Made by a program: the position numbers and the translations under genes
The notes under the pieces: model-generated
Told to the model about the DNA's origin: nothing
What the model saw: the letters and a program-made list of their open reading frames with translations, nothing else
Database searches by the model: none
In this document: in pieces, positions 1 to 64,000 of the stretch
Numbering within the stretch: the stretch's first letter is position 1
Layout of the letters: each line of letters begins with the position of its first letter
Origin: Psychrobacter raelei
Lineage (GTDB): Bacteria; Pseudomonadota; Gammaproteobacteria; Pseudomonadales; Moraxellaceae
Assembly: GCF_022631235.3 (NCBI RefSeq)
Contig: NZ_CP093310.2
Location: 248,001 to 312,000 of the forward strand
Direction: 5' to 3'
DNA: 64,000 nucleotides

Positions 1-1038
1 GGCTTGAGACTCAGCGATATCACCGGCTGGGGTACTGGTACCGTGCGCATTGATATAGCCAATGTCACAGGGCTTAATACCCGCATCATTGATGGCCATA
101 ACCATAGAGCGGGCAGCACCGTTACCATCGGTCGGCGGCGCAGTGATATGATGCGCATCATCGCTCATACCGAAGCCCACAAGCTCTGCTAAGATTTTAG
201 CGCCGCGTGCTTTGGCATGGGCCAAGCTTTCTAACACCAGTACCCCTGAGCCATCACCCAATACGAAGCCATCACGGTCCTTATCAAATGGACGGCTGGC
301 ACGAGTTGGCTCATCATTGCGGGTAGACAAAGCGCCCATTGCAGCAAAGCCTGCCATACCCAGCGGGCTTGAGCCTTTTTCGCTACCGCCAGCGAGCATC
401 ACATCACAGTCGCCATAAGCGATAAGACGGGCGGCCAGACCAATGGCGTGTGAGGCTGAGGTACATGCAGTGGCAGTGGCTAAGTTTGGTCCACGTAAGT
501 TGTGCTTAATGGCCACCATACCTGAGGCCATATTGATAATGGTGCCTGGCAAGCAAAACGGAGACACACGGCGCACGCCTTGATTGGCCAGCGCATCACG
601 GTTGTCCTCGATAATCTGGATACCACCGATACCTGAGCCAATGATGGCACCGAAGCGATCAGGGTCTACGTTTTGCACTGGAGCAGGCTCAGCAGACAGG
701 GTATCGATAAAGCCGGCTTGTTTTAAGGCCATACCCGCTGCCGCTACGCCGTAGTGGACGAAGCTGTCATAACGGCGTGCTTCTTTTACGGCCATATATT
801 GGCTGACATCGAAGCCTTCAATAGTGCCGGCAAATTGTGAGCGATAAGTAGACGCATCAAAATGGGTAATGGGCTTAATACCACTTTCACCCGCAATGAG
901 GCGCTGCCAAGTGCTGTCCACATCCAGGGCAAGAGGCGTGATGGCGCCCATGCCTGTGATTACCACACGTTGATGGTCGCTGCGCTCATAATGGGGGGCT
1001 TTTGTTGTTGGATTATTATTATTTATAGGTAGACTCAT
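1..1038 (-). CDS. fabF: Beta-ketoacyl-ACP synthase II, FabF type (3' end outside window)
   Basis: The gene runs off the left edge, so 346 codons are visible of a family that is usually about 410. FabF elongates acyl-ACP with malonyl-ACP in cytosolic fatty acid synthesis. The active-site cysteine is visible in ACTSASHAIG (about 430-470) and the first catalytic histidine in NAHGTSTPAGD near the window edge. The start at 1036-1038 opens with a short polar, Asn-rich leader before the first beta strand, VVITGMGAITPL. The missing part would hold the second catalytic histidine. FabB is the alternative, but the motif spelling fits FabF better. No other fatty acid genes are adjacent inside the window. 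Confidence 0.93.
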   Translation of the reverse strand, partial: MSLPINNNNPTTKAPHYERSDHQRVVITGMGAITPLALDVDSTWQRLIAGESGIKPITHFDASTYRSQFAGTIEGFDVSQYMAVKEARRYDSFVHYGVAAAGMALKQAGFIDTLSAEPAPVQNVDPDRFGAIIGSGIGGIQIIEDNRDALANQGVRRVSPFCLPGTIINMASGMVAIKHNLRGPNLATATACTSASHAIGLAARLIAYGDCDVMLAGGSEKGSSPLGMAGFAAMGALSTRNDEPTRASRPFDKDRDGFVLGDGSGVLVLESLAHAKARGAKILAELVGFGMSDDAHHITAPPTDGNGAARSMVMAINDAGIKPCDIGYINAHGTSTPAGDIAESQA

Positions 1039-1110
1039 GATGGTATCGCCTTATCCTTAGCTTTGGCTTTGTTGTTTATTTATTGCCTAGTTTTTGTTTA
1101 ATGTTGGTGT

Positions 1111-1521
1111 TTATTCACCATACACCTTTAATTTGGCCGCAAAGGCACAGTTTTTGATACGGGCAGATTGTACGACCGCATCGCTTTCGCCATAAAGACG
1201 AGAGAGCTTGGCATCACGGGCAGCATTGTTATTGCTTTTGCCCAGGCCGATATTTATGTTGGGTGAAATGCCCCAGCGTCCTGCCGATACACCGACGCCC
1301 ACACCTGTGGTGGTGATGCCCGAAGCGCTGGATTTTTCATTATTAATATAAGAGTTGATTCGATTGTATTCTTGAGACAAGCTTGCACAGTCATAGTTTT
1401 GATAGGTGCTGGGCGGAATGTACTGCGGGGTGACATTGCCAGTGCTGGCACAGCCGGTTAATACCAAGGTGCCGAGCAGAGCACTTGAGGCCAGTAGCGC
1501 ATTAAGAGTAAGTTTTGGCAT
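1111..1521 (-). CDS. Small hypothetical lipoprotein
   Basis: This 136-residue protein starts with a basic N-terminus, a hydrophobic stretch and the lipobox LTGC with cysteine at about residue 24, so it should be a lipid-anchored envelope protein. The mature part contains a Gly/Val-rich segment (GVGVGVSAG) followed by an Asn/Gly-rich stretch, with two further cysteines, one near residue 45 and one near the C-terminus. I do not recognise the family. It lies 72 bases downstream of the fabF start on the same strand, so it is transcribed toward fabF. Function is unknown. Confidence 0.75.
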   Translation of the reverse strand: MPKLTLNALLASSALLGTLVLTGCASTGNVTPQYIPPSTYQNYDCASLSQEYNRINSYINNEKSSASGITTTGVGVGVSAGRWGISPNINIGLGKSNNNAARDAKLSRLYGESDAVVQSARIKNCAFAAKLKVYGE

Positions 1522-1591
1522 AAGGGTTCCTAGATTTGCTGTTGGGTTCGTCGCGGGGTAACCATTGTGTTAACGGCTAACTTGTTAACGG

Positions 1592-1951
1592 CTAAAAAAA
1601 GTTACTCGGTTTTACGAAAGCTAAGGTAACAATACCGATATAAGCCACTAAGGCAATGAAAATGCCCGCCTTACTTTGTGCAACTGTCGCTGTGGCTCTA
1701 AAGGCCTTAATACTAGCACTTATTGCCGCAAGGAGTAATATAATTTTGGCCGCCACCCACTGTAATGGCGCCCCAGTAGACAGAAGTGGCATCACCGTGA
1801 TTGCGCCTGAAATAATCAATAACGTGTAGACAATGTGAGTGGCAATTTTGCCTTTTTTATCGAAACGCTCACCTTTGGCCAACACCAAATAACTTTGCCA
1901 CAAAAATAATGCAATGGTTATAAAAGCCATCAACATGTGCATGTGTTTCAT
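1592..1951 (-). CDS. SirB family inner-membrane protein
   Basis: The product is 119 residues and almost entirely hydrophobic, with four likely membrane helices near residues 6-24, 37-55, 65-83 and 94-112. The spacing, the opening His/Met-rich segment and the WQSYLVLA motif after the first helix resemble the SirB2 family, small integral membrane proteins of unclear biochemical role. The ORF is complete and of normal family length. It lies 70 bases upstream of the lipoprotein gene on the same strand and could be cotranscribed with it. Assignment is from motif memory. Confidence 0.7.
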   Translation of the reverse strand: MKHMHMLMAFITIALFLWQSYLVLAKGERFDKKGKIATHIVYTLLIISGAITVMPLLSTGAPLQWVAAKIILLLAAISASIKAFRATATVAQSKAGIFIALVAYIGIVTLAFVKPSNFF

Positions 1952-2015
1952 AAGTTCCTCAAGCCGATGGGTATGGGACGGTATAGTTAATTAGATTTAA
2001 GCCAAAATAAAGACG

Positions 2016-2348
2016 CTAACCTTTGTTTTGTCCTGCACACAAGGGGCTAGCAGGTACAGATTGCTGCTCTTGTAATAAGCTATCCCACTCTTCAGGGGTA
2101 TACGCATGAATCGCTAGGGCATGAATGCTGCCGCCTTGAGAGGTCATTAACTCACCGGCCTGTGCATAGATGAGCTGGTGACGTGCCACGGCTCTTTTTG
2201 ACAAAAACTCAGGGCTGACTATGGTGAGTTTAAAGTGGCTTTCTTTGCCTTCAAAATAGCCGGCATGATTCATAGACTCGTTAACCAGATCAACATGCGT
2301 AGGGCTAAGTGCGTTAAGACGTTCAATAAGCTGATTATGAACTTGCAA
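2016..2348 (-). CDS. bolA: BolA family protein
   Basis: This 110-residue protein fits the BolA fold: an N-terminal helix with LIERLNAL, the segment HVDLVNESMNHAG, the core strand ESHFKLTIVSPEFLSKRAVARHQLIYAQAG cut short here by its usual loop, and IHALAIHAYTPEEW. BolA proteins partner monothiol glutaredoxins in iron-sulfur and redox signalling and affect cell shape under stress. The histidine after the second strand (HALAIHAYTPEEW) is the usual conserved one. The last 15 or so residues are an unconserved tail. Length and order are normal. It stands alone between the SirB-like gene and a peptidase gene. Confidence 0.9.
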   Translation of the reverse strand: MQVHNQLIERLNALSPTHVDLVNESMNHAGYFEGKESHFKLTIVSPEFLSKRAVARHQLIYAQAGELMTSQGGSIHALAIHAYTPEEWDSLLQEQQSVPASPLCAGQNKG

Positions 2349-2503
2349 AGTATATCTCCTAAACGATACGGCCTATAACTGTGATCATTAATTTAAGTGT
2401 GCACAGTTTTAATATGCCTATATTAGCAGTTAATGGGTCTTATACTCCAGTGTACAAGTGCAAACAAATTGCTACGAGTTTATCACTGAGGCGTTATTTG
2501 GAC

Positions 2504-2536
2504 AAAAAAACAGCCAATGCAAGGCAGTTGGCTGTG
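2504..2536 (-). terminator. Rho-independent terminator after the M48 peptidase gene
   Basis: The arms ACAGCCAA and TTGGCTGT form an 8 bp stem with a 10-base loop. Read on the minus strand the stem is followed by seven T residues. It lies about 35 bases past the peptidase stop codon. Confidence 0.8.
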
Positions 2537-2569
2537 GTTATAATAAGCGTAGCAGGGTAGATTAAGCGC

Positions 2570-3373
2570 TTACTTTTTGTAGTAAGGCATCACTTGGGGG
2601 ATAAGCGCTTGCAAGGTAGCAATACGGCTAGAGCTTGAAGGGTGAGTGCTTAAGAATTGTGGTGGCTCGCCTTGGCTGGCTGCCTGCATTTTTTTCCATA
2701 GGCTGATGGCCGCATTTGGATCATAGCCAGCTTTGGCCATCAGCACCAGACCGATCTGATCCGCTTCTGACTCTTGGGTGCGGCTGTGCGGACGGGCAAT
2801 ACCTAGGTCACCGGCAATATTGGCCAGCTCAGCTTGACCTTGTGATAGGCCAAAGATACTGGCGGCAAGGCCAATGCCGGTCTGGGTAGCATATTGACTC
2901 GACATACGCTCACGGGCATGTTCACGTAAGGCGTGTGCCATTTCGTGGCCCATAATGGCGGCAATCTCAGCATCAGTCAGCTTTAGCTTATCGATAATGC
3001 CTGAGTAAAACATGATTTTACCACCGGGTAATACAAAAGCGTTCAACTCAGGTGAGTTAATAGTATGCACTTCCCACTGCCAATTTTTGGCATCACCGCG
3101 GTAAGCTTCTGCTTGTGGAATGAGCTTACGTGCAATGCTGTTTAGGCGGGCAAGCTGGGCGGCATTGGTATCGAGTACTTTTTGTTTGCTTGCTTTTTGT
3201 AGCAGCTGATTGTAACTTTGCGCTGACATTTGTAGTACTTGATCGCTTGAGACCAATAACAGCTGCTGGCGGTCACTGCCGATAAGGCCTGAATTGGTGG
3301 TTGAGCTACAGCCGGTTAATGCCATAACCGATAAAGAGGCGGCAAGGGTGCTGCGAATTAAAAAGTTTTTCAT
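2570..3373 (-). CDS. M48 family zinc metallopeptidase lipoprotein (YcaL/LoiP-like)
   Basis: I take the start at 3371-3373. It has a good ribosome site (GAGAGG) and gives a signal peptide with the lipobox ALTGCSS. A longer frame from 3571 adds 66 residues with no signal logic. The 267-residue product has the zinc motif HEMAH in MGHEMAHALREH and the downstream ESEADQIG segment that supplies the third zinc ligand. Such envelope M48 lipoproteins (YcaL, LoiP, BepA relatives) take part in outer-membrane protein quality control. No TPR domain follows, so it is not a full BepA. It is monocistronic, with a terminator just downstream. Confidence 0.88.
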   Translation of the reverse strand: MKNFLIRSTLAASLSVMALTGCSSTTNSGLIGSDRQQLLLVSSDQVLQMSAQSYNQLLQKASKQKVLDTNAAQLARLNSIARKLIPQAEAYRGDAKNWQWEVHTINSPELNAFVLPGGKIMFYSGIIDKLKLTDAEIAAIMGHEMAHALREHARERMSSQYATQTGIGLAASIFGLSQGQAELANIAGDLGIARPHSRTQESEADQIGLVLMAKAGYDPNAAISLWKKMQAASQGEPPQFLSTHPSSSSRIATLQALIPQVMPYYKK

Positions 3374-3580
3374 TATTATCCTCTCAATAAGGAAAGTAGT
3401 GCGCAAGCCATTAATAGCCAAGGCGCAATGAGTATCCAAGTCATCAATATTGTCGCTATAGTAACGAAATTTTATGTCTGGTAAGGTAATAAAACAGCGG
3501 TTTATTGTAAATGTAGAGTTACGGTTTGACAGAGTTTTTTGCCCTTCAACCGAAAAAATGCGATAAACCAAAAAAAAGTG

Positions 3581-3608
3581 TTGACACTGTACAAAATTAA
3601 TCTATAAT
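3581..3608 (+). promoter_or_regulatory. Sigma-70 promoter of the first tRNA-Gly gene
   Basis: A perfect TTGACA (3581-3586) and a perfect TATAAT (3603-3608) are separated by 16 bases. The tRNA begins 50 bases further on. Confidence 0.88.
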
Positions 3609-3658
3609 AGCCCACCTATCAAGACGCAGCAATGACTATGGTCTAAGCGACTGATTAA

Positions 3659-3734
<76 letters not shown>

Positions 3735-3807
3735 ATTTGCTTTAATACGATTACCTATTTAGTAATACGTTGTTTTAGCCTTAAGCACACGTTTCAAATG
3801 GCCGGTA

Positions 3808-3835
3808 TTGACAGATTCTATTTTTAATCTATAAT
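3808..3835 (+). promoter_or_regulatory. Sigma-70 promoter of the second tRNA-Gly gene
   Basis: TTGACA (3808-3813) and TATAAT (3830-3835) with 16-base spacing, the same layout as the first copy. The tRNA begins 36 bases later. Confidence 0.88.
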
Positions 3836-3870
3836 ACCTGTCTTAGCTAGTCAGCACGATCTTACCAAAT

Positions 3871-3946
<76 letters not shown>

Positions 3947-3956
3947 TATTCTAAAG

Positions 3957-3987
3957 AAGCCTCACTTCATAGTGAGGCTTTTTTTTG
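3957..3987 (+). terminator. Terminator after the second tRNA-Gly
   Basis: AAGCCTCAC and GTGAGGCTT form a 9 bp stem around a 6-base loop, followed by a run of T. It lies inside the island, so it was brought by the element. A different terminator follows attR. Confidence 0.88.
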
Positions 3988-4082
3988 TCTTTAAAATCAG
4001 TAGATTAATAGGGAATTTTCTATCAGGTATAAAGGAATTTATTAATCATATCTTAACATTAAAAACCTTAGTCGATGGAGAC

Positions 4083-4267
4083 GTGACCAAAACGTGACCC
4101 TTTCGTGCCCAAGTAGTAAAACTCCAACCGTAAAATTGACCCCGACCTTTCTATTTTATAGATTGGAATCAAATATTATATTAATAAAAATGTTTTTCCA
4201 AATATGACTTCATATTTTGGTAGATTAGATACGTAGCTATCAAAAAAAGCGTGACCAAAACGTGACC
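4083..4267 (+). promoter_or_regulatory. Candidate integrase arm-type sites (paired CGTGACC repeats)
   Basis: The 17-base word GTGACCAAAACGTGACC occurs twice, at 4083-4099 and 4251-4267. Each copy is itself two CGTGACC-like heptamers separated by AAAA. A further relative, CGTGCCC, is at 4104. A degenerate CGTGACAAAA lies at 46520, close to attR. Paired short repeats within 350 bases of an att core are typical arm sites for lambda-type integrases with an N-terminal arm-binding domain. The rest of 3988-4346 is AT-rich with no gene that I can see. Confidence 0.6.
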
Positions 4268-4346
4268 AGATAAATAATTTTTTTATTAAAAATCAAATAG
4301 TTATAACGTTATTGGACTTCAGTTAAAATTAACCAACTCTCCCCTT

Positions 4347-4589
4347 TTAATCCTCATTCGATACCTCTCCTTTATCAACTTCCTTAGAGTCTGGCTCATA
4401 AACAAATAAGTCACCTACCTGGACATCTAAAAACTCACACAATTGATTTATGGTATTGAAATCAATCCTAGAAGACTCGTCATTATATAGTTTATGAAGA
4501 GTTGATTTACTCATGCCTGTTGCTCTCACGACATCTGCTACTCGAAGCCTTTTTTCAGCAAGAATGACGGGGAAATTATTTTTGATCAT
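4347..4589 (-). CDS. Xre-family (Cro/CI-type) HTH regulator
   Basis: This 80-residue protein is essentially one helix-turn-helix domain: VADVVRATGMSKSTLHKLYND gives the two DNA-binding helices when split at the turn after TGM, and the rest is the tail INQLCEFLDVQVGDLFVY followed by an acidic C-terminus. It resembles short Cro/CI or YozG-type repressors. It is divergent from the excisionase-like and integrase genes, and the 195-base gap between them has a promoter and an inverted repeat. A role in keeping the island integrated is inferred from this layout. Confidence 0.82.
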   Translation of the reverse strand: MIKNNFPVILAEKRLRVADVVRATGMSKSTLHKLYNDESSRIDFNTINQLCEFLDVQVGDLFVYEPDSKEVDKGEVSNED

Positions 4590-4617
4590 AAAATTACCTC
4601 TTTTCGGGTAAAAATGC

Positions 4618-4646
4618 TTTACATTGGGGTAAAAAGATTGTATAGT
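4618..4646 (+). promoter_or_regulatory. Promoter for the excisionase-integrase operon
   Basis: TTTACA (4618-4623), a 17-base spacer and TATAGT (4641-4646) face the excisionase-like gene. The word GGGTAAAAA occurs at 4606 and again at 4627 inside the spacer, which could be a repressor half-site. Confidence 0.6.
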
Positions 4647-4659
4647 ACGTAAATAGAGT

Positions 4660-4687
4660 AATTATTACCATTAAACAGGTAATAATT
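4660..4687. promoter_or_regulatory. Inverted repeat, candidate operator of the island regulator
   Basis: AATTATTACC and GGTAATAATT are perfect 10-base arms with an 8-base spacer. The site lies just downstream of the -10 box of the integrase-side promoter, in the divergent gap. It is a plausible site for the Xre-like protein encoded at 4347-4589. Confidence 0.55.
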
Positions 4688-4784
4688 ATTCGAATAGAAG
4701 AATTTATACTTTCTTAAAGTTTAAATTCATTTTACATTCTAGCACTTAATGCAGGTATTTATTAACTGAAAAAAGGTAAAAATT

Positions 4785-5000
4785 ATGAGTAATACATATT
4801 TAACAACAGATGAGCTTGCAGAACGTATCAAATACGATCCACGCACAATACGTAATCAACTAAAAGACAGCGTATTAATTGAAAATATTCATTACATACG
4901 TCCGTTTGGCGGTAGAAAGATTTTGTATGTTTGGGAGCGTATCGAGGAGGATATGTGCAAGCCAGTAATGAGTACTATTAATGGAATGGCTCTTCAATAA
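4785..5000 (+). CDS. Excisionase-like small DNA-binding protein
   Basis: A 71-residue protein opening YLTTDELAERIKYDPRTIRN, which is a MerR/AlpA-type winged helix-turn-helix start, followed by IHYIRPFGGRKILYVWERIE, the usual wing. Proteins of this build directly upstream of an integrase act as excisionases or directionality factors. The stop is 17 bases before the integrase start and an AAGGAG ribosome site lies between. The role is inferred from size, fold signature and position. Confidence 0.75.
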   Translation: MSNTYLTTDELAERIKYDPRTIRNQLKDSVLIENIHYIRPFGGRKILYVWERIEEDMCKPVMSTINGMALQ

Positions 5001-5017
5001 TTTTAAGGAGATAAACT

Positions 5018-6484
5018 ATGGCTACTATGAGAGCACGCTTTGGCAAGTTAGTTGTTGATTTTAGATATATGGGGGTACGCTGTAGAGAAAAGACAGCTTT
5101 TGCAGATACCCCTGCTAATCGCAAAAAACTAGATAAAATACTTAAAAAGATGGAAGCAGAAATAACGCTTGGAATATTCGATTATGCTGCCTATTTTCCT
5201 AAAAGTGAAAAAGCAGAAGAGATGCGGAAGTTATCTGATAGGTCAGAGGCTTGTATCAGTCGTAATCCAAGTTTTAGAGAATTTTCCGATATTTGGTTTG
5301 AAGAAAAGATGATTGAATGGCGGCCTTCTTATCGAAAAAAGGTCAAGATTATTCTTAATAAGTACTTGATACCCAGTTTTGGTAATAAAGCAATACACGT
5401 TATAAAGAAGCCAGACTTGATGGCCTTCCGTAGCTCTCTCGCCAAAGTTCGTTACGGTAAAGATGGCCAATCAAGTCTGTCGGTAACACGGATCAACGAG
5501 ATCATGATACCTCTTCGTATGATACTAGAAGAAGCGTCAGAACGCTACGAGTTTGAGATGCCTTTTAAAAATATTAAAAATCTAAAACAGTATCGTCCAA
5601 CAGTTAATCCTTTCACGTTAAATGAAGTATGGCGGATTATTAATGTTGTACGTAAAGAATTTAAGCCTTATTACACTATAAGATTCTTTACAGGAATGCG
5701 TACCAGTGAGATTGATGGACTGACATGGGATTGCGTTGATTTTCATAGAAGAGAGATTTCAATTAAACAGGCTCTTGTAGATGGAGAGCTTGGACCAACT
5801 AAGACCGTTGGATCGCAACGTGAAATCATTATGTCGCAAATTGTCTATGATGCTCTGCAAGAACAAAAAAGACGTACTTATGGTAAATCTGATTTTGTTT
5901 TTTGTAATAGTCAAGGCAATCCTCTTGAGTATCGCAATGTTAATCGAAGAGTGTGGAAGCCAACTCTTGAGTTATTAGGTCTTAAACACAGACGGGCTTA
6001 TCAAACTAGACATACAGCAGCAACGCTTTGGCTTGCTGCTGGTGAAAATCCTGAATGGATAGCACGGCAAATGGGACATAGTAGTACAGAAATGTTATTT
6101 AGGGTGTATAGCCGTTATGTGCCAGATATTACCCGTCAGGATGGCTCTGCAATAGATAATTTGCTACTTGCCAGTAAGGAGAGGCTTGTCAGCCCACATA
6201 CAACGAATAGCGACACAAAAGTTATAAATGGTAATCAGTTAGATAGTGACGAGATAAACTCTAATGATAATCATATATCTGGCGACATTACTGAGGTAGA
6301 AGTAAGTTTAGAATCTGAATCAGAGGAAGATGCAAAGATAGACACAATCGACACTGGATTTACAGGTTCTGATGTGACGAATAACTTTAGGCCTTTTTAT
6401 TACTTAAATAGGGTTGCCACCGAACAAGATAAGTCAGTTAATTTTGACCAGAAAGGCGAGGAGCAGACCCATGAAAATAATTAA
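5018..6484 (+). CDS. int: Tyrosine-type site-specific integrase of the island
   Basis: This 488-residue protein has an arm-binding N-terminal domain of the kind seen in lambdoid integrases (about 1-60), a core-binding SAM-like domain (about 85-190) and a catalytic domain (about 195-375). The catalytic residues visible are Arg in FFTGMRTSEIDGL, the Arg-His pair in QTRHTAATLW, the Gly-His of QMGHSSTEM and the nucleophile Tyr in VYSRYVPD. A poorly conserved acidic tail of about 100 residues follows. The ribosome site AAGGAG is 9 bases upstream. Its position about 1.1 kb from attL in tRNA-Gly makes it the likely enzyme for this island. It overlaps the next gene by 14 bases. Confidence 0.95.
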   Translation: MATMRARFGKLVVDFRYMGVRCREKTAFADTPANRKKLDKILKKMEAEITLGIFDYAAYFPKSEKAEEMRKLSDRSEACISRNPSFREFSDIWFEEKMIEWRPSYRKKVKIILNKYLIPSFGNKAIHVIKKPDLMAFRSSLAKVRYGKDGQSSLSVTRINEIMIPLRMILEEASERYEFEMPFKNIKNLKQYRPTVNPFTLNEVWRIINVVRKEFKPYYTIRFFTGMRTSEIDGLTWDCVDFHRREISIKQALVDGELGPTKTVGSQREIIMSQIVYDALQEQKRRTYGKSDFVFCNSQGNPLEYRNVNRRVWKPTLELLGLKHRRAYQTRHTAATLWLAAGENPEWIARQMGHSSTEMLFRVYSRYVPDITRQDGSAIDNLLLASKERLVSPHTTNSDTKVINGNQLDSDEINSNDNHISGDITEVEVSLESESEEDAKIDTIDTGFTGSDVTNNFRPFYYLNRVATEQDKSVNFDQKGEEQTHENN

Positions 6485-6758
6485 TTATGATGAGCTTCTT
6501 GCAGATCACAAACCAAAAGGTTATTTCAGTGATGAAGCCAATAGGCTTGCCAATATATTGATACATGAATATTGTATTCAAAAAGATAATGGACTAGCTC
6601 GCTTTTTAGATGTGGATAGTTGTTTTGACGATCATACGGCTCTTAGGGTCTGGGTCCAAAAACAATTAGAGACTCAAGAAGATTATATAACCGATGAGCT
6701 GCTTTTAGAGTTGCAAAGTCGACTTTATCAGCTTATTCCACAGACTGACTATCGATAA
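6471..6758 (+). CDS. Hypothetical protein coupled to the integrase
   Basis: I place the start at 6471, where GGCGAGGAG precedes ATG, giving 95 residues. A longer frame from 6414 would lie wholly inside the integrase gene. The protein is acidic and helical, with no motif I recognise, and no signal peptide or membrane segment. The 14-base overlap with the integrase stop argues for translational coupling. A second small gene follows 11 bases later. It may be a conserved accessory of this integrase type. Function is unknown. Confidence 0.65.
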   Translation: MKIINYDELLADHKPKGYFSDEANRLANILIHEYCIQKDNGLARFLDVDSCFDDHTALRVWVQKQLETQEDYITDELLLELQSRLYQLIPQTDYR

Positions 6759-6769
6759 GGAGAAGAGGT

Positions 6770-7090
6770 ATGAGCTTGAAACTTATCTATAGTCCTATGA
6801 CGTGTGAAGCTGTCAAACAGCTATGTTAGGATTACTGGTCTTTTGATAATAATGGCGGTTATATTGCCTATGTCAAAAAGCTATGTCAGGAATATAATGT
6901 TTCGCCTAATGAGCTTTTCGTAGCTATAAGCACTTGTCATGTTTATATTGATGATGTACGTTGCCAATACTGTGGTAGTTGCTGTCCAATAGAGGTACCT
7001 GCTGATATTCCTTATATGCGTTCAAAGACTTCTTGGTTTTGTGAGGCCTGTATTAGCTTTTCAAGAGGGCAGGTATTGGTTGGAAAATAA
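6770..7090 (+). pseudogene. Zinc-ribbon-like protein with an in-frame TAG
   Basis: A ribosome site (AAGGAGAAGAG) precedes ATG at 6770. The 107-codon frame is open apart from TAG at 6827-6829 (codon 20). The context CTATGTTAGGATTAC resembles CTATGTCAGGAATAT further along, so a CAG to TAG change is likely. The distal part has RCQYCGSCC and FCEACI, two cysteine pairs that look like a zinc ribbon. It follows the 95-residue gene in the same operon and a terminator comes directly after. It is either a recent single-base pseudogene or a read-through gene. I do not recognise the family. Confidence 0.65.
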
Positions 7091-7103
7091 CTAGTTGTTC
7101 GAT

Positions 7104-7140
7104 AAAAAAGGCAGAGAGCAAAAAGCTATCTGCTTTTTTT
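7104..7140 (+). terminator. Terminator of the integrase operon
   Basis: AAAAAGGCAGA and TCTGCTTTTTTT pair around a 12-14-base loop that may itself pair (AGC with GCT). The T run follows. It lies just after the zinc-ribbon frame. Confidence 0.65.
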
Positions 7141-7198
7141 AAGCAATATCCATTAATTCATATTGAGCCAAATATATTTAATAAATTATGTTCTTAAT

Positions 7199-8390
7199 CT
7201 CTGCACACGACAAAAAAATTATCCCCACCCAATTTTCATAGGTTTAGGGGTTAAAAAGCTAACTAACTGTCGAAGTACAGTCTTATCATTGTTAAAAAAC
7301 ACCAAGCGCAGGCCCTCAATCAACACATCCAGGCCAAGCACAAACAAACTGGCTTGAGGTCGAGCGTTTGACTTCAACTTGCGTTTTAACGGCTTATCTT
7401 TGTCTTTATAAATACCGACATGATAAGCCCAACAAAATGCTAAGGCGTTCACTGCGACTAATTTACTGACCCGATCAAGATGGGTTAAGTGGGTATCTTC
7501 AAGATTAAAGCCACGCCCCTTTAAACAAGCAAATAAAGTCTCAATCTCCCAACGCTTAGCATAGCTTGTCATCGCATCCACTGTTTCTAGTTGATTGGTT
7601 GCGACAATCACTAAACCATAGTCTTTATCACGCTTGGCAAATACTCGAACCAAACAACCATCGACAGTCAGTATTCGCCCATGTCGATATGTTTCTTGAT
7701 GGCTAACATGGCGCAATAACTCTTTAATCTGTACCAACTTGCCATGATGATTCTTAACTTTACTGTTCTTCTTAATCCGTATGGCAAAGGGTATGTGATT
7801 ATTGGTGAGCCAGTTAAACCATTTTTCGCCAACAAACTCTCTGTCCGCTACTATCATCTCAAGGTTATCTTTGCCAAATTGTTTGATAAACCGCTCAATA
7901 AGTTCACAGCGTTCAAGATGGTTTGTATTACCTCGCTTATCTAGCATTTGCCAGTATAAGGGGATGGCTATCCCTTTATATACCACCCCTAGCATAAAGA
8001 TGTTGAGGTTACTTTTACCCCATTTCCAGTTGGTGCGGTCAATGGTTAAGGTGACTTTGCCTAGCCCAAATAGTCGATATATCATTAAAGCTAATTGATC
8101 GTAGTCTATCCTCGCTTCGGCAAAAAATCGCTGTAGTCTGCGATAGTGGCTGTCGGTCTTGCCACCCTTAGGGAGGTGTCTTGCTATTTTTTTTAAGATT
8201 ACTGCTTTGAGCAGTAATCAGGGCTATTATCATTAGGCTCAAACATGTGATTCTTGCCTTGTTCATACTCAGGTTTTGGGTTAAAGTTTCACTAAGTCTG
8301 TTAAAGTTTGGCATGGTCTGATTCGTCTTAAAAATCACTATTATGCCTTTGCTTTAACAGACTTTTTTGTTTTTTTTGTCGTGTGCAGAG
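7199..8390. mobile_element. IS4-family insertion sequence, about 1.19 kb
   Basis: The ends carry a perfect 20-base inverted repeat: CTCTGCACACGACAAAAAAA at 7199-7218 and its complement at 8371-8390. One transposase gene fills the inside on the minus strand. The flanks (TGTTCTTAAT left, CTATTTTTAT right) show no target duplication, so a rearrangement after insertion is possible. Confidence 0.85.
7219..8314 (-). pseudogene. IS4-family transposase, frameshifted at a poly-A tract
   Basis: The N-terminal part reads from ATG at 8312-8314 in one frame (about 42 codons, ending QSSNLKK). It continues as IARHLPKGGKTDSHYRRL in another frame down to 7219. The two meet at a run of eight A on the coding strand (8187-8194); one base must be lost, or a +1 shift made, to join them. 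DDE residues are visible in LTIDRTNWKWG, MIVADREFVG and KRWEIETLFACLK. The fused product would be about 365 residues, normal for the family. It may be a pseudogene or may rely on slippage. Confidence 0.82.
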
Positions 8391-8419
8391 CTATTTTTAT
8401 TACTGATATAGGATCAAAT

Positions 8420-8893
8420 ATGAAAACGAATATCACGGGTTTTGGACAATTAACTAATTCTGAAATAGAAGCTTTTGAAAAGCAGTACTCTATTAATTTA
8501 CCTCAAGAGTTTAGATCTTTTTTAATGAAATATAATGGGGGTAAGGTATATCCAGAAACTTTTGTATTTCATGATAAAACAGATGCTTCTAGCATAAGTT
8601 ATTTTTTAGGTATAGGATTAAAAGAATACTATTATAATTTATCCTATACATTTGATATGTTTAGGGATAGGGTCCCTAATAACTTATTTCCTATAGCTAG
8701 AGATCCAGGTGGTAACTTAATCCTAGTAGGTTTATCAGGAAAAGAGTTAGGAAAAATATATTTTTGGGATCATGAGTTTGAAGCAGATGGCAATAAACCA
8801 GATATGTCAAATGTTCATTATTTATCTTCAAGTCTTGATACGTTTTTAAATGAGCTATACGAATACGGCGATCATGAAATAGAAGACGACTAA
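8420..8893 (+). CDS. SMI1/KNR4 (SUKH) family protein, likely immunity protein
   Basis: The start at 8420 gives 157 residues; a frame from 8381 would begin inside the IS4 end. The SUKH signature is clear: TNSEIEAFEKQYSINLPQEF with the following FLMKYNGG, then FPIARDPGGNLILVGLSG and GKIYFWDHEFE. SUKH proteins are commonly immunity proteins for polymorphic or contact-dependent nuclease toxins. No toxin gene is beside it; the IS4 lies directly upstream and an IS3 downstream. It may be an orphan immunity gene left after IS-driven loss of its partner. The gene is AT-rich compared with the core genes. Confidence 0.82.
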   Translation: MKTNITGFGQLTNSEIEAFEKQYSINLPQEFRSFLMKYNGGKVYPETFVFHDKTDASSISYFLGIGLKEYYYNLSYTFDMFRDRVPNNLFPIARDPGGNLILVGLSGKELGKIYFWDHEFEADGNKPDMSNVHYLSSSLDTFLNELYEYGDHEIEDD

Positions 8894-9007
8894 AGTCTTG
8901 TATTTATTTGACTGAAACTTTAAAGAATAGTATTAGATAAAAGATCCATATATTACTAGAAGAGTTTTTTAAGGAATAAGGTGCTCCCCAATGTCTAGAC
9001 CAAATTA

Positions 9008-9901
9008 TCATAAAATTAAGATAGAATTGGGTTGATAAAACGATTCATTATCCGAACTATTGTTAGCCAGATAAACCTGTGCAGGAGTATGGTAATCGAG
9101 CGACTGATGTAAACGCTCATGATTGTAAAACTCGAAATACTCTTTCAAACCTGCTCTTGCCTGACTGACTGTCTCAAACTGTCGCAAATACACGCATTCA
9201 TACTTCACTGACCGCCAAAGCCTTTCCACAAAGATATTATCCAGTGCCCTACCGCGACCATCCATACTGATGGCAATACCCTGCTCAATGAGCGGTCTAG
9301 TAAATCTTGGGCTGGTAAACTGAGAGCCTTGATCCGTATTAAAAATCTCACAGCGTAACCCATTGTGCAGTAAACTACTCACCGTATCCACGCAGAAATC
9401 CGCCTCAAGCGTGGTAGATAGCGACCAGTCTAGAACATAACGACTGTACCAATCTATTACCGCCATCAAATACACGAATCCCTTGGCTAAGCGAATATAG
9501 GTGATATCAGTACTCCATACTTGATTACAACGGCTAATCGGTACATGCCTAAGCAAATACGGGTAAACTTGATGCTCAGGGTGAGGCTTACTCGTGTTAG
9601 GATGCTGATAAATAGCGTCTAGCCCCATTTGCCGTAGTAAGCGCCTAACTCGCTTTTCTCCCACTTGATAGCCTAGTTGCCTCAAATACGCTGTCATGCG
9701 TTTAACCCCATAAAATGGGGTCTTGGTGTACTGCTGGTCAAGCAAGTTCATCAGGGTAATATCAAGCTCGCTGATGGGCTTTGGCTGATAGTACAGACTT
9801 GAGCGGTTGATACCGAGTAATTCACATTGCTTACGAACACTAAAATCCTTGTTATCAGGTTCTAGCAGTTGTTTACGAGTGCTCAGGGTAGCTGTAAGGA
9901 C
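9008..9901 (-). CDS. IS3-family transposase OrfB (expressed by -1 frameshift)
   Basis: The frame opens at the slippery run in orfA and continues as VLTATLSTRKQLLEPDN into the integrase-like domain. An internal ATG at 9751 gives only the 247-residue C-terminal part. The DDE residues are visible in STDITYIRLAKGFVYLM, FNTDQGSQFTS and NIFVERLWRSVKYE. The C-terminal YNHERLHQSLDYHTPAQVY is the standard IS3 ending. The domain appears complete. Confidence 0.9.
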   Translation of the reverse strand, partial: VLTATLSTRKQLLEPDNKDFSVRKQCELLGINRSSLYYQPKPISELDITLMNLLDQQYTKTPFYGVKRMTAYLRQLGYQVGEKRVRRLLRQMGLDAIYQHPNTSKPHPEHQVYPYLLRHVPISRCNQVWSTDITYIRLAKGFVYLMAVIDWYSRYVLDWSLSTTLEADFCVDTVSSLLHNGLRCEIFNTDQGSQFTSPRFTRPLIEQGIAISMDGRGRALDNIFVERLWRSVKYECVYLRQFETVSQARAGLKEYFEFYNHERLHQSLDYHTPAQVYLANNSSDNESFYQPNSILIL

Positions 9902-10173
9902 TTTTTTTTAAGCCAGTCTCTTTCGCTTATAACTTGCCCTAGCTGCCTATGTAGTTCATCGATAATAGCTTGCTGGGCTTGTTCGTTGGCTTGCTGTTTG
10001 GTATTGAATGCAGTAGGGATAACTGCCAAAGCCTGCTTTTTCCAGTTGCTGATTTGGGTTGCATGAACCCCATATTCTGCGGTTAACTCGTTGAGGGTCT
10101 TGTGTTCTTTGATGGCTTCAACGGCGACTTTGCTTTTAAATTCAGCATTGTGACGCTTACGTACTTTCGTCAT
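9883..10173 (-). CDS. IS3-family transposase OrfA
   Basis: A 96-residue helix-turn-helix and leucine-zipper protein: RHNAEFKSKVAVEAIKEHKT, then YGVHATQISNWKKQAL. It ends SERDWLKKKSLQLP. The codons around A AAA AAG at 9901-9907 form a slippery site; a -1 shift there joins it to OrfB. This is the standard IS3 way of making the active OrfAB transposase. Confidence 0.9.
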   Translation of the reverse strand: MTKVRKRHNAEFKSKVAVEAIKEHKTLNELTAEYGVHATQISNWKKQALAVIPTAFNTKQQANEQAQQAIIDELHRQLGQVISERDWLKKKSLQLP

Positions 10174-10246
10174 TAGATAGACCTCTTTTTCTAAAGGATA
10201 TTCTATCTTATTTGCTACAATTTTTTGGTCTAGTTTTCCGGGAGTA

Positions 10247-10796
10247 TTATATGTCTAATGTCAGCCTACTTTTTGAACCACCACCGAATTTTTTAATATC
10301 TTCACTGACTTTCTGACATAATAGCTCAAGGTCTTTTATCTGTCGGATTTTTTTTATTAAATTTTCTGTATATTTTTCTTCATCCGTTTCTTCATCAGAA
10401 TAAAAGTTTATAAACTCTAATATTTCATTATCAAACGGAATGTCTTGTAATGTTTGTAGCCATTCTTTTGTTTCATCATCGACCGCTTCTTTAATTGCTT
10501 GTTCAAGACAATAGTTAATCAACTGTTTTGCAGAATCATCCACAAACTTTACTGATTCTAGCCATTGATTTTCTGGACTGTCATTATTCACTTTATAACT
10601 GCATTCATCTATAATTTTTGATATTTCGTATCTAGGTCTATTTTCTATTTTTAATGAGTCTAAAACATTCATAAGACTTTCAAAACTCTTGAATGGTCGA
10701 TAACCTTGAGGCATTACAGCTCGTTTTTCCCATAACTTCAATATCGTATCAAAACATTCTTTTTTAGCCTCATTGCAACCATTTTCTGCTAATAGC
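10247..10796 (-). pseudogene. 3' part of a host gene split by the 27 kb IS66-linked insertion
   Basis: This piece begins at the IS66 left end and stops at 10247, directly against the IS3 right end. The apparent ATG at 10802-10804 lies inside the IS66 inverted repeat and is not native. The native protein starts in the segment at 37980-38154. Joining the two after removing one CTAATAGC gives a continuous 238-residue frame (175 plus 542 bases, 239 codons with stop). Landmarks here are CFDTILKLWEKRAVMPQGYR with PF following, and a helical acidic C-terminal half. I do not have a family name. The pattern reminds me of uncharacterised proteins in defence-type islands, from memory only. Confidence 0.85.
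10789..10796. repeat. Left copy of the 8 bp target duplication CTAATAGC
   Basis: CTAATAGC immediately precedes the IS66 left inverted repeat. The same 8 bases recur at 37980-37987. Eight bases is the usual IS66-family duplication length. Confidence 0.9.
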
Positions 10797-10877
10797 GTAA
10801 GCATCTGACCATCCCATCTTTTTTTCTATTAAAAAATGCGAGATAGTGTCCATGAACAAATAATCGTGGACACTAAC

Positions 10878-11273
10878 ATGACAACACAATCTCCTAATAC
10901 ACCCAAACGAAGAACTTACAGCGCTGAGTTTAAAGCGCTTTTAGTAAAAGAAGCGACAGACTCAGGTCGATCAATTGCCAGTATCGCTCGAGAGCATGGC
11001 ATTAACCAAAACCTTCTACATAACTGGAAACGCCAGTATCAGCGGGCACATGCTCAAGCTGACACATTACCTGGCGCTATAAACAGGTCTCATGATCCAA
11101 AGCCGCACTTTATTCCAATTCATCTTGAGCCTGAAGGTGCGCATCTAGGCTCAGCCTCCGTCATACAAAACATCAAACTGCAAATCACAGCTCGAGCATC
11201 TGGAGGTATAAGCCTCAACATTGCCCAAATAGACACTCAAAGCTTGATTGACCTACTACGAGGACTGCAATGA
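10878..11273 (+). CDS. tnpA: IS66 TnpA (OrfA) accessory protein
   Basis: The helix-turn-helix pattern RRTYSAEFKALLVKEATDSG and HGINQNLLHNWKRQYQ is typical of IS66 OrfA. I prefer ATG at 10878 (131 residues). An upstream ATG at 10836 would give 145 residues, and neither has a strong ribosome site. The stop overlaps the tnpB start by 4 bases. Confidence 0.85.
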   Translation: MTTQSPNTPKRRTYSAEFKALLVKEATDSGRSIASIAREHGINQNLLHNWKRQYQRAHAQADTLPGAINRSHDPKPHFIPIHLEPEGAHLGSASVIQNIKLQITARASGGISLNIAQIDTQSLIDLLRGLQ

Positions 11274-11614
11274 TACCCATCACTCACATCTGGCTATCCA
11301 CCACGCCTATGGACATGCGATGTGGTAGTGGCAAACTACTGGCCTACATCCTCACCGAGCACCAAAGCATTCGCCCTCACTGTGCCTACCTGTTTTACAA
11401 CAAAGCAGGCACACGCCTAAAAGTATTCATTCATGATGGGCTTGGCGTATGGCTTTGTAGCCGTCAGCTTGATGACAATAAATTTCATGGCTTAACCAAA
11501 CAGCTTGCCACCACTCAAACTGGCATCAGCATCAACCGTGAACAATTTAATGCCTTAATCAGTGGACTGCCTTGGCGTAACATGGGCAAAGATAAATTAA
11601 CCCCCATCCTATAA
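11270..11614 (+). CDS. tnpB: IS66 TnpB (OrfB) accessory protein
   Basis: A 114-residue protein with the IS66 Orf2 features: THIWLSTTPMDMRCGSGKL, then LFYNKAGTRLKVFIHDGLG and WLCSRQLDDNKF. It overlaps tnpA by ATGA and precedes tnpC by 42 bases. It has no enzymatic motif but IS66 elements need it for efficient transposition. It is intact. Confidence 0.9.
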   Translation: MIPITHIWLSTTPMDMRCGSGKLLAYILTEHQSIRPHCAYLFYNKAGTRLKVFIHDGLGVWLCSRQLDDNKFHGLTKQLATTQTGISINREQFNALISGLPWRNMGKDKLTPIL

Positions 11615-11656
11615 ATAGCAGATGACAGGCAAATAAAACTCTGGCAACATATCGCC

Positions 11657-13414
11657 ATGACTGTTGCCAACTTATCCGACTTATCAAAAGACCCCATTTA
11701 CGCCGAGCTTTTGGTGAAAATCCACCTGCTTGAACAGCGTAATGAGCACCTGCAGCAACAAATTGATCAAACAAACACAAGTCACGATCAACTACAGCAG
11801 CTTTTTAACCAAGTGGTTGAGGAAAACCACAAGCTATATGAACAAGTGCTTGAACTCATCGAAAAACAAAAGCGGCTTATTCACCGGCTCTATGGACAAA
11901 AAAGCGAAGGCATCACTGCCAGACAAACCCACTTAAACTATGAGGCGGCGCAAGAGGACTTAGCGCAGCTTGAACAAATCCGAGATGACTACCTTAGCGG
12001 CTTAAGCCAAGATGAGCTTGCCAAGCTGCCTGCGGTTGATCGTACTGAGGCAGAAACCCTCATCGATGAGGCTGAGCTTAAAGCCGGCAAAGAGATCACA
12101 GATGAGCTGCCAGCTTCAGCTACTGATCAGCCTAAAAAAACAAAGCGTGCCAAATACACAGTGATTCCTGACAACCTTGAGGTCAAAACCTTGGTTCATG
12201 AACCACTCACCACCGTTTGTGACTGCGGCTGTCAAATGAAGCGAATTGGGGAGGATAAACAAGACAAACTTGGCATTATCCCTAAGCAGTTTTATATTGA
12301 GCGTCACATCTACCCTAAATGGGTATGCCGTGAGTGTGACATCATTCATCAAGCGGCTACCCCCAAGCAGATTATTAACAAAAGCATCGCCACCCCAGAG
12401 CTGCTTGCACACATCCTTATTAGCAAATATGCAGACCATCAGCCCCTATATCGGCAGAATATTATCTATCAGCGAAGTGGGGTAAATATCCCCGATGCTA
12501 CTATGGCAGACTGGGTAGGACGCTGCGGCGTTGCCCTTGAGCCTTTAGTCAGTCGCTTGCACGCGCTATTACTGTCTGAGCCTATCTTACATGCCGATGA
12601 AACCCCGGTATCTATCATGAAGAACCATGTAAAGGTAGGTGGTAAATCATTAAAAAAAGGCTATGTCTGGGCGTATCTTACGCCACAGCACAGCTCCTTA
12701 AAAGCGGTGGTCTATGACTTTGCTGAAAGTCGTCGTAATGAGCACCCTAAAGCCTTTTTAGATAAGTGGCGCGGTAAGCTGGTTTGCGATGATTACAGCG
12801 GGTATAAGTTCTTATTTCATCAAGGTGTGACAGAAATCGGTTGTCTGGCCCATGCACGGCGTAAATTTCATGAACTGCATATCACTGGGCAAAGTATCGT
12901 GAGCATTGAGGCATTAACGTTATTTAGGCAGTTGTATGCTGTTGAACGTGAGATTGATGAGCGATTTGAAAAAAATACACCCCCAATACCAAGAGATCCC
13001 CAAATAGTTCGGCAAATCAGGCAAAAAAAAGCCAAACCGATTGCCGATAAGCTGCACCAATGGTTACAAGAAAAAAGGCAGTTAACCACTAAAAATGCCA
13101 GTATTAGTAAGGCGATGGATTATTGCCTGAAACGTTGGCAGGCGCTGACTCTGTATCTAGATGATGGCAGGCTGCCGATTGATAATAATTGGGCGGAGAA
13201 TCAGATGCGTCCATGGGCACTTGGGCGTAAAAACTGGTTGTTTGCCGGTTCGCTGCGAAGCGGGCAGCGGGCTGCGAATATTATGTCCATCATTCAGTCA
13301 GCTCGCTTAAATGGCTTGGATGTGTCTGCTTATTTGACAGACGTGCTAAGACGCCTGCCTACTCAAGAGAGTCTGGATGAGTTGTTGCCTCATCGCTGGG
13401 TGCCACCGCAATAG
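11657..13414 (+). CDS. tnpC: IS66 TnpC transposase
   Basis: The 585-residue transposase has an N-terminal coiled coil with leucine-zipper features (about 20-75). A zinc-finger segment follows, with CDCGCQMKRIGE and WVCRECDIIHQ. The DDE domain shows LHADETPVSIM, LVCDDYSGYKFLF and the Glu in NNWAENQMRPWALGRKNW. The C-terminal part runs to TQESLDELLPHRWVPPQ. It is full length with no frameshift, so this IS may still be active and could have moved the neighbouring adhesin segment. Confidence 0.93.
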   Translation: MTVANLSDLSKDPIYAELLVKIHLLEQRNEHLQQQIDQTNTSHDQLQQLFNQVVEENHKLYEQVLELIEKQKRLIHRLYGQKSEGITARQTHLNYEAAQEDLAQLEQIRDDYLSGLSQDELAKLPAVDRTEAETLIDEAELKAGKEITDELPASATDQPKKTKRAKYTVIPDNLEVKTLVHEPLTTVCDCGCQMKRIGEDKQDKLGIIPKQFYIERHIYPKWVCRECDIIHQAATPKQIINKSIATPELLAHILISKYADHQPLYRQNIIYQRSGVNIPDATMADWVGRCGVALEPLVSRLHALLLSEPILHADETPVSIMKNHVKVGGKSLKKGYVWAYLTPQHSSLKAVVYDFAESRRNEHPKAFLDKWRGKLVCDDYSGYKFLFHQGVTEIGCLAHARRKFHELHITGQSIVSIEALTLFRQLYAVEREIDERFEKNTPPIPRDPQIVRQIRQKKAKPIADKLHQWLQEKRQLTTKNASISKAMDYCLKRWQALTLYLDDGRLPIDNNWAENQMRPWALGRKNWLFAGSLRSGQRAANIMSIIQSARLNGLDVSAYLTDVLRRLPTQESLDELLPHRWVPPQ

Positions 13415-13433
13415 GGGTTGGTCGGATGCTTAC

Positions 13434-13814
13434 CTTGTATGGTGTAAATAAACATTACTAATTTTGAAGCTGTTATTTCTTATTGTTAGCAATATTTCTT
13501 CTCGTAAATTTTTTTTACATTATCCATATTATTGATTTGTATTAATTTTTTTAAATAAAACCATAGAGTTGTTAATGATTAATTGAACTTTGATATATAA
13601 CCTGTATTATATTATTAGGCGGTAAGGTGAGTTTAACACTCTAGCAGCCTAGACGGATATTACTAATAAGTACAATAATCTTTATTGACAAACTAATAAT
13701 TGCAATTGTTAAGTTTTGTTATTCGAAATATGTAAGGTTTTATGCTTAGACCCGAAGCCTAATTCAGTTTAATAAACTGAAGTTGAATAGCTTAAATAAT
13801 TAATAGGTAAGTTT
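13434..13814 (+). other. AT-rich gap between IS66 and the OmpA-like gene
   Basis: About 380 bases with no credible gene. It is donor DNA upstream of the OmpA-like lipoprotein and probably holds its promoter. I see TTGATA-like and TATTAT-like boxes around 13590-13620 but cannot choose among them. A short dyad, TTCAGTTT and AAACTGAA, occurs at about 13761-13781. Confidence 0.4.
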
Positions 13815-14672
13815 ATGATATTTAAAACCCTACTAATACCAAGTGTATTAATCACAATGTTAGCAACAGGCTGCCAATCTACAGCTTTTATGGCTTCAGC
13901 GGATAACCCTATAGGAAGTATAGCAAGTACACCTGTGTCAACGACGGATGGCGTTCGTCAAGTCGACACGGCTCGCTGGACTAAAACGGGTCAAGTATTT
14001 ACGACTCCTGATGATAGTGCATTAGCCGCTAATGAGAGTCGTATTGTTATATTTCGCACGCCTACAGGTGTGTCCGAAGCCACCTCAATAGATGCCGCTG
14101 GCGCTATAGATTTTGAAGACAGTGTCGTTGTTGGTATAGAGAATTATTTTCAAACGTCGTTACAGGCGGGGCACTACTCACAGATTAAGGTTTGTACTGG
14201 CCAAAATGTGTTAAGTGCTGAGCTTACAGACCAAAAAAACAATCACTTGGCGAATCAAAGCCTCATTGTAAGTCTACAGCCTAAGCGCACTTATTATTAT
14301 CAAGTCAGTCATGTAGAAAGAGGAGTTACGCCAGTAATTAGAGCGGTTAATACCTCTGAAGCCATAGAGTTACTTAAAGGCTCTATTGAGCAAACGCATC
14401 AAATCAGCCGAGTTGTCACTGATAACTGTATGCAACCACCCACTCAAACCATTACAACTCATCCAGTGACCACACCTGTAATGGAGACTCAGAAACCGAT
14501 GAATCTTGATGTGCTATTTGATTTTGATAGTGCTCAGATAAAAGGAAAATATCAACAAAAAATACAACTGCTTGGGGAGTATATGCAGGCCAACCCAGAG
14601 GCTACTGTACATTTAGAGAGTCATACCGATAGTAAAGGAGCAGCTGGTTATAACTTGAAATTATCCTCTTAA
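13815..14672 (+). CDS. Lipoprotein with a C-terminally cut OmpA-like domain
   Basis: The 285-residue product has a signal peptide and lipobox (MLATGCQS, cysteine at residue 20). A central envelope domain of about 150 residues follows, and then an OmpA/MotB-type start with LDVLFDFDSAQIKGKY and SHTDSKGAAGYNLKLSS. OmpA-like domains normally continue with RRA and about 45 more residues. Here a stop comes straight after LSS, so the peptidoglycan-binding fold is incomplete. No restoring frame is visible downstream. It lies 111 bases upstream of the adhesin gene, and OmpA-type lipoproteins often accompany Bap-like adhesins. It may be a partner made defective. Confidence 0.78.
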   Translation: MIFKTLLIPSVLITMLATGCQSTAFMASADNPIGSIASTPVSTTDGVRQVDTARWTKTGQVFTTPDDSALAANESRIVIFRTPTGVSEATSIDAAGAIDFEDSVVVGIENYFQTSLQAGHYSQIKVCTGQNVLSAELTDQKNNHLANQSLIVSLQPKRTYYYQVSHVERGVTPVIRAVNTSEAIELLKGSIEQTHQISRVVTDNCMQPPTQTITTHPVTTPVMETQKPMNLDVLFDFDSAQIKGKYQQKIQLLGEYMQANPEATVHLESHTDSKGAAGYNLKLSS

Positions 14673-14783
14673 TAAAACTATTTTAATCACTTCACTTTTA
14701 TCTAATGTAATTAGTGAGATACAAAAATACTTAATGTCCCTTACTACACAATAATCAATACAAATCAAAATTTAGGAAATATC

Positions 14784-17700
14784 ATGAAAACAGTTATCGT
14801 AAAAGTAAACACAGCTACTCAAACCATTGCAGAACATACTGTGGTAACTCAAGACGGCCAGCCCACTGTGATTAAAGCTGTTCAAAAAGTAAACTATGAA
14901 CTTTTTGATCCAGCCACAGGCCATGCACCAAACCATATTGTGACTAAGCGTGTGGGTAATGATTTACATGTGTCAATGGAAGATAATGCCCAAGATAGTG
15001 ATTTGATTATTGAAGGGTTTTATGATGATACAAATAGTGCGTTAATAGGCTTGGCAGAAGATGGTGAGTATTACTACTATGTACCTGATTCAGGTGAAGT
15101 GGTAGATTATGTTACTCAGCTACAAGTTGGCGATATAGAAGGTCAAGCGCTTGGCGGTGAAAGTCAAGTAGCCCCTTGGTGGGTTGGGGCTACCGAAGGC
15201 AGCTTTGATACGCTGCCATGGCTAGTCGGCTTAGCGGGTGCCGGTATCGTTGGTGCTGCTTTAAGCAGTGGTGGTGGTAGCTCAAGCTCTAATGGGTATG
15301 TTCCGCCCGTTGATAATAATAAAAAAGTTGACGACTTAGTTAAAGCTGCTGAAGAGGCTGAGAAAGCGGCAGAAGATGCCTTAGTTGAAGCCAACAAAGA
15401 TGGTCTAATCACCCCTGAAGAGAATCAGAACCTGACTGATCTTAACAACGCGGTGACTGAGGCGAAAGACAAAGCACAAGCTAAGGTTGATGAGCTACCA
15501 GAGAGCACAGGTAAAGATAGCTTCCAAGATCGCTTAGATGTGATTGACGGCATTGTTGTGCCTGGCATTACAGACCAAGATAAAGATGGTTTAGATGACA
15601 CGCTACAAGCAGAGGTTGAAGACTTAGTTAAAGCTGCTGAAGAGGCTGAGAAAGCGGCAGAAGATGCCTTAGTTGAAGCCAACAAAGATGGTCTAATCAC
15701 CCCTGAAGAGAATCAGAACCTGACTGATCTTAACAACGCGGTGACTGAGGCGAAAGACAAAGCACAAGCTAAGGTTGATGAGCTACCAGAGAGCACAGGT
15801 AAAGATAGCTTCCAAGATCGCTTAGATGTGATTGACGGCATTGTTGTGCCTGGCATTACAGACCAAGATAAAGATGGTTTAGATGACACGCTACAAGCAG
15901 AGGTTGAAGACTTAGTTAAAGCTGCTGAAGAGGCTGAGAAAGCGGCAGAAGATGCCTTAGTTGAAGCCAACAAAGATGGTCTAATCACCCCTGAAGAGAA
16001 TCAGAACCTGACTGATCTTAACAACGCGGTGACTGAGGCGAAAGACAAAGCACAAGCTAAGGTTGATGAGCTACCAGAGAGCACAGGTAAAGATAGCTTC
16101 CAAGATCGCTTAGATGTGATTGACGGCATTGTTGTGCCTGGCATTACAGACCAAGATAAAGATGGTTTAGATGACACGCTACAAGCAGAGGTTGAAGACT
16201 TAGTTAAAGCTGCTGAAGAGGCTGAGAAAGCGGCAGAAGATGCCTTAGTTGAAGCCAACAAAGATGGTCTAATCACCCCTGAAGAGAATCAGAACCTGAC
16301 TGATCTTAACAACGCGGTGACTGAGGCGAAAGACAAAGCACAAGCTAAGGTTGATGAGCTACCAGAGAGCACAGGTAAAGATAGCTTCCAAGATCGCTTA
16401 GATGTGATTGACGGCATTGTTGTGCCTGGCATTACAGACCAAGATAAAGATGGTTTAGATGACACGCTACAAGCAGAGGTTGAAGACTTAGTTAAAGCTG
16501 CTGAAGAGGCTGAGAAAGCGGCAGAAGATGCCTTAGTTGAAGCCAACAAAGATGGTCTAATCACCCCTGAAGAGAATCAGAACCTGACTGATCTTAACAA
16601 CGCGGTGACTGAGGCGAAAGACAAAGCACAAGCTAAGGTTGATGAGCTACCAGAGAGCACAGGTAAAGATAGCTTCCAAGATCGCTTAGATGTGATTGAC
16701 GGCATTGTTGTGCCTGGCATTACAGACCAAGATAAAGATGGTTTAGATGACACGCTACAAGCAGAGGTTGAAGACTTAGTTAAAGCTGCTGAAGAGGCTG
16801 AGAAAGCGGCAGAAGATGCCTTAGTTGAAGCCAACAAAGATGGTCTAATCACCCCTGAAGAGAATCAGAACCTGACTGATCTTAACAACGCGGTGACTGA
16901 GGCGAAAGACAAAGCACAAGCTAAGGTTGATGAGCTACCAGAGAGCACAGGTAAAGATAGCTTCCAAGATCGCTTAGATGTGATTGACGGCATTGTTGTG
17001 CCTGGCATTACAGACCAAGATAAAGATGGTTTAGATGACACGCTACAAGCAGAGGTTGAAGACTTAGTTAAAGCTGCTGAAGAGGCTGAGAAAGCGGCAG
17101 AAGATGCCTTAGTTGAAGCCAACAAAGATGGTCTAATCACCCCTGAAGAGAATCAGAACCTGACTGATCTTAACAACGCGGTGACTGAGGCGAAAGACAA
17201 AGCACAAGCTAAGGTTGATGAGCTACCAGAGAGCACAGGTAAAGATAGCTTCCAAGATCGCTTAGATGTGATTGACGGCATTGTTGTGCCTGGCATTACA
17301 GACCAAGATAAAGATGGTTTAGATGACACGCTACAAGCAGAGGTTGAAGACTTAGTTAAAGCTGCTGAAGAGGCTGAGAAAGCGGCAGAAGATGCCTTAG
17401 TTGAAGCCAACAAAGATGGTCTAATCACCCCTGAAGAGAATCAGAACCTGACTGATCTTAACAACGCGGTGACTGAGGCGAAAGACAAAGCACAAGCTAA
17501 GGTTGATGAGCTACCAGAGAGCACAGGTAAAGATAGCTTCCAAGATCGCTTAGATGTGATTGACGGCATTGTTGTGCCTGGCATTACAGACCAAGATAAA
17601 GATGGTTTAGATGACACGCTACAAGCAGAGGTTGAAGACTTAGTTAAAGCTGCTGAAGAGGCTGAGAAAGCGGCAGAAGATGCCTTAGTTGAAGCCAACA

Positions 17701-20700
17701 AAGATGGTCTAATCACCCCTGAAGAGAATCAGAACCTGACTGATCTTAACAACGCGGTGACTGAGGCGAAAGACAAAGCACAAGCTAAGGTTGATGAGCT
17801 ACCAGAGAGCACAGGTAAAGATAGCTTCCAAGATCGCTTAGATGTGATTGACGGCATTGTTGTGCCTGGCATTACAGACCAAGATAAAGATGGTTTAGAT
17901 GACACGCTACAAGCAGAGGTTGAAGACTTAGTTAAAGCTGCTGAAGAGGCTGAGAAAGCGGCAGAAGATGCCTTAGTTGAAGCCAACAAAGATGGTCTAA
18001 TCACCCCTGAAGAGAATCAGAACCTGACTGATCTTAACAACGCGGTGACTGAGGCGAAAGACAAAGCACAAGCTAAGGTTGATGAGCTACCAGAGAGCAC
18101 AGGTAAAGATAGCTTCCAAGATCGCTTAGATGTGATTGACGGCATTGTTGTGCCTGGCATTACAGACCAAGATAAAGATGGTTTAGATGACACGCTACAA
18201 GCAGAGGTTGAAGACTTAGTTAAAGCTGCTGAAGAGGCTGAGAAAGCGGCAGAAGATGCCTTAGTTGAAGCCAACAAAGATGGTCTAATCACCCCTGAAG
18301 AGAATCAGAACCTGACTGATCTTAACAACGCGGTGACTGAGGCGAAAGACAAAGCACAAGCTAAGGTTGATGAGCTACCAGAGAGCACAGGTAAAGATAG
18401 CTTCCAAGATCGCTTAGATGTGATTGACGGCATTGTTGTGCCTGGCATTACAGACCAAGATAAAGATGGTTTAGATGACACGCTACAAGCAGAGGTTGAA
18501 GACTTAGTTAAAGCTGCTGAAGAGGCTGAGAAAGCGGCAGAAGATGCCTTAGTTGAAGCCAACAAAGATGGTCTAATCACCCCTGAAGAGAATCAGAACC
18601 TGACTGATCTTAACAACGCGGTGACTGAGGCGAAAGACAAAGCACAAGCTAAGGTTGATGAGCTACCAGAGAGCACAGGTAAAGATAGCTTCCAAGATCG
18701 CTTAGATGTGATTGACGGCATTGTTGTGCCTGGCATTACAGACCAAGATAAAGATGGTTTAGATGACACGCTACAAGCAGAGGTTGAAGACTTAGTTAAA
18801 GCTGCTGAAGAGGCTGAGAAAGCGGCAGAAGATGCCTTAGTTGAAGCCAACAAAGATGGTCTAATCACCCCTGAAGAGAATCAGAACCTGACTGATCTTA
18901 ACAACGCGGTGACTGAGGCGAAAGACAAAGCACAAGCTAAGGTTGATGAGCTACCAGAGAGCACAGGTAAAGATAGCTTCCAAGATCGCTTAGATGTGAT
19001 TGACGGCATTGTTGTGCCTGGCATTACAGACCAAGATAAAGATGGTTTAGATGACACGCTACAAGCAGAGGTTGAAGACTTAGTTAAAGCTGCTGAAGAG
19101 GCTGAGAAAGCGGCAGAAGATGCCTTAGTTGAAGCCAACAAAGATGGTCTAATCACCCCTGAAGAGAATCAGAACCTGACTGATCTTAACAACGCGGTGA
19201 CTGAGGCGAAAGACAAAGCACAAGCTAAGGTTGATGAGCTACCAGAGAGCACAGGTAAAGATAGCTTCCAAGATCGCTTAGATGTGATTGACGGCATTGT
19301 TGTGCCTGGCATTACAGACCAAGATAAAGATGGTTTAGATGACACGCTACAAGCAGAGGTTGAAGACTTAGTTAAAGCTGCTGAAGAGGCTGAGAAAGCG
19401 GCAGAAGATGCCTTAGTTGAAGCCAACAAAGATGGTCTAATCACCCCTGAAGAGAATCAGAACCTGACTGATCTTAACAACGCGGTGACTGAGGCGAAAG
19501 ACAAAGCACAAGCTAAGGTTGATGAGCTACCAGAGAGCACAGGTAAAGATAGCTTCCAAGATCGCTTAGATGTGATTGACGGCATTGTTGTGCCTGGCAT
19601 TACAGACCAAGATAAAGATGGTTTAGATGACACGCTACAAGCAGAGGTTGAAGACTTAGTTAAAGCTGCTGAAGAGGCTGAGAAAGCGGCAGAAGATGCC
19701 TTAGTTGAAGCCAACAAAGATGGTCTAATCACCCCTGAAGAGAATCAGAACCTGACTGATCTTAACAACGCGGTGACTGAGGCGAAAGACAAAGCACAAG
19801 CTAAGGTTGATGAGCTACCAGAGAGCACAGGTAAAGATAGCTTCCAAGATCGCTTAGATGTGATTGACGGCATTGTTGTGCCTGGCATTACAGACCAAGA
19901 TAAAGATGGTTTAGATGACACGCTACAAGCAGAGGTTGAAGACTTAGTTAAAGCTGCTGAAGAGGCTGAGAAAGCGGCAGAAGATGCCTTAGTTGAAGCC
20001 AACAAAGATGGTCTAATCACCCCTGAAGAGAATCAGAACCTGACTGATCTTAACAACGCGGTGACTGAGGCGAAAGACAAAGCACAAGCTAAGGTTGATG
20101 AGCTACCAGAGAGCACAGGTAAAGATAGCTTCCAAGATCGCTTAGATGTGATTGACGGCATTGTTGTGCCTGGCATTACAGACCAAGATAAAGATGGTTT
20201 AGATGACACGCTACAAGCAGAGGTTGAAGACTTAGTTAAAGCTGCTGAAGAGGCTGAGAAAGCGGCAGAAGATGCCTTAGTTGAAGCCAACAAAGATGGT
20301 CTAATCACCCCTGAAGAGAATCAGAACCTGACTGATCTTAACAACGCGGTGACTGAGGCGAAAGACAAAGCACAAGCTAAGGTTGATGAGCTACCAGAGA
20401 GCACAGGTAAAGATAGCTTCCAAGATCGCTTAGATGTGATTGACGGCATTGTTGTGCCTGGCATTACAGACCAAGATAAAGATGGTTTAGATGACACGCT
20501 ACAAGCAGAGGTTGAAGACTTAGTTAAAGCTGCTGAAGAGGCTGAGAAAGCGGCAGAAGATGCCTTAGTTGAAGCCAACAAAGATGGTCTAATCACCCCT
20601 GAAGAGAATCAGAACCTGACTGATCTTAACAACGCGGTGACTGAGGCGAAAGACAAAGCACAAGCTAAGGTTGATGAGCTACCAGAGAGCACAGGTAAAG

Positions 20701-23700
20701 ATAGCTTCCAAGATCGCTTAGATGTGATTGACGGCATTGTTGTGCCTGGCATTACAGACCAAGATAAAGATGGTTTAGATGACACGCTACAAGCAGAGGT
20801 TGAAGACTTAGTTAAAGCTGCTGAAGAGGCTGAGAAAGCGGCAGAAGATGCCTTAGTTGAAGCCAACAAAGATGGTCTAATCACCCCTGAAGAGAATCAG
20901 AACCTGACTGATCTTAACAACGCGGTGACTGAGGCGAAAGACAAAGCACAAGCTAAGGTTGATGAGCTACCAGAGAGCACAGGTAAAGATAGCTTCCAAG
21001 ATCGCTTAGATGTGATTGACGGCATTGTTGTGCCTGGCATTACAGACCAAGATAAAGATGGTTTAGATGACACGCTACAAGCAGAGGTTGAAGACTTAGT
21101 TAAAGCTGCTGAAGAGGCTGAGAAAGCGGCAGAAGATGCCTTAGTTGAAGCCAACAAAGATGGTCTAATCACCCCTGAAGAGAATCAGAACCTGACTGAT
21201 CTTAACAACGCGGTGACTGAGGCGAAAGACAAAGCACAAGCTAAGGTTGATGAGCTACCAGAGAGCACAGGTAAAGATAGCTTCCAAGATCGCTTAGATG
21301 TGATTGACGGCATTGTTGTGCCTGGCATTACAGACCAAGATAAAGATGGTTTAGATGACACGCTACAAGCAGAGGTTGAAGACTTAGTTAAAGCTGCTGA
21401 AGAGGCTGAGAAAGCGGCAGAAGATGCCTTAGTTGAAGCCAACAAAGATGGTCTAATCACCCCTGAAGAGAATCAGAACCTGACTGATCTTAACAACGCG
21501 GTGACTGAGGCGAAAGACAAAGCACAAGCTAAGGTTGATGAGCTACCAGAGAGCACAGGTAAAGATAGCTTCCAAGATCGCTTAGATGTGATTGACGGCA
21601 TTGTTGTGCCTGGCATTACAGACCAAGATAAAGATGGTTTAGATGACACGCTACAAGCAGAGGTTGAAGACTTAGTTAAAGCTGCTGAAGAGGCTGAGAA
21701 AGCGGCAGAAGATGCCTTAGTTGAAGCCAACAAAGATGGTCTAATCACCCCTGAAGAGAATCAGAACCTGACTGATCTTAACAACGCGGTGACTGAGGCG
21801 AAAGACAAAGCACAAGCTAAGGTTGATGAGCTACCAGAGAGCACAGGTAAAGATAGCTTCCAAGATCGCTTAGATGTGATTGACGGCATTGTTGTGCCTG
21901 GCATTACAGACCAAGATAAAGATGGTTTAGATGACACGCTACAAGCAGAGGTTGAAGACTTAGTTAAAGCTGCTGAAGAGGCTGAGAAAGCGGCAGAAGA
22001 TGCCTTAGTTGAAGCCAACAAAGATGGTCTAATCACCCCTGAAGAGAATCAGAACCTGACTGATCTTAACAACGCGGTGACTGAGGCGAAAGACAAAGCA
22101 CAAGCTAAGGTTGATGAGCTACCAGAGAGCACAGGTAAAGATAGCTTCCAAGATCGCTTAGATGTGATTGACGGCATTGTTGTGCCTGGCATTACAGACC
22201 AAGATAAAGATGGTTTAGATGACACGCTACAAGCAGAGGTTGAAGACTTAGTTAAAGCTGCTGAAGAGGCTGAGAAAGCGGCAGAAGATGCCTTAGTTGA
22301 AGCCAACAAAGATGGTCTAATCACCCCTGAAGAGAATCAGAACCTGACTGATCTTAACAACGCGGTGACTGAGGCGAAAGACAAAGCACAAGCTAAGGTT
22401 GATGAGCTACCAGAGAGCACAGGTAAAGATAGCTTCCAAGATCGCTTAGATGTGATTGACGGCATTGTTGTGCCTGGCATTACAGACCAAGATAAAGATG
22501 GTTTAGATGACACGCTACAAGCAGAGGTTGAAGACTTAGTTAAAGCTGCTGAAGAGGCTGAGAAAGCGGCAGAAGATGCCTTAGTTGAAGCCAACAAAGA
22601 TGGTCTAATCACCCCTGAAGAGAATCAGAACCTGACTGATCTTAACAACGCGGTGACTGAGGCGAAAGACAAAGCACAAGCTAAGGTTGATGAGCTACCA
22701 GAGAGCACAGGTAAAGATAGCTTCCAAGATCGCTTAGATGTGATTGACGGCATTGTTGTGCCTGGCATTACAGACCAAGATAAAGATGGTTTAGATGACA
22801 CGCTACAAGCAGAGGTTGAAGACTTAGTTAAAGCTGCTGAAGAGGCTGAGAAAGCGGCAGAAGATGCCTTAGTTGAAGCCAACAAAGATGGTCTAATCAC
22901 CCCTGAAGAGAATCAGAACCTGACTGATCTTAACAACGCGGTGACTGAGGCGAAAGACAAAGCACAAGCTAAGGTTGATGAGCTACCAGAGAGCACAGGT
23001 AAAGATAGCTTCCAAGATCGCTTAGATGTGATTGACGGCATTGTTGTGCCTGGCATTACAGACCAAGATAAAGATGGTTTAGATGACACGCTACAAGCAG
23101 AGGTTGAAGACTTAGTTAAAGCTGCTGAAGAGGCTGAGAAAGCGGCAGAAGATGCCTTAGTTGAAGCCAACAAAGATGGTCTAATCACCCCTGAAGAGAA
23201 TCAGAACCTGACTGATCTTAACAACGCGGTGACTGAGGCGAAAGACAAAGCACAAGCTAAGGTTGATGAGCTACCAGAGAGCACAGGTAAAGATAGCTTC
23301 CAAGATCGCTTAGATGTGATTGACGGCATTGTTGTGCCTGGCATTACAGACCAAGATAAAGATGGTTTAGATGACACGCTACAAGCAGAGGTTGAAGACT
23401 TAGTTAAAGCTGCTGAAGAGGCTGAGAAAGCGGCAGAAGATGCCTTAGTTGAAGCCAACAAAGATGGTCTAATCACCCCTGAAGAGAATCAGAACCTGAC
23501 TGATCTTAACAACGCGGTGACTGAGGCGAAAGACAAAGCACAAGCTAAGGTTGATGAGCTACCAGAGAGCACAGGTAAAGATAGCTTCCAAGATCGCTTA
23601 GATGTGATTGACGGCATTGTTGTGCCTGGCATTACAGACCAAGATAAAGATGGTTTAGATGACACGCTACAAGCAGAGGTTGAAGACTTAGTTAAAGCTG

Positions 23701-26700
23701 CTGAAGAGGCTGAGAAAGCGGCAGAAGATGCCTTAGTTGAAGCCAACAAAGATGGTCTAATCACCCCTGAAGAGAATCAGAACCTGACTGATCTTAACAA
23801 CGCGGTGACTGAGGCGAAAGACAAAGCACAAGCTAAGGTTGATGAGCTACCAGAGAGCACAGGTAAAGATAGCTTCCAAGATCGCTTAGATGTGATTGAC
23901 GGCATTGTTGTGCCTGGCATTACAGACCAAGATAAAGATGGTTTAGATGACACGCTACAAGCAGAGGTTGAAGACTTAGTTAAAGCTGCTGAAGAGGCTG
24001 AGAAAGCGGCAGAAGATGCCTTAGTTGAAGCCAACAAAGATGGTCTAATCACCCCTGAAGAGAATCAGAACCTGACTGATCTTAACAACGCGGTGACTGA
24101 GGCGAAAGACAAAGCACAAGCTAAGGTTGATGAGCTACCAGAGAGCACAGGTAAAGATAGCTTCCAAGATCGCTTAGATGTGATTGACGGCATTGTTGTG
24201 CCTGGCATTACAGACCAAGATAAAGATGGTTTAGATGACACGCTACAAGCAGAGGTTGAAGACTTAGTTAAAGCTGCTGAAGAGGCTGAGAAAGCGGCAG
24301 AAGATGCCTTAGTTGAAGCCAACAAAGATGGTCTAATCACCCCTGAAGAGAATCAGAACCTGACTGATCTTAACAACGCGGTGACTGAGGCGAAAGACAA
24401 AGCACAAGCTAAGGTTGATGAGCTACCAGAGAGCACAGGTAAAGATAGCTTCCAAGATCGCTTAGATGTGATTGACGGCATTGTTGTGCCTGGCATTACA
24501 GACCAAGATAAAGATGGTTTAGATGACACGCTACAAGCAGAGGTTGAAGACTTAGTTAAAGCTGCTGAAGAGGCTGAGAAAGCGGCAGAAGATGCCTTAG
24601 TTGAAGCCAACAAAGATGGTCTAATCACCCCTGAAGAGAATCAGAACCTGACTGATCTTAACAACGCGGTGACTGAGGCGAAAGACAAAGCACAAGCTAA
24701 GGTTGATGAGCTACCAGAGAGCACAGGTAAAGATAGCTTCCAAGATCGCTTAGATGTGATTGACGGCATTGTTGTGCCTGGCATTACAGACCAAGATAAA
24801 GATGGTTTAGATGACACGCTACAAGCAGAGGTTGAAGACTTAGTTAAAGCTGCTGAAGAGGCTGAGAAAGCGGCAGAAGATGCCTTAGTTGAAGCCAACA
24901 AAGATGGTCTAATCACCCCTGAAGAGAATCAGAACCTGACTGATCTTAACAACGCGGTGACTGAGGCGAAAGACAAAGCACAAGCTAAGGTTGATGAGCT
25001 ACCAGAGAGCACAGGTAAAGATAGCTTCCAAGATCGCTTAGATGTGATTGACGGCATTGTTGTGCCTGGCATTACAGACCAAGATAAAGATGGTTTAGAT
25101 GACACGCTACAAGCAGAGGTTGAAGACTTAGTTAAAGCTGCTGAAGAGGCTGAGAAAGCGGCAGAAGATGCCTTAGTTGAAGCCAACAAAGATGGTCTAA
25201 TCACCCCTGAAGAGAATCAGAACCTGACTGATCTTAACAACGCGGTGACTGAGGCGAAAGACAAAGCACAAGCTAAGGTTGATGAGCTACCAGAGAGCAC
25301 AGGTAAAGATAGCTTCCAAGATCGCTTAGATGTGATTGACGGCATTGTTGTGCCTGGCATTACAGACCAAGATAAAGATGGTTTAGATGACACGCTACAA
25401 GCAGAGGTTGAAGACTTAGTTAAAGCTGCTGAAGAGGCTGAGAAAGCGGCAGAAGATGCCTTAGTTGAAGCCAACAAAGATGGTCTAATCACCCCTGAAG
25501 AGAATCAGAACCTGACTGATCTTAACAACGCGGTGACTGAGGCGAAAGACAAAGCACAAGCTAAGGTTGATGAGCTACCAGAGAGCACAGGTAAAGATAG
25601 CTTCCAAGATCGCTTAGATGTGATTGACGGCATTGTTGTGCCTGGCATTACAGACCAAGATAAAGATGGTTTAGATGACACGCTACAAGCAGAGGTTGAA
25701 GACTTAGTTAAAGCTGCTGAAGAGGCTGAGAAAGCGGCAGAAGATGCCTTAGTTGAAGCCAACAAAGATGGTCTAATCACCCCTGAAGAGAATCAGAACC
25801 TGACTGATCTTAACAACGCGGTGACTGAGGCGAAAGACAAAGCACAAGCTAAGGTTGATGAGCTACCAGAGAGCACAGGTAAAGATAGCTTCCAAGATCG
25901 CTTAGATGTGATTGACGGCATTGTTGTGCCTGGCATTACAGACCAAGATAAAGATGGTTTAGATGACACGCTACAAGCAGAGGTTGAAGACTTAGTTAAA
26001 GCTGCTGAAGAGGCTGAGAAAGCGGCAGAAGATGCCTTAGTTGAAGCCAACAAAGATGGTCTAATCACCCCTGAAGAGAATCAGAACCTGACTGATCTTA
26101 ACAACGCGGTGACTGAGGCGAAAGACAAAGCACAAGCTAAGGTTGATGAGCTACCAGAGAGCACAGGTAAAGATAGCTTCCAAGATCGCTTAGATGTGAT
26201 TGACGGCATTGTTGTGCCTGGCATTACAGACCAAGATAAAGATGGTTTAGATGACACGCTACAAGCAGAGGTTGAAGACTTAGTTAAAGCTGCTGAAGAG
26301 GCTGAGAAAGCGGCAGAAGATGCCTTAGTTGAAGCCAACAAAGATGGTCTAATCACCCCTGAAGAGAATCAGAACCTGACTGATCTTAACAACGCGGTGA
26401 CTGAGGCGAAAGACAAAGCACAAGCTAAGGTTGATGAGCTACCAGAGAGCACAGGTAAAGATAGCTTCCAAGATCGCTTAGATGTGATTGACGGCATTGT
26501 TGTGCCTGGCATTACAGACCAAGATAAAGATGGTTTAGATGACACGCTACAAGCAGAGGTTGAAGACTTAGTTAAAGCTGCTGAAGAGGCTGAGAAAGCG
26601 GCAGAAGATGCCTTAGTTGAAGCCAACAAAGATGGTCTAATCACCCCTGAAGAGAATCAGAACCTGACTGATCTTAACAACGCGGTGACTGAGGCGAAAG

Positions 26701-29700
26701 ACAAAGCACAAGCTAAGGTTGATGAGCTACCAGAGAGCACAGGTAAAGATAGCTTCCAAGATCGCTTAGATGTGATTGACGGCATTGTTGTGCCTGGCAT
26801 TACAGACCAAGATAAAGATGGTTTAGATGACACGCTACAAGCAGAGGTTGAAGACTTAGTTAAAGCTGCTGAAGAGGCTGAGAAAGCGGCAGAAGATGCC
26901 TTAGTTGAAGCCAACAAAGATGGTCTAATCACCCCTGAAGAGAATCAGAACCTGACTGATCTTAACAACGCGGTGACTGAGGCGAAAGACAAAGCACAAG
27001 CTAAGGTTGATGAGCTACCAGAGAGCACAGGTAAAGATAGCTTCCAAGATCGCTTAGATGTGATTGACGGCATTGTTGTGCCTGGCATTACAGACCAAGA
27101 TAAAGATGGTTTAGATGACACGCTACAAGCAGAGGTTGAAGACTTAGTTAAAGCTGCTGAAGAGGCTGAGAAAGCGGCAGAAGATGCCTTAGTTGAAGCC
27201 AACAAAGATGGTCTAATCACCCCTGAAGAGAATCAGAACCTGACTGATCTTAACAACGCGGTGACTGAGGCGAAAGACAAAGCACAAGCTAAGGTTGATG
27301 AGCTACCAGAGAGCACAGGTAAAGATAGCTTCCAAGATCGCTTAGATGTGATTGACGGCATTGTTGTGCCTGGCATTACAGACCAAGATAAAGATGGTTT
27401 AGATGACACGCTACAAGCAGAGGTTGAAGACTTAGTTAAAGCTGCTGAAGAGGCTGAGAAAGCGGCAGAAGATGCCTTAGTTGAAGCCAACAAAGATGGT
27501 CTAATCACCCCTGAAGAGAATCAGAACCTGACTGATCTTAACAACGCGGTGACTGAGGCGAAAGACAAAGCACAAGCTAAGGTTGATGAGCTACCAGAGA
27601 GCACAGGTAAAGATAGCTTCCAAGATCGCTTAGATGTGATTGACGGCATTGTTGTGCCTGGCATTACAGACCAAGATAAAGATGGTTTAGATGACACGCT
27701 ACAAGCAGAGGTTGAAGACTTAGTTAAAGCTGCTGAAGAGGCTGAGAAAGCGGCAGAAGATGCCTTAGTTGAAGCCAACAAAGATGGTCTAATCACCCCT
27801 GAAGAGAATCAGAACCTGACTGATCTTAACAACGCGGTGACTGAGGCGAAAGACAAAGCACAAGCTAAGGTTGATGAGCTACCAGAGAGCACAGGTAAAG
27901 ATAGCTTCCAAGATCGCTTAGATGTGATTGACGGCATTGTTGTGCCTGGCATTACAGACCAAGATAAAGATGGTTTAGATGACACGCTACAAGCAGAGGT
28001 TGAAGACTTAGTTAAAGCTGCTGAAGAGGCTGAGAAAGCGGCAGAAGATGCCTTAGTTGAAGCCAACAAAGATGGTCTAATCACCCCTGAAGAGAATCAG
28101 AACCTGACTGATCTTAACAACGCGGTGACTGAGGCGAAAGACAAAGCACAAGCTAAGGTTGATGAGCTACCAGAGAGCACAGGTAAAGATAGCTTCCAAG
28201 ATCGCTTAGATGTGATTGACGGCATTGTTGTGCCTGGCATTACAGACCAAGATAAAGATGGTTTAGATGACACGCTACAAGCAGAGGTTGAAGACTTAGT
28301 TAAAGCTGCTGAAGAGGCTGAGAAAGCGGCAGAAGATGCCTTAGTTGAAGCCAACAAAGATGGTCTAATCACCCCTGAAGAGAATCAGAACCTGACTGAT
28401 CTTAACAACGCGGTGACTGAGGCGAAAGACAAAGCACAAGCTAAGGTTGATGAGCTACCAGAGAGCACAGGTAAAGATAGCTTCCAAGATCGCTTAGATG
28501 TGATTGACGGCATTGTTGTGCCTGGCATTACAGACCAAGATAAAGATGGTTTAGATGACACGCTACAAGCAGAGGTTGAAGACTTAGTTAAAGCTGCTGA
28601 AGAGGCTGAGAAAGCGGCAGAAGATGCCTTAGTTGAAGCCAACAAAGATGGTCTAATCACCCCTGAAGAGAATCAGAACCTGACTGATCTTAACAACGCG
28701 GTGACTGAGGCGAAAGACAAAGCACAAGCTAAGGTTGATGAGCTACCAGAGAGCACAGGTAAAGATAGCTTCCAAGATCGCTTAGATGTGATTGACGGCA
28801 TTGTTGTGCCTGGCATTACAGACCAAGATAAAGATGGTTTAGATGACACGCTACAAGCAGAGGTTGAAGACTTAGTTAAAGCTGCTGAAGAGGCTGAGAA
28901 AGCGGCAGAAGATGCCTTAGTTGAAGCCAACAAAGATGGTCTAATCACCCCTGAAGAGAATCAGAACCTGACTGATCTTAACAACGCGGTGACTGAGGCG
29001 AAAGACAAAGCACAAGCTAAGGTTGATGAGCTACCAGAGAGCACAGGTAAAGATAGCTTCCAAGATCGCTTAGATGTGATTGACGGCATTGTTGTGCCTG
29101 GCATTACAGACCAAGATAAAGATGGTTTAGATGACACGCTACAAGCAGAGGTTGAAGACTTAGTTAAAGCTGCTGAAGAGGCTGAGAAAGCGGCAGAAGA
29201 TGCCTTAGTTGAAGCCAACAAAGATGGTCTAATCACCCCTGAAGAGAATCAGAACCTGACTGATCTTAACAACGCGGTGACTGAGGCGAAAGACAAAGCA
29301 CAAGCTAAGGTTGATGAGCTACCAGAGAGCACAGGTAAAGATAGCTTCCAAGATCGCTTAGATGTGATTGACGGCATTGTTGTGCCTGGCATTACAGACC
29401 AAGATAAAGATGGTTTAGATGACACGCTACAAGCAGAGGTTGAAGACTTAGTTAAAGCTGCTGAAGAGGCTGAGAAAGCGGCAGAAGATGCCTTAGTTGA
29501 AGCCAACAAAGATGGTCTAATCACCCCTGAAGAGAATCAGAACCTGACTGATCTTAACAACGCGGTGACTGAGGCGAAAGACAAAGCACAAGCTAAGGTT
29601 GATGAGCTACCAGAGAGCACAGGTAAAGATAGCTTCCAAGATCGCTTAGATGTGATTGACGGCATTGTTGTGCCTGGCATTACAGACCAAGATAAAGATG

Positions 29701-32700
29701 GTTTAGATGACACGCTACAAGCAGAGGTTGAAGACTTAGTTAAAGCTGCTGAAGAGGCTGAGAAAGCGGCAGAAGATGCCTTAGTTGAAGCCAACAAAGA
29801 TGGTCTAATCACCCCTGAAGAGAATCAGAACCTGACTGATCTTAACAACGCGGTGACTGAGGCGAAAGACAAAGCACAAGCTAAGGTTGATGAGCTACCA
29901 GAGAGCACAGGTAAAGATAGCTTCCAAGATCGCTTAGATGTGATTGACGGCATTGTTGTGCCTGGCATTACAGACCAAGATAAAGATGGTTTAGATGACA
30001 CGCTACAAGCAGAGGTTGAAGACTTAGTTAAAGCTGCTGAAGAGGCTGAGAAAGCGGCAGAAGATGCCTTAGTTGAAGCCAACAAAGATGGTCTAATCAC
30101 CCCTGAAGAGAATCAGAACCTGACTGATCTTAACAACGCGGTGACTGAGGCGAAAGACAAAGCACAAGCTAAGGTTGATGAGCTACCAGAGAGCACAGGT
30201 AAAGATAGCTTCCAAGATCGCTTAGATGTGATTGACGGCATTGTTGTGCCTGGCATTACAGACCAAGATAAAGATGGTTTAGATGACACGCTACAAGCAG
30301 AGGTTGAAGACTTAGTTAAAGCTGCTGAAGAGGCTGAGAAAGCGGCAGAAGATGCCTTAGTTGAAGCCAACAAAGATGGTCTAATCACCCCTGAAGAGAA
30401 TCAGAACCTGACTGATCTTAACAACGCGGTGACTGAGGCGAAAGACAAAGCACAAGCTAAGGTTGATGAGCTACCAGAGAGCACAGGTAAAGATAGCTTC
30501 CAAGATCGCTTAGATGTGATTGACGGCATTGTTGTGCCTGGCATTACAGACCAAGATAAAGATGGTTTAGATGACACGCTACAAGCAGAGGTTGAAGACT
30601 TAGTTAAAGCTGCTGAAGAGGCTGAGAAAGCGGCAGAAGATGCCTTAGTTGAAGCCAACAAAGATGGTCTAATCACCCCTGAAGAGAATCAGAACCTGAC
30701 TGATCTTAACAACGCGGTGACTGAGGCGAAAGACAAAGCACAAGCTAAGGTTGATGAGCTACCAGAGAGCACAGGTAAAGATAGCTTCCAAGATCGCTTA
30801 GATGTGATTGACGGCATTGTTGTGCCTGGCATTACAGACCAAGATAAAGATGGTTTAGATGACACGCTACAAGCAGAGGTTGAAGACTTAGTTAAAGCTG
30901 CTGAAGAGGCTGAGAAAGCGGCAGAAGATGCCTTAGTTGAAGCCAACAAAGATGGTCTAATCACCCCTGAAGAGAATCAGAACCTGACTGATCTTAACAA
31001 CGCGGTGACTGAGGCGAAAGACAAAGCACAAGCTAAGGTTGATGAGCTACCAGAGAGCACAGGTAAAGATAGCTTCCAAGATCGCTTAGATGTGATTGAC
31101 GGCATTGTTGTGCCTGGCATTACAGACCAAGATAAAGATGGTTTAGATGACACGCTACAAGCAGAGGTTGAAGACTTAGTTAAAGCTGCTGAAGAGGCTG
31201 AGAAAGCGGCAGAAGATGCCTTAGTTGAAGCCAACAAAGATGGTCTAATCACCCCTGAAGAGAATCAGAACCTGACTGATCTTAACAACGCGGTGACTGA
31301 GGCGAAAGACAAAGCACAAGCTAAGGTTGATGAGCTACCAGAGAGCACAGGTAAAGATAGCTTCCAAGATCGCTTAGATGTGATTGACGGCATTGTTGTG
31401 CCTGGCATTACAGACCAAGATAAAGATGGTTTAGATGACACGCTACAAGCAGAGGTTGAAGACTTAGTTAAAGCTGCTGAAGAGGCTGAGAAAGCGGCAG
31501 AAGATGCCTTAGTTGAAGCCAACAAAGATGGTCTAATCACCCCTGAAGAGAATCAGAACCTGACTGATCTTAACAACGCGGTGACTGAGGCGAAAGACAA
31601 AGCACAAGCTAAGGTTGATGAGCTACCAGAGAGCACAGGTAAAGATAGCTTCCAAGATCGCTTAGATGTGATTGACGGCATTGTTGTGCCTGGCATTACA
31701 GACCAAGATAAAGATGGTTTAGATGACACGCTACAAGCAGAGGTTGAAGACTTAGTTAAAGCTGCTGAAGAGGCTGAGAAAGCGGCAGAAGATGCCTTAG
31801 TTGAAGCCAACAAAGATGGTCTAATCACCCCTGAAGAGAATCAGAACCTGACTGATCTTAACAACGCGGTGACTGAGGCGAAAGACAAAGCACAAGCTAA
31901 GGTTGATGAGCTACCAGAGAGCACAGGTAAAGATAGCTTCCAAGATCGCTTAGATGTGATTGACGGCATTGTTGTGCCTGGCATTACAGACCAAGATAAA
32001 GATGGTTTAGATGACACGCTACAAGCAGAGGTTGAAGACTTAGTTAAAGCTGCTGAAGAGGCTGAGAAAGCGGCAGAAGATGCCTTAGTTGAAGCCAACA
32101 AAGATGGTCTAATCACCCCTGAAGAGAATCAGAACCTGACTGATCTTAACAACGCGGTGACTGAGGCGAAAGACAAAGCACAAGCTAAGGTTGATGAGCT
32201 ACCAGAGAGCACAGGTAAAGATAGCTTCCAAGATCGCTTAGATGTGATTGACGGCATTGTTGTGCCTGGCATTACAGACCAAGATAAAGATGGTTTAGAT
32301 GACACGCTACAAGCAGAGGTTGAAGACTTAGTTAAAGCTGCTGAAGAGGCTGAGAAAGCGGCAGAAGATGCCTTAGTTGAAGCCAACAAAGATGGTCTAA
32401 TCACCCCTGAAGAGAATCAGAACCTGACTGATCTTAACAACGCGGTGACTGAGGCGAAAGACAAAGCACAAGCTAAGGTTGATGAGCTACCAGAGAGCAC
32501 AGGTAAAGATAGCTTCCAAGATCGCTTAGATGTGATTGACGGCATTGTTGTGCCTGGCATTACAGACCAAGATAAAGATGGTTTAGATGACACGCTACAA
32601 GCAGAGGTTGAAGACTTAGTTAAAGCTGCTGAAGAGGCTGAGAAAGCGGCAGAAGATGCCTTAGTTGAAGCCAACAAAGATGGTCTAATCACCCCTGAAG

Positions 32701-35700
32701 AGAATCAGAACCTGACTGATCTTAACAACGCGGTGACTGAGGCGAAAGACAAAGCACAAGCTAAGGTTGATGAGCTACCAGAGAGCACAGGTAAAGATAG
32801 CTTCCAAGATCGCTTAGATGTGATTGACGGCATTGTTGTGCCTGGCATTACAGACCAAGATAAAGATGGTTTAGATGACACGCTACAAGCAGAGGTTGAA
32901 GACTTAGTTAAAGCTGCTGAAGAGGCTGAGAAAGCGGCAGAAGATGCCTTAGTTGAAGCCAACAAAGATGGTCTAATCACCCCTGAAGAGAATCAGAACC
33001 TGACTGATCTTAACAACGCGGTGACTGAGGCGAAAGACAAAGCACAAGCTAAGGTTGATGAGCTACCAGAGAGCACAGGTAAAGATAGCTTCCAAGATCG
33101 CTTAGATGTGATTGACGGCATTGTTGTGCCTGGCATTACAGACCAAGATAAAGATGGTTTAGATGACACGCTACAAGCAGAGGTTGAAGACTTAGTTAAA
33201 GCTGCTGAAGAGGCTGAGAAAGCGGCAGAAGATGCCTTAGTTGAAGCCAACAAAGATGGTCTAATCACCCCTGAAGAGAATCAGAACCTGACTGATCTTA
33301 ACAACGCGGTGACTGAGGCGAAAGACAAAGCACAAGCTAAGGTTGATGAGCTACCAGAGAGCACAGGTAAAGATAGCTTCCAAGATCGCTTAGATGTGAT
33401 TGACGGCATTGTTGTGCCTGGCATTACAGACCAAGATAAAGATGGTTTAGATGACACGCTACAAGCAGAGGTTGAAGACTTAGTTAAAGCTGCTGAAGAG
33501 GCTGAGAAAGCGGCAGAAGATGCCTTAGTTGAAGCCAACAAAGATGGTCTAATCACCCCTGAAGAGAATCAGAACCTGACTGATCTTAACAACGCGGTGA
33601 CTGAGGCGAAAGACAAAGCACAAGCTAAGGTTGATGAGCTACCAGAGAGCACAGGTAAAGATAGCTTCCAAGATCGCTTAGATGTGATTGACGGCATTGT
33701 TGTGCCTGGCATTACAGACCAAGATAAAGATGGTTTAGATGACACGCTACAAGCAGAGGTTGAAGACTTAGTTAAAGCTGCTGAAGAGGCTGAGAAAGCG
33801 GCAGAAGATGCCTTAGTTGAAGCCAACAAAGATGGTCTAATCACCCCTGAAGAGAATCAGAACCTGACTGATCTTAACAACGCGGTGACTGAGGCGAAAG
33901 ACAAAGCACAAGCTAAGGTTGATGAGCTACCAGAGAGCACAGGTAAAGATAGCTTCCAAGATCGCTTAGATGTGATTGACGGCATTGTTGTGCCTGGCAT
34001 TACAGACCAAGATAAAGAAAACAATCCTGCAACTGTGACAGACGCACAAGGTGCTGTTGTAGAAGATGCGGCAGAAACAACCATCAGCGGTACAGTCACC
34101 ATTACAGATCTAGACGAAGGCGAAGCTTTTGCTCAGCCTCAAACAAAACAAGGTGCATATGGTACGTTTAGTGTCAATGAAAATGGTAACTGGAGCTATG
34201 CGCTGGATAACGGTAAACCAGAAGTACAGGCATTACGTGAAGGACAGACTGTTGAGGATATCTTTACTGTAACGAGTAAAGACGGCACAGGTACTGGCAC
34301 AGTCACAGTGACGATCACAGGTACTAATGACCAGCCAAAGCTTGACGTTGTTGATATAGTTGATATAGTTACTGAGATTTATCAGGGCTATGTTGATACC
34401 AGCATGTCTATTGCTGATGCAAATGGTAGCGATATTGATGAAGGTGATGTATTAACGTACAGCCTACCTGATAATAATCAAGGGTATTTTGCGATTGATG
34501 AGAGTACAGGTGTAATCACTTTGACTGAAGCAGGTGTGGATTATATTAATGCCGGCAATGACTTGCCAAGTCAGCTAACAATCATGGTAAGTGATAACAG
34601 TGGTGCAAATAATGATTCAATCACTCAAATTATAGATTTACCTGCAACGATATTAGCAACCAGAGTTGTCTTTGTAGAAGTCACAGATGACTCTAACGAA
34701 GAAGTAGAGAATTTACCCGCTAATCAGAACTCTGCATATGGTGTTAATGGTGTGTATACCGGTATTGTTGCTAACAATAGTGATGGCAGTGTACAAACTG
34801 ACCCTGCTGTTTTACAGGGACTAACCAACGATACAACACCAACGATTACTGTCACTCTCGAGAAACCACTTCGTACAGCTACTTCTGGTATTGCTGATGA
34901 AGCTGTACAGGTTGTCTTGACCCCAACACAGGGCGAGCCTGTCATACTTGATATGGGTCAAGCACAAGTCAGTGCCGATGGCATGACCTATACCTGGAGT
35001 AACTTTACTTTGGCGCAAACACAAGCGCTTGGTAATGACTATCGTGTAGATGCTCAAGTTGTGGCAGGTACCGTCAAGCCTACGTTATCTACAGAGTTTA
35101 CCTTAGATACTCTAGCGGGTAGACCGACAGTATCATTGGTACAAGAAGAAAATGCTTTTGATGGAACCAATGACAGCGAAAACAACCAAGCTAATATTCA
35201 AGTTATCGGTGGGACTGGTGAAGTAGGTGGTACCGTTATCTTCGATGTCAATAGGAATGGCATCTTTGATGCAGGTGATGTCAGTACTGTGGCTGACGCA
35301 AATGGTAACTGGAAGCTAGCAATCTCTGAGTTAGCAGGTAAGTTTGACTTTGCTAATGATGGGGATACTACGACAGGCAGTGCTGAGACAACCAATAGCA
35401 GTGCAAATCGCAATCAAACCAAGGACTTATATGCAAACCTTATGTTTGTTGATAAGGCCGGTAATAAGTTGCCAAATGAGAGTTTTGCCAAGTTCTATCT
35501 GTTTGATGAAACGACAGGTGGCGCTGCTTTCCTTGCTAGTGATGAGCCATTGGGTGCGACTATTTATAATAGATATAATTCTAATGGCAAAAACTCTATC
35601 AACATTAACCAAAGAGGTGAAATTCAAACTGATGGAACAGGTCAGAATGTAGAAGCCATAGTGTTTGATAGTGATAATACTGATAAGCTAATCATTGTCG

Positions 35701-37430
35701 ACGGCAATATGCAAGCCATAGCTGCCCCATTAATTGATTTTGCTGTACTTACAGGTAATGGTAATGATTTCTTCACCCTTTCAGGGCGTCAGTCTCTTAG
35801 AACACATGTCTATATGGGAGAAGGTGATGATACTTACGAAGGCTTTAGAATCAGAGGGTACGGTGGTAGGCCAATAGTTGATTTAGGCTCTGGCAATGAC
35901 ATTCTAAACATAGAAAGCTATGTTAGAACTGCCATTGTGAACTTAGGTGAGGGCAATGATACAGCAAACGTAGGTACCTATATTAGTGATACGGAGGTAA
36001 GACTAGGTAATGGTAACAACTTACTAACAGTAGGCAACTACCTTAAAGAGCGTACAACTATTACTGCAGGCTCTGGGAATGATACGATTAATATTGGTCA
36101 AACACTTAATGATGATAGTAGAGGAGGCGTATGGGTTAGTAATATCAATGCAGGTGATGGCGATAATACTATTAATATTAAGGGAAGATTAATAGCAAGT
36201 TTAGCCAGTGAAGCAGGATATGGTGAGATTATTACTGGGAGTGGCCAAGATAACATTACTATCTCTGGTATTGTCGATGGTAGGAACGCTAAAATCGATA
36301 CCGGGTCTGGAAATGACGTCATTGATGTAGGTGTTATTCAGAGACAAGCCACAGTGATTACGGGTCCAGATGCCTTGACACCTGGTACCACTGATAATGA
36401 CACATTAATAGCTGTTGCTTTGGATGATAACGCACTCGTTAGAACAGGAGCTGGTAATGATATTGTTAAAATTTCTAGCAATATAGTAAATAGCACGCTT
36501 AGTATGGGTTCTGGCATAGATCACTTGCAGGTAAACCAAGTTAGAGGAAACTCTACTATTGATATGGGAGAGGGTAATGACACCGTCAACATGGAAAGAC
36601 TGGGTCAGACATTAGCTAGTACAGGTACCCCTAATTTAAGACTTGGTGCTGGTGCTGACAATCTTGATTTAGGAGTATTGCGTATAGGTAATATATACTC
36701 AGGGAATGATACTGACCAAGATATTATTAATATTAATAATATGGAAGCTGGGTATGTTGAATTGGGTAACACCGATATCCTCAATATCAGTAATTTACAG
36801 TCTGGCACTATTAAGTCTTCGCAAGGTGGTAACGATGTGAGTATTAGCGGTTCCATGACTGGAGGCACTATAGACCTTGGTACCGCCAGAGACGATGTAA
36901 GTATCGCGAATAAGTCAGCTGGTAATGTGTTCTTAGGTGATGGTAATGATACTATTGACGTGACAACACACTCGGGTGGCGATATCGATACTGGAGCGGG
37001 TAATGACACAGTGACTATCGATACCATGTCAGGTGGTAATATCTATCTCGCTAGCGGTAATGATACGATAAGTATTAATACCTTTACAGGAGGCACCTTA
37101 AATGGTGGTGATGGTACAGACACCCTTCACATCACTGGTGGTGGTAATACTTTAAGTTCAAGTAATATTTCAGCTATTGAGGTATTAGACCTAGGAGTTG
37201 GCAATAATGCAAACATTCTAAACCTTAGAAATGATGATGCTCGTAGCAATGGTTACAATAATATCCGCATTGATGGTGATGCTCTGGATACGGTCAATTT
37301 AACTAAGAATCTTGCCGGTCAAAATTGGACTAAAGGATCTATTGTTGGAGATTACACCATCTATGAAGCCACCTACTTTAGCCAAAAAGCTACCATCTAT
37401 ATCGATACCGATATTAAAGTTGTCATCTAA
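14784..37430 (+). CDS. Giant Bap/LapA-type repeat adhesin, 7548 residues
   Basis: Residues 1-135 resemble the BapA N-terminal prefix domain, followed by a hydrophobic Gly-rich stretch (LPWLVGLAGAGIVGAALSS). Residues 184-6411 are 64 full plus one partial copy of a 96-residue unit. Then come a VCBS domain (about 6412-6518, ending TGTNDQP), a cadherin-like domain (about 6519-6625), one or two Ig-like domains and an approximately 450-residue GxGND solenoid (about 6990-7440). The last 100 residues are a likely type I secretion signal region. Such proteins are exported by an ABC exporter and hold cells to surfaces in biofilms. No exporter, LapG or LapD gene is in the window. The start has AGGAAAT 6 bases upstream. 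Confidence 0.92.
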   Translation: MKTVIVKVNTATQTIAEHTVVTQDGQPTVIKAVQKVNYELFDPATGHAPNHIVTKRVGNDLHVSMEDNAQDSDLIIEGFYDDTNSALIGLAEDGEYYYYVPDSGEVVDYVTQLQVGDIEGQALGGESQVAPWWVGATEGSFDTLPWLVGLAGAGIVGAALSSGGGSSSSNGYVPPVDNNKKVDDLVKAAEEAEKAAEDALVEANKDGLITPEENQNLTDLNNAVTEAKDKAQAKVDELPESTGKDSFQDRLDVIDGIVVPGITDQDKDGLDDTLQAEVEDLVKAAEEAEKAAEDALVEANKDGLITPEENQNLTDLNNAVTEAKDKAQAKVDELPESTGKDSFQDRLDVIDGIVVPGITDQDKDGLDDTLQAEVEDLVKAAEEAEKAAEDALVEANKDGLITPEENQNLTDLNNAVTEAKDKAQAKVDELPESTGKDSFQDRLDVIDGIVVPGITDQDKDGLDDTLQAEVEDLVKAAEEAEKAAEDALVEANKDGLITPEENQNLTDLNNAVTEAKDKAQAKVDELPESTGKDSFQDRLDVIDGIVVPGITDQDKDGLDDTLQAEVEDLVKAAEEAEKAAEDALVEANKDGLITPEENQNLTDLNNAVTEAKDKAQAKVDELPESTGKDSFQDRLDVIDGIVVPGITDQDKDGLDDTLQAEVEDLVKAAEEAEKAAEDALVEANKDGLITPEENQNLTDLNNAVTEAKDKAQAKVDELPESTGKDSFQDRLDVIDGIVVPGITDQDKDGLDDTLQAEVEDLVKAAEEAEKAAEDALVEANKDGLITPEENQNLTDLNNAVTEAKDKAQAKVDELPESTGKDSFQDRLDVIDGIVVPGITDQDKDGLDDTLQAEVEDLVKAAEEAEKAAEDALVEANKDGLITPEENQNLTDLNNAVTEAKDKAQAKVDELPESTGKDSFQDRLDVIDGIVVPGITDQDKDGLDDTLQAEVEDLVKAAEEAEKAAEDALVEANKDGLITPEENQNLTDLNNAVTEAKDKAQAKVDELPESTGKDSFQDRLDVIDGIVVPGITDQDKDGLDDTLQAEVEDLVKAAEEAEKAAEDALVEANKDGLITPEENQNLTDLNNAVTEAKDKAQAKVDELPESTGKDSFQDRLDVIDGIVVPGITDQDKDGLDDTLQAEVEDLVKAAEEAEKAAEDALVEANKDGLITPEENQNLTDLNNAVTEAKDKAQAKVDELPESTGKDSFQDRLDVIDGIVVPGITDQDKDGLDDTLQAEVEDLVKAAEEAEKAAEDALVEANKDGLITPEENQNLTDLNNAVTEAKDKAQAKVDELPESTGKDSFQDRLDVIDGIVVPGITDQDKDGLDDTLQAEVEDLVKAAEEAEKAAEDALVEANKDGLITPEENQNLTDLNNAVTEAKDKAQAKVDELPESTGKDSFQDRLDVIDGIVVPGITDQDKDGLDDTLQAEVEDLVKAAEEAEKAAEDALVEANKDGLITPEENQNLTDLNNAVTEAKDKAQAKVDELPESTGKDSFQDRLDVIDGIVVPGITDQDKDGLDDTLQAEVEDLVKAAEEAEKAAEDALVEANKDGLITPEENQNLTDLNNAVTEAKDKAQAKVDELPESTGKDSFQDRLDVIDGIVVPGITDQDKDGLDDTLQAEVEDLVKAAEEAEKAAEDALVEANKDGLITPEENQNLTDLNNAVTEAKDKAQAKVDELPESTGKDSFQDRLDVIDGIVVPGITDQDKDGLDDTLQAEVEDLVKAAEEAEKAAEDALVEANKDGLITPEENQNLTDLNNAVTEAKDKAQAKVDELPESTGKDSFQDRLDVIDGIVVPGITDQDKDGLDDTLQAEVEDLVKAAEEAEKAAEDALVEANKDGLITPEENQNLTDLNNAVTEAKDKAQAKVDELPESTGKDSFQDRLDVIDGIVVPGITDQDKDGLDDTLQAEVEDLVKAAEEAEKAAEDALVEANKDGLITPEENQNLTDLNNAVTEAKDKAQAKVDELPESTGKDSFQDRLDVIDGIVVPGITDQDKDGLDDTLQAEVEDLVKAAEEAEKAAEDALVEANKDGLITPEENQNLTDLNNAVTEAKDKAQAKVDELPESTGKDSFQDRLDVIDGIVVPGITDQDKDGLDDTLQAEVEDLVKAAEEAEKAAEDALVEANKDGLITPEENQNLTDLNNAVTEAKDKAQAKVDELPESTGKDSFQDRLDVIDGIVVPGITDQDKDGLDDTLQAEVEDLVKAAEEAEKAAEDALVEANKDGLITPEENQNLTDLNNAVTEAKDKAQAKVDELPESTGKDSFQDRLDVIDGIVVPGITDQDKDGLDDTLQAEVEDLVKAAEEAEKAAEDALVEANKDGLITPEENQNLTDLNNAVTEAKDKAQAKVDELPESTGKDSFQDRLDVIDGIVVPGITDQDKDGLDDTLQAEVEDLVKAAEEAEKAAEDALVEANKDGLITPEENQNLTDLNNAVTEAKDKAQAKVDELPESTGKDSFQDRLDVIDGIVVPGITDQDKDGLDDTLQAEVEDLVKAAEEAEKAAEDALVEANKDGLITPEENQNLTDLNNAVTEAKDKAQAKVDELPESTGKDSFQDRLDVIDGIVVPGITDQDKDGLDDTLQAEVEDLVKAAEEAEKAAEDALVEANKDGLITPEENQNLTDLNNAVTEAKDKAQAKVDELPESTGKDSFQDRLDVIDGIVVPGITDQDKDGLDDTLQAEVEDLVKAAEEAEKAAEDALVEANKDGLITPEENQNLTDLNNAVTEAKDKAQAKVDELPESTGKDSFQDRLDVIDGIVVPGITDQDKDGLDDTLQAEVEDLVKAAEEAEKAAEDALVEANKDGLITPEENQNLTDLNNAVTEAKDKAQAKVDELPESTGKDSFQDRLDVIDGIVVPGITDQDKDGLDDTLQAEVEDLVKAAEEAEKAAEDALVEANKDGLITPEENQNLTDLNNAVTEAKDKAQAKVDELPESTGKDSFQDRLDVIDGIVVPGITDQDKDGLDDTLQAEVEDLVKAAEEAEKAAEDALVEANKDGLITPEENQNLTDLNNAVTEAKDKAQAKVDELPESTGKDSFQDRLDVIDGIVVPGITDQDKDGLDDTLQAEVEDLVKAAEEAEKAAEDALVEANKDGLITPEENQNLTDLNNAVTEAKDKAQAKVDELPESTGKDSFQDRLDVIDGIVVPGITDQDKDGLDDTLQAEVEDLVKAAEEAEKAAEDALVEANKDGLITPEENQNLTDLNNAVTEAKDKAQAKVDELPESTGKDSFQDRLDVIDGIVVPGITDQDKDGLDDTLQAEVEDLVKAAEEAEKAAEDALVEANKDGLITPEENQNLTDLNNAVTEAKDKAQAKVDELPESTGKDSFQDRLDVIDGIVVPGITDQDKDGLDDTLQAEVEDLVKAAEEAEKAAEDALVEANKDGLITPEENQNLTDLNNAVTEAKDKAQAKVDELPESTGKDSFQDRLDVIDGIVVPGITDQDKDGLDDTLQAEVEDLVKAAEEAEKAAEDALVEANKDGLITPEENQNLTDLNNAVTEAKDKAQAKVDELPESTGKDSFQDRLDVIDGIVVPGITDQDKDGLDDTLQAEVEDLVKAAEEAEKAAEDALVEANKDGLITPEENQNLTDLNNAVTEAKDKAQAKVDELPESTGKDSFQDRLDVIDGIVVPGITDQDKDGLDDTLQAEVEDLVKAAEEAEKAAEDALVEANKDGLITPEENQNLTDLNNAVTEAKDKAQAKVDELPESTGKDSFQDRLDVIDGIVVPGITDQDKDGLDDTLQAEVEDLVKAAEEAEKAAEDALVEANKDGLITPEENQNLTDLNNAVTEAKDKAQAKVDELPESTGKDSFQDRLDVIDGIVVPGITDQDKDGLDDTLQAEVEDLVKAAEEAEKAAEDALVEANKDGLITPEENQNLTDLNNAVTEAKDKAQAKVDELPESTGKDSFQDRLDVIDGIVVPGITDQDKDGLDDTLQAEVEDLVKAAEEAEKAAEDALVEANKDGLITPEENQNLTDLNNAVTEAKDKAQAKVDELPESTGKDSFQDRLDVIDGIVVPGITDQDKDGLDDTLQAEVEDLVKAAEEAEKAAEDALVEANKDGLITPEENQNLTDLNNAVTEAKDKAQAKVDELPESTGKDSFQDRLDVIDGIVVPGITDQDKDGLDDTLQAEVEDLVKAAEEAEKAAEDALVEANKDGLITPEENQNLTDLNNAVTEAKDKAQAKVDELPESTGKDSFQDRLDVIDGIVVPGITDQDKDGLDDTLQAEVEDLVKAAEEAEKAAEDALVEANKDGLITPEENQNLTDLNNAVTEAKDKAQAKVDELPESTGKDSFQDRLDVIDGIVVPGITDQDKDGLDDTLQAEVEDLVKAAEEAEKAAEDALVEANKDGLITPEENQNLTDLNNAVTEAKDKAQAKVDELPESTGKDSFQDRLDVIDGIVVPGITDQDKDGLDDTLQAEVEDLVKAAEEAEKAAEDALVEANKDGLITPEENQNLTDLNNAVTEAKDKAQAKVDELPESTGKDSFQDRLDVIDGIVVPGITDQDKDGLDDTLQAEVEDLVKAAEEAEKAAEDALVEANKDGLITPEENQNLTDLNNAVTEAKDKAQAKVDELPESTGKDSFQDRLDVIDGIVVPGITDQDKDGLDDTLQAEVEDLVKAAEEAEKAAEDALVEANKDGLITPEENQNLTDLNNAVTEAKDKAQAKVDELPESTGKDSFQDRLDVIDGIVVPGITDQDKDGLDDTLQAEVEDLVKAAEEAEKAAEDALVEANKDGLITPEENQNLTDLNNAVTEAKDKAQAKVDELPESTGKDSFQDRLDVIDGIVVPGITDQDKDGLDDTLQAEVEDLVKAAEEAEKAAEDALVEANKDGLITPEENQNLTDLNNAVTEAKDKAQAKVDELPESTGKDSFQDRLDVIDGIVVPGITDQDKDGLDDTLQAEVEDLVKAAEEAEKAAEDALVEANKDGLITPEENQNLTDLNNAVTEAKDKAQAKVDELPESTGKDSFQDRLDVIDGIVVPGITDQDKDGLDDTLQAEVEDLVKAAEEAEKAAEDALVEANKDGLITPEENQNLTDLNNAVTEAKDKAQAKVDELPESTGKDSFQDRLDVIDGIVVPGITDQDKDGLDDTLQAEVEDLVKAAEEAEKAAEDALVEANKDGLITPEENQNLTDLNNAVTEAKDKAQAKVDELPESTGKDSFQDRLDVIDGIVVPGITDQDKDGLDDTLQAEVEDLVKAAEEAEKAAEDALVEANKDGLITPEENQNLTDLNNAVTEAKDKAQAKVDELPESTGKDSFQDRLDVIDGIVVPGITDQDKDGLDDTLQAEVEDLVKAAEEAEKAAEDALVEANKDGLITPEENQNLTDLNNAVTEAKDKAQAKVDELPESTGKDSFQDRLDVIDGIVVPGITDQDKDGLDDTLQAEVEDLVKAAEEAEKAAEDALVEANKDGLITPEENQNLTDLNNAVTEAKDKAQAKVDELPESTGKDSFQDRLDVIDGIVVPGITDQDKDGLDDTLQAEVEDLVKAAEEAEKAAEDALVEANKDGLITPEENQNLTDLNNAVTEAKDKAQAKVDELPESTGKDSFQDRLDVIDGIVVPGITDQDKDGLDDTLQAEVEDLVKAAEEAEKAAEDALVEANKDGLITPEENQNLTDLNNAVTEAKDKAQAKVDELPESTGKDSFQDRLDVIDGIVVPGITDQDKDGLDDTLQAEVEDLVKAAEEAEKAAEDALVEANKDGLITPEENQNLTDLNNAVTEAKDKAQAKVDELPESTGKDSFQDRLDVIDGIVVPGITDQDKDGLDDTLQAEVEDLVKAAEEAEKAAEDALVEANKDGLITPEENQNLTDLNNAVTEAKDKAQAKVDELPESTGKDSFQDRLDVIDGIVVPGITDQDKDGLDDTLQAEVEDLVKAAEEAEKAAEDALVEANKDGLITPEENQNLTDLNNAVTEAKDKAQAKVDELPESTGKDSFQDRLDVIDGIVVPGITDQDKDGLDDTLQAEVEDLVKAAEEAEKAAEDALVEANKDGLITPEENQNLTDLNNAVTEAKDKAQAKVDELPESTGKDSFQDRLDVIDGIVVPGITDQDKDGLDDTLQAEVEDLVKAAEEAEKAAEDALVEANKDGLITPEENQNLTDLNNAVTEAKDKAQAKVDELPESTGKDSFQDRLDVIDGIVVPGITDQDKDGLDDTLQAEVEDLVKAAEEAEKAAEDALVEANKDGLITPEENQNLTDLNNAVTEAKDKAQAKVDELPESTGKDSFQDRLDVIDGIVVPGITDQDKDGLDDTLQAEVEDLVKAAEEAEKAAEDALVEANKDGLITPEENQNLTDLNNAVTEAKDKAQAKVDELPESTGKDSFQDRLDVIDGIVVPGITDQDKDGLDDTLQAEVEDLVKAAEEAEKAAEDALVEANKDGLITPEENQNLTDLNNAVTEAKDKAQAKVDELPESTGKDSFQDRLDVIDGIVVPGITDQDKENNPATVTDAQGAVVEDAAETTISGTVTITDLDEGEAFAQPQTKQGAYGTFSVNENGNWSYALDNGKPEVQALREGQTVEDIFTVTSKDGTGTGTVTVTITGTNDQPKLDVVDIVDIVTEIYQGYVDTSMSIADANGSDIDEGDVLTYSLPDNNQGYFAIDESTGVITLTEAGVDYINAGNDLPSQLTIMVSDNSGANNDSITQIIDLPATILATRVVFVEVTDDSNEEVENLPANQNSAYGVNGVYTGIVANNSDGSVQTDPAVLQGLTNDTTPTITVTLEKPLRTATSGIADEAVQVVLTPTQGEPVILDMGQAQVSADGMTYTWSNFTLAQTQALGNDYRVDAQVVAGTVKPTLSTEFTLDTLAGRPTVSLVQEENAFDGTNDSENNQANIQVIGGTGEVGGTVIFDVNRNGIFDAGDVSTVADANGNWKLAISELAGKFDFANDGDTTTGSAETTNSSANRNQTKDLYANLMFVDKAGNKLPNESFAKFYLFDETTGGAAFLASDEPLGATIYNRYNSNGKNSININQRGEIQTDGTGQNVEAIVFDSDNTDKLIIVDGNMQAIAAPLIDFAVLTGNGNDFFTLSGRQSLRTHVYMGEGDDTYEGFRIRGYGGRPIVDLGSGNDILNIESYVRTAIVNLGEGNDTANVGTYISDTEVRLGNGNNLLTVGNYLKERTTITAGSGNDTINIGQTLNDDSRGGVWVSNINAGDGDNTINIKGRLIASLASEAGYGEIITGSGQDNITISGIVDGRNAKIDTGSGNDVIDVGVIQRQATVITGPDALTPGTTDNDTLIAVALDDNALVRTGAGNDIVKISSNIVNSTLSMGSGIDHLQVNQVRGNSTIDMGEGNDTVNMERLGQTLASTGTPNLRLGAGADNLDLGVLRIGNIYSGNDTDQDIININNMEAGYVELGNTDILNISNLQSGTIKSSQGGNDVSISGSMTGGTIDLGTARDDVSIANKSAGNVFLGDGNDTIDVTTHSGGDIDTGAGNDTVTIDTMSGGNIYLASGNDTISINTFTGGTLNGGDGTDTLHITGGGNTLSSSNISAIEVLDLGVGNNANILNLRNDDARSNGYNNIRIDGDALDTVNLTKNLAGQNWTKGSIVGDYTIYEATYFSQKATIYIDTDIKVVI
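15333..34016 (+). repeat. Perfect tandem array, 64 units of 288 bp plus a 252 bp partial unit
   Basis: The array spans 18,684 bases in one reading frame. Units start at 15333 and every 288 bases to 33765. The last stops after residue 84 (DQDK). All units I compared are identical in DNA, and all are identical in protein. Each unit begins DLVKAAEEAEKAAEDALVEA, which is a helical Ala/Glu segment. It then carries NKDGLITPEE (residues 21-30), which resembles an EF-hand loop, and DQDKDGLDD (81-89), a DxDxDG calcium-type motif. Identity this complete implies very recent expansion or active homogenisation. Confidence 0.97.
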
Positions 37431-37454
37431 CCCAATCTAATCTTTTTGCTTCAC

Positions 37455-37489
37455 AAAAAAACCGCTCTCACTCTGAGGGCGGTTTTTTT
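37455..37489 (+). terminator. Terminator of the adhesin gene
   Basis: AAAAAACCGC and GCGGTTTTTT form the stem, with CTC and GAG extending it toward the loop. The T run follows. It lies 25 bases after the adhesin stop and can work in both directions. Confidence 0.85.
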
Positions 37490-37674
37490 ATGCTTGCAGA
37501 TATATCAATATTTGGTCTGTCTATCCTGTCTATGCAAACCCAAGATAGATTTTTTTAGCCTAAAACTTGATATCAATTAAAAATTTTAATACCCTTACTG
37601 CTTAGTTAAATATCACAGTTGTCTTGTATTACTTAAAGATAGCGTAAATCAGACTAAGGAGAACCTATACGTTT

Positions 37675-37983
37675 ATGATCAAAAAAAAGCCCTACGATCC
37701 TGAGGTAAAGGGCTATAGAGCCTCATCCAACTTTCTATTAGATATTGCCCCTCTTGTACTAACTGCCATGATACTCATGGTGCAGTTCTTCATCTTCAAA
37801 GACTTTACCCCTCATATTCCGCTCGCTTGTGGTATTTTAATCACAGCACTATTCATGGCTGCGCGTGGTCGTAGCTGGGAGGGTATGGAGTCTCGATTTT
37901 TAAGAGTGATTAAGGTCGGTCTGCCAGCAATTATTATCCTTATGGGGGTGGGTATGCTTGTCGGCGCATGGATTATTGCCTAA
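37675..37983 (+). pseudogene. 5' fragment of an NhaC-type Na+/H+ antiporter gene
   Basis: The 102-residue frame has a cytosolic start and three likely membrane helices near residues 25-43, 50-62 and 80-101. It matches the N-terminal end of NhaC-family antiporters, which are about 450-500 residues. Only about a fifth is present. The donor sequence ends at 37979, and the last base of the final sense codon and the TAA stop come from the target duplication CTAATAGC. It therefore marks the right edge of the transposed segment. It is unlikely to be functional. Confidence 0.8.
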
Positions 37984-37987
37984 TAGC
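37980..37987. repeat. Right copy of the 8 bp target duplication CTAATAGC
   Basis: The same octamer as at 10789-10796. The left copy borders the IS66 left end and this one borders the antiporter fragment. Confidence 0.9.
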
Positions 37988-38154
37988 ATTTGTTCTGCAA
38001 GATAGTTTGCCATCCATGCTATGATTACATCGTCATCGTCCTTGCTGAAACTGGCAAGTAACTTTTTACCTAAGTCGATAACTTTTTCTTGTGTCTCTAA
38101 GTCTTCCATCAGCAGATAAGATGAAGGTTTTGCTGTAAGGCAAGTTTCTGTCAT
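37980..38154 (-). pseudogene. 5' part of the host gene split by the 27 kb insertion
   Basis: It starts at 38152-38154 with GAAGGA about 9-14 bases upstream. The N-terminus reads LETQEKVIDLGKKLLASFSK and then WMANYLAEQMLL. Beyond 37980 the frame runs into the antisense of the antiporter fragment, which is foreign. The true continuation is at 10788 and below, beginning AENGCNEAKKEC. An IS3 element starts 24 bases upstream of the start codon, so the native promoter is probably lost or moved. Confidence 0.85.
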
Positions 38155-38227
38155 TATTTATTTTCCTTCTATACGATTGAACCGCCCCGGGATTGTCGGA
38201 GACTCAATTTTCTGAGAGAATACGACA

Positions 38228-38545
38228 ATGAAAACACGAAACTATACCCCTGAAATGAAAGAGCGAGCCGTCCGTATGCTAATTGAAGCTAAAGACGACT
38301 ACCCATCCACCTGGTCAGCCATCAAAGCTATAGCACCAAAGATAGGTTGCACACCTGAGACCCTACGATCATGGCATAAAAAGCACGTAGATAAAACCAT
38401 TCCTGCAAACATTCAAGCTCAAAGCCAAGCGGAGCGTATCAAAGAGCTTGAACGTGAGAACAGAGAGTTAAAGCAAGCCAATGAGATTATAAAGAAAGCA
38501 GCCGCTTTTTTCGCCCAGGCGGAGCTCGACCGCAAACCCAAGTAA
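38228..38545 (+). CDS. IS3-family transposase OrfA
   Basis: A 105-residue protein with the helix-turn-helix start NYTPEMKERAVRMLIEAKDD and IGCTPETLRSWHKKHVDK, then a leucine-zipper segment and KKAAAFFAQAELDRKPK. T TTT TTC at 38506-38512 is a classic -1 slippery heptamer in the orfA frame. The stop overlaps the orfB ATG as TAATG. Confidence 0.92.
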   Translation: MKTRNYTPEMKERAVRMLIEAKDDYPSTWSAIKAIAPKIGCTPETLRSWHKKHVDKTIPANIQAQSQAERIKELERENRELKQANEIIKKAAAFFAQAELDRKPK

Positions 38546-39447
38546 TGGTTGATTTTATTGACGACCACAAACAACAATATGGAGTCGAGCCAATCTGTAG
38601 AGTACTACCGATTGCTCCATCCACATACTATCGTGTTAAAGAGCTAGAAGAAAGTCCTGAAAAGCGTTCACAGCGTAGTCAGCATGACGACTTCTATCTT
38701 AATGAGATTAAACGTATTTGGAAGGACAGCAAATGCCGATACGGCGCTCGTAAAGTCTGGAAACAGTTGAAGGCAGAGGGTATACATCCTGCACGTTGCA
38801 CTGTAGAGCGGTTAATGCGTCAGCATGGTATGCAGGGTATTTGGCGAGGTAAGGGTAAGGTAACCACTAAGTCTCGTGATGATCAAAAGCGTGCTGATGA
38901 TTTAGTTAATCGTAACTTTAATGCCCATCGCCCTAACCAGCTATGGGTTGCTGACTTTACTTACGTTAAAACATTGAGTGGTTGGGTCTATACTGCCTTT
39001 ATCATTGATGTGTTTGCTCGCGCTATCGTTGGTTGGAAAGTATCAGATCGAATGAACACGGATATGGTGATGGCAGCGTTAAATCAAGCCATTGCAGACA
39101 GAAACCATCCTAAAGATGTCATTCATCATAGTGATCGCGGCGTTCAGTACTTATCCATTCGCTATACGGATAAGATGGCTGATTCTGGCGTTATTGCATC
39201 TGTTGGTACAACCGGTGATTCATACGATAATGCGTTAGCTGAAACGGTTAACGGGCTTTATAAAACAGAGGTGATTGAATATTTAAAACAGCAGTGGCGG
39301 GATGCGTATGATGTTGAATTAGCAACCCTTGAATGGGTCGATTGGTTTAACAAAACTCGCATTCATAGTACGATTGGTTATGTGTCGCCTTTTGAGTTTG
39401 AGAGACGATACTATGATAGCCTTAATGAGTCAGACAAAGCTGCCTGA
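38545..39447 (+). CDS. IS3-family transposase OrfB
   Basis: The 300-residue product starts MVDFIDDHKQQYGVEPICRV, the usual OrfB start. It carries the DDE residues in VADFTYVKTLSGWVYTAFI, HHSDRGVQYLS and DNALAETVNGLYKTEVI. It ends with WFNKTRIHSTIGYVSPFEFE. It is intact. It can be made alone by coupling at TAATG or fused to OrfA by frameshift. Confidence 0.93.
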   Translation: MVDFIDDHKQQYGVEPICRVLPIAPSTYYRVKELEESPEKRSQRSQHDDFYLNEIKRIWKDSKCRYGARKVWKQLKAEGIHPARCTVERLMRQHGMQGIWRGKGKVTTKSRDDQKRADDLVNRNFNAHRPNQLWVADFTYVKTLSGWVYTAFIIDVFARAIVGWKVSDRMNTDMVMAALNQAIADRNHPKDVIHHSDRGVQYLSIRYTDKMADSGVIASVGTTGDSYDNALAETVNGLYKTEVIEYLKQQWRDAYDVELATLEWVDWFNKTRIHSTIGYVSPFEFERRYYDSLNESDKAA

Positions 39448-39539
39448 CTCAAGCAATCAACTCTCCGATATAGTCGGGGCGGTTCATGTTGTTAGTGTTC
39501 ACTATTTATTTCTACTCGTAAGTTTCCCATTGAAAGTGA

Positions 39540-39745
39540 CGTACTATGTGTACGATATATAGCTGAACCTGAGCATTGGGGTAAACAGTATTAATAGCAT
39601 AAGGAAGTCCCATAAACCATCAATACAGGCAATGAGAGGATGTCTTGCACCCCTCGGTTCTGTTGCTCAGTTAGAATACCTAGCGAGGACTTAGTGCCCT
39701 CATTCTCTGATAACCATATACCAAGTAACTCTTTTTTAGACCTCT
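39540..39745 (-). pseudogene. IS256-family transposase remnant
   Basis: The minus strand encodes KELLGIWLSENEGTK and NRGVQDIL. After shifts of frame it continues LIACIDGLWDF and then AINTVYPNAQVQLYIVHIVR. This order matches the middle of the Mutator (IS256) transposase. At least two frameshifts and both ends missing show that it is dead. It lies between the second IS3 and an IS5 remnant. Confidence 0.72.
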
Positions 39746-40479
39746 TTCGAAACCTCAAACTGGGTATGATAAACTGGTATAAACCCATAATAACTAATAG
39801 GGGTTATGAAGTACCAGAACCTAAAAACAAAAGCACCTGAAGCATTTCGTCGTTACACAGGCATTACCCCAGATGTATTTGAATGTTATACATAGCATAC
39901 TCAAACAAGCTTATAACATAAAGCATGCCAAAGGGGGAAGAAAACCCAAACTATGCGTAGCAGACCAGTTAATTATGACTCTTAGCTACTATAGAGAATA
40001 CCGAACTAAGTTTCACCTTGCTCAAGACTATGAAATATCAGAAAGCAGCGTCTGTAAAACCATAAAATGGGTTGAAAGCACCTTAGTTAAAGACTCCAAC
40101 CTATCGCTACCGAGTAAAAAAGAGTTGTGGCAAAATCCAAATACCGAGGTTGTACTGATTGATGCCACTGAAATTCCCGTATAACGTCAAAAAAAAGGCA
40201 AAGACGATACTATTCAGGTAAAAAGAAAAGGCACACCCTAAAGGCTCAAGTGGCTGTTGATAAACAACATAGCCAAAAGATTATTTGCAACGATTTTTCG
40301 ACAGGAAGCTGCCACGATTTTACCTTGTTTAAACATACTTACTTAGCTATCAGCCAAGATAAAATACTCAAAATAGATTTAGGCTATCAAGGCATTCAAC
40401 AATATCATAAAAATAGCGTATTACCCTTAAAGCATAGCAAGCATAATCCATTGACTAAAGCAGACAAACAAGCCAATAG
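39739..40479 (+). pseudogene. IS5-family transposase remnant
   Basis: GACCTCTTTCGAAA near 39740 looks like an IS5-type left end. The transposase starts at 39806 (MKYQNLKTKAPEAFRRYTG), meets a frame break at about 39885, and continues KGGRKPKLCVADQLIMTLSY and EVVLIDATEIPV. It hits TAA at 40182, shifts frame near 40205, and ends around NPLTKADKQANR. The right part of the element is missing; an IS66 end is joined on at 40480. Confidence 0.78.
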
Positions 40480-40499
40480 GGGGTTGGTCGGATGCTTAC
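40480..40499. repeat. Orphan IS66 right end
   Basis: GGGGTTGGTCGGATGCTTAC is identical to the right inverted repeat at 13414-13433, with the same ATAG word just before it but one extra G. The rest of the IS66 is absent and IS5 remnant DNA is fused at its inner side. It lies 11 bases from the stop of the 1043-residue recombinase gene. Confidence 0.85.
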
Positions 40500-40510
40500 G
40501 AAAAAATCCA

Positions 40511-43500
40511 TTAACCACTTAACCCTTCAACTATCAATAAAAAATGTAGCACATACTTCATTAAAGCTGAAGATTGATTTTTCTTAGATTTTACAGGGCT
40601 AATAACGGATAATGCATAGCCATTGTAATTATCATCAGTGGTGATAGTACCTCTAAAATCTGGATAATTAGCTTTGAGATCTTCAGTTTTATTAAGTGTA
40701 TCTTCACTGTCAACCAAAGAGCTCATCGTTCTTTTTTTCTTTTCATTGTTTTGAGACTTATACCTGATACTACAGACATTTATTCGCCAATAATGACTAG
40801 GTAATATCCGGCACATAACCTTTAAGTACTTGTAAAACAATTGCTTTTCTTTAAAAGGAAAACGAATTTCACTTTTTGAGGTATTCACTTTGTCATAGAA
40901 CACTTTTAGCATGTCTTTTACATCTCGCCTGCTCGATGGGTCAGCATATAGCGTTTCAAGATTATCAAAACATAATTGCAGTAATGCATTATCTTCGCGA
41001 TAATGGAGGGGTGTCGGGGCAATTAATATATGCTCTGACTTCTGCTTGCGATCTTTAGATATTAGTTTGTGATTGAGATTACCTTTTGAATCAGTCACTA
41101 AATTTAACGCACGCTCATATAACCTAAGTGCATCATCATAATTAAAGTTTAAACTACTTGCCTCGCTAACAGGCTGTCCGTCTTCAATATCATGAAGTAG
41201 CTTCTCAATCACTTCACGATTATAAATGCCGAAAACAGCCGAAACTTTTTGATTGTTGCTACTAGTATTTGAATCATGAGAGTCTTTATTGACCTTATTA
41301 CAAATAGTTATGGTTGTACTTAATTGTTCAAGCTTAATCTTCCTATTTATGTAATGTCTGATTTGGCTTAAATCGACTGTATTTTCTTTGGCGTCAACAG
41401 CTAGTTTATTATGCTGATAGAGCTTGTTTCGATTAGTATTAATCAACTTGTAAACAATATGTGAAGGAAGTGTTAAGTTTGCTTGTTGTAGCTGATAACT
41501 GGCAATAATATCTGCTGTATGAATGTAGGAGCTAAAGGTTGTATTTAAGTCAGCATGACCTGCAAATTCCATCAAAGCATCCCAGTAGTTTGTTGAAACC
41601 TTGCGCACTTTGCCTAAAAAATGCTGTCTAATGGTAGTAAGTTGATTTTCATTATAGTCAATAAAATACTTTGCGATATTGTAATCACTACGCAAAATAA
41701 CCGCCATATTAGAGATGGCATTATGCCTAAAGGCATGTAAGGTAATATCACGATATATAGTATCTGCTAATATTTTTTTAATAGGCTGCTCAATGCTATG
41801 TCGAGAGAGTATCTTTGACTGATATTGATAAGTAAATAAATAATTAATATTTTGAGTACGTCTAGAATTTAAAAACTTTTTAAACTGCTCAAGCTCGTCA
41901 TCTAGCAGTAGTACTGATAAATAAATACGCCTTGTATCGTCATCAGATTTTAAGGAGCGGTATGGATTGGATCGTACAATAATATTGTACTCACTAAAGC
42001 TTTGATTGTCATATTCGATATCCTTGACCTGAAGACCGAGTATCTCGCTAATTCGCATTCCAGTACGATATAGTAGTGTCACCACTATATTTAAGAGCTG
42101 CTTATAATAATCGCTTATACCATGTTGGTTTGAAATGCTACTTTGTAGTACTTGATAAACCTGATATGGAATTAGGTAGCTTGAGACGATTTGAGGATCG
42201 CCACCACCTCGTAAATCGATGTCAGGTGCCTTAAAATGTCTTTTTAAACTACTATGTAATGAGCAAATTACAGTGGTTGTATATCCAATCCTATTCTGAT
42301 TTTTATTCGCAAGAATTTCATCATATATGAAGTGATAATTATGTTTTGACCATCCAAAAAAATCAGTATCACGTGTGCTTGCAATAAAGTCATTACCTAT
42401 GTCTGATAAGTACCTTTTTAAAGTACTGATTTTATTACCAGTGGTATGCAAATCTATTATCCAAGTCACTAATCGTATTTGATTTGGAAATAAAGGTTCA
42501 GTTAGCAGTTGTTCTAGTTTGGCTCTAATTTTTTTGGCGTCAGAATTTAGTATGCTTCGAACATCTTTTACGATATCTGACTTGAATTGCTGTGAATTAT
42601 CGTCAGTACTTCTCAGTTCATCTTTGCTTTCAATAGTTAGTTTTTCTATATCATTGTTAGACAGTACAGCTTTAGGTTGTTTTATTTTTTGAAAATAGCG
42701 CAGTAACTGTTCTTGAGTTATGGATGTTTGGTTTTGATTGCCTAATAGAACTTGAACAAGTTGTATATCGAGTCTAACCTTTGGGAGGGTTTGCCAGTAT
42801 ACTGAGTTATGCTTCAGGTATTCAGACTTATGAATAGACTTTACTGTAAATCCCTCGCCTGTAAACTCACCCAATCGCTTTATAACTTGATGATACTTAG
42901 GGAAAGAATCACTTCCTGTTTGATGTTGTATCTTGTACAACCATAAACGACTAATATCATCAATAATAACTAATCGAGTAATGTACAACTGTTGTAGTGA
43001 ATCATTAAGTATTTTAATTTCATTAGCATAAAAAGGTGATTCAATTTTAATTGGTAAACACAACATATCATCAAACAACTGATAAACAGGCTTGTCCTCA
43101 GCCATATATTCATAAATGGCTTTAAGTATTTTGTCATCACTGTATCCAGCAAAACTAACTAATGAAAATAAAAACCAGCTAATACTATCAAGTAATGAGA
43201 ATTTGTTTTTTTGACACCACGTGTCAATGGCATTGTTTGCTACCTCTTGAGCTTGCGATAAATATAAAAAGCTATCTAAATCATTAATATTCTTAGGGCG
43301 ACTGACTCGAGATGCTATGACAGGCTCTGGGAAAGGAGGAAGATTAAGGGTCTTACGTTTTTGATTTATCTTTTCGAAAAAACGTTTGCGTTCAAACAAA
43401 GCAAACGGAATAAATTTTGTTGGAACGCATTTTTTTAACTGCTCCAGAATATCATCATATAGCTGATTGATATCGTCATCGCTGATATTTTCTTGTGTGT

Positions 43501-43642
43501 TTTGAACACAAAAGGTTTGCCATAAGGTTTCGCAAAGAATTTTACACTGCTCTATTGCTTCTTGACGTTGTTTTTTGCGTTGGGATGATCGTCTTTCATG
43601 ACCAAACAACTCATTGTCACTATTTTTTATATTTGAACTCAT
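40511..43642 (-). CDS. Very large tyrosine recombinase-like protein (1043 residues), third gene of the trio
   Basis: The catalytic domain is in the middle (about residues 490-725): Arg in LLYRTGMRISEILGLQVKDI, the His-x-x-Arg of HAFRHNAISNM, and Gly-His with Tyr in EFAGHADLNTTFSSYIHTA. All main catalytic residues are therefore present. About 490 residues before and 320 after have no motif I recognise. It overlaps the middle gene by 4 bases (ATGA). The size is far above a normal integrase (300-450). Candidate relatives are the gamma-mobile-trio proteins or Tn554-type TnpA/B/C, not confirmed. The stop lies 11 bases from an orphan IS66 end, so the C-terminus could be altered. Confidence 0.8.
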   Translation of the reverse strand: MSSNIKNSDNELFGHERRSSQRKKQRQEAIEQCKILCETLWQTFCVQNTQENISDDDINQLYDDILEQLKKCVPTKFIPFALFERKRFFEKINQKRKTLNLPPFPEPVIASRVSRPKNINDLDSFLYLSQAQEVANNAIDTWCQKNKFSLLDSISWFLFSLVSFAGYSDDKILKAIYEYMAEDKPVYQLFDDMLCLPIKIESPFYANEIKILNDSLQQLYITRLVIIDDISRLWLYKIQHQTGSDSFPKYHQVIKRLGEFTGEGFTVKSIHKSEYLKHNSVYWQTLPKVRLDIQLVQVLLGNQNQTSITQEQLLRYFQKIKQPKAVLSNNDIEKLTIESKDELRSTDDNSQQFKSDIVKDVRSILNSDAKKIRAKLEQLLTEPLFPNQIRLVTWIIDLHTTGNKISTLKRYLSDIGNDFIASTRDTDFFGWSKHNYHFIYDEILANKNQNRIGYTTTVICSLHSSLKRHFKAPDIDLRGGGDPQIVSSYLIPYQVYQVLQSSISNQHGISDYYKQLLNIVVTLLYRTGMRISEILGLQVKDIEYDNQSFSEYNIIVRSNPYRSLKSDDDTRRIYLSVLLLDDELEQFKKFLNSRRTQNINYLFTYQYQSKILSRHSIEQPIKKILADTIYRDITLHAFRHNAISNMAVILRSDYNIAKYFIDYNENQLTTIRQHFLGKVRKVSTNYWDALMEFAGHADLNTTFSSYIHTADIIASYQLQQANLTLPSHIVYKLINTNRNKLYQHNKLAVDAKENTVDLSQIRHYINRKIKLEQLSTTITICNKVNKDSHDSNTSSNNQKVSAVFGIYNREVIEKLLHDIEDGQPVSEASSLNFNYDDALRLYERALNLVTDSKGNLNHKLISKDRKQKSEHILIAPTPLHYREDNALLQLCFDNLETLYADPSSRRDVKDMLKVFYDKVNTSKSEIRFPFKEKQLFYKYLKVMCRILPSHYWRINVCSIRYKSQNNEKKKRTMSSLVDSEDTLNKTEDLKANYPDFRGTITTDDNYNGYALSVISPVKSKKNQSSALMKYVLHFLLIVEGLSG

Positions 43643-45885
43643 AAAGCTACCTGCTCAAGCTGAAGCTCATCGGCTAGTTTTTGGTAGATATCTTTAACAG
43701 CTATGATGTCACCAATACTAAGAGAGGATTGTTTGCGCCATGCTTCTTGACCCATCATTTCATGACCAAAAATCGCGAGGACAAGAGACTCGTCTACTCC
43801 TTGTTCATGCAAAAATCGTTGACCAACATGGCGTGTCCAGTCAACTTTAAATCTTAGATTGTCTGACAGTTCTTTTGCAACAATACCAGGACGTAGTGAA
43901 TGGAATTCATTATGAGAGTCAATATAATTTAATAATGGTCGTTCTGAGTTGAGTATTTTTAAAACGTCATTTCTTAATTGTGGCTCTAAATACTTATAGC
44001 TGGTTGCAAACTGTTCTAAATACGACATAAAGCTTTCAATGGCAGATGCTAAAAAAGAACAAATAGGTATCAACCGTTGAGAGTTACTAGTTGCTCGTTC
44101 CTCTTTATCCGAAATCCATGCTAACCCAGCAGTTAAGTTGAACTGATTTATAAATCCTGGCGCACCCTCTACTGCTCTTACAGAGGTTAATAACAGTGAG
44201 ATATGCCAAAGCCATAAGTTGTAAGCGTTAAACTTTTTGATGAAATCAGTAGTGGTGATAACCTTTTTACGTAGATGTTCGATAAATAAACTTACAATAG
44301 GGTAGTCTGGGCTATTTTGACTACCAATTGAATCTTTTGTTAGTTTAACCTCATCTAAATAGTTAAATGCTAATTGTCGGTTATGACAGCGCTTAGTTAG
44401 TATATCAATGGCCTTGGCATATGCTTGCTTAACTTCTTCAATAGGGTGTGAGCAGTACCAAAGGTCCGCCCGTTTTTTAGTATTACGAGTGGTAATGATT
44501 GACGCGATTTGAGTGGTTGTCACCTCCTGCGTGAGAATAGTGTATAGAGATTTTTCAATACGACCTAGGCTTAGTAAAGGCAGTTCTAACTCCTTTTTTA
44601 ATTTGGCTATAATTTCATTAATAAGATGGTTATCTGGATAGCCCTTATAGGTTAAGAATGTACCTAATGCTATAGGAATAGGCAGTTGAAATTGAGTCAC
44701 ACGATTAGCGATGACTAATTGTACGCCTGGTGTTTTGATCCGAAGTGGGGTGATATCAAGATGAATAATAAAATCAAAATTTGATTTTCGCGCACTGATT
44801 CCGATAATACTTTTACTATTTTCATTTATATCTTGCGCCAACTGTGACACAGAGTGACCTGTATATAATGATAGAAGCAAATATACTATCGCTCTTTTTG
44901 TTTCTCTCTTACTATCTGGACCATTATCTTCAAACCACTGCCACAATTTAGTGCAAATATTTTGTATAACGCTGATTGGTAGTAGCCTAATATTACTACT
45001 GATAAATCGCTCATTTTTATTGGCATGAGCAAATTTAGACTGAGTACGACGATAAATTAGATTGGCTGAATACTTTTCAGTATTTGTTACTGTGCTTTGT
45101 TTTATATAGGTAAAGTCTGGTACTGGATTATCCAGCCTTTCACGATTAACATCATTATGATCATCAGTTTCCTCATAGATAGTTGTCGATACTAATTCAT
45201 CAGTATCTTCATCAATATTATCTATATACTCATATTCAGTTTTTGGTTCATTAAGCTTGCTTATCGAACGTTTTTTTCTACCAGTGATATTGCGAGTTAT
45301 TTTGTTTCTTTTATTGAATGCAAAATCGATAGTTCTATATATCTTCAAAAATGAAATGAGATTTGGATCGTTCTGTTTTTCAAGCTGCTGATGATAAGAC
45401 TCAAAGTTATAATAAGTTTTTTCTAAGGTGTCGCTTTGCAGTTCCTTATAGCAATATTGCCAGATGATGTGATTATGGCTTGATGGATTGATCCATTTTC
45501 TCGCTTCAGTTGTCGTCTCTTTTATCCGCTGTGGTAAATCGTGTTCTACAAAATAAATAAGCAGGTGACAAAGTTTAGCTATCCATAGCCATTCTTGAGA
45601 AGGGTTTTTTATATCAAGTGTTTGAAGTTGATGCGTGCTGGCTAAAAATGTGCGAGTTAGATTTTCAGTCTTAGTTAAATTGCCACTGTAGGACTCGAAT
45701 ATATTTTTGAGCGTGTCTTTGGTCAAGATAGTGGGTTGTCTAACTTCAACACCAAATCTTACAGATATGCCCGTAAAATCAGAAGGGGCTATGCTAGCAA
45801 TTGTTAAAAAAAAGCCTTTTAGGTCGTCAGTATATTCATCTTCTGTTGGAGGTATTAGCGTATTAACCATGTCATTTAAGATCAT
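43639..45885 (-). CDS. Recombinase-like protein with an apparently missing nucleophile (748 residues), second gene of the trio
   Basis: The C-terminal part (about 565-735) aligns by eye with tyrosine recombinases: Arg in LLLTSVRAVEGAPG, Arg-Leu-Ile-Pro in NSQRLIPICSF, Arg-His in DWTRHVGQRFLHEQGV, and Gly-His in AIFGHEMMGQEAWRKQS. Where the nucleophile tyrosine is expected the sequence has EAWRKQSSLS with no tyrosine. The N-terminal 300 residues include a basic KKR-rich stretch and an acidic stretch. It overlaps the first gene by 14 bases and the third by 4. It may act as a structural partner of the catalytically complete third protein. Confidence 0.72.
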   Translation of the reverse strand: MILNDMVNTLIPPTEDEYTDDLKGFFLTIASIAPSDFTGISVRFGVEVRQPTILTKDTLKNIFESYSGNLTKTENLTRTFLASTHQLQTLDIKNPSQEWLWIAKLCHLLIYFVEHDLPQRIKETTTEARKWINPSSHNHIIWQYCYKELQSDTLEKTYYNFESYHQQLEKQNDPNLISFLKIYRTIDFAFNKRNKITRNITGRKKRSISKLNEPKTEYEYIDNIDEDTDELVSTTIYEETDDHNDVNRERLDNPVPDFTYIKQSTVTNTEKYSANLIYRRTQSKFAHANKNERFISSNIRLLPISVIQNICTKLWQWFEDNGPDSKRETKRAIVYLLLSLYTGHSVSQLAQDINENSKSIIGISARKSNFDFIIHLDITPLRIKTPGVQLVIANRVTQFQLPIPIALGTFLTYKGYPDNHLINEIIAKLKKELELPLLSLGRIEKSLYTILTQEVTTTQIASIITTRNTKKRADLWYCSHPIEEVKQAYAKAIDILTKRCHNRQLAFNYLDEVKLTKDSIGSQNSPDYPIVSLFIEHLRKKVITTTDFIKKFNAYNLWLWHISLLLTSVRAVEGAPGFINQFNLTAGLAWISDKEERATSNSQRLIPICSFLASAIESFMSYLEQFATSYKYLEPQLRNDVLKILNSERPLLNYIDSHNEFHSLRPGIVAKELSDNLRFKVDWTRHVGQRFLHEQGVDESLVLAIFGHEMMGQEAWRKQSSLSIGDIIAVKDIYQKLADELQLEQVAL

Positions 45886-46429
45886 TACGTACCTCTTGAA
45901 TTAAATCAGAAAAAGAAGGGAGTTGATGAGTATTTAATCCACCATGCTTTTGCAAGCGATAATCATATTTATAACGTGGCATTCCTCTTATATCTAATAT
46001 GTGCTGAATAGTGAAGCTCCCACCAAAAAAGTATTCTTGAATATGTTTCGGGATAATATTTTTAAAACTATGTAAAAGCTCAAAATTAAGTGGCTCTGAC
46101 ATTACTAAGTGGTTCAACAAATACTCCCATGCCCGTCTTTCAATATCAGCATTACTGATATCTATACGCCGGATAGATAGTTTATCTCCATACGAAATTG
46201 AACTAAGCGTTTCAAAGTCATCAAAAAAAAGATAGTTGTTTCTATATTCAGTTATTTCGATTAACGGTATTTTAGGTTCAACCTTATTTTTGGCCATAAC
46301 TAAATTACCATGGACTGATTCACAGAAAATCTTGTATGGCACTTTAGCAAGTTTGTGTACCAAAAATCGATCATCAATTTTGATGGTTTTCACTGACTGC
46401 CTAATTTTGGCCTTTTTAGTTTTGGTCAT
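45872..46429 (-). CDS. First gene of the recombinase trio, unknown 185-residue protein
   Basis: It has a very basic start (MTKTKKAKIRQSVKTIKIDD) and then mixed alpha/beta sequence, with IPLIEITEYRNNYLFFDDFE in the middle. I recognise no domain. The 14-base overlap with the second gene and the shared strand make a tight three-gene operon ending next to attR. By analogy with other small-large-large mobile trios it may be a DNA-binding or loading factor. That role is inferred only from its position. Confidence 0.65.
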   Translation of the reverse strand: MTKTKKAKIRQSVKTIKIDDRFLVHKLAKVPYKIFCESVHGNLVMAKNKVEPKIPLIEITEYRNNYLFFDDFETLSSISYGDKLSIRRIDISNADIERRAWEYLLNHLVMSEPLNFELLHSFKNIIPKHIQEYFFGGSFTIQHILDIRGMPRYKYDYRLQKHGGLNTHQLPSFSDLIQEVRNDLK

Positions 46430-46586
46430 TTTAGTATAGCCATATATTAATTTGCGAAAATAAAGGGTAGGGGAGGGCCGATGTAATTTTAGGTTGGTGT
46501 CAATATACTATAAAATAAACGTGACAAAAAATATATAAATATTTTAAAGTGCTTTAAATTGCATGTAGTAAAATAAAAATAAAAAA

Positions 46587-46620
46587 ACCTATAAACCTTT
46601 AATATAAAGGGTTATAGGTT
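46587..46620 (-). terminator. Strong hairpin upstream of the trio
   Basis: AACCTATAA and TTATAGGTT form the outer stem, with CCTTT and AAAGG nested inside. On the minus strand a T run follows. It could insulate the trio from transcription entering from the right of the island. The remaining gap (46430-46652) is AT-rich and contains the arm-like CGTGACAAAA at 46520. Confidence 0.55.
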
Positions 46621-46652
46621 AAAGTGATTTTAAGTAACTTTGGTGGGTGACA

Positions 46653-46697
46653 TTGCCAAGGTCGGGGTCGCGAGTTCGAATCTCGTTTCCCGCTCCA
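46653..46697 (+). other. attR: 45 bp copy of the tRNA-Gly 3' part
   Basis: Identical over 45 bases to 3902-3946. It starts within the anticodon loop, so there is no acceptor 5' half or D-arm and this is not a tRNA gene. It is the displaced original 3' end of the target tRNA, still followed by a native-looking terminator. Confidence 0.9.
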
Positions 46698-46713
46698 AAT
46701 TCGCTCTTAGAGC

Positions 46714-46752
46714 AAAAAAAGTCCCACATATTCACTATGTGGGGCTTTTTTT
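46714..46752 (+). terminator. Original tRNA-Gly terminator beyond attR
   Basis: CCCACATA and TATGTGGG form the core stem, flanked by AAAAAAG and CTTTTTT. It lies 17 bases after attR, which fits the terminator that served tRNA-Gly before integration. Confidence 0.85.
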
Positions 46753-47635
46753 ATGCCCAATTTTTGAGACTGTCTGATCCGATCTACTACTCACACCCAG
46801 TTTATTCGATATTTTTTAATCACGTATCTCTTTCTATCTTACTCTCTATCTATCTATCTCATTTTATCTACCTACTCACACACCTAACCGTCCATACCTC
46901 TAACCACCCATATACCTACTCATCCATACATCTACTCATCCATACAACAACGCTGCCTGACGGGCTGTGTTTATAGCAGTTTTGCGAAACACACACGATG
47001 TGCAATACAACCTTACTATTTCGTTCACAAATTAGAAATATTTATGCTTGGTGTTTTTCTATAAAAATTAAGCAGCTTTTCACAAAAATGGCAAAATTTG
47101 GTGGCTATTTACTATTACCTTAATTATAATAAGGATATTATCAAATTGTATATATATTTTATAACCATATGCGGTCAGGGCACAAAAAATAAGTGATTAT
47201 CAGACAAGACAAATAGATTGGATGACTGTCATAGCGTCATCGAGTTTTATGATAGGCCATTAGCATCGCTTTAATATATCTAAACTTATATTAATCATAT
47301 ATTAAGTTTAGTTTAAAATTAAAGATTACATAAAGTAACATTTATAGTTTTTAAACTTTATGTGGTTACAGCGCATTCGCAAGGACTGTGCTTAGCGCGT
47401 CTTAAAACCTTCTGCTCCAATACCGCGCCTCATTTATTGGCTAAGCAATGTTACCTCCAACGGCAATTGCTATCTGCCGTCACAGTAAGCCTTCTCGCGC
47501 TTATGAATTATTAACACTGACGGGTCGTTATCTTTGACCTTATCGGTTAGCCACTATCAGACAGCCATTAGCCAGTCAGCAGTCATTATCGACAACAAAC
47601 ATTATCGAAAATAAAGAAACAAAAAGGGGAGTTGT
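46753..47635 (+). other. Gene-free 880 bp between the island and the tor genes
   Basis: I see no credible gene. From about 46790 to 46960 the sequence is pyrimidine-rich with irregular repeats of TCTATC, CTACTCA and CATCCATAC. The right half is AT-rich and should hold the tor promoter. The inverted repeat at 47280-47311 is the only clear site. No torS, torT or torR genes are present in the window. Confidence 0.5.
47280..47311. promoter_or_regulatory. Inverted repeat upstream of the tor genes
   Basis: CTAAACTTA and TAAGTTTAG are perfect 9-base arms 14 bases apart, in AT-rich sequence about 325 bases before torE. It could be an operator or part of a curved promoter region; no regulator can be named. 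Confidence 0.4.
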
Positions 47636-47788
47636 ATGCAATCAAAAGAGCAACCCATCAAGCGTGAGTGGCTTACCGCGCTACTTATGTCTTTTATCGC
47701 CTTGCCATTTTTGGCCATATTATTTGTCTGTGCGTATGGCTTTATTGTGTGGTTTGGCCAGATGTTTTTTTGGGGACCACCCACGTAA
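47636..47788 (+). CDS. torE: TorE/NapE-type single-helix membrane protein
   Basis: The 50-residue product starts after GGGGAG (positions 47626-47631). A charged start, MQSKEQPIKREW, precedes one long hydrophobic helix (about residues 14-40) and the end is FGQMFFWGPPT. The KREW start followed by a helix and a final GPP motif is the TorE/NapE pattern. These proteins sit with membrane cytochromes of periplasmic nitrate or TMAO reductases; their exact role is unclear. It is 154 bases upstream of torC on the same strand. Confidence 0.8.
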   Translation: MQSKEQPIKREWLTALLMSFIALPFLAILFVCAYGFIVWFGQMFFWGPPT

Positions 47789-47942
47789 ACGCAGCCAGTT
47801 TATTGAGATAAATGGGCTATCAATGAGCGCGTATCGGCTTTGGCCAATGCGCATTACTGATTATTAAAAGGCATCAAGCACCTAATCAGCGAGTGAGCTA
47901 TTTACGGATAGCAATTGATGCAAACAATGGCAAGGAATCATC

Positions 47943-49178
47943 ATGAACGCAATTAAACGCCTATTTGGTTGGCTGCGTCAGCTTCTATTTAAACCGGCTG
48001 CAAAAATTGGGCTTGGTGTATTGATTATCATCGGCTTCGTAGGCGGGGTATGGTTTTGGGCAGGCTTTAACTCAGCGCTAGAAGCGACAAATAGCGAAGA
48101 GTTCTGTTTGTCTTGTCATACCATGAAAGACAACATGCTGCCTGAGCTACAAAAAACGGTGCATTGGCAAAACCGCACTGGGGTGCGTGCTGAGTGTCAA
48201 GATTGTCACGTGCCACACCAGTTCACCGATAAGATTGCCCGTAAGATGCAGGCCTCGCGTGAAGTGTTGTCACACGTTATGGGCGATATCGGTACACGCG
48301 ATAAGTTCTTGGCACACCGCGGGGTATTAGCGCAGCGTGAATGGGCTCGGTTTAAGGCGAATAACTCAAAAGAGTGCCGCGCTTGTCACGACTATGACAG
48401 CATGGACTTTAGCAAAATGCGCGTGACCTCACAGATGATTATGCGTAGCGCCGCTGAGCGTGATGCCAGCTGTGTTGACTGTCACAAAGGGATTGCGCAC
48501 GAATTACCAGTTATGGAAGGCATGCATAACCCAGCGTTCGACTCTTTGGTATCTGAGGCGGGCAGCACCAAGATTAATGTGGGCGAAACTTACTATAACA
48601 TCGTGCCGCAACCTTTATATTTAGATGCTGAAAAAACCAAGCAAGCGGGCACCATTGAAGTGGCGGCTCCTGCAAAAGTTATTGCCCACGAAAAAGGCAT
48701 GACTCAAATTGAGCTGGATATGTGGCGTAAGAACAAGGGCTTCGGCCGAGTTTGGTACACTCACTTTGGCCTAAACATTGTCGATGCCGTCATTGAAAAA
48801 GAGCTGTCTCGTGATGAGAGTATTGTGAAGGTAAAAGAGTCCAAAGAGGATCCTTTAACCGGTCTTGAATGGCAAAAAGTCAGCGGTACCTTCTGGGTAG
48901 AAGATGGCCTATTAATGAAGAGTCTAGAGCCCGCTTGGGACATCGCCGGACAGACTTATGCAGAGAACTGTAGTGTGTGTCACCGTCAACCAAACCCAGC
49001 CTCGCATGATGCCAACCAGTGGCCAGGGTTATGGAGTGGTATGGTTGGATTTACCAACCTTGACGCAGATACTGGCGGCTTAGTACTCAAATACCTACAG
49101 CTGAACTCATCTGACTTTGCGGGTGCCAAAAATGCCCCAGGCTCACCTGAGAATACGCCTCAGATGGCTCGTCCATAA
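47943..49178 (+). CDS. torC: Pentahaem c-type cytochrome TorC
   Basis: A 411-residue membrane-anchored cytochrome that takes electrons from menaquinol and passes them to TorA. One N-terminal helix (about 20-40) anchors a NapC/NirT-type tetrahaem domain with CLSCH, CQDCH, CRACH and CVDCH. A C-terminal domain carries the fifth haem motif, CSVCH, at about residue 345. The fifth site separates TorC from plain NapC. The protein is normal length for TorC. The torA start follows the stop by 56 bases. Confidence 0.95.
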
Positions 49179-49234
49179 GGCACCATGCGCATAATAAGAC
49201 ACACAAGAATAGGCAGAATAATAAGGGTTATATT

Positions 49235-51757
49235 ATGAAAAATATCAATCGCAGGGGCTTTTTAAAATCGCTGGCGGCTTTGTCGGGTACGGCGCTACTC
49301 CCTACGCCGCTGTTGGCCGATGACAGCGTATTGACCTCAGCCACAGGTGACAAACCGCAAGACTTTAGTGGCTGGAAAATGTCCGGCGCACACTGGGGCG
49401 CTTTTCGTGCTCGAGTCGAGGCGGACAAGCTGGTGGAAATCAAACCATTTGAGTTTGATCAATATCCCACTAAGATTTTAGATGGCGTACCGGGCATTAT
49501 TTACAGCCCTTCACGGGTACGCTATCCGATGATTCGCGTCGACTGGTACAAAAACCGTCAAAACAGCGACACCTCACAGCGCGGCGACAACCGCTTTGTG
49601 CGTGTTAGCTGGGATGAGGCGTTAGACATCTTGTATCAAGAGCTTGAGCGCATTCAAAAAGACTACGGGCCTTGGGCACTACACACCGCGAACGTGGGCT
49701 GGCGCTCGGTAGGTAACGTACACAGCTGTGGTAACCATATGCTGCGTGCCATTGCTATGCACGGCCACAGTGTAGGGACAGCAGGCGATTACTCAACTGG
49801 TGCCGGTCAGATGATTTTGCCGTATATCTTGGGCTCCACTGAGGTGTATTCGCAAGGCACGTCTTGGCCACTGATTTTAGAAAATGCCAAAGTGATTATC
49901 TTCTGGGCCAACGACCCGATCAAAAACTTACAGGTCGGCTGGAACACCGAGACCCACGAAGCTTATGAATACTACGAGATCTTACGTGACAAGGTTCGCA
50001 ACAAAGAGATCGAAGTCATCTGTATCGATCCGGTAAAGAGCAAGACGCAAAACTACCTAGAGTGTGAGCATCAATTCGTCAACCCTATGACAGACGTGGC
50101 ATTTATGCTGGGTCTGGCGCACACGTTATACACCGAGAAGCTGTATGACAAAAAGTTCATCGACATGTATGCGTTGGGGTTAGAAGAATTCACCCCTTAC
50201 TTGATGGGTAAGACCGAAGACAAGGTGGAGAAGACCCCTGAGTGGGCTGAGAAAATCTGCGGTGTAAAAGCCGATAGAATTCGCGAATTGGCACGTAAAA
50301 TGGCCAAAAACCGTACTCAGCTTTGCTTTGGCTGGGCCATTCAGCGTCAGCAGCACGGTGAGCAGCCGTATTGGATGGGGGCGATTATCGCAGCGATGCT
50401 GGGTCAAATAGGTCTGCCAGGCGGCGGTATCAGTTACTCACACCACTACAGCTCTGTGGGTGTGCCGACCTCTGGCGCCTCTATGCCAGGCGCGTTCCCA
50501 CTAAACTTAGACACTGGCCGTAAGCCTAAATATGACAATAACAATTACAATGGCTACAGCTCTGTCATTCCGGTTGCGCGTATGGTGGATTGTCTGCTTG
50601 AGCCTGGCAAGAAGATTAACTTTAATGGCCATGAAGTGACCCTACCACCGCTGAAAATGGGAATCTTTACGGGCAGTAACCAGTGGCACCGTCACCAAGA
50701 TCGCAACCGCATGAAAAAAGGCTATCGCAATATGGAGACCGTGGTATCCGTTGATTACAACTGGACCGCCACCTGCCGCTTCGCTGATATCGTGTTGCCG
50801 GCCTGTACTCCTTATGAGCGTAACGACATTGACGCTTATGGCTCGTACAGTAACCGAGGCGTGATTGCGATGCACAAGCTGGTAGACCCCTTGTATCACT
50901 CTAAGTCTGACTTTGAAATCTGGTATGAGTTCACCAAGCGTATGGGCCGCGAGCTTGAGTATAGCCGTGCGATGAATGAGATGCAGTGGATTGAGCAGAT
51001 TTATGAAGACTGCCGTGCTGAGAACCTAAAAAAAGACTTCTTTATGCCGGAGTTCAAAGAGTTCTGGGAAAAAGGCTATGTGTTGTTCCCAGAAGGGGAG
51101 AACTGGGTACGTCACGCAGACTTCCGTGAAGACCCTGAAGTCAACGCACTGGGCACGCCATCAGGCTTTATCGAGATCAGCAGCCGCAAGATTGCCAGCT
51201 ACGGTTATGCAGACTGTAAAGGTCATCCTATTTGGATGGAAAAAGCCGAGCGCTCACACGGTGGCCCAGGCTCAGATAAGTATCCGTTATGGCTACAATC
51301 TGTGCACCCAGACACCCGCTTGCACTCACAGACCTGTGAGTCTGAGGAGCGCCGTGCTACGTATACCGTTCAAGACCGTGAGCCTTGCTATATCGGCCCT
51401 GAAGATGCCAGAGCAAGAGGGATTAGCGATGGTGACTTAGTCCGAGTGTTTAATGATCGAGGGCAACTGCTTGCAGGCGCCGTCATCTCTGATAACTTCC
51501 CACCTGGCGTCATTCGTATTCAAGAAGGCGCTTGGTATGGCCCGACAGGCCCTGAAATTGGCGCCTTGGATACCTATGGAGATCCCAATACCTTGACGCT
51601 AGATATCGGGACTTCGATGTTGGCGCAGGGCCCAAGTGCCAATACCTGCTTGGTTGAGATTGAAAAATTCGTCGGCAAAGCGCCAGCGGTGACCTCCTTT
51701 GGTGGTCCCACTTATGTCAATCCAGACGGCACGCCAGCGGCAGAAGACAAAGGCTAG
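49235..51757 (+). CDS. torA: Trimethylamine N-oxide reductase TorA
   Basis: This 840-residue periplasmic molybdoenzyme reduces trimethylamine N-oxide to trimethylamine with electrons from TorC. A Tat signal is clear: [14 protein letters not shown], with cleavage expected near LLA-DDS. There is no N-terminal iron-sulfur motif, as expected for the DMSO/TMAO reductase type. The serine molybdenum ligand is in GDYSTGAGQ. The bis-MGD binding C-terminal domain runs to the end. AAGGGTT lies upstream of the start. BisC-type biotin sulfoxide reductase is a relative, but the neighbours and Tat signal favour TorA. Confidence 0.95.
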
Positions 51758-51877
51758 TCGCTGATATAAGCGGTCAGTGCTGACAAGGGCTTTGCTTAAG
51801 CGCTAAGCAGGGCCCTTACTTTGTGGTTATGCCGCTTGTTGCGACCACCCATAACTCTTTAGTGTAATGGAATTAAA

Positions 51878-52543
51878 ATGAATAATAGTCAACAATGGCA
51901 GGCAGCCAATACTGCCCGTGCCACGCTTTATCGCTGGTTTGCCGAGCTGTTCGCCCGTGAGTTAACTAAGAGCAATTTAACGCAGCTGCAAGCCCAATAT
52001 CCACGCCTGCATGCCGCTTTTATTGATCTTAATCTTGAGCCGCAAAGCGCGGCGCTACAAACAGCACTGGATAATCTGCAAGTTATCCCAGCACCAGATA
52101 GAGCATTAGAGCTCGCTGCAGACTTTGCCCACCTGTTTTTGTTAAGTGGTCATCAAAGTGCGCCGCCGTACGCCTCTTATTATCTTGAGTCTGATCAGAT
52201 GCTTTATGGCAAGCCGGCGCAGCAAATGAGTGAGTTTTTGGCCAGTCATAAGCTCGACCTACACCCTGAGTTTCGTGAGCCCAAAGATCATTTAAGTATT
52301 TATTTGCAAGTGATGAGCCTGTGGATTAAAAGCAGCGTCGATGAGCAGGTGAACCTTATCGAGATGGCTGTACAGCAACAGCACTTTTTAGAGGATGCGT
52401 TGCTCAGCTGGCTGCCTAAGTTTGCGGCGCGTTGCCAACACATTCGGGTAAAAACCCAAGTGTATCCCGCCATCATTGACTTGCTGCTGCATTTTGTACA
52501 AGAAGACAGACAAGCCTTGGAAGACATGGCCGAGGCCGAGTAG
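51878..52543 (+). CDS. torD: TorD, TorA-specific chaperone
   Basis: The 221-residue all-helical protein has the TorD family pattern: ARATLYRWFAELFARELT near the start, SAPPYASYYLE with the following DQMLYG in the middle, and PKDHLSIYLQVMSLW. TorD binds the Tat signal and the apoenzyme in the cytoplasm and helps insert the molybdenum cofactor before export. It follows torA by 120 bases and precedes moeA. Length is typical. Confidence 0.93.
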   Translation: MNNSQQWQAANTARATLYRWFAELFARELTKSNLTQLQAQYPRLHAAFIDLNLEPQSAALQTALDNLQVIPAPDRALELAADFAHLFLLSGHQSAPPYASYYLESDQMLYGKPAQQMSEFLASHKLDLHPEFREPKDHLSIYLQVMSLWIKSSVDEQVNLIEMAVQQQHFLEDALLSWLPKFAARCQHIRVKTQVYPAIIDLLLHFVQEDRQALEDMAEAE

Positions 52544-52609
52544 AATGGGGTATGATGTTAGGACTTATCAAGCCTGTGAATAACCCGATTAATCAAAGAG
52601 AGCGTATTT

Positions 52610-53920
52610 ATGATCACTGTTGCTGAGCTACAAGCTGCCATTACTGAGCGTATTAATAGTTACAATCACACCGATTCAAGCTTGACGCAGCGCACCACAG
52701 AGCGCCGTGATCTATTGGCCAGTCAGTATCATATTTTAGCGACCGATATCATCTCGCCCTTTGATGTGCCGCGTCAGAATTTATCGGCCATGGACGGCTA
52801 TGCGCTTGCCGGTGGCAGTACTCTTGACGCGGGCAGTTACATTGAGATTGTGGGCGAGTCACAAGCCGGCGCGCCTTTTAGCGGCAGTAGTGTAACTGGT
52901 GAGGCACAATTACAGCCAGGCCAAGGCGTGCGCATTTTTACCGGCGCCGTAGTGCCCAGCGACTGTGACACCGTGGTGATGCAAGAGAACACCAATTTTG
53001 CGGCTATCAAAGATAGCATTGATAAATCCCAAAGCTATCAGATTCAGCTCACCAAAACGGCGGTGGCCGGCAATAATATCCGCCGCCAAGGCGAGGAGAT
53101 TGAATCCGGTGAGGTGGTGTTGCACGCTGGCAAACGCTTGAATCCCGCTGATATTAGCTTACTTGCCAATTTAGGCGTGGCCCAAGTCGAGGTGTATCAG
53201 CCGCTGACTGTGGGTATCTTAGCCACAGGAGATGAGCTGGTCGCAGTCGGTGAGCCGCTACAAAGCTTGGCCCAGATTTACAACTCTAATACGCCAACCC
53301 TCAAGAGTATGCTTGCGCATTTGCCCATACAGATTCATGATTATGGCATCATCCCCGATGACTTAGAGCGCACCAAGCAGGCGGTATTAACGGCGATGCA
53401 AGAATGTGATGTGGTGATCTCAACCGCTGGGGTGTCGGTGGGCGATTATGACTTTTTAACCACTGTGATTGAAGACTTAGGGCAGATTAATCATTATAAA
53501 GTGGCGATGAAGCCGGGCAAGCCTTTTGTGTTTGGTGAATTAAACAAAGACCTTTCGGTGCCAGTGTTATACTTTGGATTGCCCGGCAATCCGTTATCGT
53601 CTGTGGTGGGCAGTTTGCAATTTATCATTCCTGCCCTATGGCGCTTATCGGGTATCGATGTGGCAGACATGCCGCTACCATTGACCGTTACTGCTACCTT
53701 GTCTAGCGATGTCAAAAAGTCGCCAGGCCGCGCCGATTTTCAGCGCGGTATTGTCAGTCAAAACGAGGCGGGGGAGTATGTGGTGACCCCTGCTGGCAAA
53801 CAAGATTCGCACCGCATCAAGCAGTTAAGCCATGCTAATTGTCTGATTGTGTTGCCCCAGCAGTCGGGCAGTATGAGCGCCGGTGAACAGGTGACGGTGC
53901 AGCTGTTTCCTTGGAGTTAA
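52610..53920 (+). CDS. moeA: Molybdopterin molybdotransferase MoeA
   Basis: MoeA inserts molybdate into adenylated molybdopterin. The 436-residue protein has the four-domain layout: the signature NLSAMDGYALAG after FDVPRQ, the RRQGEEIESGE region, and the MPT-binding domain with GILATGDELVAVGE, STAGVSVGDYDF and FGLPGNPLSSVVG. The C-terminal beta domain is present. Ribosome site AGAGAG precedes the start. It begins the cofactor gene block directly after torD, which couples cofactor supply to TorA. No inactivating change is seen. Confidence 0.95.
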   Translation: MITVAELQAAITERINSYNHTDSSLTQRTTERRDLLASQYHILATDIISPFDVPRQNLSAMDGYALAGGSTLDAGSYIEIVGESQAGAPFSGSSVTGEAQLQPGQGVRIFTGAVVPSDCDTVVMQENTNFAAIKDSIDKSQSYQIQLTKTAVAGNNIRRQGEEIESGEVVLHAGKRLNPADISLLANLGVAQVEVYQPLTVGILATGDELVAVGEPLQSLAQIYNSNTPTLKSMLAHLPIQIHDYGIIPDDLERTKQAVLTAMQECDVVISTAGVSVGDYDFLTTVIEDLGQINHYKVAMKPGKPFVFGELNKDLSVPVLYFGLPGNPLSSVVGSLQFIIPALWRLSGIDVADMPLPLTVTATLSSDVKKSPGRADFQRGIVSQNEAGEYVVTPAGKQDSHRIKQLSHANCLIVLPQQSGSMSAGEQVTVQLFPWS

Positions 53921-54218
53921 TGGCTGCTAATAGGGAACTGGCTGTGCGCTATATAAGCGCTATCTAGGTGCTATATATGCCCTAGCTAGGCGCTATGCTG
54001 GGTTATAGCGCTTATCTAATGTTTGTTTATTAAATAGCGGTCACCACCATCAATACCTCTAACCACCATCAATACTCCTAAAGAGGTATCTGGCCTTTAG
54101 CAGGGCTTCCTTTAGGGTAAGTATCTATTAGGCCGTAACCTGTTATAATGACGTTATCGCAACTTTTTTAAGTTTTCATTCACAACCTGAGGCAACGCTT
54201 AGAGCACATTCACTACTA
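53921..54218 (+). promoter_or_regulatory. moeA-moaA gap with hairpins and a likely promoter
   Basis: Between 53945 and 54020 there are several overlapping dyads built from GCGCTATA-like words. TATAAT at 54144-54149 is a good -10 box for moaA, but no clear -35 box is found 16-18 bases upstream. A structured leader is possible; I could not match the moco riboswitch by eye. Confidence 0.4.
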
Positions 54219-55532
54219 ATGACTACGGTACCCCATATGACCCTTCTTAATTCCAACCTAGGGAAAGCTAGGCTATACACACCTTCCCCCAATTCAGTTA
54301 TGTTTGATGGTCATGTTCCGCTGTCATCTGCTCATGCGCTCTTGCATCCTACTGTTAACTCTTTTAATGCGCTTACCCATTCTACTACACCCTCTGCTGC
54401 AAGCACCTCTTTTGCCTGGCCAAAAGCGATAAAGCCAGCTGACTTTATGTCGCCCTTTACCCAGCTTGCGCACAGTACCTTGACCACACTGAGATCTACC
54501 AAAGGCGCAGCGGCTGCCTCTGTCAGCAGTCATGTGCCCCAAACCAATGACCATGATGCTCTATTGACCGATGGCTTCTCAAGGCGCTTGACCTATTTGC
54601 GCCTGTCGATTACTGATTTTTGTAATTTTCGCTGTGGCTATTGTCTGCCCAATGGCTATCAAGGCAGGCGTCCGGATAATGAGCTGACTTTGCAAGAGAT
54701 TGAGGTATTGATTAAGGCTTTTGCTCAAGTGGGCACAAAAAAGGTGCGTTTAACCGGTGGCGAGCCATCTATCCGAAAAGATGTCACTCAAATTATTGAG
54801 CAAGTCAAAGCCACGCCCGGCATCCAAACTGTGGCGATGACCAGCAATGGCTATAAACTGGGCAAGCACATCACCAATTGGCAACAAGCCGGCCTTGATC
54901 AATTAAATATCAGTGTTGATAGCTTTGATCCGGCCACGTTTAAGCAAATGACCGGTTTTGATATGTTGCCGCAGCTGCTACAGGACATGGATACGCTGCT
55001 AGAGACGACTGATATTAAGCTCAAGCTCAATGGTATCTTGATGGAAGAGACCGCTTACGACAGTCTGCTTGCGGCCCTAGACTATGTCAAAACGCGTCCG
55101 GTTACTTACCGCTTTATCGAGTTTATGCAGACCACCGACAACAGTGATCTATTTTTTGCGCAGCATGCACAGTCAGCGCTGATTACTGATTATTTGCTAA
55201 GTCATGGCTGGCAAGCGCAGGATAGAGGCCAAAATGATGGCCCAGCCATAGAGTACACTCACCCCGATTATGTGGGCCGTATTGGTATGATTGCCCCCTA
55301 TGCGGCGCACTTTTGTGACAGCTGTAATCGACTGCGGGTCAGCAGCCTGGGTAAGGTGCATTTGTGCTTATTTGATCAAGGCAACTATGATATCCGTCAG
55401 TATTTACAGCAGCAAGATGTGGCGGGTCTGGTACAAAAACTCCATGAATTTATGCCGATAAAACCTGAGCACCATCACTTGGCAGAATCCGACAGTGGCA
55501 TTATGCACAACTTATCGATGATTGGTGGTTAA
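54219..55532 (+). CDS. moaA: GTP 3',8-cyclase MoaA with a long N-terminal extension
   Basis: MoaA is the radical SAM enzyme that starts molybdopterin synthesis from GTP. The conserved part begins at GFSRRLTYLRLSITDFCNFR with CGYCLPNG directly after, giving the CxxxCxxC cluster. The second cluster is CDSCNRL with Cys in VHLCLF, and the C-terminal Gly-Gly is present. The frame is 437 residues against about 330-350 normally. The extra 115 or so residues at the N-terminus are Ser/Thr/Ala-rich and lack a known motif. No good ribosome site precedes 54219, so the true start may lie further in. Confidence 0.9.
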   Translation: MTTVPHMTLLNSNLGKARLYTPSPNSVMFDGHVPLSSAHALLHPTVNSFNALTHSTTPSAASTSFAWPKAIKPADFMSPFTQLAHSTLTTLRSTKGAAAASVSSHVPQTNDHDALLTDGFSRRLTYLRLSITDFCNFRCGYCLPNGYQGRRPDNELTLQEIEVLIKAFAQVGTKKVRLTGGEPSIRKDVTQIIEQVKATPGIQTVAMTSNGYKLGKHITNWQQAGLDQLNISVDSFDPATFKQMTGFDMLPQLLQDMDTLLETTDIKLKLNGILMEETAYDSLLAALDYVKTRPVTYRFIEFMQTTDNSDLFFAQHAQSALITDYLLSHGWQAQDRGQNDGPAIEYTHPDYVGRIGMIAPYAAHFCDSCNRLRVSSLGKVHLCLFDQGNYDIRQYLQQQDVAGLVQKLHEFMPIKPEHHHLAESDSGIMHNLSMIGG

Positions 55533-55617
55533 CAGGATTGGCGGCTAAGCCAAAAGGTACGTTTGCAAGACATCTGTTTAAATCTTAATTGTTTTCCCTG
55601 TTATTTAAGGCGCTTTT

Positions 55618-56145
55618 ATGTCAAAAGAAAAAGTATTTACTCCGTTAAATGTGGCGGTATTGACCGTCTCTGATAGCCGTACGTTAGAGCAAGATACGTC
55701 AGGTCAGTATCTGGTGGACTCGCTGCAAGAAGCGGGGCACAACCTGGCTGATCGTCAGTTAATTACCGATGATATTTACAAAATCCGAGCCGTGATTAGT
55801 GGCTGGATTGCTGATCCTGAGGTGCATGCGGTGATGACCACGGGCGGTACGGGGTTTTATATCCGTGACAGCATGCCTGAAGCGGTCAGCGTGTTATTTG
55901 ACAAAAAAATCGACGGCTTTGGTGAGATGTTCCGTTTGATCTCCAAGGATGAGATTGGCATGTCAACGGTGCAATCGCGCGCCATTGCTGGTATGGCCAA
56001 TAACACAGTGATTTTTTGTCTGCCAGGCTCATCAGGCGCTTGCCGTACCGGTTGGACCAAGATTATCAAAGATCAGTTAGACAGCCGCACTGGCCCTTGT
56101 AACTTTGTGCCGCATTTAATGCGCGTTAACCCAGGCCACGATTAG
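55618..56145 (+). CDS. moaB: Molybdenum cofactor protein MoaB
   Basis: A 175-residue MogA/MoaB-fold protein: NVAVLTVSDSRTLEQDTSGQ, then VMTTGGTGFYIRDSMPEAV and IFCLPGSSGACRTGWTKII. MoaB/MogA proteins adenylate molybdopterin before metal insertion; the MoaB form is of less certain activity in some bacteria. No mogA is seen here, so this gene may supply that step. It is 4 bases upstream of mobA. Confidence 0.93.
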   Translation: MSKEKVFTPLNVAVLTVSDSRTLEQDTSGQYLVDSLQEAGHNLADRQLITDDIYKIRAVISGWIADPEVHAVMTTGGTGFYIRDSMPEAVSVLFDKKIDGFGEMFRLISKDEIGMSTVQSRAIAGMANNTVIFCLPGSSGACRTGWTKIIKDQLDSRTGPCNFVPHLMRVNPGHD

Positions 56146-56149
56146 TTAT

Positions 56150-56965
56150 ATGACAGACGCCTTGCTGCGCAGACTGGACGCAAAGCCTTTAGCGGGGGTG
56201 GTTATCCTCGCCGGCGGCTTATCGACGCGTATGGGCGCACCTAAGGCGCTATTAAAGCTGCCTTGTGGTGACACCTTGCTACAGTATCATGTGCGCAGGG
56301 CGTCGCAGCTTGGGGTGCCAATTTTAATTGCTGATAACGGGCAGGGGTTTGCTACGCACATACAGGCTGAGCACAGTGTTGCTAATAACGAGGGCGGTAA
56401 TAAAGAGGGCGGTAATACAGCGGGCGGTATTCGTCATATTGCCGATTATCAGCCGTGCAGCCGCTCGTTACAGGCTAAAGCCAATGCCAATGCCAATGAG
56501 AAGCATTCAGCAGGGCCACTGGGCGCTATCTTGGCCGGCATGCAGCAGCTGTTGCAAGATAACCAGACGGATAGTCGCTTTACTGATATAGGTAGCCACT
56601 CTGATGCTGGCTCACAATGGATGCTGGTGGTCAGCTGCGATAGCTTAGTAAATGGCGTTGATATTTGGCAGTATTTGACTGAAAAAAAGGCTCAAAGCGT
56701 ATCAAGCAGTGTTGATGCCGTTAATGAGGATAATGCACCGCCGCAAATGTATTGTCTGGCCGATAACGAGCGAGACTATCCGTTATTGGGCTTGTATCAG
56801 TTAAGTCTGTTTTCATCACTAAAGTCTTATTTAGACAGCGGCGAGCGCCGAGTGATGCGCTTTATTGACCCCATCAGCCAGTCGCTGCCCATGCCGCAAG
56901 CTTGGTACACGCGCTCTAATTTAAATACCCCGCAGCAGTTTCAATTGGCTTGTGAGGAGTTGTAA
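56150..56965 (+). CDS. mobA: Molybdenum cofactor guanylyltransferase MobA with low-complexity insertions
   Basis: MobA attaches GMP to Mo-molybdopterin to make the MGD cofactor that TorA uses. The nucleotide-binding start GVVILAGGLSTRMGAPKALL is clear, with GPLGAILAGMQ and the metal-binding SCDSL in the second half. The product is 271 residues against about 190-210 usually. The extra length is in Asn/Gly-rich repeats near residues 78-95 (NNEGGNKEGGNTAGG) and 108-116 (KANANANEK) and a serine stretch, which look like slippage insertions in loops. Start by coupling to moaB. Confidence 0.88.
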   Translation: MTDALLRRLDAKPLAGVVILAGGLSTRMGAPKALLKLPCGDTLLQYHVRRASQLGVPILIADNGQGFATHIQAEHSVANNEGGNKEGGNTAGGIRHIADYQPCSRSLQAKANANANEKHSAGPLGAILAGMQQLLQDNQTDSRFTDIGSHSDAGSQWMLVVSCDSLVNGVDIWQYLTEKKAQSVSSSVDAVNEDNAPPQMYCLADNERDYPLLGLYQLSLFSSLKSYLDSGERRVMRFIDPISQSLPMPQAWYTRSNLNTPQQFQLACEEL

Positions 56966-56990
56966 ATAAAGCTCGTACGGTTATCGACTA

Positions 56991-57050
56991 TTAAATGTTA
57001 AATGTTAAATGTTAAATGCCGAATATTAAATGTTGAATGTTGAATATTGA
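56991..57050 (+). repeat. Tandem TTAAATG-type heptamers
   Basis: Perfect TTAAATG words give way to variants such as TTGAATG and AATATTA over about 60 bases between mobA and moaC. The next 130 bases contain looser repeats of ATTCAAAGC-like words. Confidence 0.85.
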
Positions 57051-57189
57051 AACCAGCCTTGAAACCAGCCAAAGTTACTCAAAGCCAAGATTATTCAAGG
57101 CTAAGGTTATTCAAAGCTGTTGCAAGCTATAGCCACTTTCTCAATAAAATTTAACCCAGTTAAGCTGAACATTTTAGGTCAAAGCTCTT

Positions 57190-57768
57190 ATGTCACTATT
57201 AAACTCTGAATCAAATTCTGAATTAACTTCTGAATTAACTTCTGAACAAAGCACGCCAGATTTAGCAAGCAACTCTGTTCAAACGCATGCCCACAAGCTA
57301 TCGCACTTAGATGCCGATGGCGATATTCATATGGTGGATGTGGGACATAAGACAGTGACCACGCGTGAAGCGGTGGCGCAGGGTTATGTGGTGTTTCCAC
57401 AAGACATCTATAGCCAGATAAAAGCGGCCGATGGCATGACCAAGAAGGGCAGCATCACTCAGACGGCTCATATCGCCGGTATTATGGCCGCCAAGCGCAC
57501 CCATGATCTAATCCCACTGTGTCATCCGCTGCCACTTGATAAGGTGGGCTTAAGCTTTAGCTATGAGGATGAGGCATGCGCCATCAAGGTTACCTCCACA
57601 GTGCGTGTCACCCATAAGACTGGGGTGGAGATGGAGGCGTTAACGGCGGTGAGTGTGGCCTGCTTGACCATTTATGATATGACTAAGGCGTTATCGCACG
57701 ACATTATTATCGATGACATGCGCTTGGTGACTAAGACTGGTGGCAAGTCTGACTATCAAAGCACTTAG
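57190..57768 (+). CDS. moaC: Cyclic pyranopterin monophosphate synthase MoaC
   Basis: MoaC converts the MoaA product to cyclic pyranopterin monophosphate. The conserved domain starts at KLSHLDADGDIHMVDVGHK and includes the signature MAAKRTHDLIPLCHPLPLDK and EMEALTAVSVACLTIYDM. The final KSDYQ is normal. The 192-residue product has about 35 extra N-terminal residues made partly by the repeat TCTGAATTAACT (SELTSELTSE). The core is complete. Confidence 0.94.
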   Translation: MSLLNSESNSELTSELTSEQSTPDLASNSVQTHAHKLSHLDADGDIHMVDVGHKTVTTREAVAQGYVVFPQDIYSQIKAADGMTKKGSITQTAHIAGIMAAKRTHDLIPLCHPLPLDKVGLSFSYEDEACAIKVTSTVRVTHKTGVEMEALTAVSVACLTIYDMTKALSHDIIIDDMRLVTKTGGKSDYQST

Positions 57769-57835
57769 CTGAGCTTAAAATGGGTTGAATTGAACTGGAT
57801 TGAATTTGCTTTGACGCTAAATAGATGAGGTAGCT

Positions 57836-57904
57836 GTCACTGGTCGTTATGTTAGGAGCATCCAACAGGTGTGGCCAGATACCAATAAAATAACGACCAG
57901 TCAC
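57836..57904. promoter_or_regulatory. Large hairpin between moaC and moaD
   Basis: GTCACTGGTCGTTAT (57836-57850) and ATAACGACCAGTCAC (57890-57904) are complementary over 15 positions with one mismatch. The 39-base interior contains TGTGGCCA. A T run follows about 15 bases later. It could be a terminator for moaC, a structured leader of moaD or a small repeat element. Confidence 0.5.
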
Positions 57905-57991
57905 ATAGCGTTAAACTGTTTTTTTATATCAATAATTTTTTGTATTAATTTTCTGTATCACTAAAAAGCGACTAAATAGGCTGAGTACACT

Positions 57992-58234
57992 ATGAATATT
58001 ACGGTTTTGTTTTTTGCAAGCTTGGCAGAAAAAGCGCAACAAGGTCAGCAGCAATTAAGCGTAGAGGGTAAGTTAAGCTTGCCTGAGCTTTATGCAAAGT
58101 TAACACAAGATCACGGCTTTACGCTTGAGCCTGCCAAGGTGCGTGTGGCCATTAATGATGAGTTTGCCAGTTGGGATGATGTCATTAATGATGGCGATAC
58201 CATTGCCTTTATTCCACCTGTGGCCGGTGGTTAG
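57992..58234 (+). CDS. moaD: Molybdopterin synthase small subunit MoaD
   Basis: An 80-residue ubiquitin-like sulfur carrier. It starts NITVLFFASLAEKAQQG and ends FIPPVAGG, where the C-terminal Gly-Gly becomes the thiocarboxylate used to add sulfur to the pterin. Length and ends are standard. It is followed after 31 bases by moaE, its partner. Confidence 0.94.
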   Translation: MNITVLFFASLAEKAQQGQQQLSVEGKLSLPELYAKLTQDHGFTLEPAKVRVAINDEFASWDDVINDGDTIAFIPPVAGG

Positions 58235-58265
58235 CCGTTTAGATAAATAATTGTTGGAGTAACAC

Positions 58266-58781
58266 ATGGACAGTCAATCTGCTTTGGACACGGCCAATCA
58301 GCCGCATCAGCAGGCAAGTAGCATATCGCACAGCGTAGAGGAGGTATATCAGCTGGCACAGTCTCAAGGCTTTGCGCTGCTTGATGAGGCCATTGATGCT
58401 GAGCGCCTAAAAGATATGCTGCAAGATGATCAGTGCGGCGCTTTGGCCACCTTTGAGGGCTGGGTACGCAATCACAATAACGACAGCCAAGTGACCCGCC
58501 TGACCTATTACGGTTATGAAAAATTGGCGATTAACCAAGGCAAACTGATTATTGAGGAAGCCAAGCGCTTATTCGATATCGAAAATGCGGTAGCGATTCA
58601 TCGCATAGGGGCGTTAGGAATTGGTGATATGGCGGTGTGGGTTGGGGTGTCCTCTAAGCACCGTTATCCTGCCTTTGATGCTTGCAAATGGATATTAGAC
58701 ACCATTAAGGCCGATATTCCGGTATGGAAGCAAGAGTATTATCAAGATGAGTCTTCTAAATGGCTAAGTAACAATGGTTAA
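58266..58781 (+). CDS. moaE: Molybdopterin synthase large subunit MoaE
   Basis: MoaE joins MoaD to convert cyclic pyranopterin monophosphate to molybdopterin. The family core is present: CGALATFEGWVRNHNNDSQV, LTYYGYEKLA, AVAIHRIGALGIGDMAVWVG and WKQEYYQDESSKW. The catalytic Lys is in the SSKHRYPAFDACKWILD segment. The N-terminus has about 35 extra residues rich in Gln and Ser. The final residues LSNNG and the stop are encoded by the first of five 14-base tandem repeats. Confidence 0.93.
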   Translation: MDSQSALDTANQPHQQASSISHSVEEVYQLAQSQGFALLDEAIDAERLKDMLQDDQCGALATFEGWVRNHNNDSQVTRLTYYGYEKLAINQGKLIIEEAKRLFDIENAVAIHRIGALGIGDMAVWVGVSSKHRYPAFDACKWILDTIKADIPVWKQEYYQDESSKWLSNNG

Positions 58782-58834
58782 GTGACAATGGTTAAGAAAC
58801 AATGGCTAAGTAACAATGGTTAAGTGACAATGGC
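58765..58834 (+). repeat. Five tandem 14-base units (TAAGTAACAATGGT type) at the moaE stop
   Basis: Units start at 58765, 58779, 58793, 58807 and 58821 and differ at one or two positions. The moaE stop codon is the first three bases of the second unit. Gain or loss of units 3-5 would not touch the protein. Confidence 0.9.
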
Positions 58835-58885
58835 TAATAAAACAGAGTTAATTTAAGAAACTTAGTCTTAGATCCAATAACTAAT

Positions 58886-58912
58886 AAAAATCCAGCTTAT
58901 GCTGGATTTTTT
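58886..58912. terminator. Bidirectional terminator between moaE and modB
   Basis: AAAAATCCAGC and GCTGGATTTTT form an 11 bp stem with a TTAT loop region and T runs on both strands. It serves moaE on the plus strand and modB on the minus strand. Confidence 0.9.
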
Positions 58913-58936
58913 ATGGGTCACTGTTCTATAGAGTAG

Positions 58937-59683
58937 CTATCTTTTGGGCTTAGGCGGCGAGTGATTTGTCGTTGTTAATGAGCCTTCATTGACCTGACGA
59001 TTGATACTGGCAATCAGACCCACCAGTATGATGCCTAGTAACACCAACAACAGTGACATGGTGTGTGCCATGTCATAGTTAAGCGCTTCGACCTGCTCAT
59101 AGATGGCAATGGAGATGACCTTGGTCTCTCCGGCGATACTGCCACCAATCATCAGCGCCACCCCAAACTCACCAATGGTATGCGCAAAGCTAATCAGGCT
59201 GCCTAAGATAATGCCAGTCTTAGCTTGAGGTAAGGATACGGCGGTAAATCGGCGCAATCGGCTGGGTTCAAGCAGCAGTGCCATGTCACTTACGCTTTTG
59301 GGGATACGTAAAAACTGGGCATACACCGGCTGCATATAAAAGGGCAGTGAATATATGATGGAGCCCACCACCAAGCCTTTAAAGGTAAATGCCAGAGCGC
59401 CGATGTCATGTGCCATAAGCCATTTACCCAGTGCAAAGTTGGGACTGAGCAGCAGCAGCAAATAAAAGCCAAGCACTGTAGGTGGTAACACTAAAGGCAT
59501 GGCGATAATGCCTATCAGCATAATCTTAATACGCGCGATCAGGTTGCTAGAGGAGGGCTTGGCCAGCCAATAGGCCAGTGGAGTCGCAAACAGCAGTAAG
59601 CACAAGGTGGTGATGGCAGCAAGCTTGAGGCTTAACCATAGCGGAAGCAGCATGTCAGAGAGTTGAGGCGACAGAGGTGACAT
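58937..59683 (-). CDS. modB: Molybdate ABC transporter permease ModB
   Basis: The 248-residue membrane protein has about five helices and the permease loop LGSLISFAHTIGEFGVALMI, where the EAA-like region meets the ATPase. It moves molybdate across the inner membrane with ModA as binding protein. modA lies 200 bases upstream on the same strand. The ATPase gene modC, which usually follows modB, is absent: a terminator comes 24 bases after the stop. The last 20 residues are a polar tail. Confidence 0.93.
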   Translation of the reverse strand: MSPLSPQLSDMLLPLWLSLKLAAITTLCLLLFATPLAYWLAKPSSSNLIARIKIMLIGIIAMPLVLPPTVLGFYLLLLLSPNFALGKWLMAHDIGALAFTFKGLVVGSIIYSLPFYMQPVYAQFLRIPKSVSDMALLLEPSRLRRFTAVSLPQAKTGIILGSLISFAHTIGEFGVALMIGGSIAGETKVISIAIYEQVEALNYDMAHTMSLLLVLLGIILVGLIASINRQVNEGSLTTTNHSPPKPKR

Positions 59684-59825
59684 AAAATCAGCAAGACCAC
59701 AGGCTTAAAGCAGTAAATGAAAGGAACTCATACAGCATAGCAATATTTGCCCGCTTTACCTAGTGCTAAGCGGGCGTTAAACGGTTATGGCCTTGTCATC
59801 TGGTTAATTTAGTTCATCTATGTTG

Positions 59826-59895
59826 CTTGCTGCTATGCTGGCTACCATATTGGCTACTATGTTTATGTTGGCTACTATGCTCGCTACTTTGCTGA
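59826..59895. repeat. Imperfect 12-base repeats at the modA 3' end
   Basis: TTGGCTACTATG-like words recur about five times with variation (GCTGCTATG, GGCTACCATA, GGCTACTATG, CGCTACTTTG). They overlap the last codons of modA and the modA-modB gap. Confidence 0.65.
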
Positions 59896-60810
59896 GCCAG
59901 AGGCAGTATGGCCTGCATTTACCGGTAAGTATCCGGCGTCTGCAAACAGTTTTTGCGCCGGCTTGGACTGCAAATAATGGCTAAAGTCGATGGCGGCGGC
60001 ACTGTCACTTACCACGATACCGTCTTGCAAGATGGCCGGATAGCTGCCTGGCTGTAGAATTAGATAGTTTGAGGGGGCCACCTTGGCACTGATCAATTGG
60101 GATAACGCCACAAACCCATAGTCGGTACTGGCGGTGTGCGCATATTGGAAGGCCTGACCAATGTTCTCTGCTTGGATAATGGTTTTATTGCCATTTAGGC
60201 TGTCATAAATGCCTTGCTGCTGTAAAAAGGCTTTGGCCGATGCCCCATAAGGTGCCAGCTCTGGATTGGCTAGGGTAATTTTAATGGGCGTTTTGCTTTG
60301 ATTGGGCTGAGTGATGAATAACTGCTGCAGGCTGGCTGTGTCTAAGGTTTTAACGGTGCTGATATCTTGGTTGCTGCTATACAGCGCCAATTGGCCGCGT
60401 GCATAGGTAAAAGGTGGCTGTACAGTGACGTTAGCAGTGGCTTGCTGCTGAGCATATTTGGCCGGGAAGTCTTGATCAGCGGATAAAAACAAATCATAAG
60501 GTGCGCCGGAGTTAATCTGTGCAAACAGCTTACCCGATGAGGCATAGGTCACTTCAATCTTTGGCTTGGGAGTACTCGTAGCATCTGGGTTATGAGCCTC
60601 TTCGCTTTGATAGGCGTCAATCACTGCCGGTAATACGCCAGCTAAGTTGGCTGCGGCGGCAATGCGCATGACCTCGCTAGATTGGGCTTTATTGGTATTG
60701 CTATCAGCCTGCGGGGCGGCGTCGGTTTTTTCAGGGCTATTGGTGCCAGAGCAACTGGCCAGCAGCAATAAAGTGGGCAGGGTAGCGATAAGTTTTAAAG
60801 ATGTTTTCAT
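59884..60810 (-). CDS. modA: Molybdate-binding lipoprotein ModA
   Basis: This 308-residue periplasmic binding protein has a lipobox (LLLASCSG, cysteine near residue 20) and a linker rich in Ala, Asn and Gln. The ModA fold then begins MRIAAAANLAGVLPAVIDAY. It contains VTYASSGKLFAQINSGAPYD and DLFLSADQDFPAKYA, which form the oxyanion site, and ends with YLQSKPAQKLFADAGY. It should deliver molybdate to ModB. It is lipid-anchored, unlike the free form in Escherichia coli. Confidence 0.92.
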   Translation of the reverse strand: MKTSLKLIATLPTLLLLASCSGTNSPEKTDAAPQADSNTNKAQSSEVMRIAAAANLAGVLPAVIDAYQSEEAHNPDATSTPKPKIEVTYASSGKLFAQINSGAPYDLFLSADQDFPAKYAQQQATANVTVQPPFTYARGQLALYSSNQDISTVKTLDTASLQQLFITQPNQSKTPIKITLANPELAPYGASAKAFLQQQGIYDSLNGNKTIIQAENIGQAFQYAHTASTDYGFVALSQLISAKVAPSNYLILQPGSYPAILQDGIVVSDSAAAIDFSHYLQSKPAQKLFADAGYLPVNAGHTASGSAK

Positions 60811-60925
60811 AAGTAATCTACAGTGAGGGAGAAGGGTGTGGGCAGTTTTATATGAGTTATATGAGTTATATTCTGCCTGAATTCTTAAGCTTTACCAATA
60901 ACACTTTAGAGTAGGTCGCTAATTA

Positions 60926-60954
60926 AAAAAAGCCGAGCAACTGCTCAGCTTTTT
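60926..60954 (-). terminator. Terminator of the aminotransferase gene
   Basis: AAAAAGC, GAGCA, TGCTC and GCTTTTT pair in a stem with one mismatch. On the minus strand a run of seven T follows. It lies about 30 bases past the aminotransferase stop. Confidence 0.85.
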
Positions 60955-60983
60955 GATACTTAATGTTTAAATCAGATTGGCTA

Positions 60984-62180
60984 TTAGTCTTTTAAGACTT
61001 CTGCCATGGCATTGGCCACATAGTCGATGTTGTTGCCATTTAAGCCGGCCACGCACATACGTGAGTTTGACACCATGTAGATACCGAACTCAGTTTTTAG
61101 GCGTTCTACTTGCTCAGGAGTTAGGCCTGTGAAGCTGAACATACCATTTTGCGTGGTTAGGTAGTCGAAGTTGCGACCTGGTACTTTGGTCTCTAGTACT
61201 GATTTTAGCTTTAAGCGCATGGCTTTGATGCGATCACGCATGCCATAAACTTCACCAACCCACTGTTTGTGCAGCGCTTCATCATTCATCACGATGTCTA
61301 CAACGCGGCCGCCATGTGATGGTGGGCTTGAGTAGATGCGGCGAACGGTGAATTTAAGCTGACCGAATACACGCTCGGCTTCTTCTTCAGTTGGGCAGAC
61401 CACAGATAGGCCGCCGACACGCTCGCCATAAAGTGATAAGTTCTTTGAAAATGAGTTACTGACAAATAAGGGCAGACCCATATCTACCGCTTTACGGATG
61501 GCATAAGCATCGCTGTCCATGTCTTCGCCAAAGCCTTGATAGGCGATGTCCATAAACGGAATAAGCTCACGCTGTTGAACCACTTGTAGTAGCTCATCCC
61601 ACTGGGCTTGTGTTAAGTCAACACCAGTAGGGTTGTGGCAGCAGGGGTGTAATAGCACCACGTCGTCTTTGTTTAAGGTGTTAAAAAAGGCGATAAGCTC
61701 GTCAAATTTGACAGTGCCGGTGGCTTTGTCATAGTAGGGGTATTTACCCACTTCGATGCCGCTACCCTCAAAGATAGAGATGTGGTTGCCCCAGGTTGGG
61801 TCGCTGACGTAGCATTTGGCTTGAGGGAACCAAGCATTGATAAAGTCTGCACCGACTTTTAGAGCGCCTGAGCCCCCGATGGTCGCAATGGTCGCGACAC
61901 GCTTGTCTTGTAATACTTGTGCGTCCTTACCAAACAATAAGTCCTGGCACGCTTTACGATGGCCAGGTAAGCCTTCCATAGGCAAATAAGGGCGGGCAGA
62001 GATAGGGTCAGCAATGCGCTGCTCAGCAGTCTTTACACACTCAAGCACTGGCAATACGTTATTTTCATCATAATAAACGCCAACGCCAAGGTTTACTTTA
62101 TTGGGGTTGCTGTCATTAGCATATTCAACCATAAGGCCTAAGATTGGGTCACCAGCATAAAAATCGACACGTTCAAACAT
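60984..62180 (-). CDS. tyrB: Aromatic amino acid / aspartate aminotransferase (TyrB/AspC class)
   Basis: I place the start at 62178-62180, where AAAGGA precedes ATG and the family start MFERVDFYAGDPILGLMVEY begins. A frame from 62210 would add 10 residues. The 398-residue PLP enzyme has the lysine in SNSFSKNLSLYGERVG, the HPCCHNPTGVDLT motif, and the substrate arginine near FSFTGLTPEQV and SNSRMCVAGLN. Class I enzymes of this size transfer amino groups among aspartate, tyrosine, phenylalanine and glutamate. TyrB is favoured but AspC cannot be excluded. Confidence 0.9.
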   Translation of the reverse strand: MFERVDFYAGDPILGLMVEYANDSNPNKVNLGVGVYYDENNVLPVLECVKTAEQRIADPISARPYLPMEGLPGHRKACQDLLFGKDAQVLQDKRVATIATIGGSGALKVGADFINAWFPQAKCYVSDPTWGNHISIFEGSGIEVGKYPYYDKATGTVKFDELIAFFNTLNKDDVVLLHPCCHNPTGVDLTQAQWDELLQVVQQRELIPFMDIAYQGFGEDMDSDAYAIRKAVDMGLPLFVSNSFSKNLSLYGERVGGLSVVCPTEEEAERVFGQLKFTVRRIYSSPPSHGGRVVDIVMNDEALHKQWVGEVYGMRDRIKAMRLKLKSVLETKVPGRNFDYLTTQNGMFSFTGLTPEQVERLKTEFGIYMVSNSRMCVAGLNGNNIDYVANAMAEVLKD

Positions 62181-62370
62181 TTTATTTCCTTTCAGAAGGT
62201 TGTAGGTCACACACTCTAAAAGAATAAACTAGATTGGCGGTTAACTCAATGTTAGATTGAGCCATAATCCAATTGTTTGCACGCTTATTGTGCCAAAGCT
62301 TATGTAATTGCTCAAAAAATTGCTATTATGGGCGCTTTTTATGCCACGTCGCTTATCAAACGGATAGTGT

Positions 62371-63855
62371 ATGTCATCAAATACCCCCGCTCAGCCTGAT
62401 CACACCGACTCTACTCATCACCCCCAGTCAACACCTAACCCTACTTTCACTCAGCTATCAAGCCACTCGCCGCAGCCCGATCCACAGCTGTCGCCCATCC
62501 AAGCCTTTGTGATGGCTGGATGGGTGGTTTTAATTATGGGCGTGACCATGATTGGCTTTGGCTGGGTGCCGCATCTGTCATTATTATTAGCGATTTGCTT
62601 TTTGTTATTAATGGGGCGGCTAAGAGGATTGAGCTTTACCCATCTACAGTCGGCGATGACAGATGGGGTGGTCAGTGGCAGCGGCGCTATCTATCTGTTT
62701 TTCTTTATCGGGCTTATGGTGGCGGCGTTAATGATGTCTGGGGCCATTCCCACCTTGATGTACTTCGGCTTTGAGCTGATTTCTCCACGGTTTTATTATA
62801 TTTCAGCCTTTGTGCTCACTTCTATTATTGGTATTGCCTTAGGCAGCAGCTTGACCACGGTAGCGACGCTTGGCGTGGCCTTTATCGGCATGAGTAATGC
62901 CTTTGATGCCAATGTGGCCATTGCGGCAGGCGCGGTGGTCTCTGGGGCCTTCTTCGGTGATAAGATGTCGCCGCTGTCTGATACCGGTACCATTGCGTCG
63001 TCTGTGGTGGGTATTGATCTGTTTGAGCACTTACGCAATATGATGTATACCACGGTGCCAGCTTGGATCATTAGCGTGCTGCTGTTTTGGATGTTAACCG
63101 GACCGATGCAAATCGCCAATTTAGGCCAAGTCACTGTACTACAAAATCAGCTTGTCGCCAGTGGCTTGGTACACCGCTATGCCGTACTGCCGTTTGTGGT
63201 ATTAATAGTGTTGGCCATGTTTCGAGTCAATGCCATCTATACCATTATTTGCACCATTATCAGTGCCTTGATGATTACTTATATACACAGCTCACCCAGT
63301 ATCGAGCAATTGGGTGGTTATCTGTTTGCCGGATATGCGCCTGCTGCAAATTTAGAGTTGGGCGAGGTAGGGGGTATGTTGACTCGTGGCGGTATCCAAA
63401 GTATGTTCTTTACGCAGACCATTGTGATCTTAGCGTTAAGTCTGGGCGGATTGTTAAAAAAACTGGGTATTTTGCCGGCTTTGCTGGCTGGCATGCGCGA
63501 TAAATTGGCCACAGCCGGCCAGGCCATCTTTGCAGCGGCTATGTCAGCTCTTAGCATCAATGTGCTTATTGGCGAGCAGTATCTAAGTATCTTGTTATCA
63601 GGGACGGCATTTCGCCCGACTTTTGAGCGTTTGAGCTTACATCCTAAGAACTTATCACGTACCATTGAAGATGCGGGTACGGTGATTAATCCTTTGGTGC
63701 CATGGAGTGTGTGTGGGGTGTTTATTAGCCAAGCGCTTGAGGTGCCAGTGTTAGAATATCTGCCGTATGCGTTCTTTTGTTATTTATCGCTGCTGCTGAC
63801 TATTTTATTTGGCTTTAGTGGGGTGACTATTAGCCGGTTGGATGATAACGTTTAG
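62371..63855 (+). CDS. nhaC: NhaC-family Na+/H+ antiporter
   Basis: The 494-residue inner-membrane protein has a Pro/Ser/Thr-rich cytosolic start of about 45 residues and then about eleven helices. Family motifs are visible: FFIGLMVAALMMSGAIPTLM, GIALGSSLTTVATLGVAF and FFGDKMSPLSDTGTIASS. NhaC antiporters exchange external protons or sodium and help pH or sodium balance. It stands alone between the aminotransferase (divergent) and a terminator. It is a full copy of the family whose fragment sits at 37675. The two differ in sequence. Confidence 0.92.
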   Translation: MSSNTPAQPDHTDSTHHPQSTPNPTFTQLSSHSPQPDPQLSPIQAFVMAGWVVLIMGVTMIGFGWVPHLSLLLAICFLLLMGRLRGLSFTHLQSAMTDGVVSGSGAIYLFFFIGLMVAALMMSGAIPTLMYFGFELISPRFYYISAFVLTSIIGIALGSSLTTVATLGVAFIGMSNAFDANVAIAAGAVVSGAFFGDKMSPLSDTGTIASSVVGIDLFEHLRNMMYTTVPAWIISVLLFWMLTGPMQIANLGQVTVLQNQLVASGLVHRYAVLPFVVLIVLAMFRVNAIYTIICTIISALMITYIHSSPSIEQLGGYLFAGYAPAANLELGEVGGMLTRGGIQSMFFTQTIVILALSLGGLLKKLGILPALLAGMRDKLATAGQAIFAAAMSALSINVLIGEQYLSILLSGTAFRPTFERLSLHPKNLSRTIEDAGTVINPLVPWSVCGVFISQALEVPVLEYLPYAFFCYLSLLLTILFGFSGVTISRLDDNV

Positions 63856-63886
63856 ACAGAAGGGAAATATATCTAGTATATAAAAT

Positions 63887-63919
63887 AAAAGCTCTAAACC
63901 GTTAAGGTTGAGAGCTTTT
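63887..63919. terminator. Bidirectional terminator after nhaC
   Basis: AAAAGCTCTAAACC and GGTTGAGAGCTTTT pair over 14 positions with one mismatch around a GTTAA loop. A and T runs make it usable from both sides. Confidence 0.88.
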
Positions 63920-63943
63920 CAAATACAAAGATATTATTAAAGG

Positions 63944-64000
63944 CTAAAAGTTAGCAAACTCAACACCAATACCGCCGCCCACATCAGTTGAGTGGATATC
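63944..64000 (-). CDS. 3' end of a possible outer-membrane protein gene
   Basis: The last 18 codons read DIHSTDVGGGIGVEFANF before a TAG stop. A terminal phenylalanine after alternating hydrophobic residues is typical of outer-membrane beta-barrels, which are recognised by the BAM complex. The rest of the gene lies outside the window, so this is only a suggestion. Confidence 0.5.
   Translation of the reverse strand, partial: DIHSTDVGGGIGVEFANF

Follow-up and report, generated by a model that had tools for sequence, protein, structure and literature searches.

A 27,183-bp segment with a single IS66-family element in Psychrobacter raelei is probably a one-ended transposition unit carrying a giant repeat-protein gene

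Transposition that pairs a proper element end with a surrogate end is already known for other element families, and by analogy with these the locus described here would be a new instance, in IS66. Units of ISEcp1/ISEc9 (IS1380 family) resemble it in having one IS copy, in using the left repeat together with an imperfect far end (here a proposed one), in the target duplication found at these two ends, and in moving a large segment. They differ in belonging to the IS1380 family, in their 5-bp duplication and in having been shown by experiment, whereas the present unit involves an IS66 element that has three tnp genes and an 8-bp duplication, and is read from sequence. According to PMC12116815, a 36-kb segment was moved in ISEcp1-type transposition with a far end of 4/14 matching bases, and the far ends used by ISEcp1B have 3 to 12 identical bases, with a G residue at one tip. 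The transposable modules (TMos) of Paracoccus, as set out in the accessible sections of PMC3281130, likewise consist of a single IS copy and adjoining genomic DNA of varying length, but were described for IS1380-family elements; in the same sections 8-bp repeats are listed for IS66 elements, and no TMo of an IS66 element was seen. Within the IS66 family, tIS66 elements such as ISPa75-fosZ also carry a passenger gene past the one for the DDE transposase, and there the passenger is enclosed by both terminal repeats (PMC12888890). Here, by contrast, the passenger DNA lies beyond an intact right repeat (13419–13433), and the unit is not a tIS66 element.

Transposition of IS91 and IS801 is not known to leave a target duplication. 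These elements also move neighbouring DNA from one fixed end, but by a rolling-circle mechanism (PMC3189936). In the open-licence PubMed Central literature that we searched there was no recognisable case of one-ended transposition by IS66; the two papers found there to name both IS66 and 'one-ended transposition', PMC3189936 among them, apply the latter term to IS801/IS91 in their accessible text.

The window, by which we mean the whole 64-kb stretch of DNA that was analysed, corresponds to C1:248001–312000 of the 3.17-Mb genome of P. raelei (G000 in the comparison set). It contains one complete IS66-family element, in which tnpA, tnpB and DDE tnpC genes are all present between terminal repeats that start with GTAA, followed by a long passenger segment; element and passenger together lie between the two pieces of a split gene. 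The features are as follows.

10247–10788, minus strand: 3' piece of the split target gene, 81 % identical to the gene of Psychrobacter sp. I-STPA6b over residues 4–174 of P0001
10789–10796, plus strand: left copy of the 8-bp target duplication, CTAATAGC
10797–13433, plus strand: complete IS66-family element, 2,637 bp, with repeats GTAAGCATCTGACCA (left) and GTAAGCATCCGACCA (right) and TnpB_IS66 and DDE_Tnp_IS66 domains
10836–11273, plus strand: tnpA-type gene, HTH_Tnp_1 domain
11270–11614, plus strand: tnpB gene, TnpB_IS66, E 1.2e-19
11657–13414, plus strand: tnpC gene, DDE_Tnp_IS66, E 3.2e-94
13434–37979, plus strand: passenger segment, 24,546 bp by its homology limits, a version of chromosomal locus C1:1330126–1357199
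13815–14672, plus strand: gene for an OmpA-domain protein, 285 aa (Pfam OmpA, E 1e-06)
14784–37430, plus strand: gene for a giant repeat protein, 7,548 aa, with 64.9 repeats of 288 bp, adhesin-like by its domains GA_3 and Cadherin_4
37675–37979, plus strand: nhaC 5' fragment, 305 bp, of a gene that is complete in the second locus (Na_H_antiporter)
37965–37979, minus strand: proposed surrogate right end, with 8/15 bases like an IS66 end
37980–37987, plus strand: right copy of the 8-bp target duplication, CTAATAGC, a junction that recurs in a second species (G023, contig C62)
37980–38154, minus strand: 5' piece of the split target gene, with 52/58 residues as in I-STPA6b, counted by eye

Both ends could be read for 20 related IS66 copies, and perfect 8-bp duplications were present in 17 of them, a count that omits partial copies, single ends and one rearranged copy in G111 whose non-matching ends lie in L152 and L162 (with this copy included, the figure is 17/21). 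A duplication of 8 bp is therefore the hallmark of this element, as the preliminary description had stated for IS66. The exceptions were the window copy and the copies at G111 C1:3025048–3027707 and G005 C148:17273–19909; for the latter two, no distant matching octamer was found in the 17–20 kb available per side, and they provided no second one-ended case. For the window copy, the flanks differ (CTAATAGC on the left and CTTGTATG on the right), and thus the IS alone has no target duplication. Its 8-bp duplication is found only with the distant border, as CTAATAGC recurs on the same strand once in the 50.6 kb rightward of the IS66, at position 37980.

The borders of the moved segment can be defined without reference to this octamer. 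At C1:1330126–1357199, on the same chromosome, there is a second locus comprising an OmpA gene, a giant repeat-protein gene and a complete nhaC. Its alignment with the window starts at 13434, the first base past the IS66, and ends at 37979 (C1:1357199), immediately ahead of the octamer; outside these limits the second locus has different upstream sequence on one side and the remainder of nhaC on the other, with no IS66 at the aligned limits. CTTGTATG is present once in the 40 kb read around this locus. The breaks in homology at 13434 and 37979 thus fix the borders of the moved segment independently of the octamer, whose two copies abut the IS66 left tip (10797) and the last homologous base. 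By number alone, CTAATAGC is no more frequent than chance would have it, with three occurrences in 64 kb against 3.04 expected, the third being at 60980–60987 on the minus strand. The probability of a match at one fixed place is, however, ∼1.5e-5 (4^-8), and with both copies at independently defined borders their placement is not due to chance.

Removal of the segment brings together two pieces of a gene for which we found uninterrupted relatives. In Psychrobacter sp. I-STPA6b the target gene is unbroken (L109:3847–4533, 228 aa), its frame reads over the insertion point (...YLAEQMLLAEKGCNEAKKECF...), and the octamer occurs once in its DNA. G010 and G033, which are more distantly related, have frames of 264 residues that are contiguous across the join and 38 % identical to the 3' piece, which was matched in 4/96 genomes (G000, G003, G010 and G033). 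Judged from these comparisons, the target gene is one that was once whole and was then split with an 8-bp duplication. These results bear out the preliminary description in its placing of an octamer at both borders of 10797–37979 and in its expectation of an uninterrupted gene in relatives. The rejoined frame of 239 codons that it gave agrees with the lengths of the pieces by arithmetic (175 + 542 bases), and it was the separate pieces, unjoined, that we compared with natural intact genes; to call the event 'proven' by the rejoined gene was too strong.

Taken together, one IS copy with adjoining DNA, and a duplication with one copy beside the IS and the other at the distant border, are best read as a single 27,183-bp transposition unit (10797–37979), moved in one transposition that used the left end of the IS66 and, in place of its right end, a surrogate inside nhaC; we put the probability of this reading at roughly 70 %. 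The preliminary description had likewise proposed one event using the left end and a point 24.5 kb past the IS, and the homology breaks at both of the bases so predicted. As the first step, an IS66 would have inserted upstream of the OmpA-adhesin-nhaC locus in a close relative. The IS66 transposase would then have used the left terminal repeat together with a surrogate inside nhaC that resembles an IS66 end, passing over the normal, intact right repeat, and the whole intervening DNA would have been inserted into the small target gene with the usual 8-bp IS66 duplication. That an intact right repeat had to be bypassed weakens this account.

In the inward direction, the sequence at the nhaC border is GCAATAATCCATGCG for the window and GCAATAATCCATGCA for the second locus, matching the IS66 end consensus GTAAGCATCCGACCA at 8/15 and 9/15 bases, respectively, the tip G among them. 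Across the 40 kb surrounding the second locus, 8/15 was reached by 1.5 % of positions and 9/15 by 0.24 %; under a stricter count, 3.5 % of the positions sharing the same tip base reached 8/15, as did 39/1,460 positions inside nhaC. Over the first 10 bases, seven match the right repeat (equalled by 0.24 % of positions) and six the left (2.5 %), and over 30 bases the likeness fades, with 4.8 and 12 % of positions doing as well. The border thus appears to bear a modest resemblance to an IS66 end. Given the range of 3 to 12 bases in ISEcp1B far ends, a weak far end such as this one would not be unusual.

The strongest competing explanation is a composite transposon, with one IS66 before the OmpA gene and another in nhaC, the right copy having later been lost exactly at its tips. 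Such a loss would leave an identical final sequence, and several IS66 copies are indeed present in this genome; yet it requires a second, base-exact event without flanking repeats and leaves the end-likeness of the nhaC border unexplained, and for these reasons we rate it below the one-step reading and consider it unlikely. Furthermore, there is no IS66 sequence at 37979/37980, with neither a right remnant nor an IS copy now at that end, where a past copy may have stood. A second IS66 copy with a matching duplication, which the preliminary description had named as the sign of a composite with a deleted right IS, was not found either: the nearby piece, at 40474–40499 and outside the unit, is a 26-bp IS66 right-end relic adjoined by the octamer GAAAAAAT. 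We rejected this relic as the right end of a composite, as it is followed by GAAAAAAT and separated from the unit by target-gene sequence.

An even less probable history has several steps, namely a plain IS66 insertion into the target gene, recombination with an IS66 at another copy of the locus, and illegitimate joining of the far end. The IS66 copies of this genome are 91–97 % alike and could recombine, but the far join, from nhaC to the octamer, is exact to the base, a precision for which neither recombination between IS66 copies nor illegitimate joining would account, and no other IS66 end read in G000 carries either flank (CTAATAGC or CTTGTATG). Finally, a chance octamer or an assembly error can be all but set aside, for even with about three octamers expected per window and a left junction (10797) known from one assembly only, each copy stands at a border that was defined independently, the uninterrupted gene of I-STPA6b has a single octamer, and the right junction is repeated in a second assembly (G023).

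With regard to the origin of the passenger, identity between the window and the second locus was 96.4 % upstream, 99.0 % in the OmpA gene and 97.5 % at the start of the adhesin gene; at its end the aligned pieces were 84.8, 74.1 and 93.3 % identical, with unaligned stretches between them, and the nhaC side was 95.6 % identical. The central repeats differ, with 64.9 × 288 bp in the window versus 23.2 × 315 bp plus 22.0 × 279 bp in the second locus, where the repeat scan covered part of the giant gene. In the nhaC fragment there were 12 codon differences in 101 codons, 11 of them silent. A dead gene fragment is expected to gather mostly amino-acid changes. With 11/12 differences silent, both versions probably diverged while working, and this, together with the differing repeat arrays, rules out the passenger being a recent duplicate of the present second locus. 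We infer that its source was probably another lineage's version of the OmpA-adhesin-nhaC locus. Among 105 genomes of the genus, with the best two candidates considered in each, only the G000 window and G023 showed the adhesin end at high identity along the greater part of its length, the G000 second locus being 74–93 % identical in this search.

A donor locus in the order IS66, OmpA gene, adhesin gene and full nhaC, as envisaged in the preliminary description, was not found among the candidates scored, and the full nhaC locus that we did find is without IS66. Neither a junction search (57 genomes, at most the best 11 candidates in each) nor the adhesin-end search of 105 genus genomes (best two candidates in each) found a donor with IS66 beside the source locus, and a plasmid search gave four records, with distant Moraxella IS66 matches.

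The right junction is shared with a second species of the Psychrobacter group, G023, in which 4,511 bp of contig C62 are 99.96 % identical to window positions 34018–38528, a stretch that includes the nhaC fragment, CTAATAGC and the target gene's 5' piece. The nhaC gene that belongs to G023 itself shows 79.5 % identity with the window fragment and 78.6 % with the second locus. Positions 40511–46719 are also present in G023 at 100 % identity, as rounded by the tool, the window and G023 stretches differing in length by 18 bp, and past 46719 the shared sequence drops to about 80 %. At the other side, the last 54 bp at a tRNA-Gly (3898–3951) are repeated at 46649–46702 with 96 % identity, and an integrase gene lies at 5018–6484. 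These observations suggest an island of ∼43 kb at the tRNA-Gly that may have moved between species, with the target gene as part of it; this island would have been the vehicle of the unit. No left junction was found in G023, where the 3' piece is unmatched, and for window positions 13434–15300 the best identity in the genomes searched was 66–72 %, IS ends apart. As the smallest of eight sampled G023 contigs is 1,074 bp, a 550-bp piece flanked by repeats could have dropped out, but the 1.7-kb OmpA region should be visible. The missing left junction counts against the simple picture of a whole unit in G023, where the left part may have been lost or altered.

Few cases are as clear-cut as this one: the sequences show both borders, the empty site and another version of the source locus, and a second species shares the right junction. 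Extending from it by analogy with ISEcp1, we tentatively propose, at somewhat less than even odds, that IS66-family transposases may be capable of one-ended transposition across >25 kb, with poor surrogates serving as right ends. If so, this would represent a general and overlooked route of gene capture by IS66, including the step from which tIS66 elements with passenger genes originate. Moreover, if a single IS66 can move tens of kilobases past its right end, genes linked to IS66 may turn out to be transposition units where they are now taken for remnants of composites or for neighbours by chance.

As for the split gene itself, it was not found in viral contigs, the defence-gene models gave no match to six window proteins, and its intact relative matched no Pfam family at E 0.01; the 3' piece showed a weak match to Imm5 (E 0.039).

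The end of the tRNA-Gly gene at 3898–3951 is repeated at 46649–46702 (54 bp, 96 %), and the stretch 3898–46702 is probably a genomic island of ∼43 kb. Relevant features are as follows.

5018–6484: integrase gene, within the island span
40474–40499: IS66 right-end relic of 26 bp, fused to a broken HTH_Tnp_4-type transposase gene
40511–46429, minus strand: three genes (1,043, 748 and 185 aa)
L109:4863–8743, Psychrobacter sp. I-STPA6b: OLD-like ATPase gene and UvrD-like helicase gene, adjoining the intact target gene

Window positions 40511–46719 are also present in G023, a second Psychrobacter-group species, which shares the three-gene stretch with the window. The first of these genes (1,043 aa) encodes a Phage_integrase domain, and the three may possibly constitute a recombinase trio. 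The IS66 relic is directly followed by GAAAAAAT. In the left repeat of the complete IS66 copy (10797–13433), position 10 (window 10806) is T, as opposed to C in the other IS66 ends read for comparison.

Within the giant adhesin-like gene, a 288 bp repeat occurs 64.9 times at 15327–34018 (99 % match), each repeat also holding a mirrored 91 aa frame on the minus strand; the repeats of the second OmpA/adhesin-like/nhaC locus (C1:1330126–1357199) differ from this array. As for the ATPase and helicase pair of I-STPA6b, its layout resembles that of the Gabija defence system.
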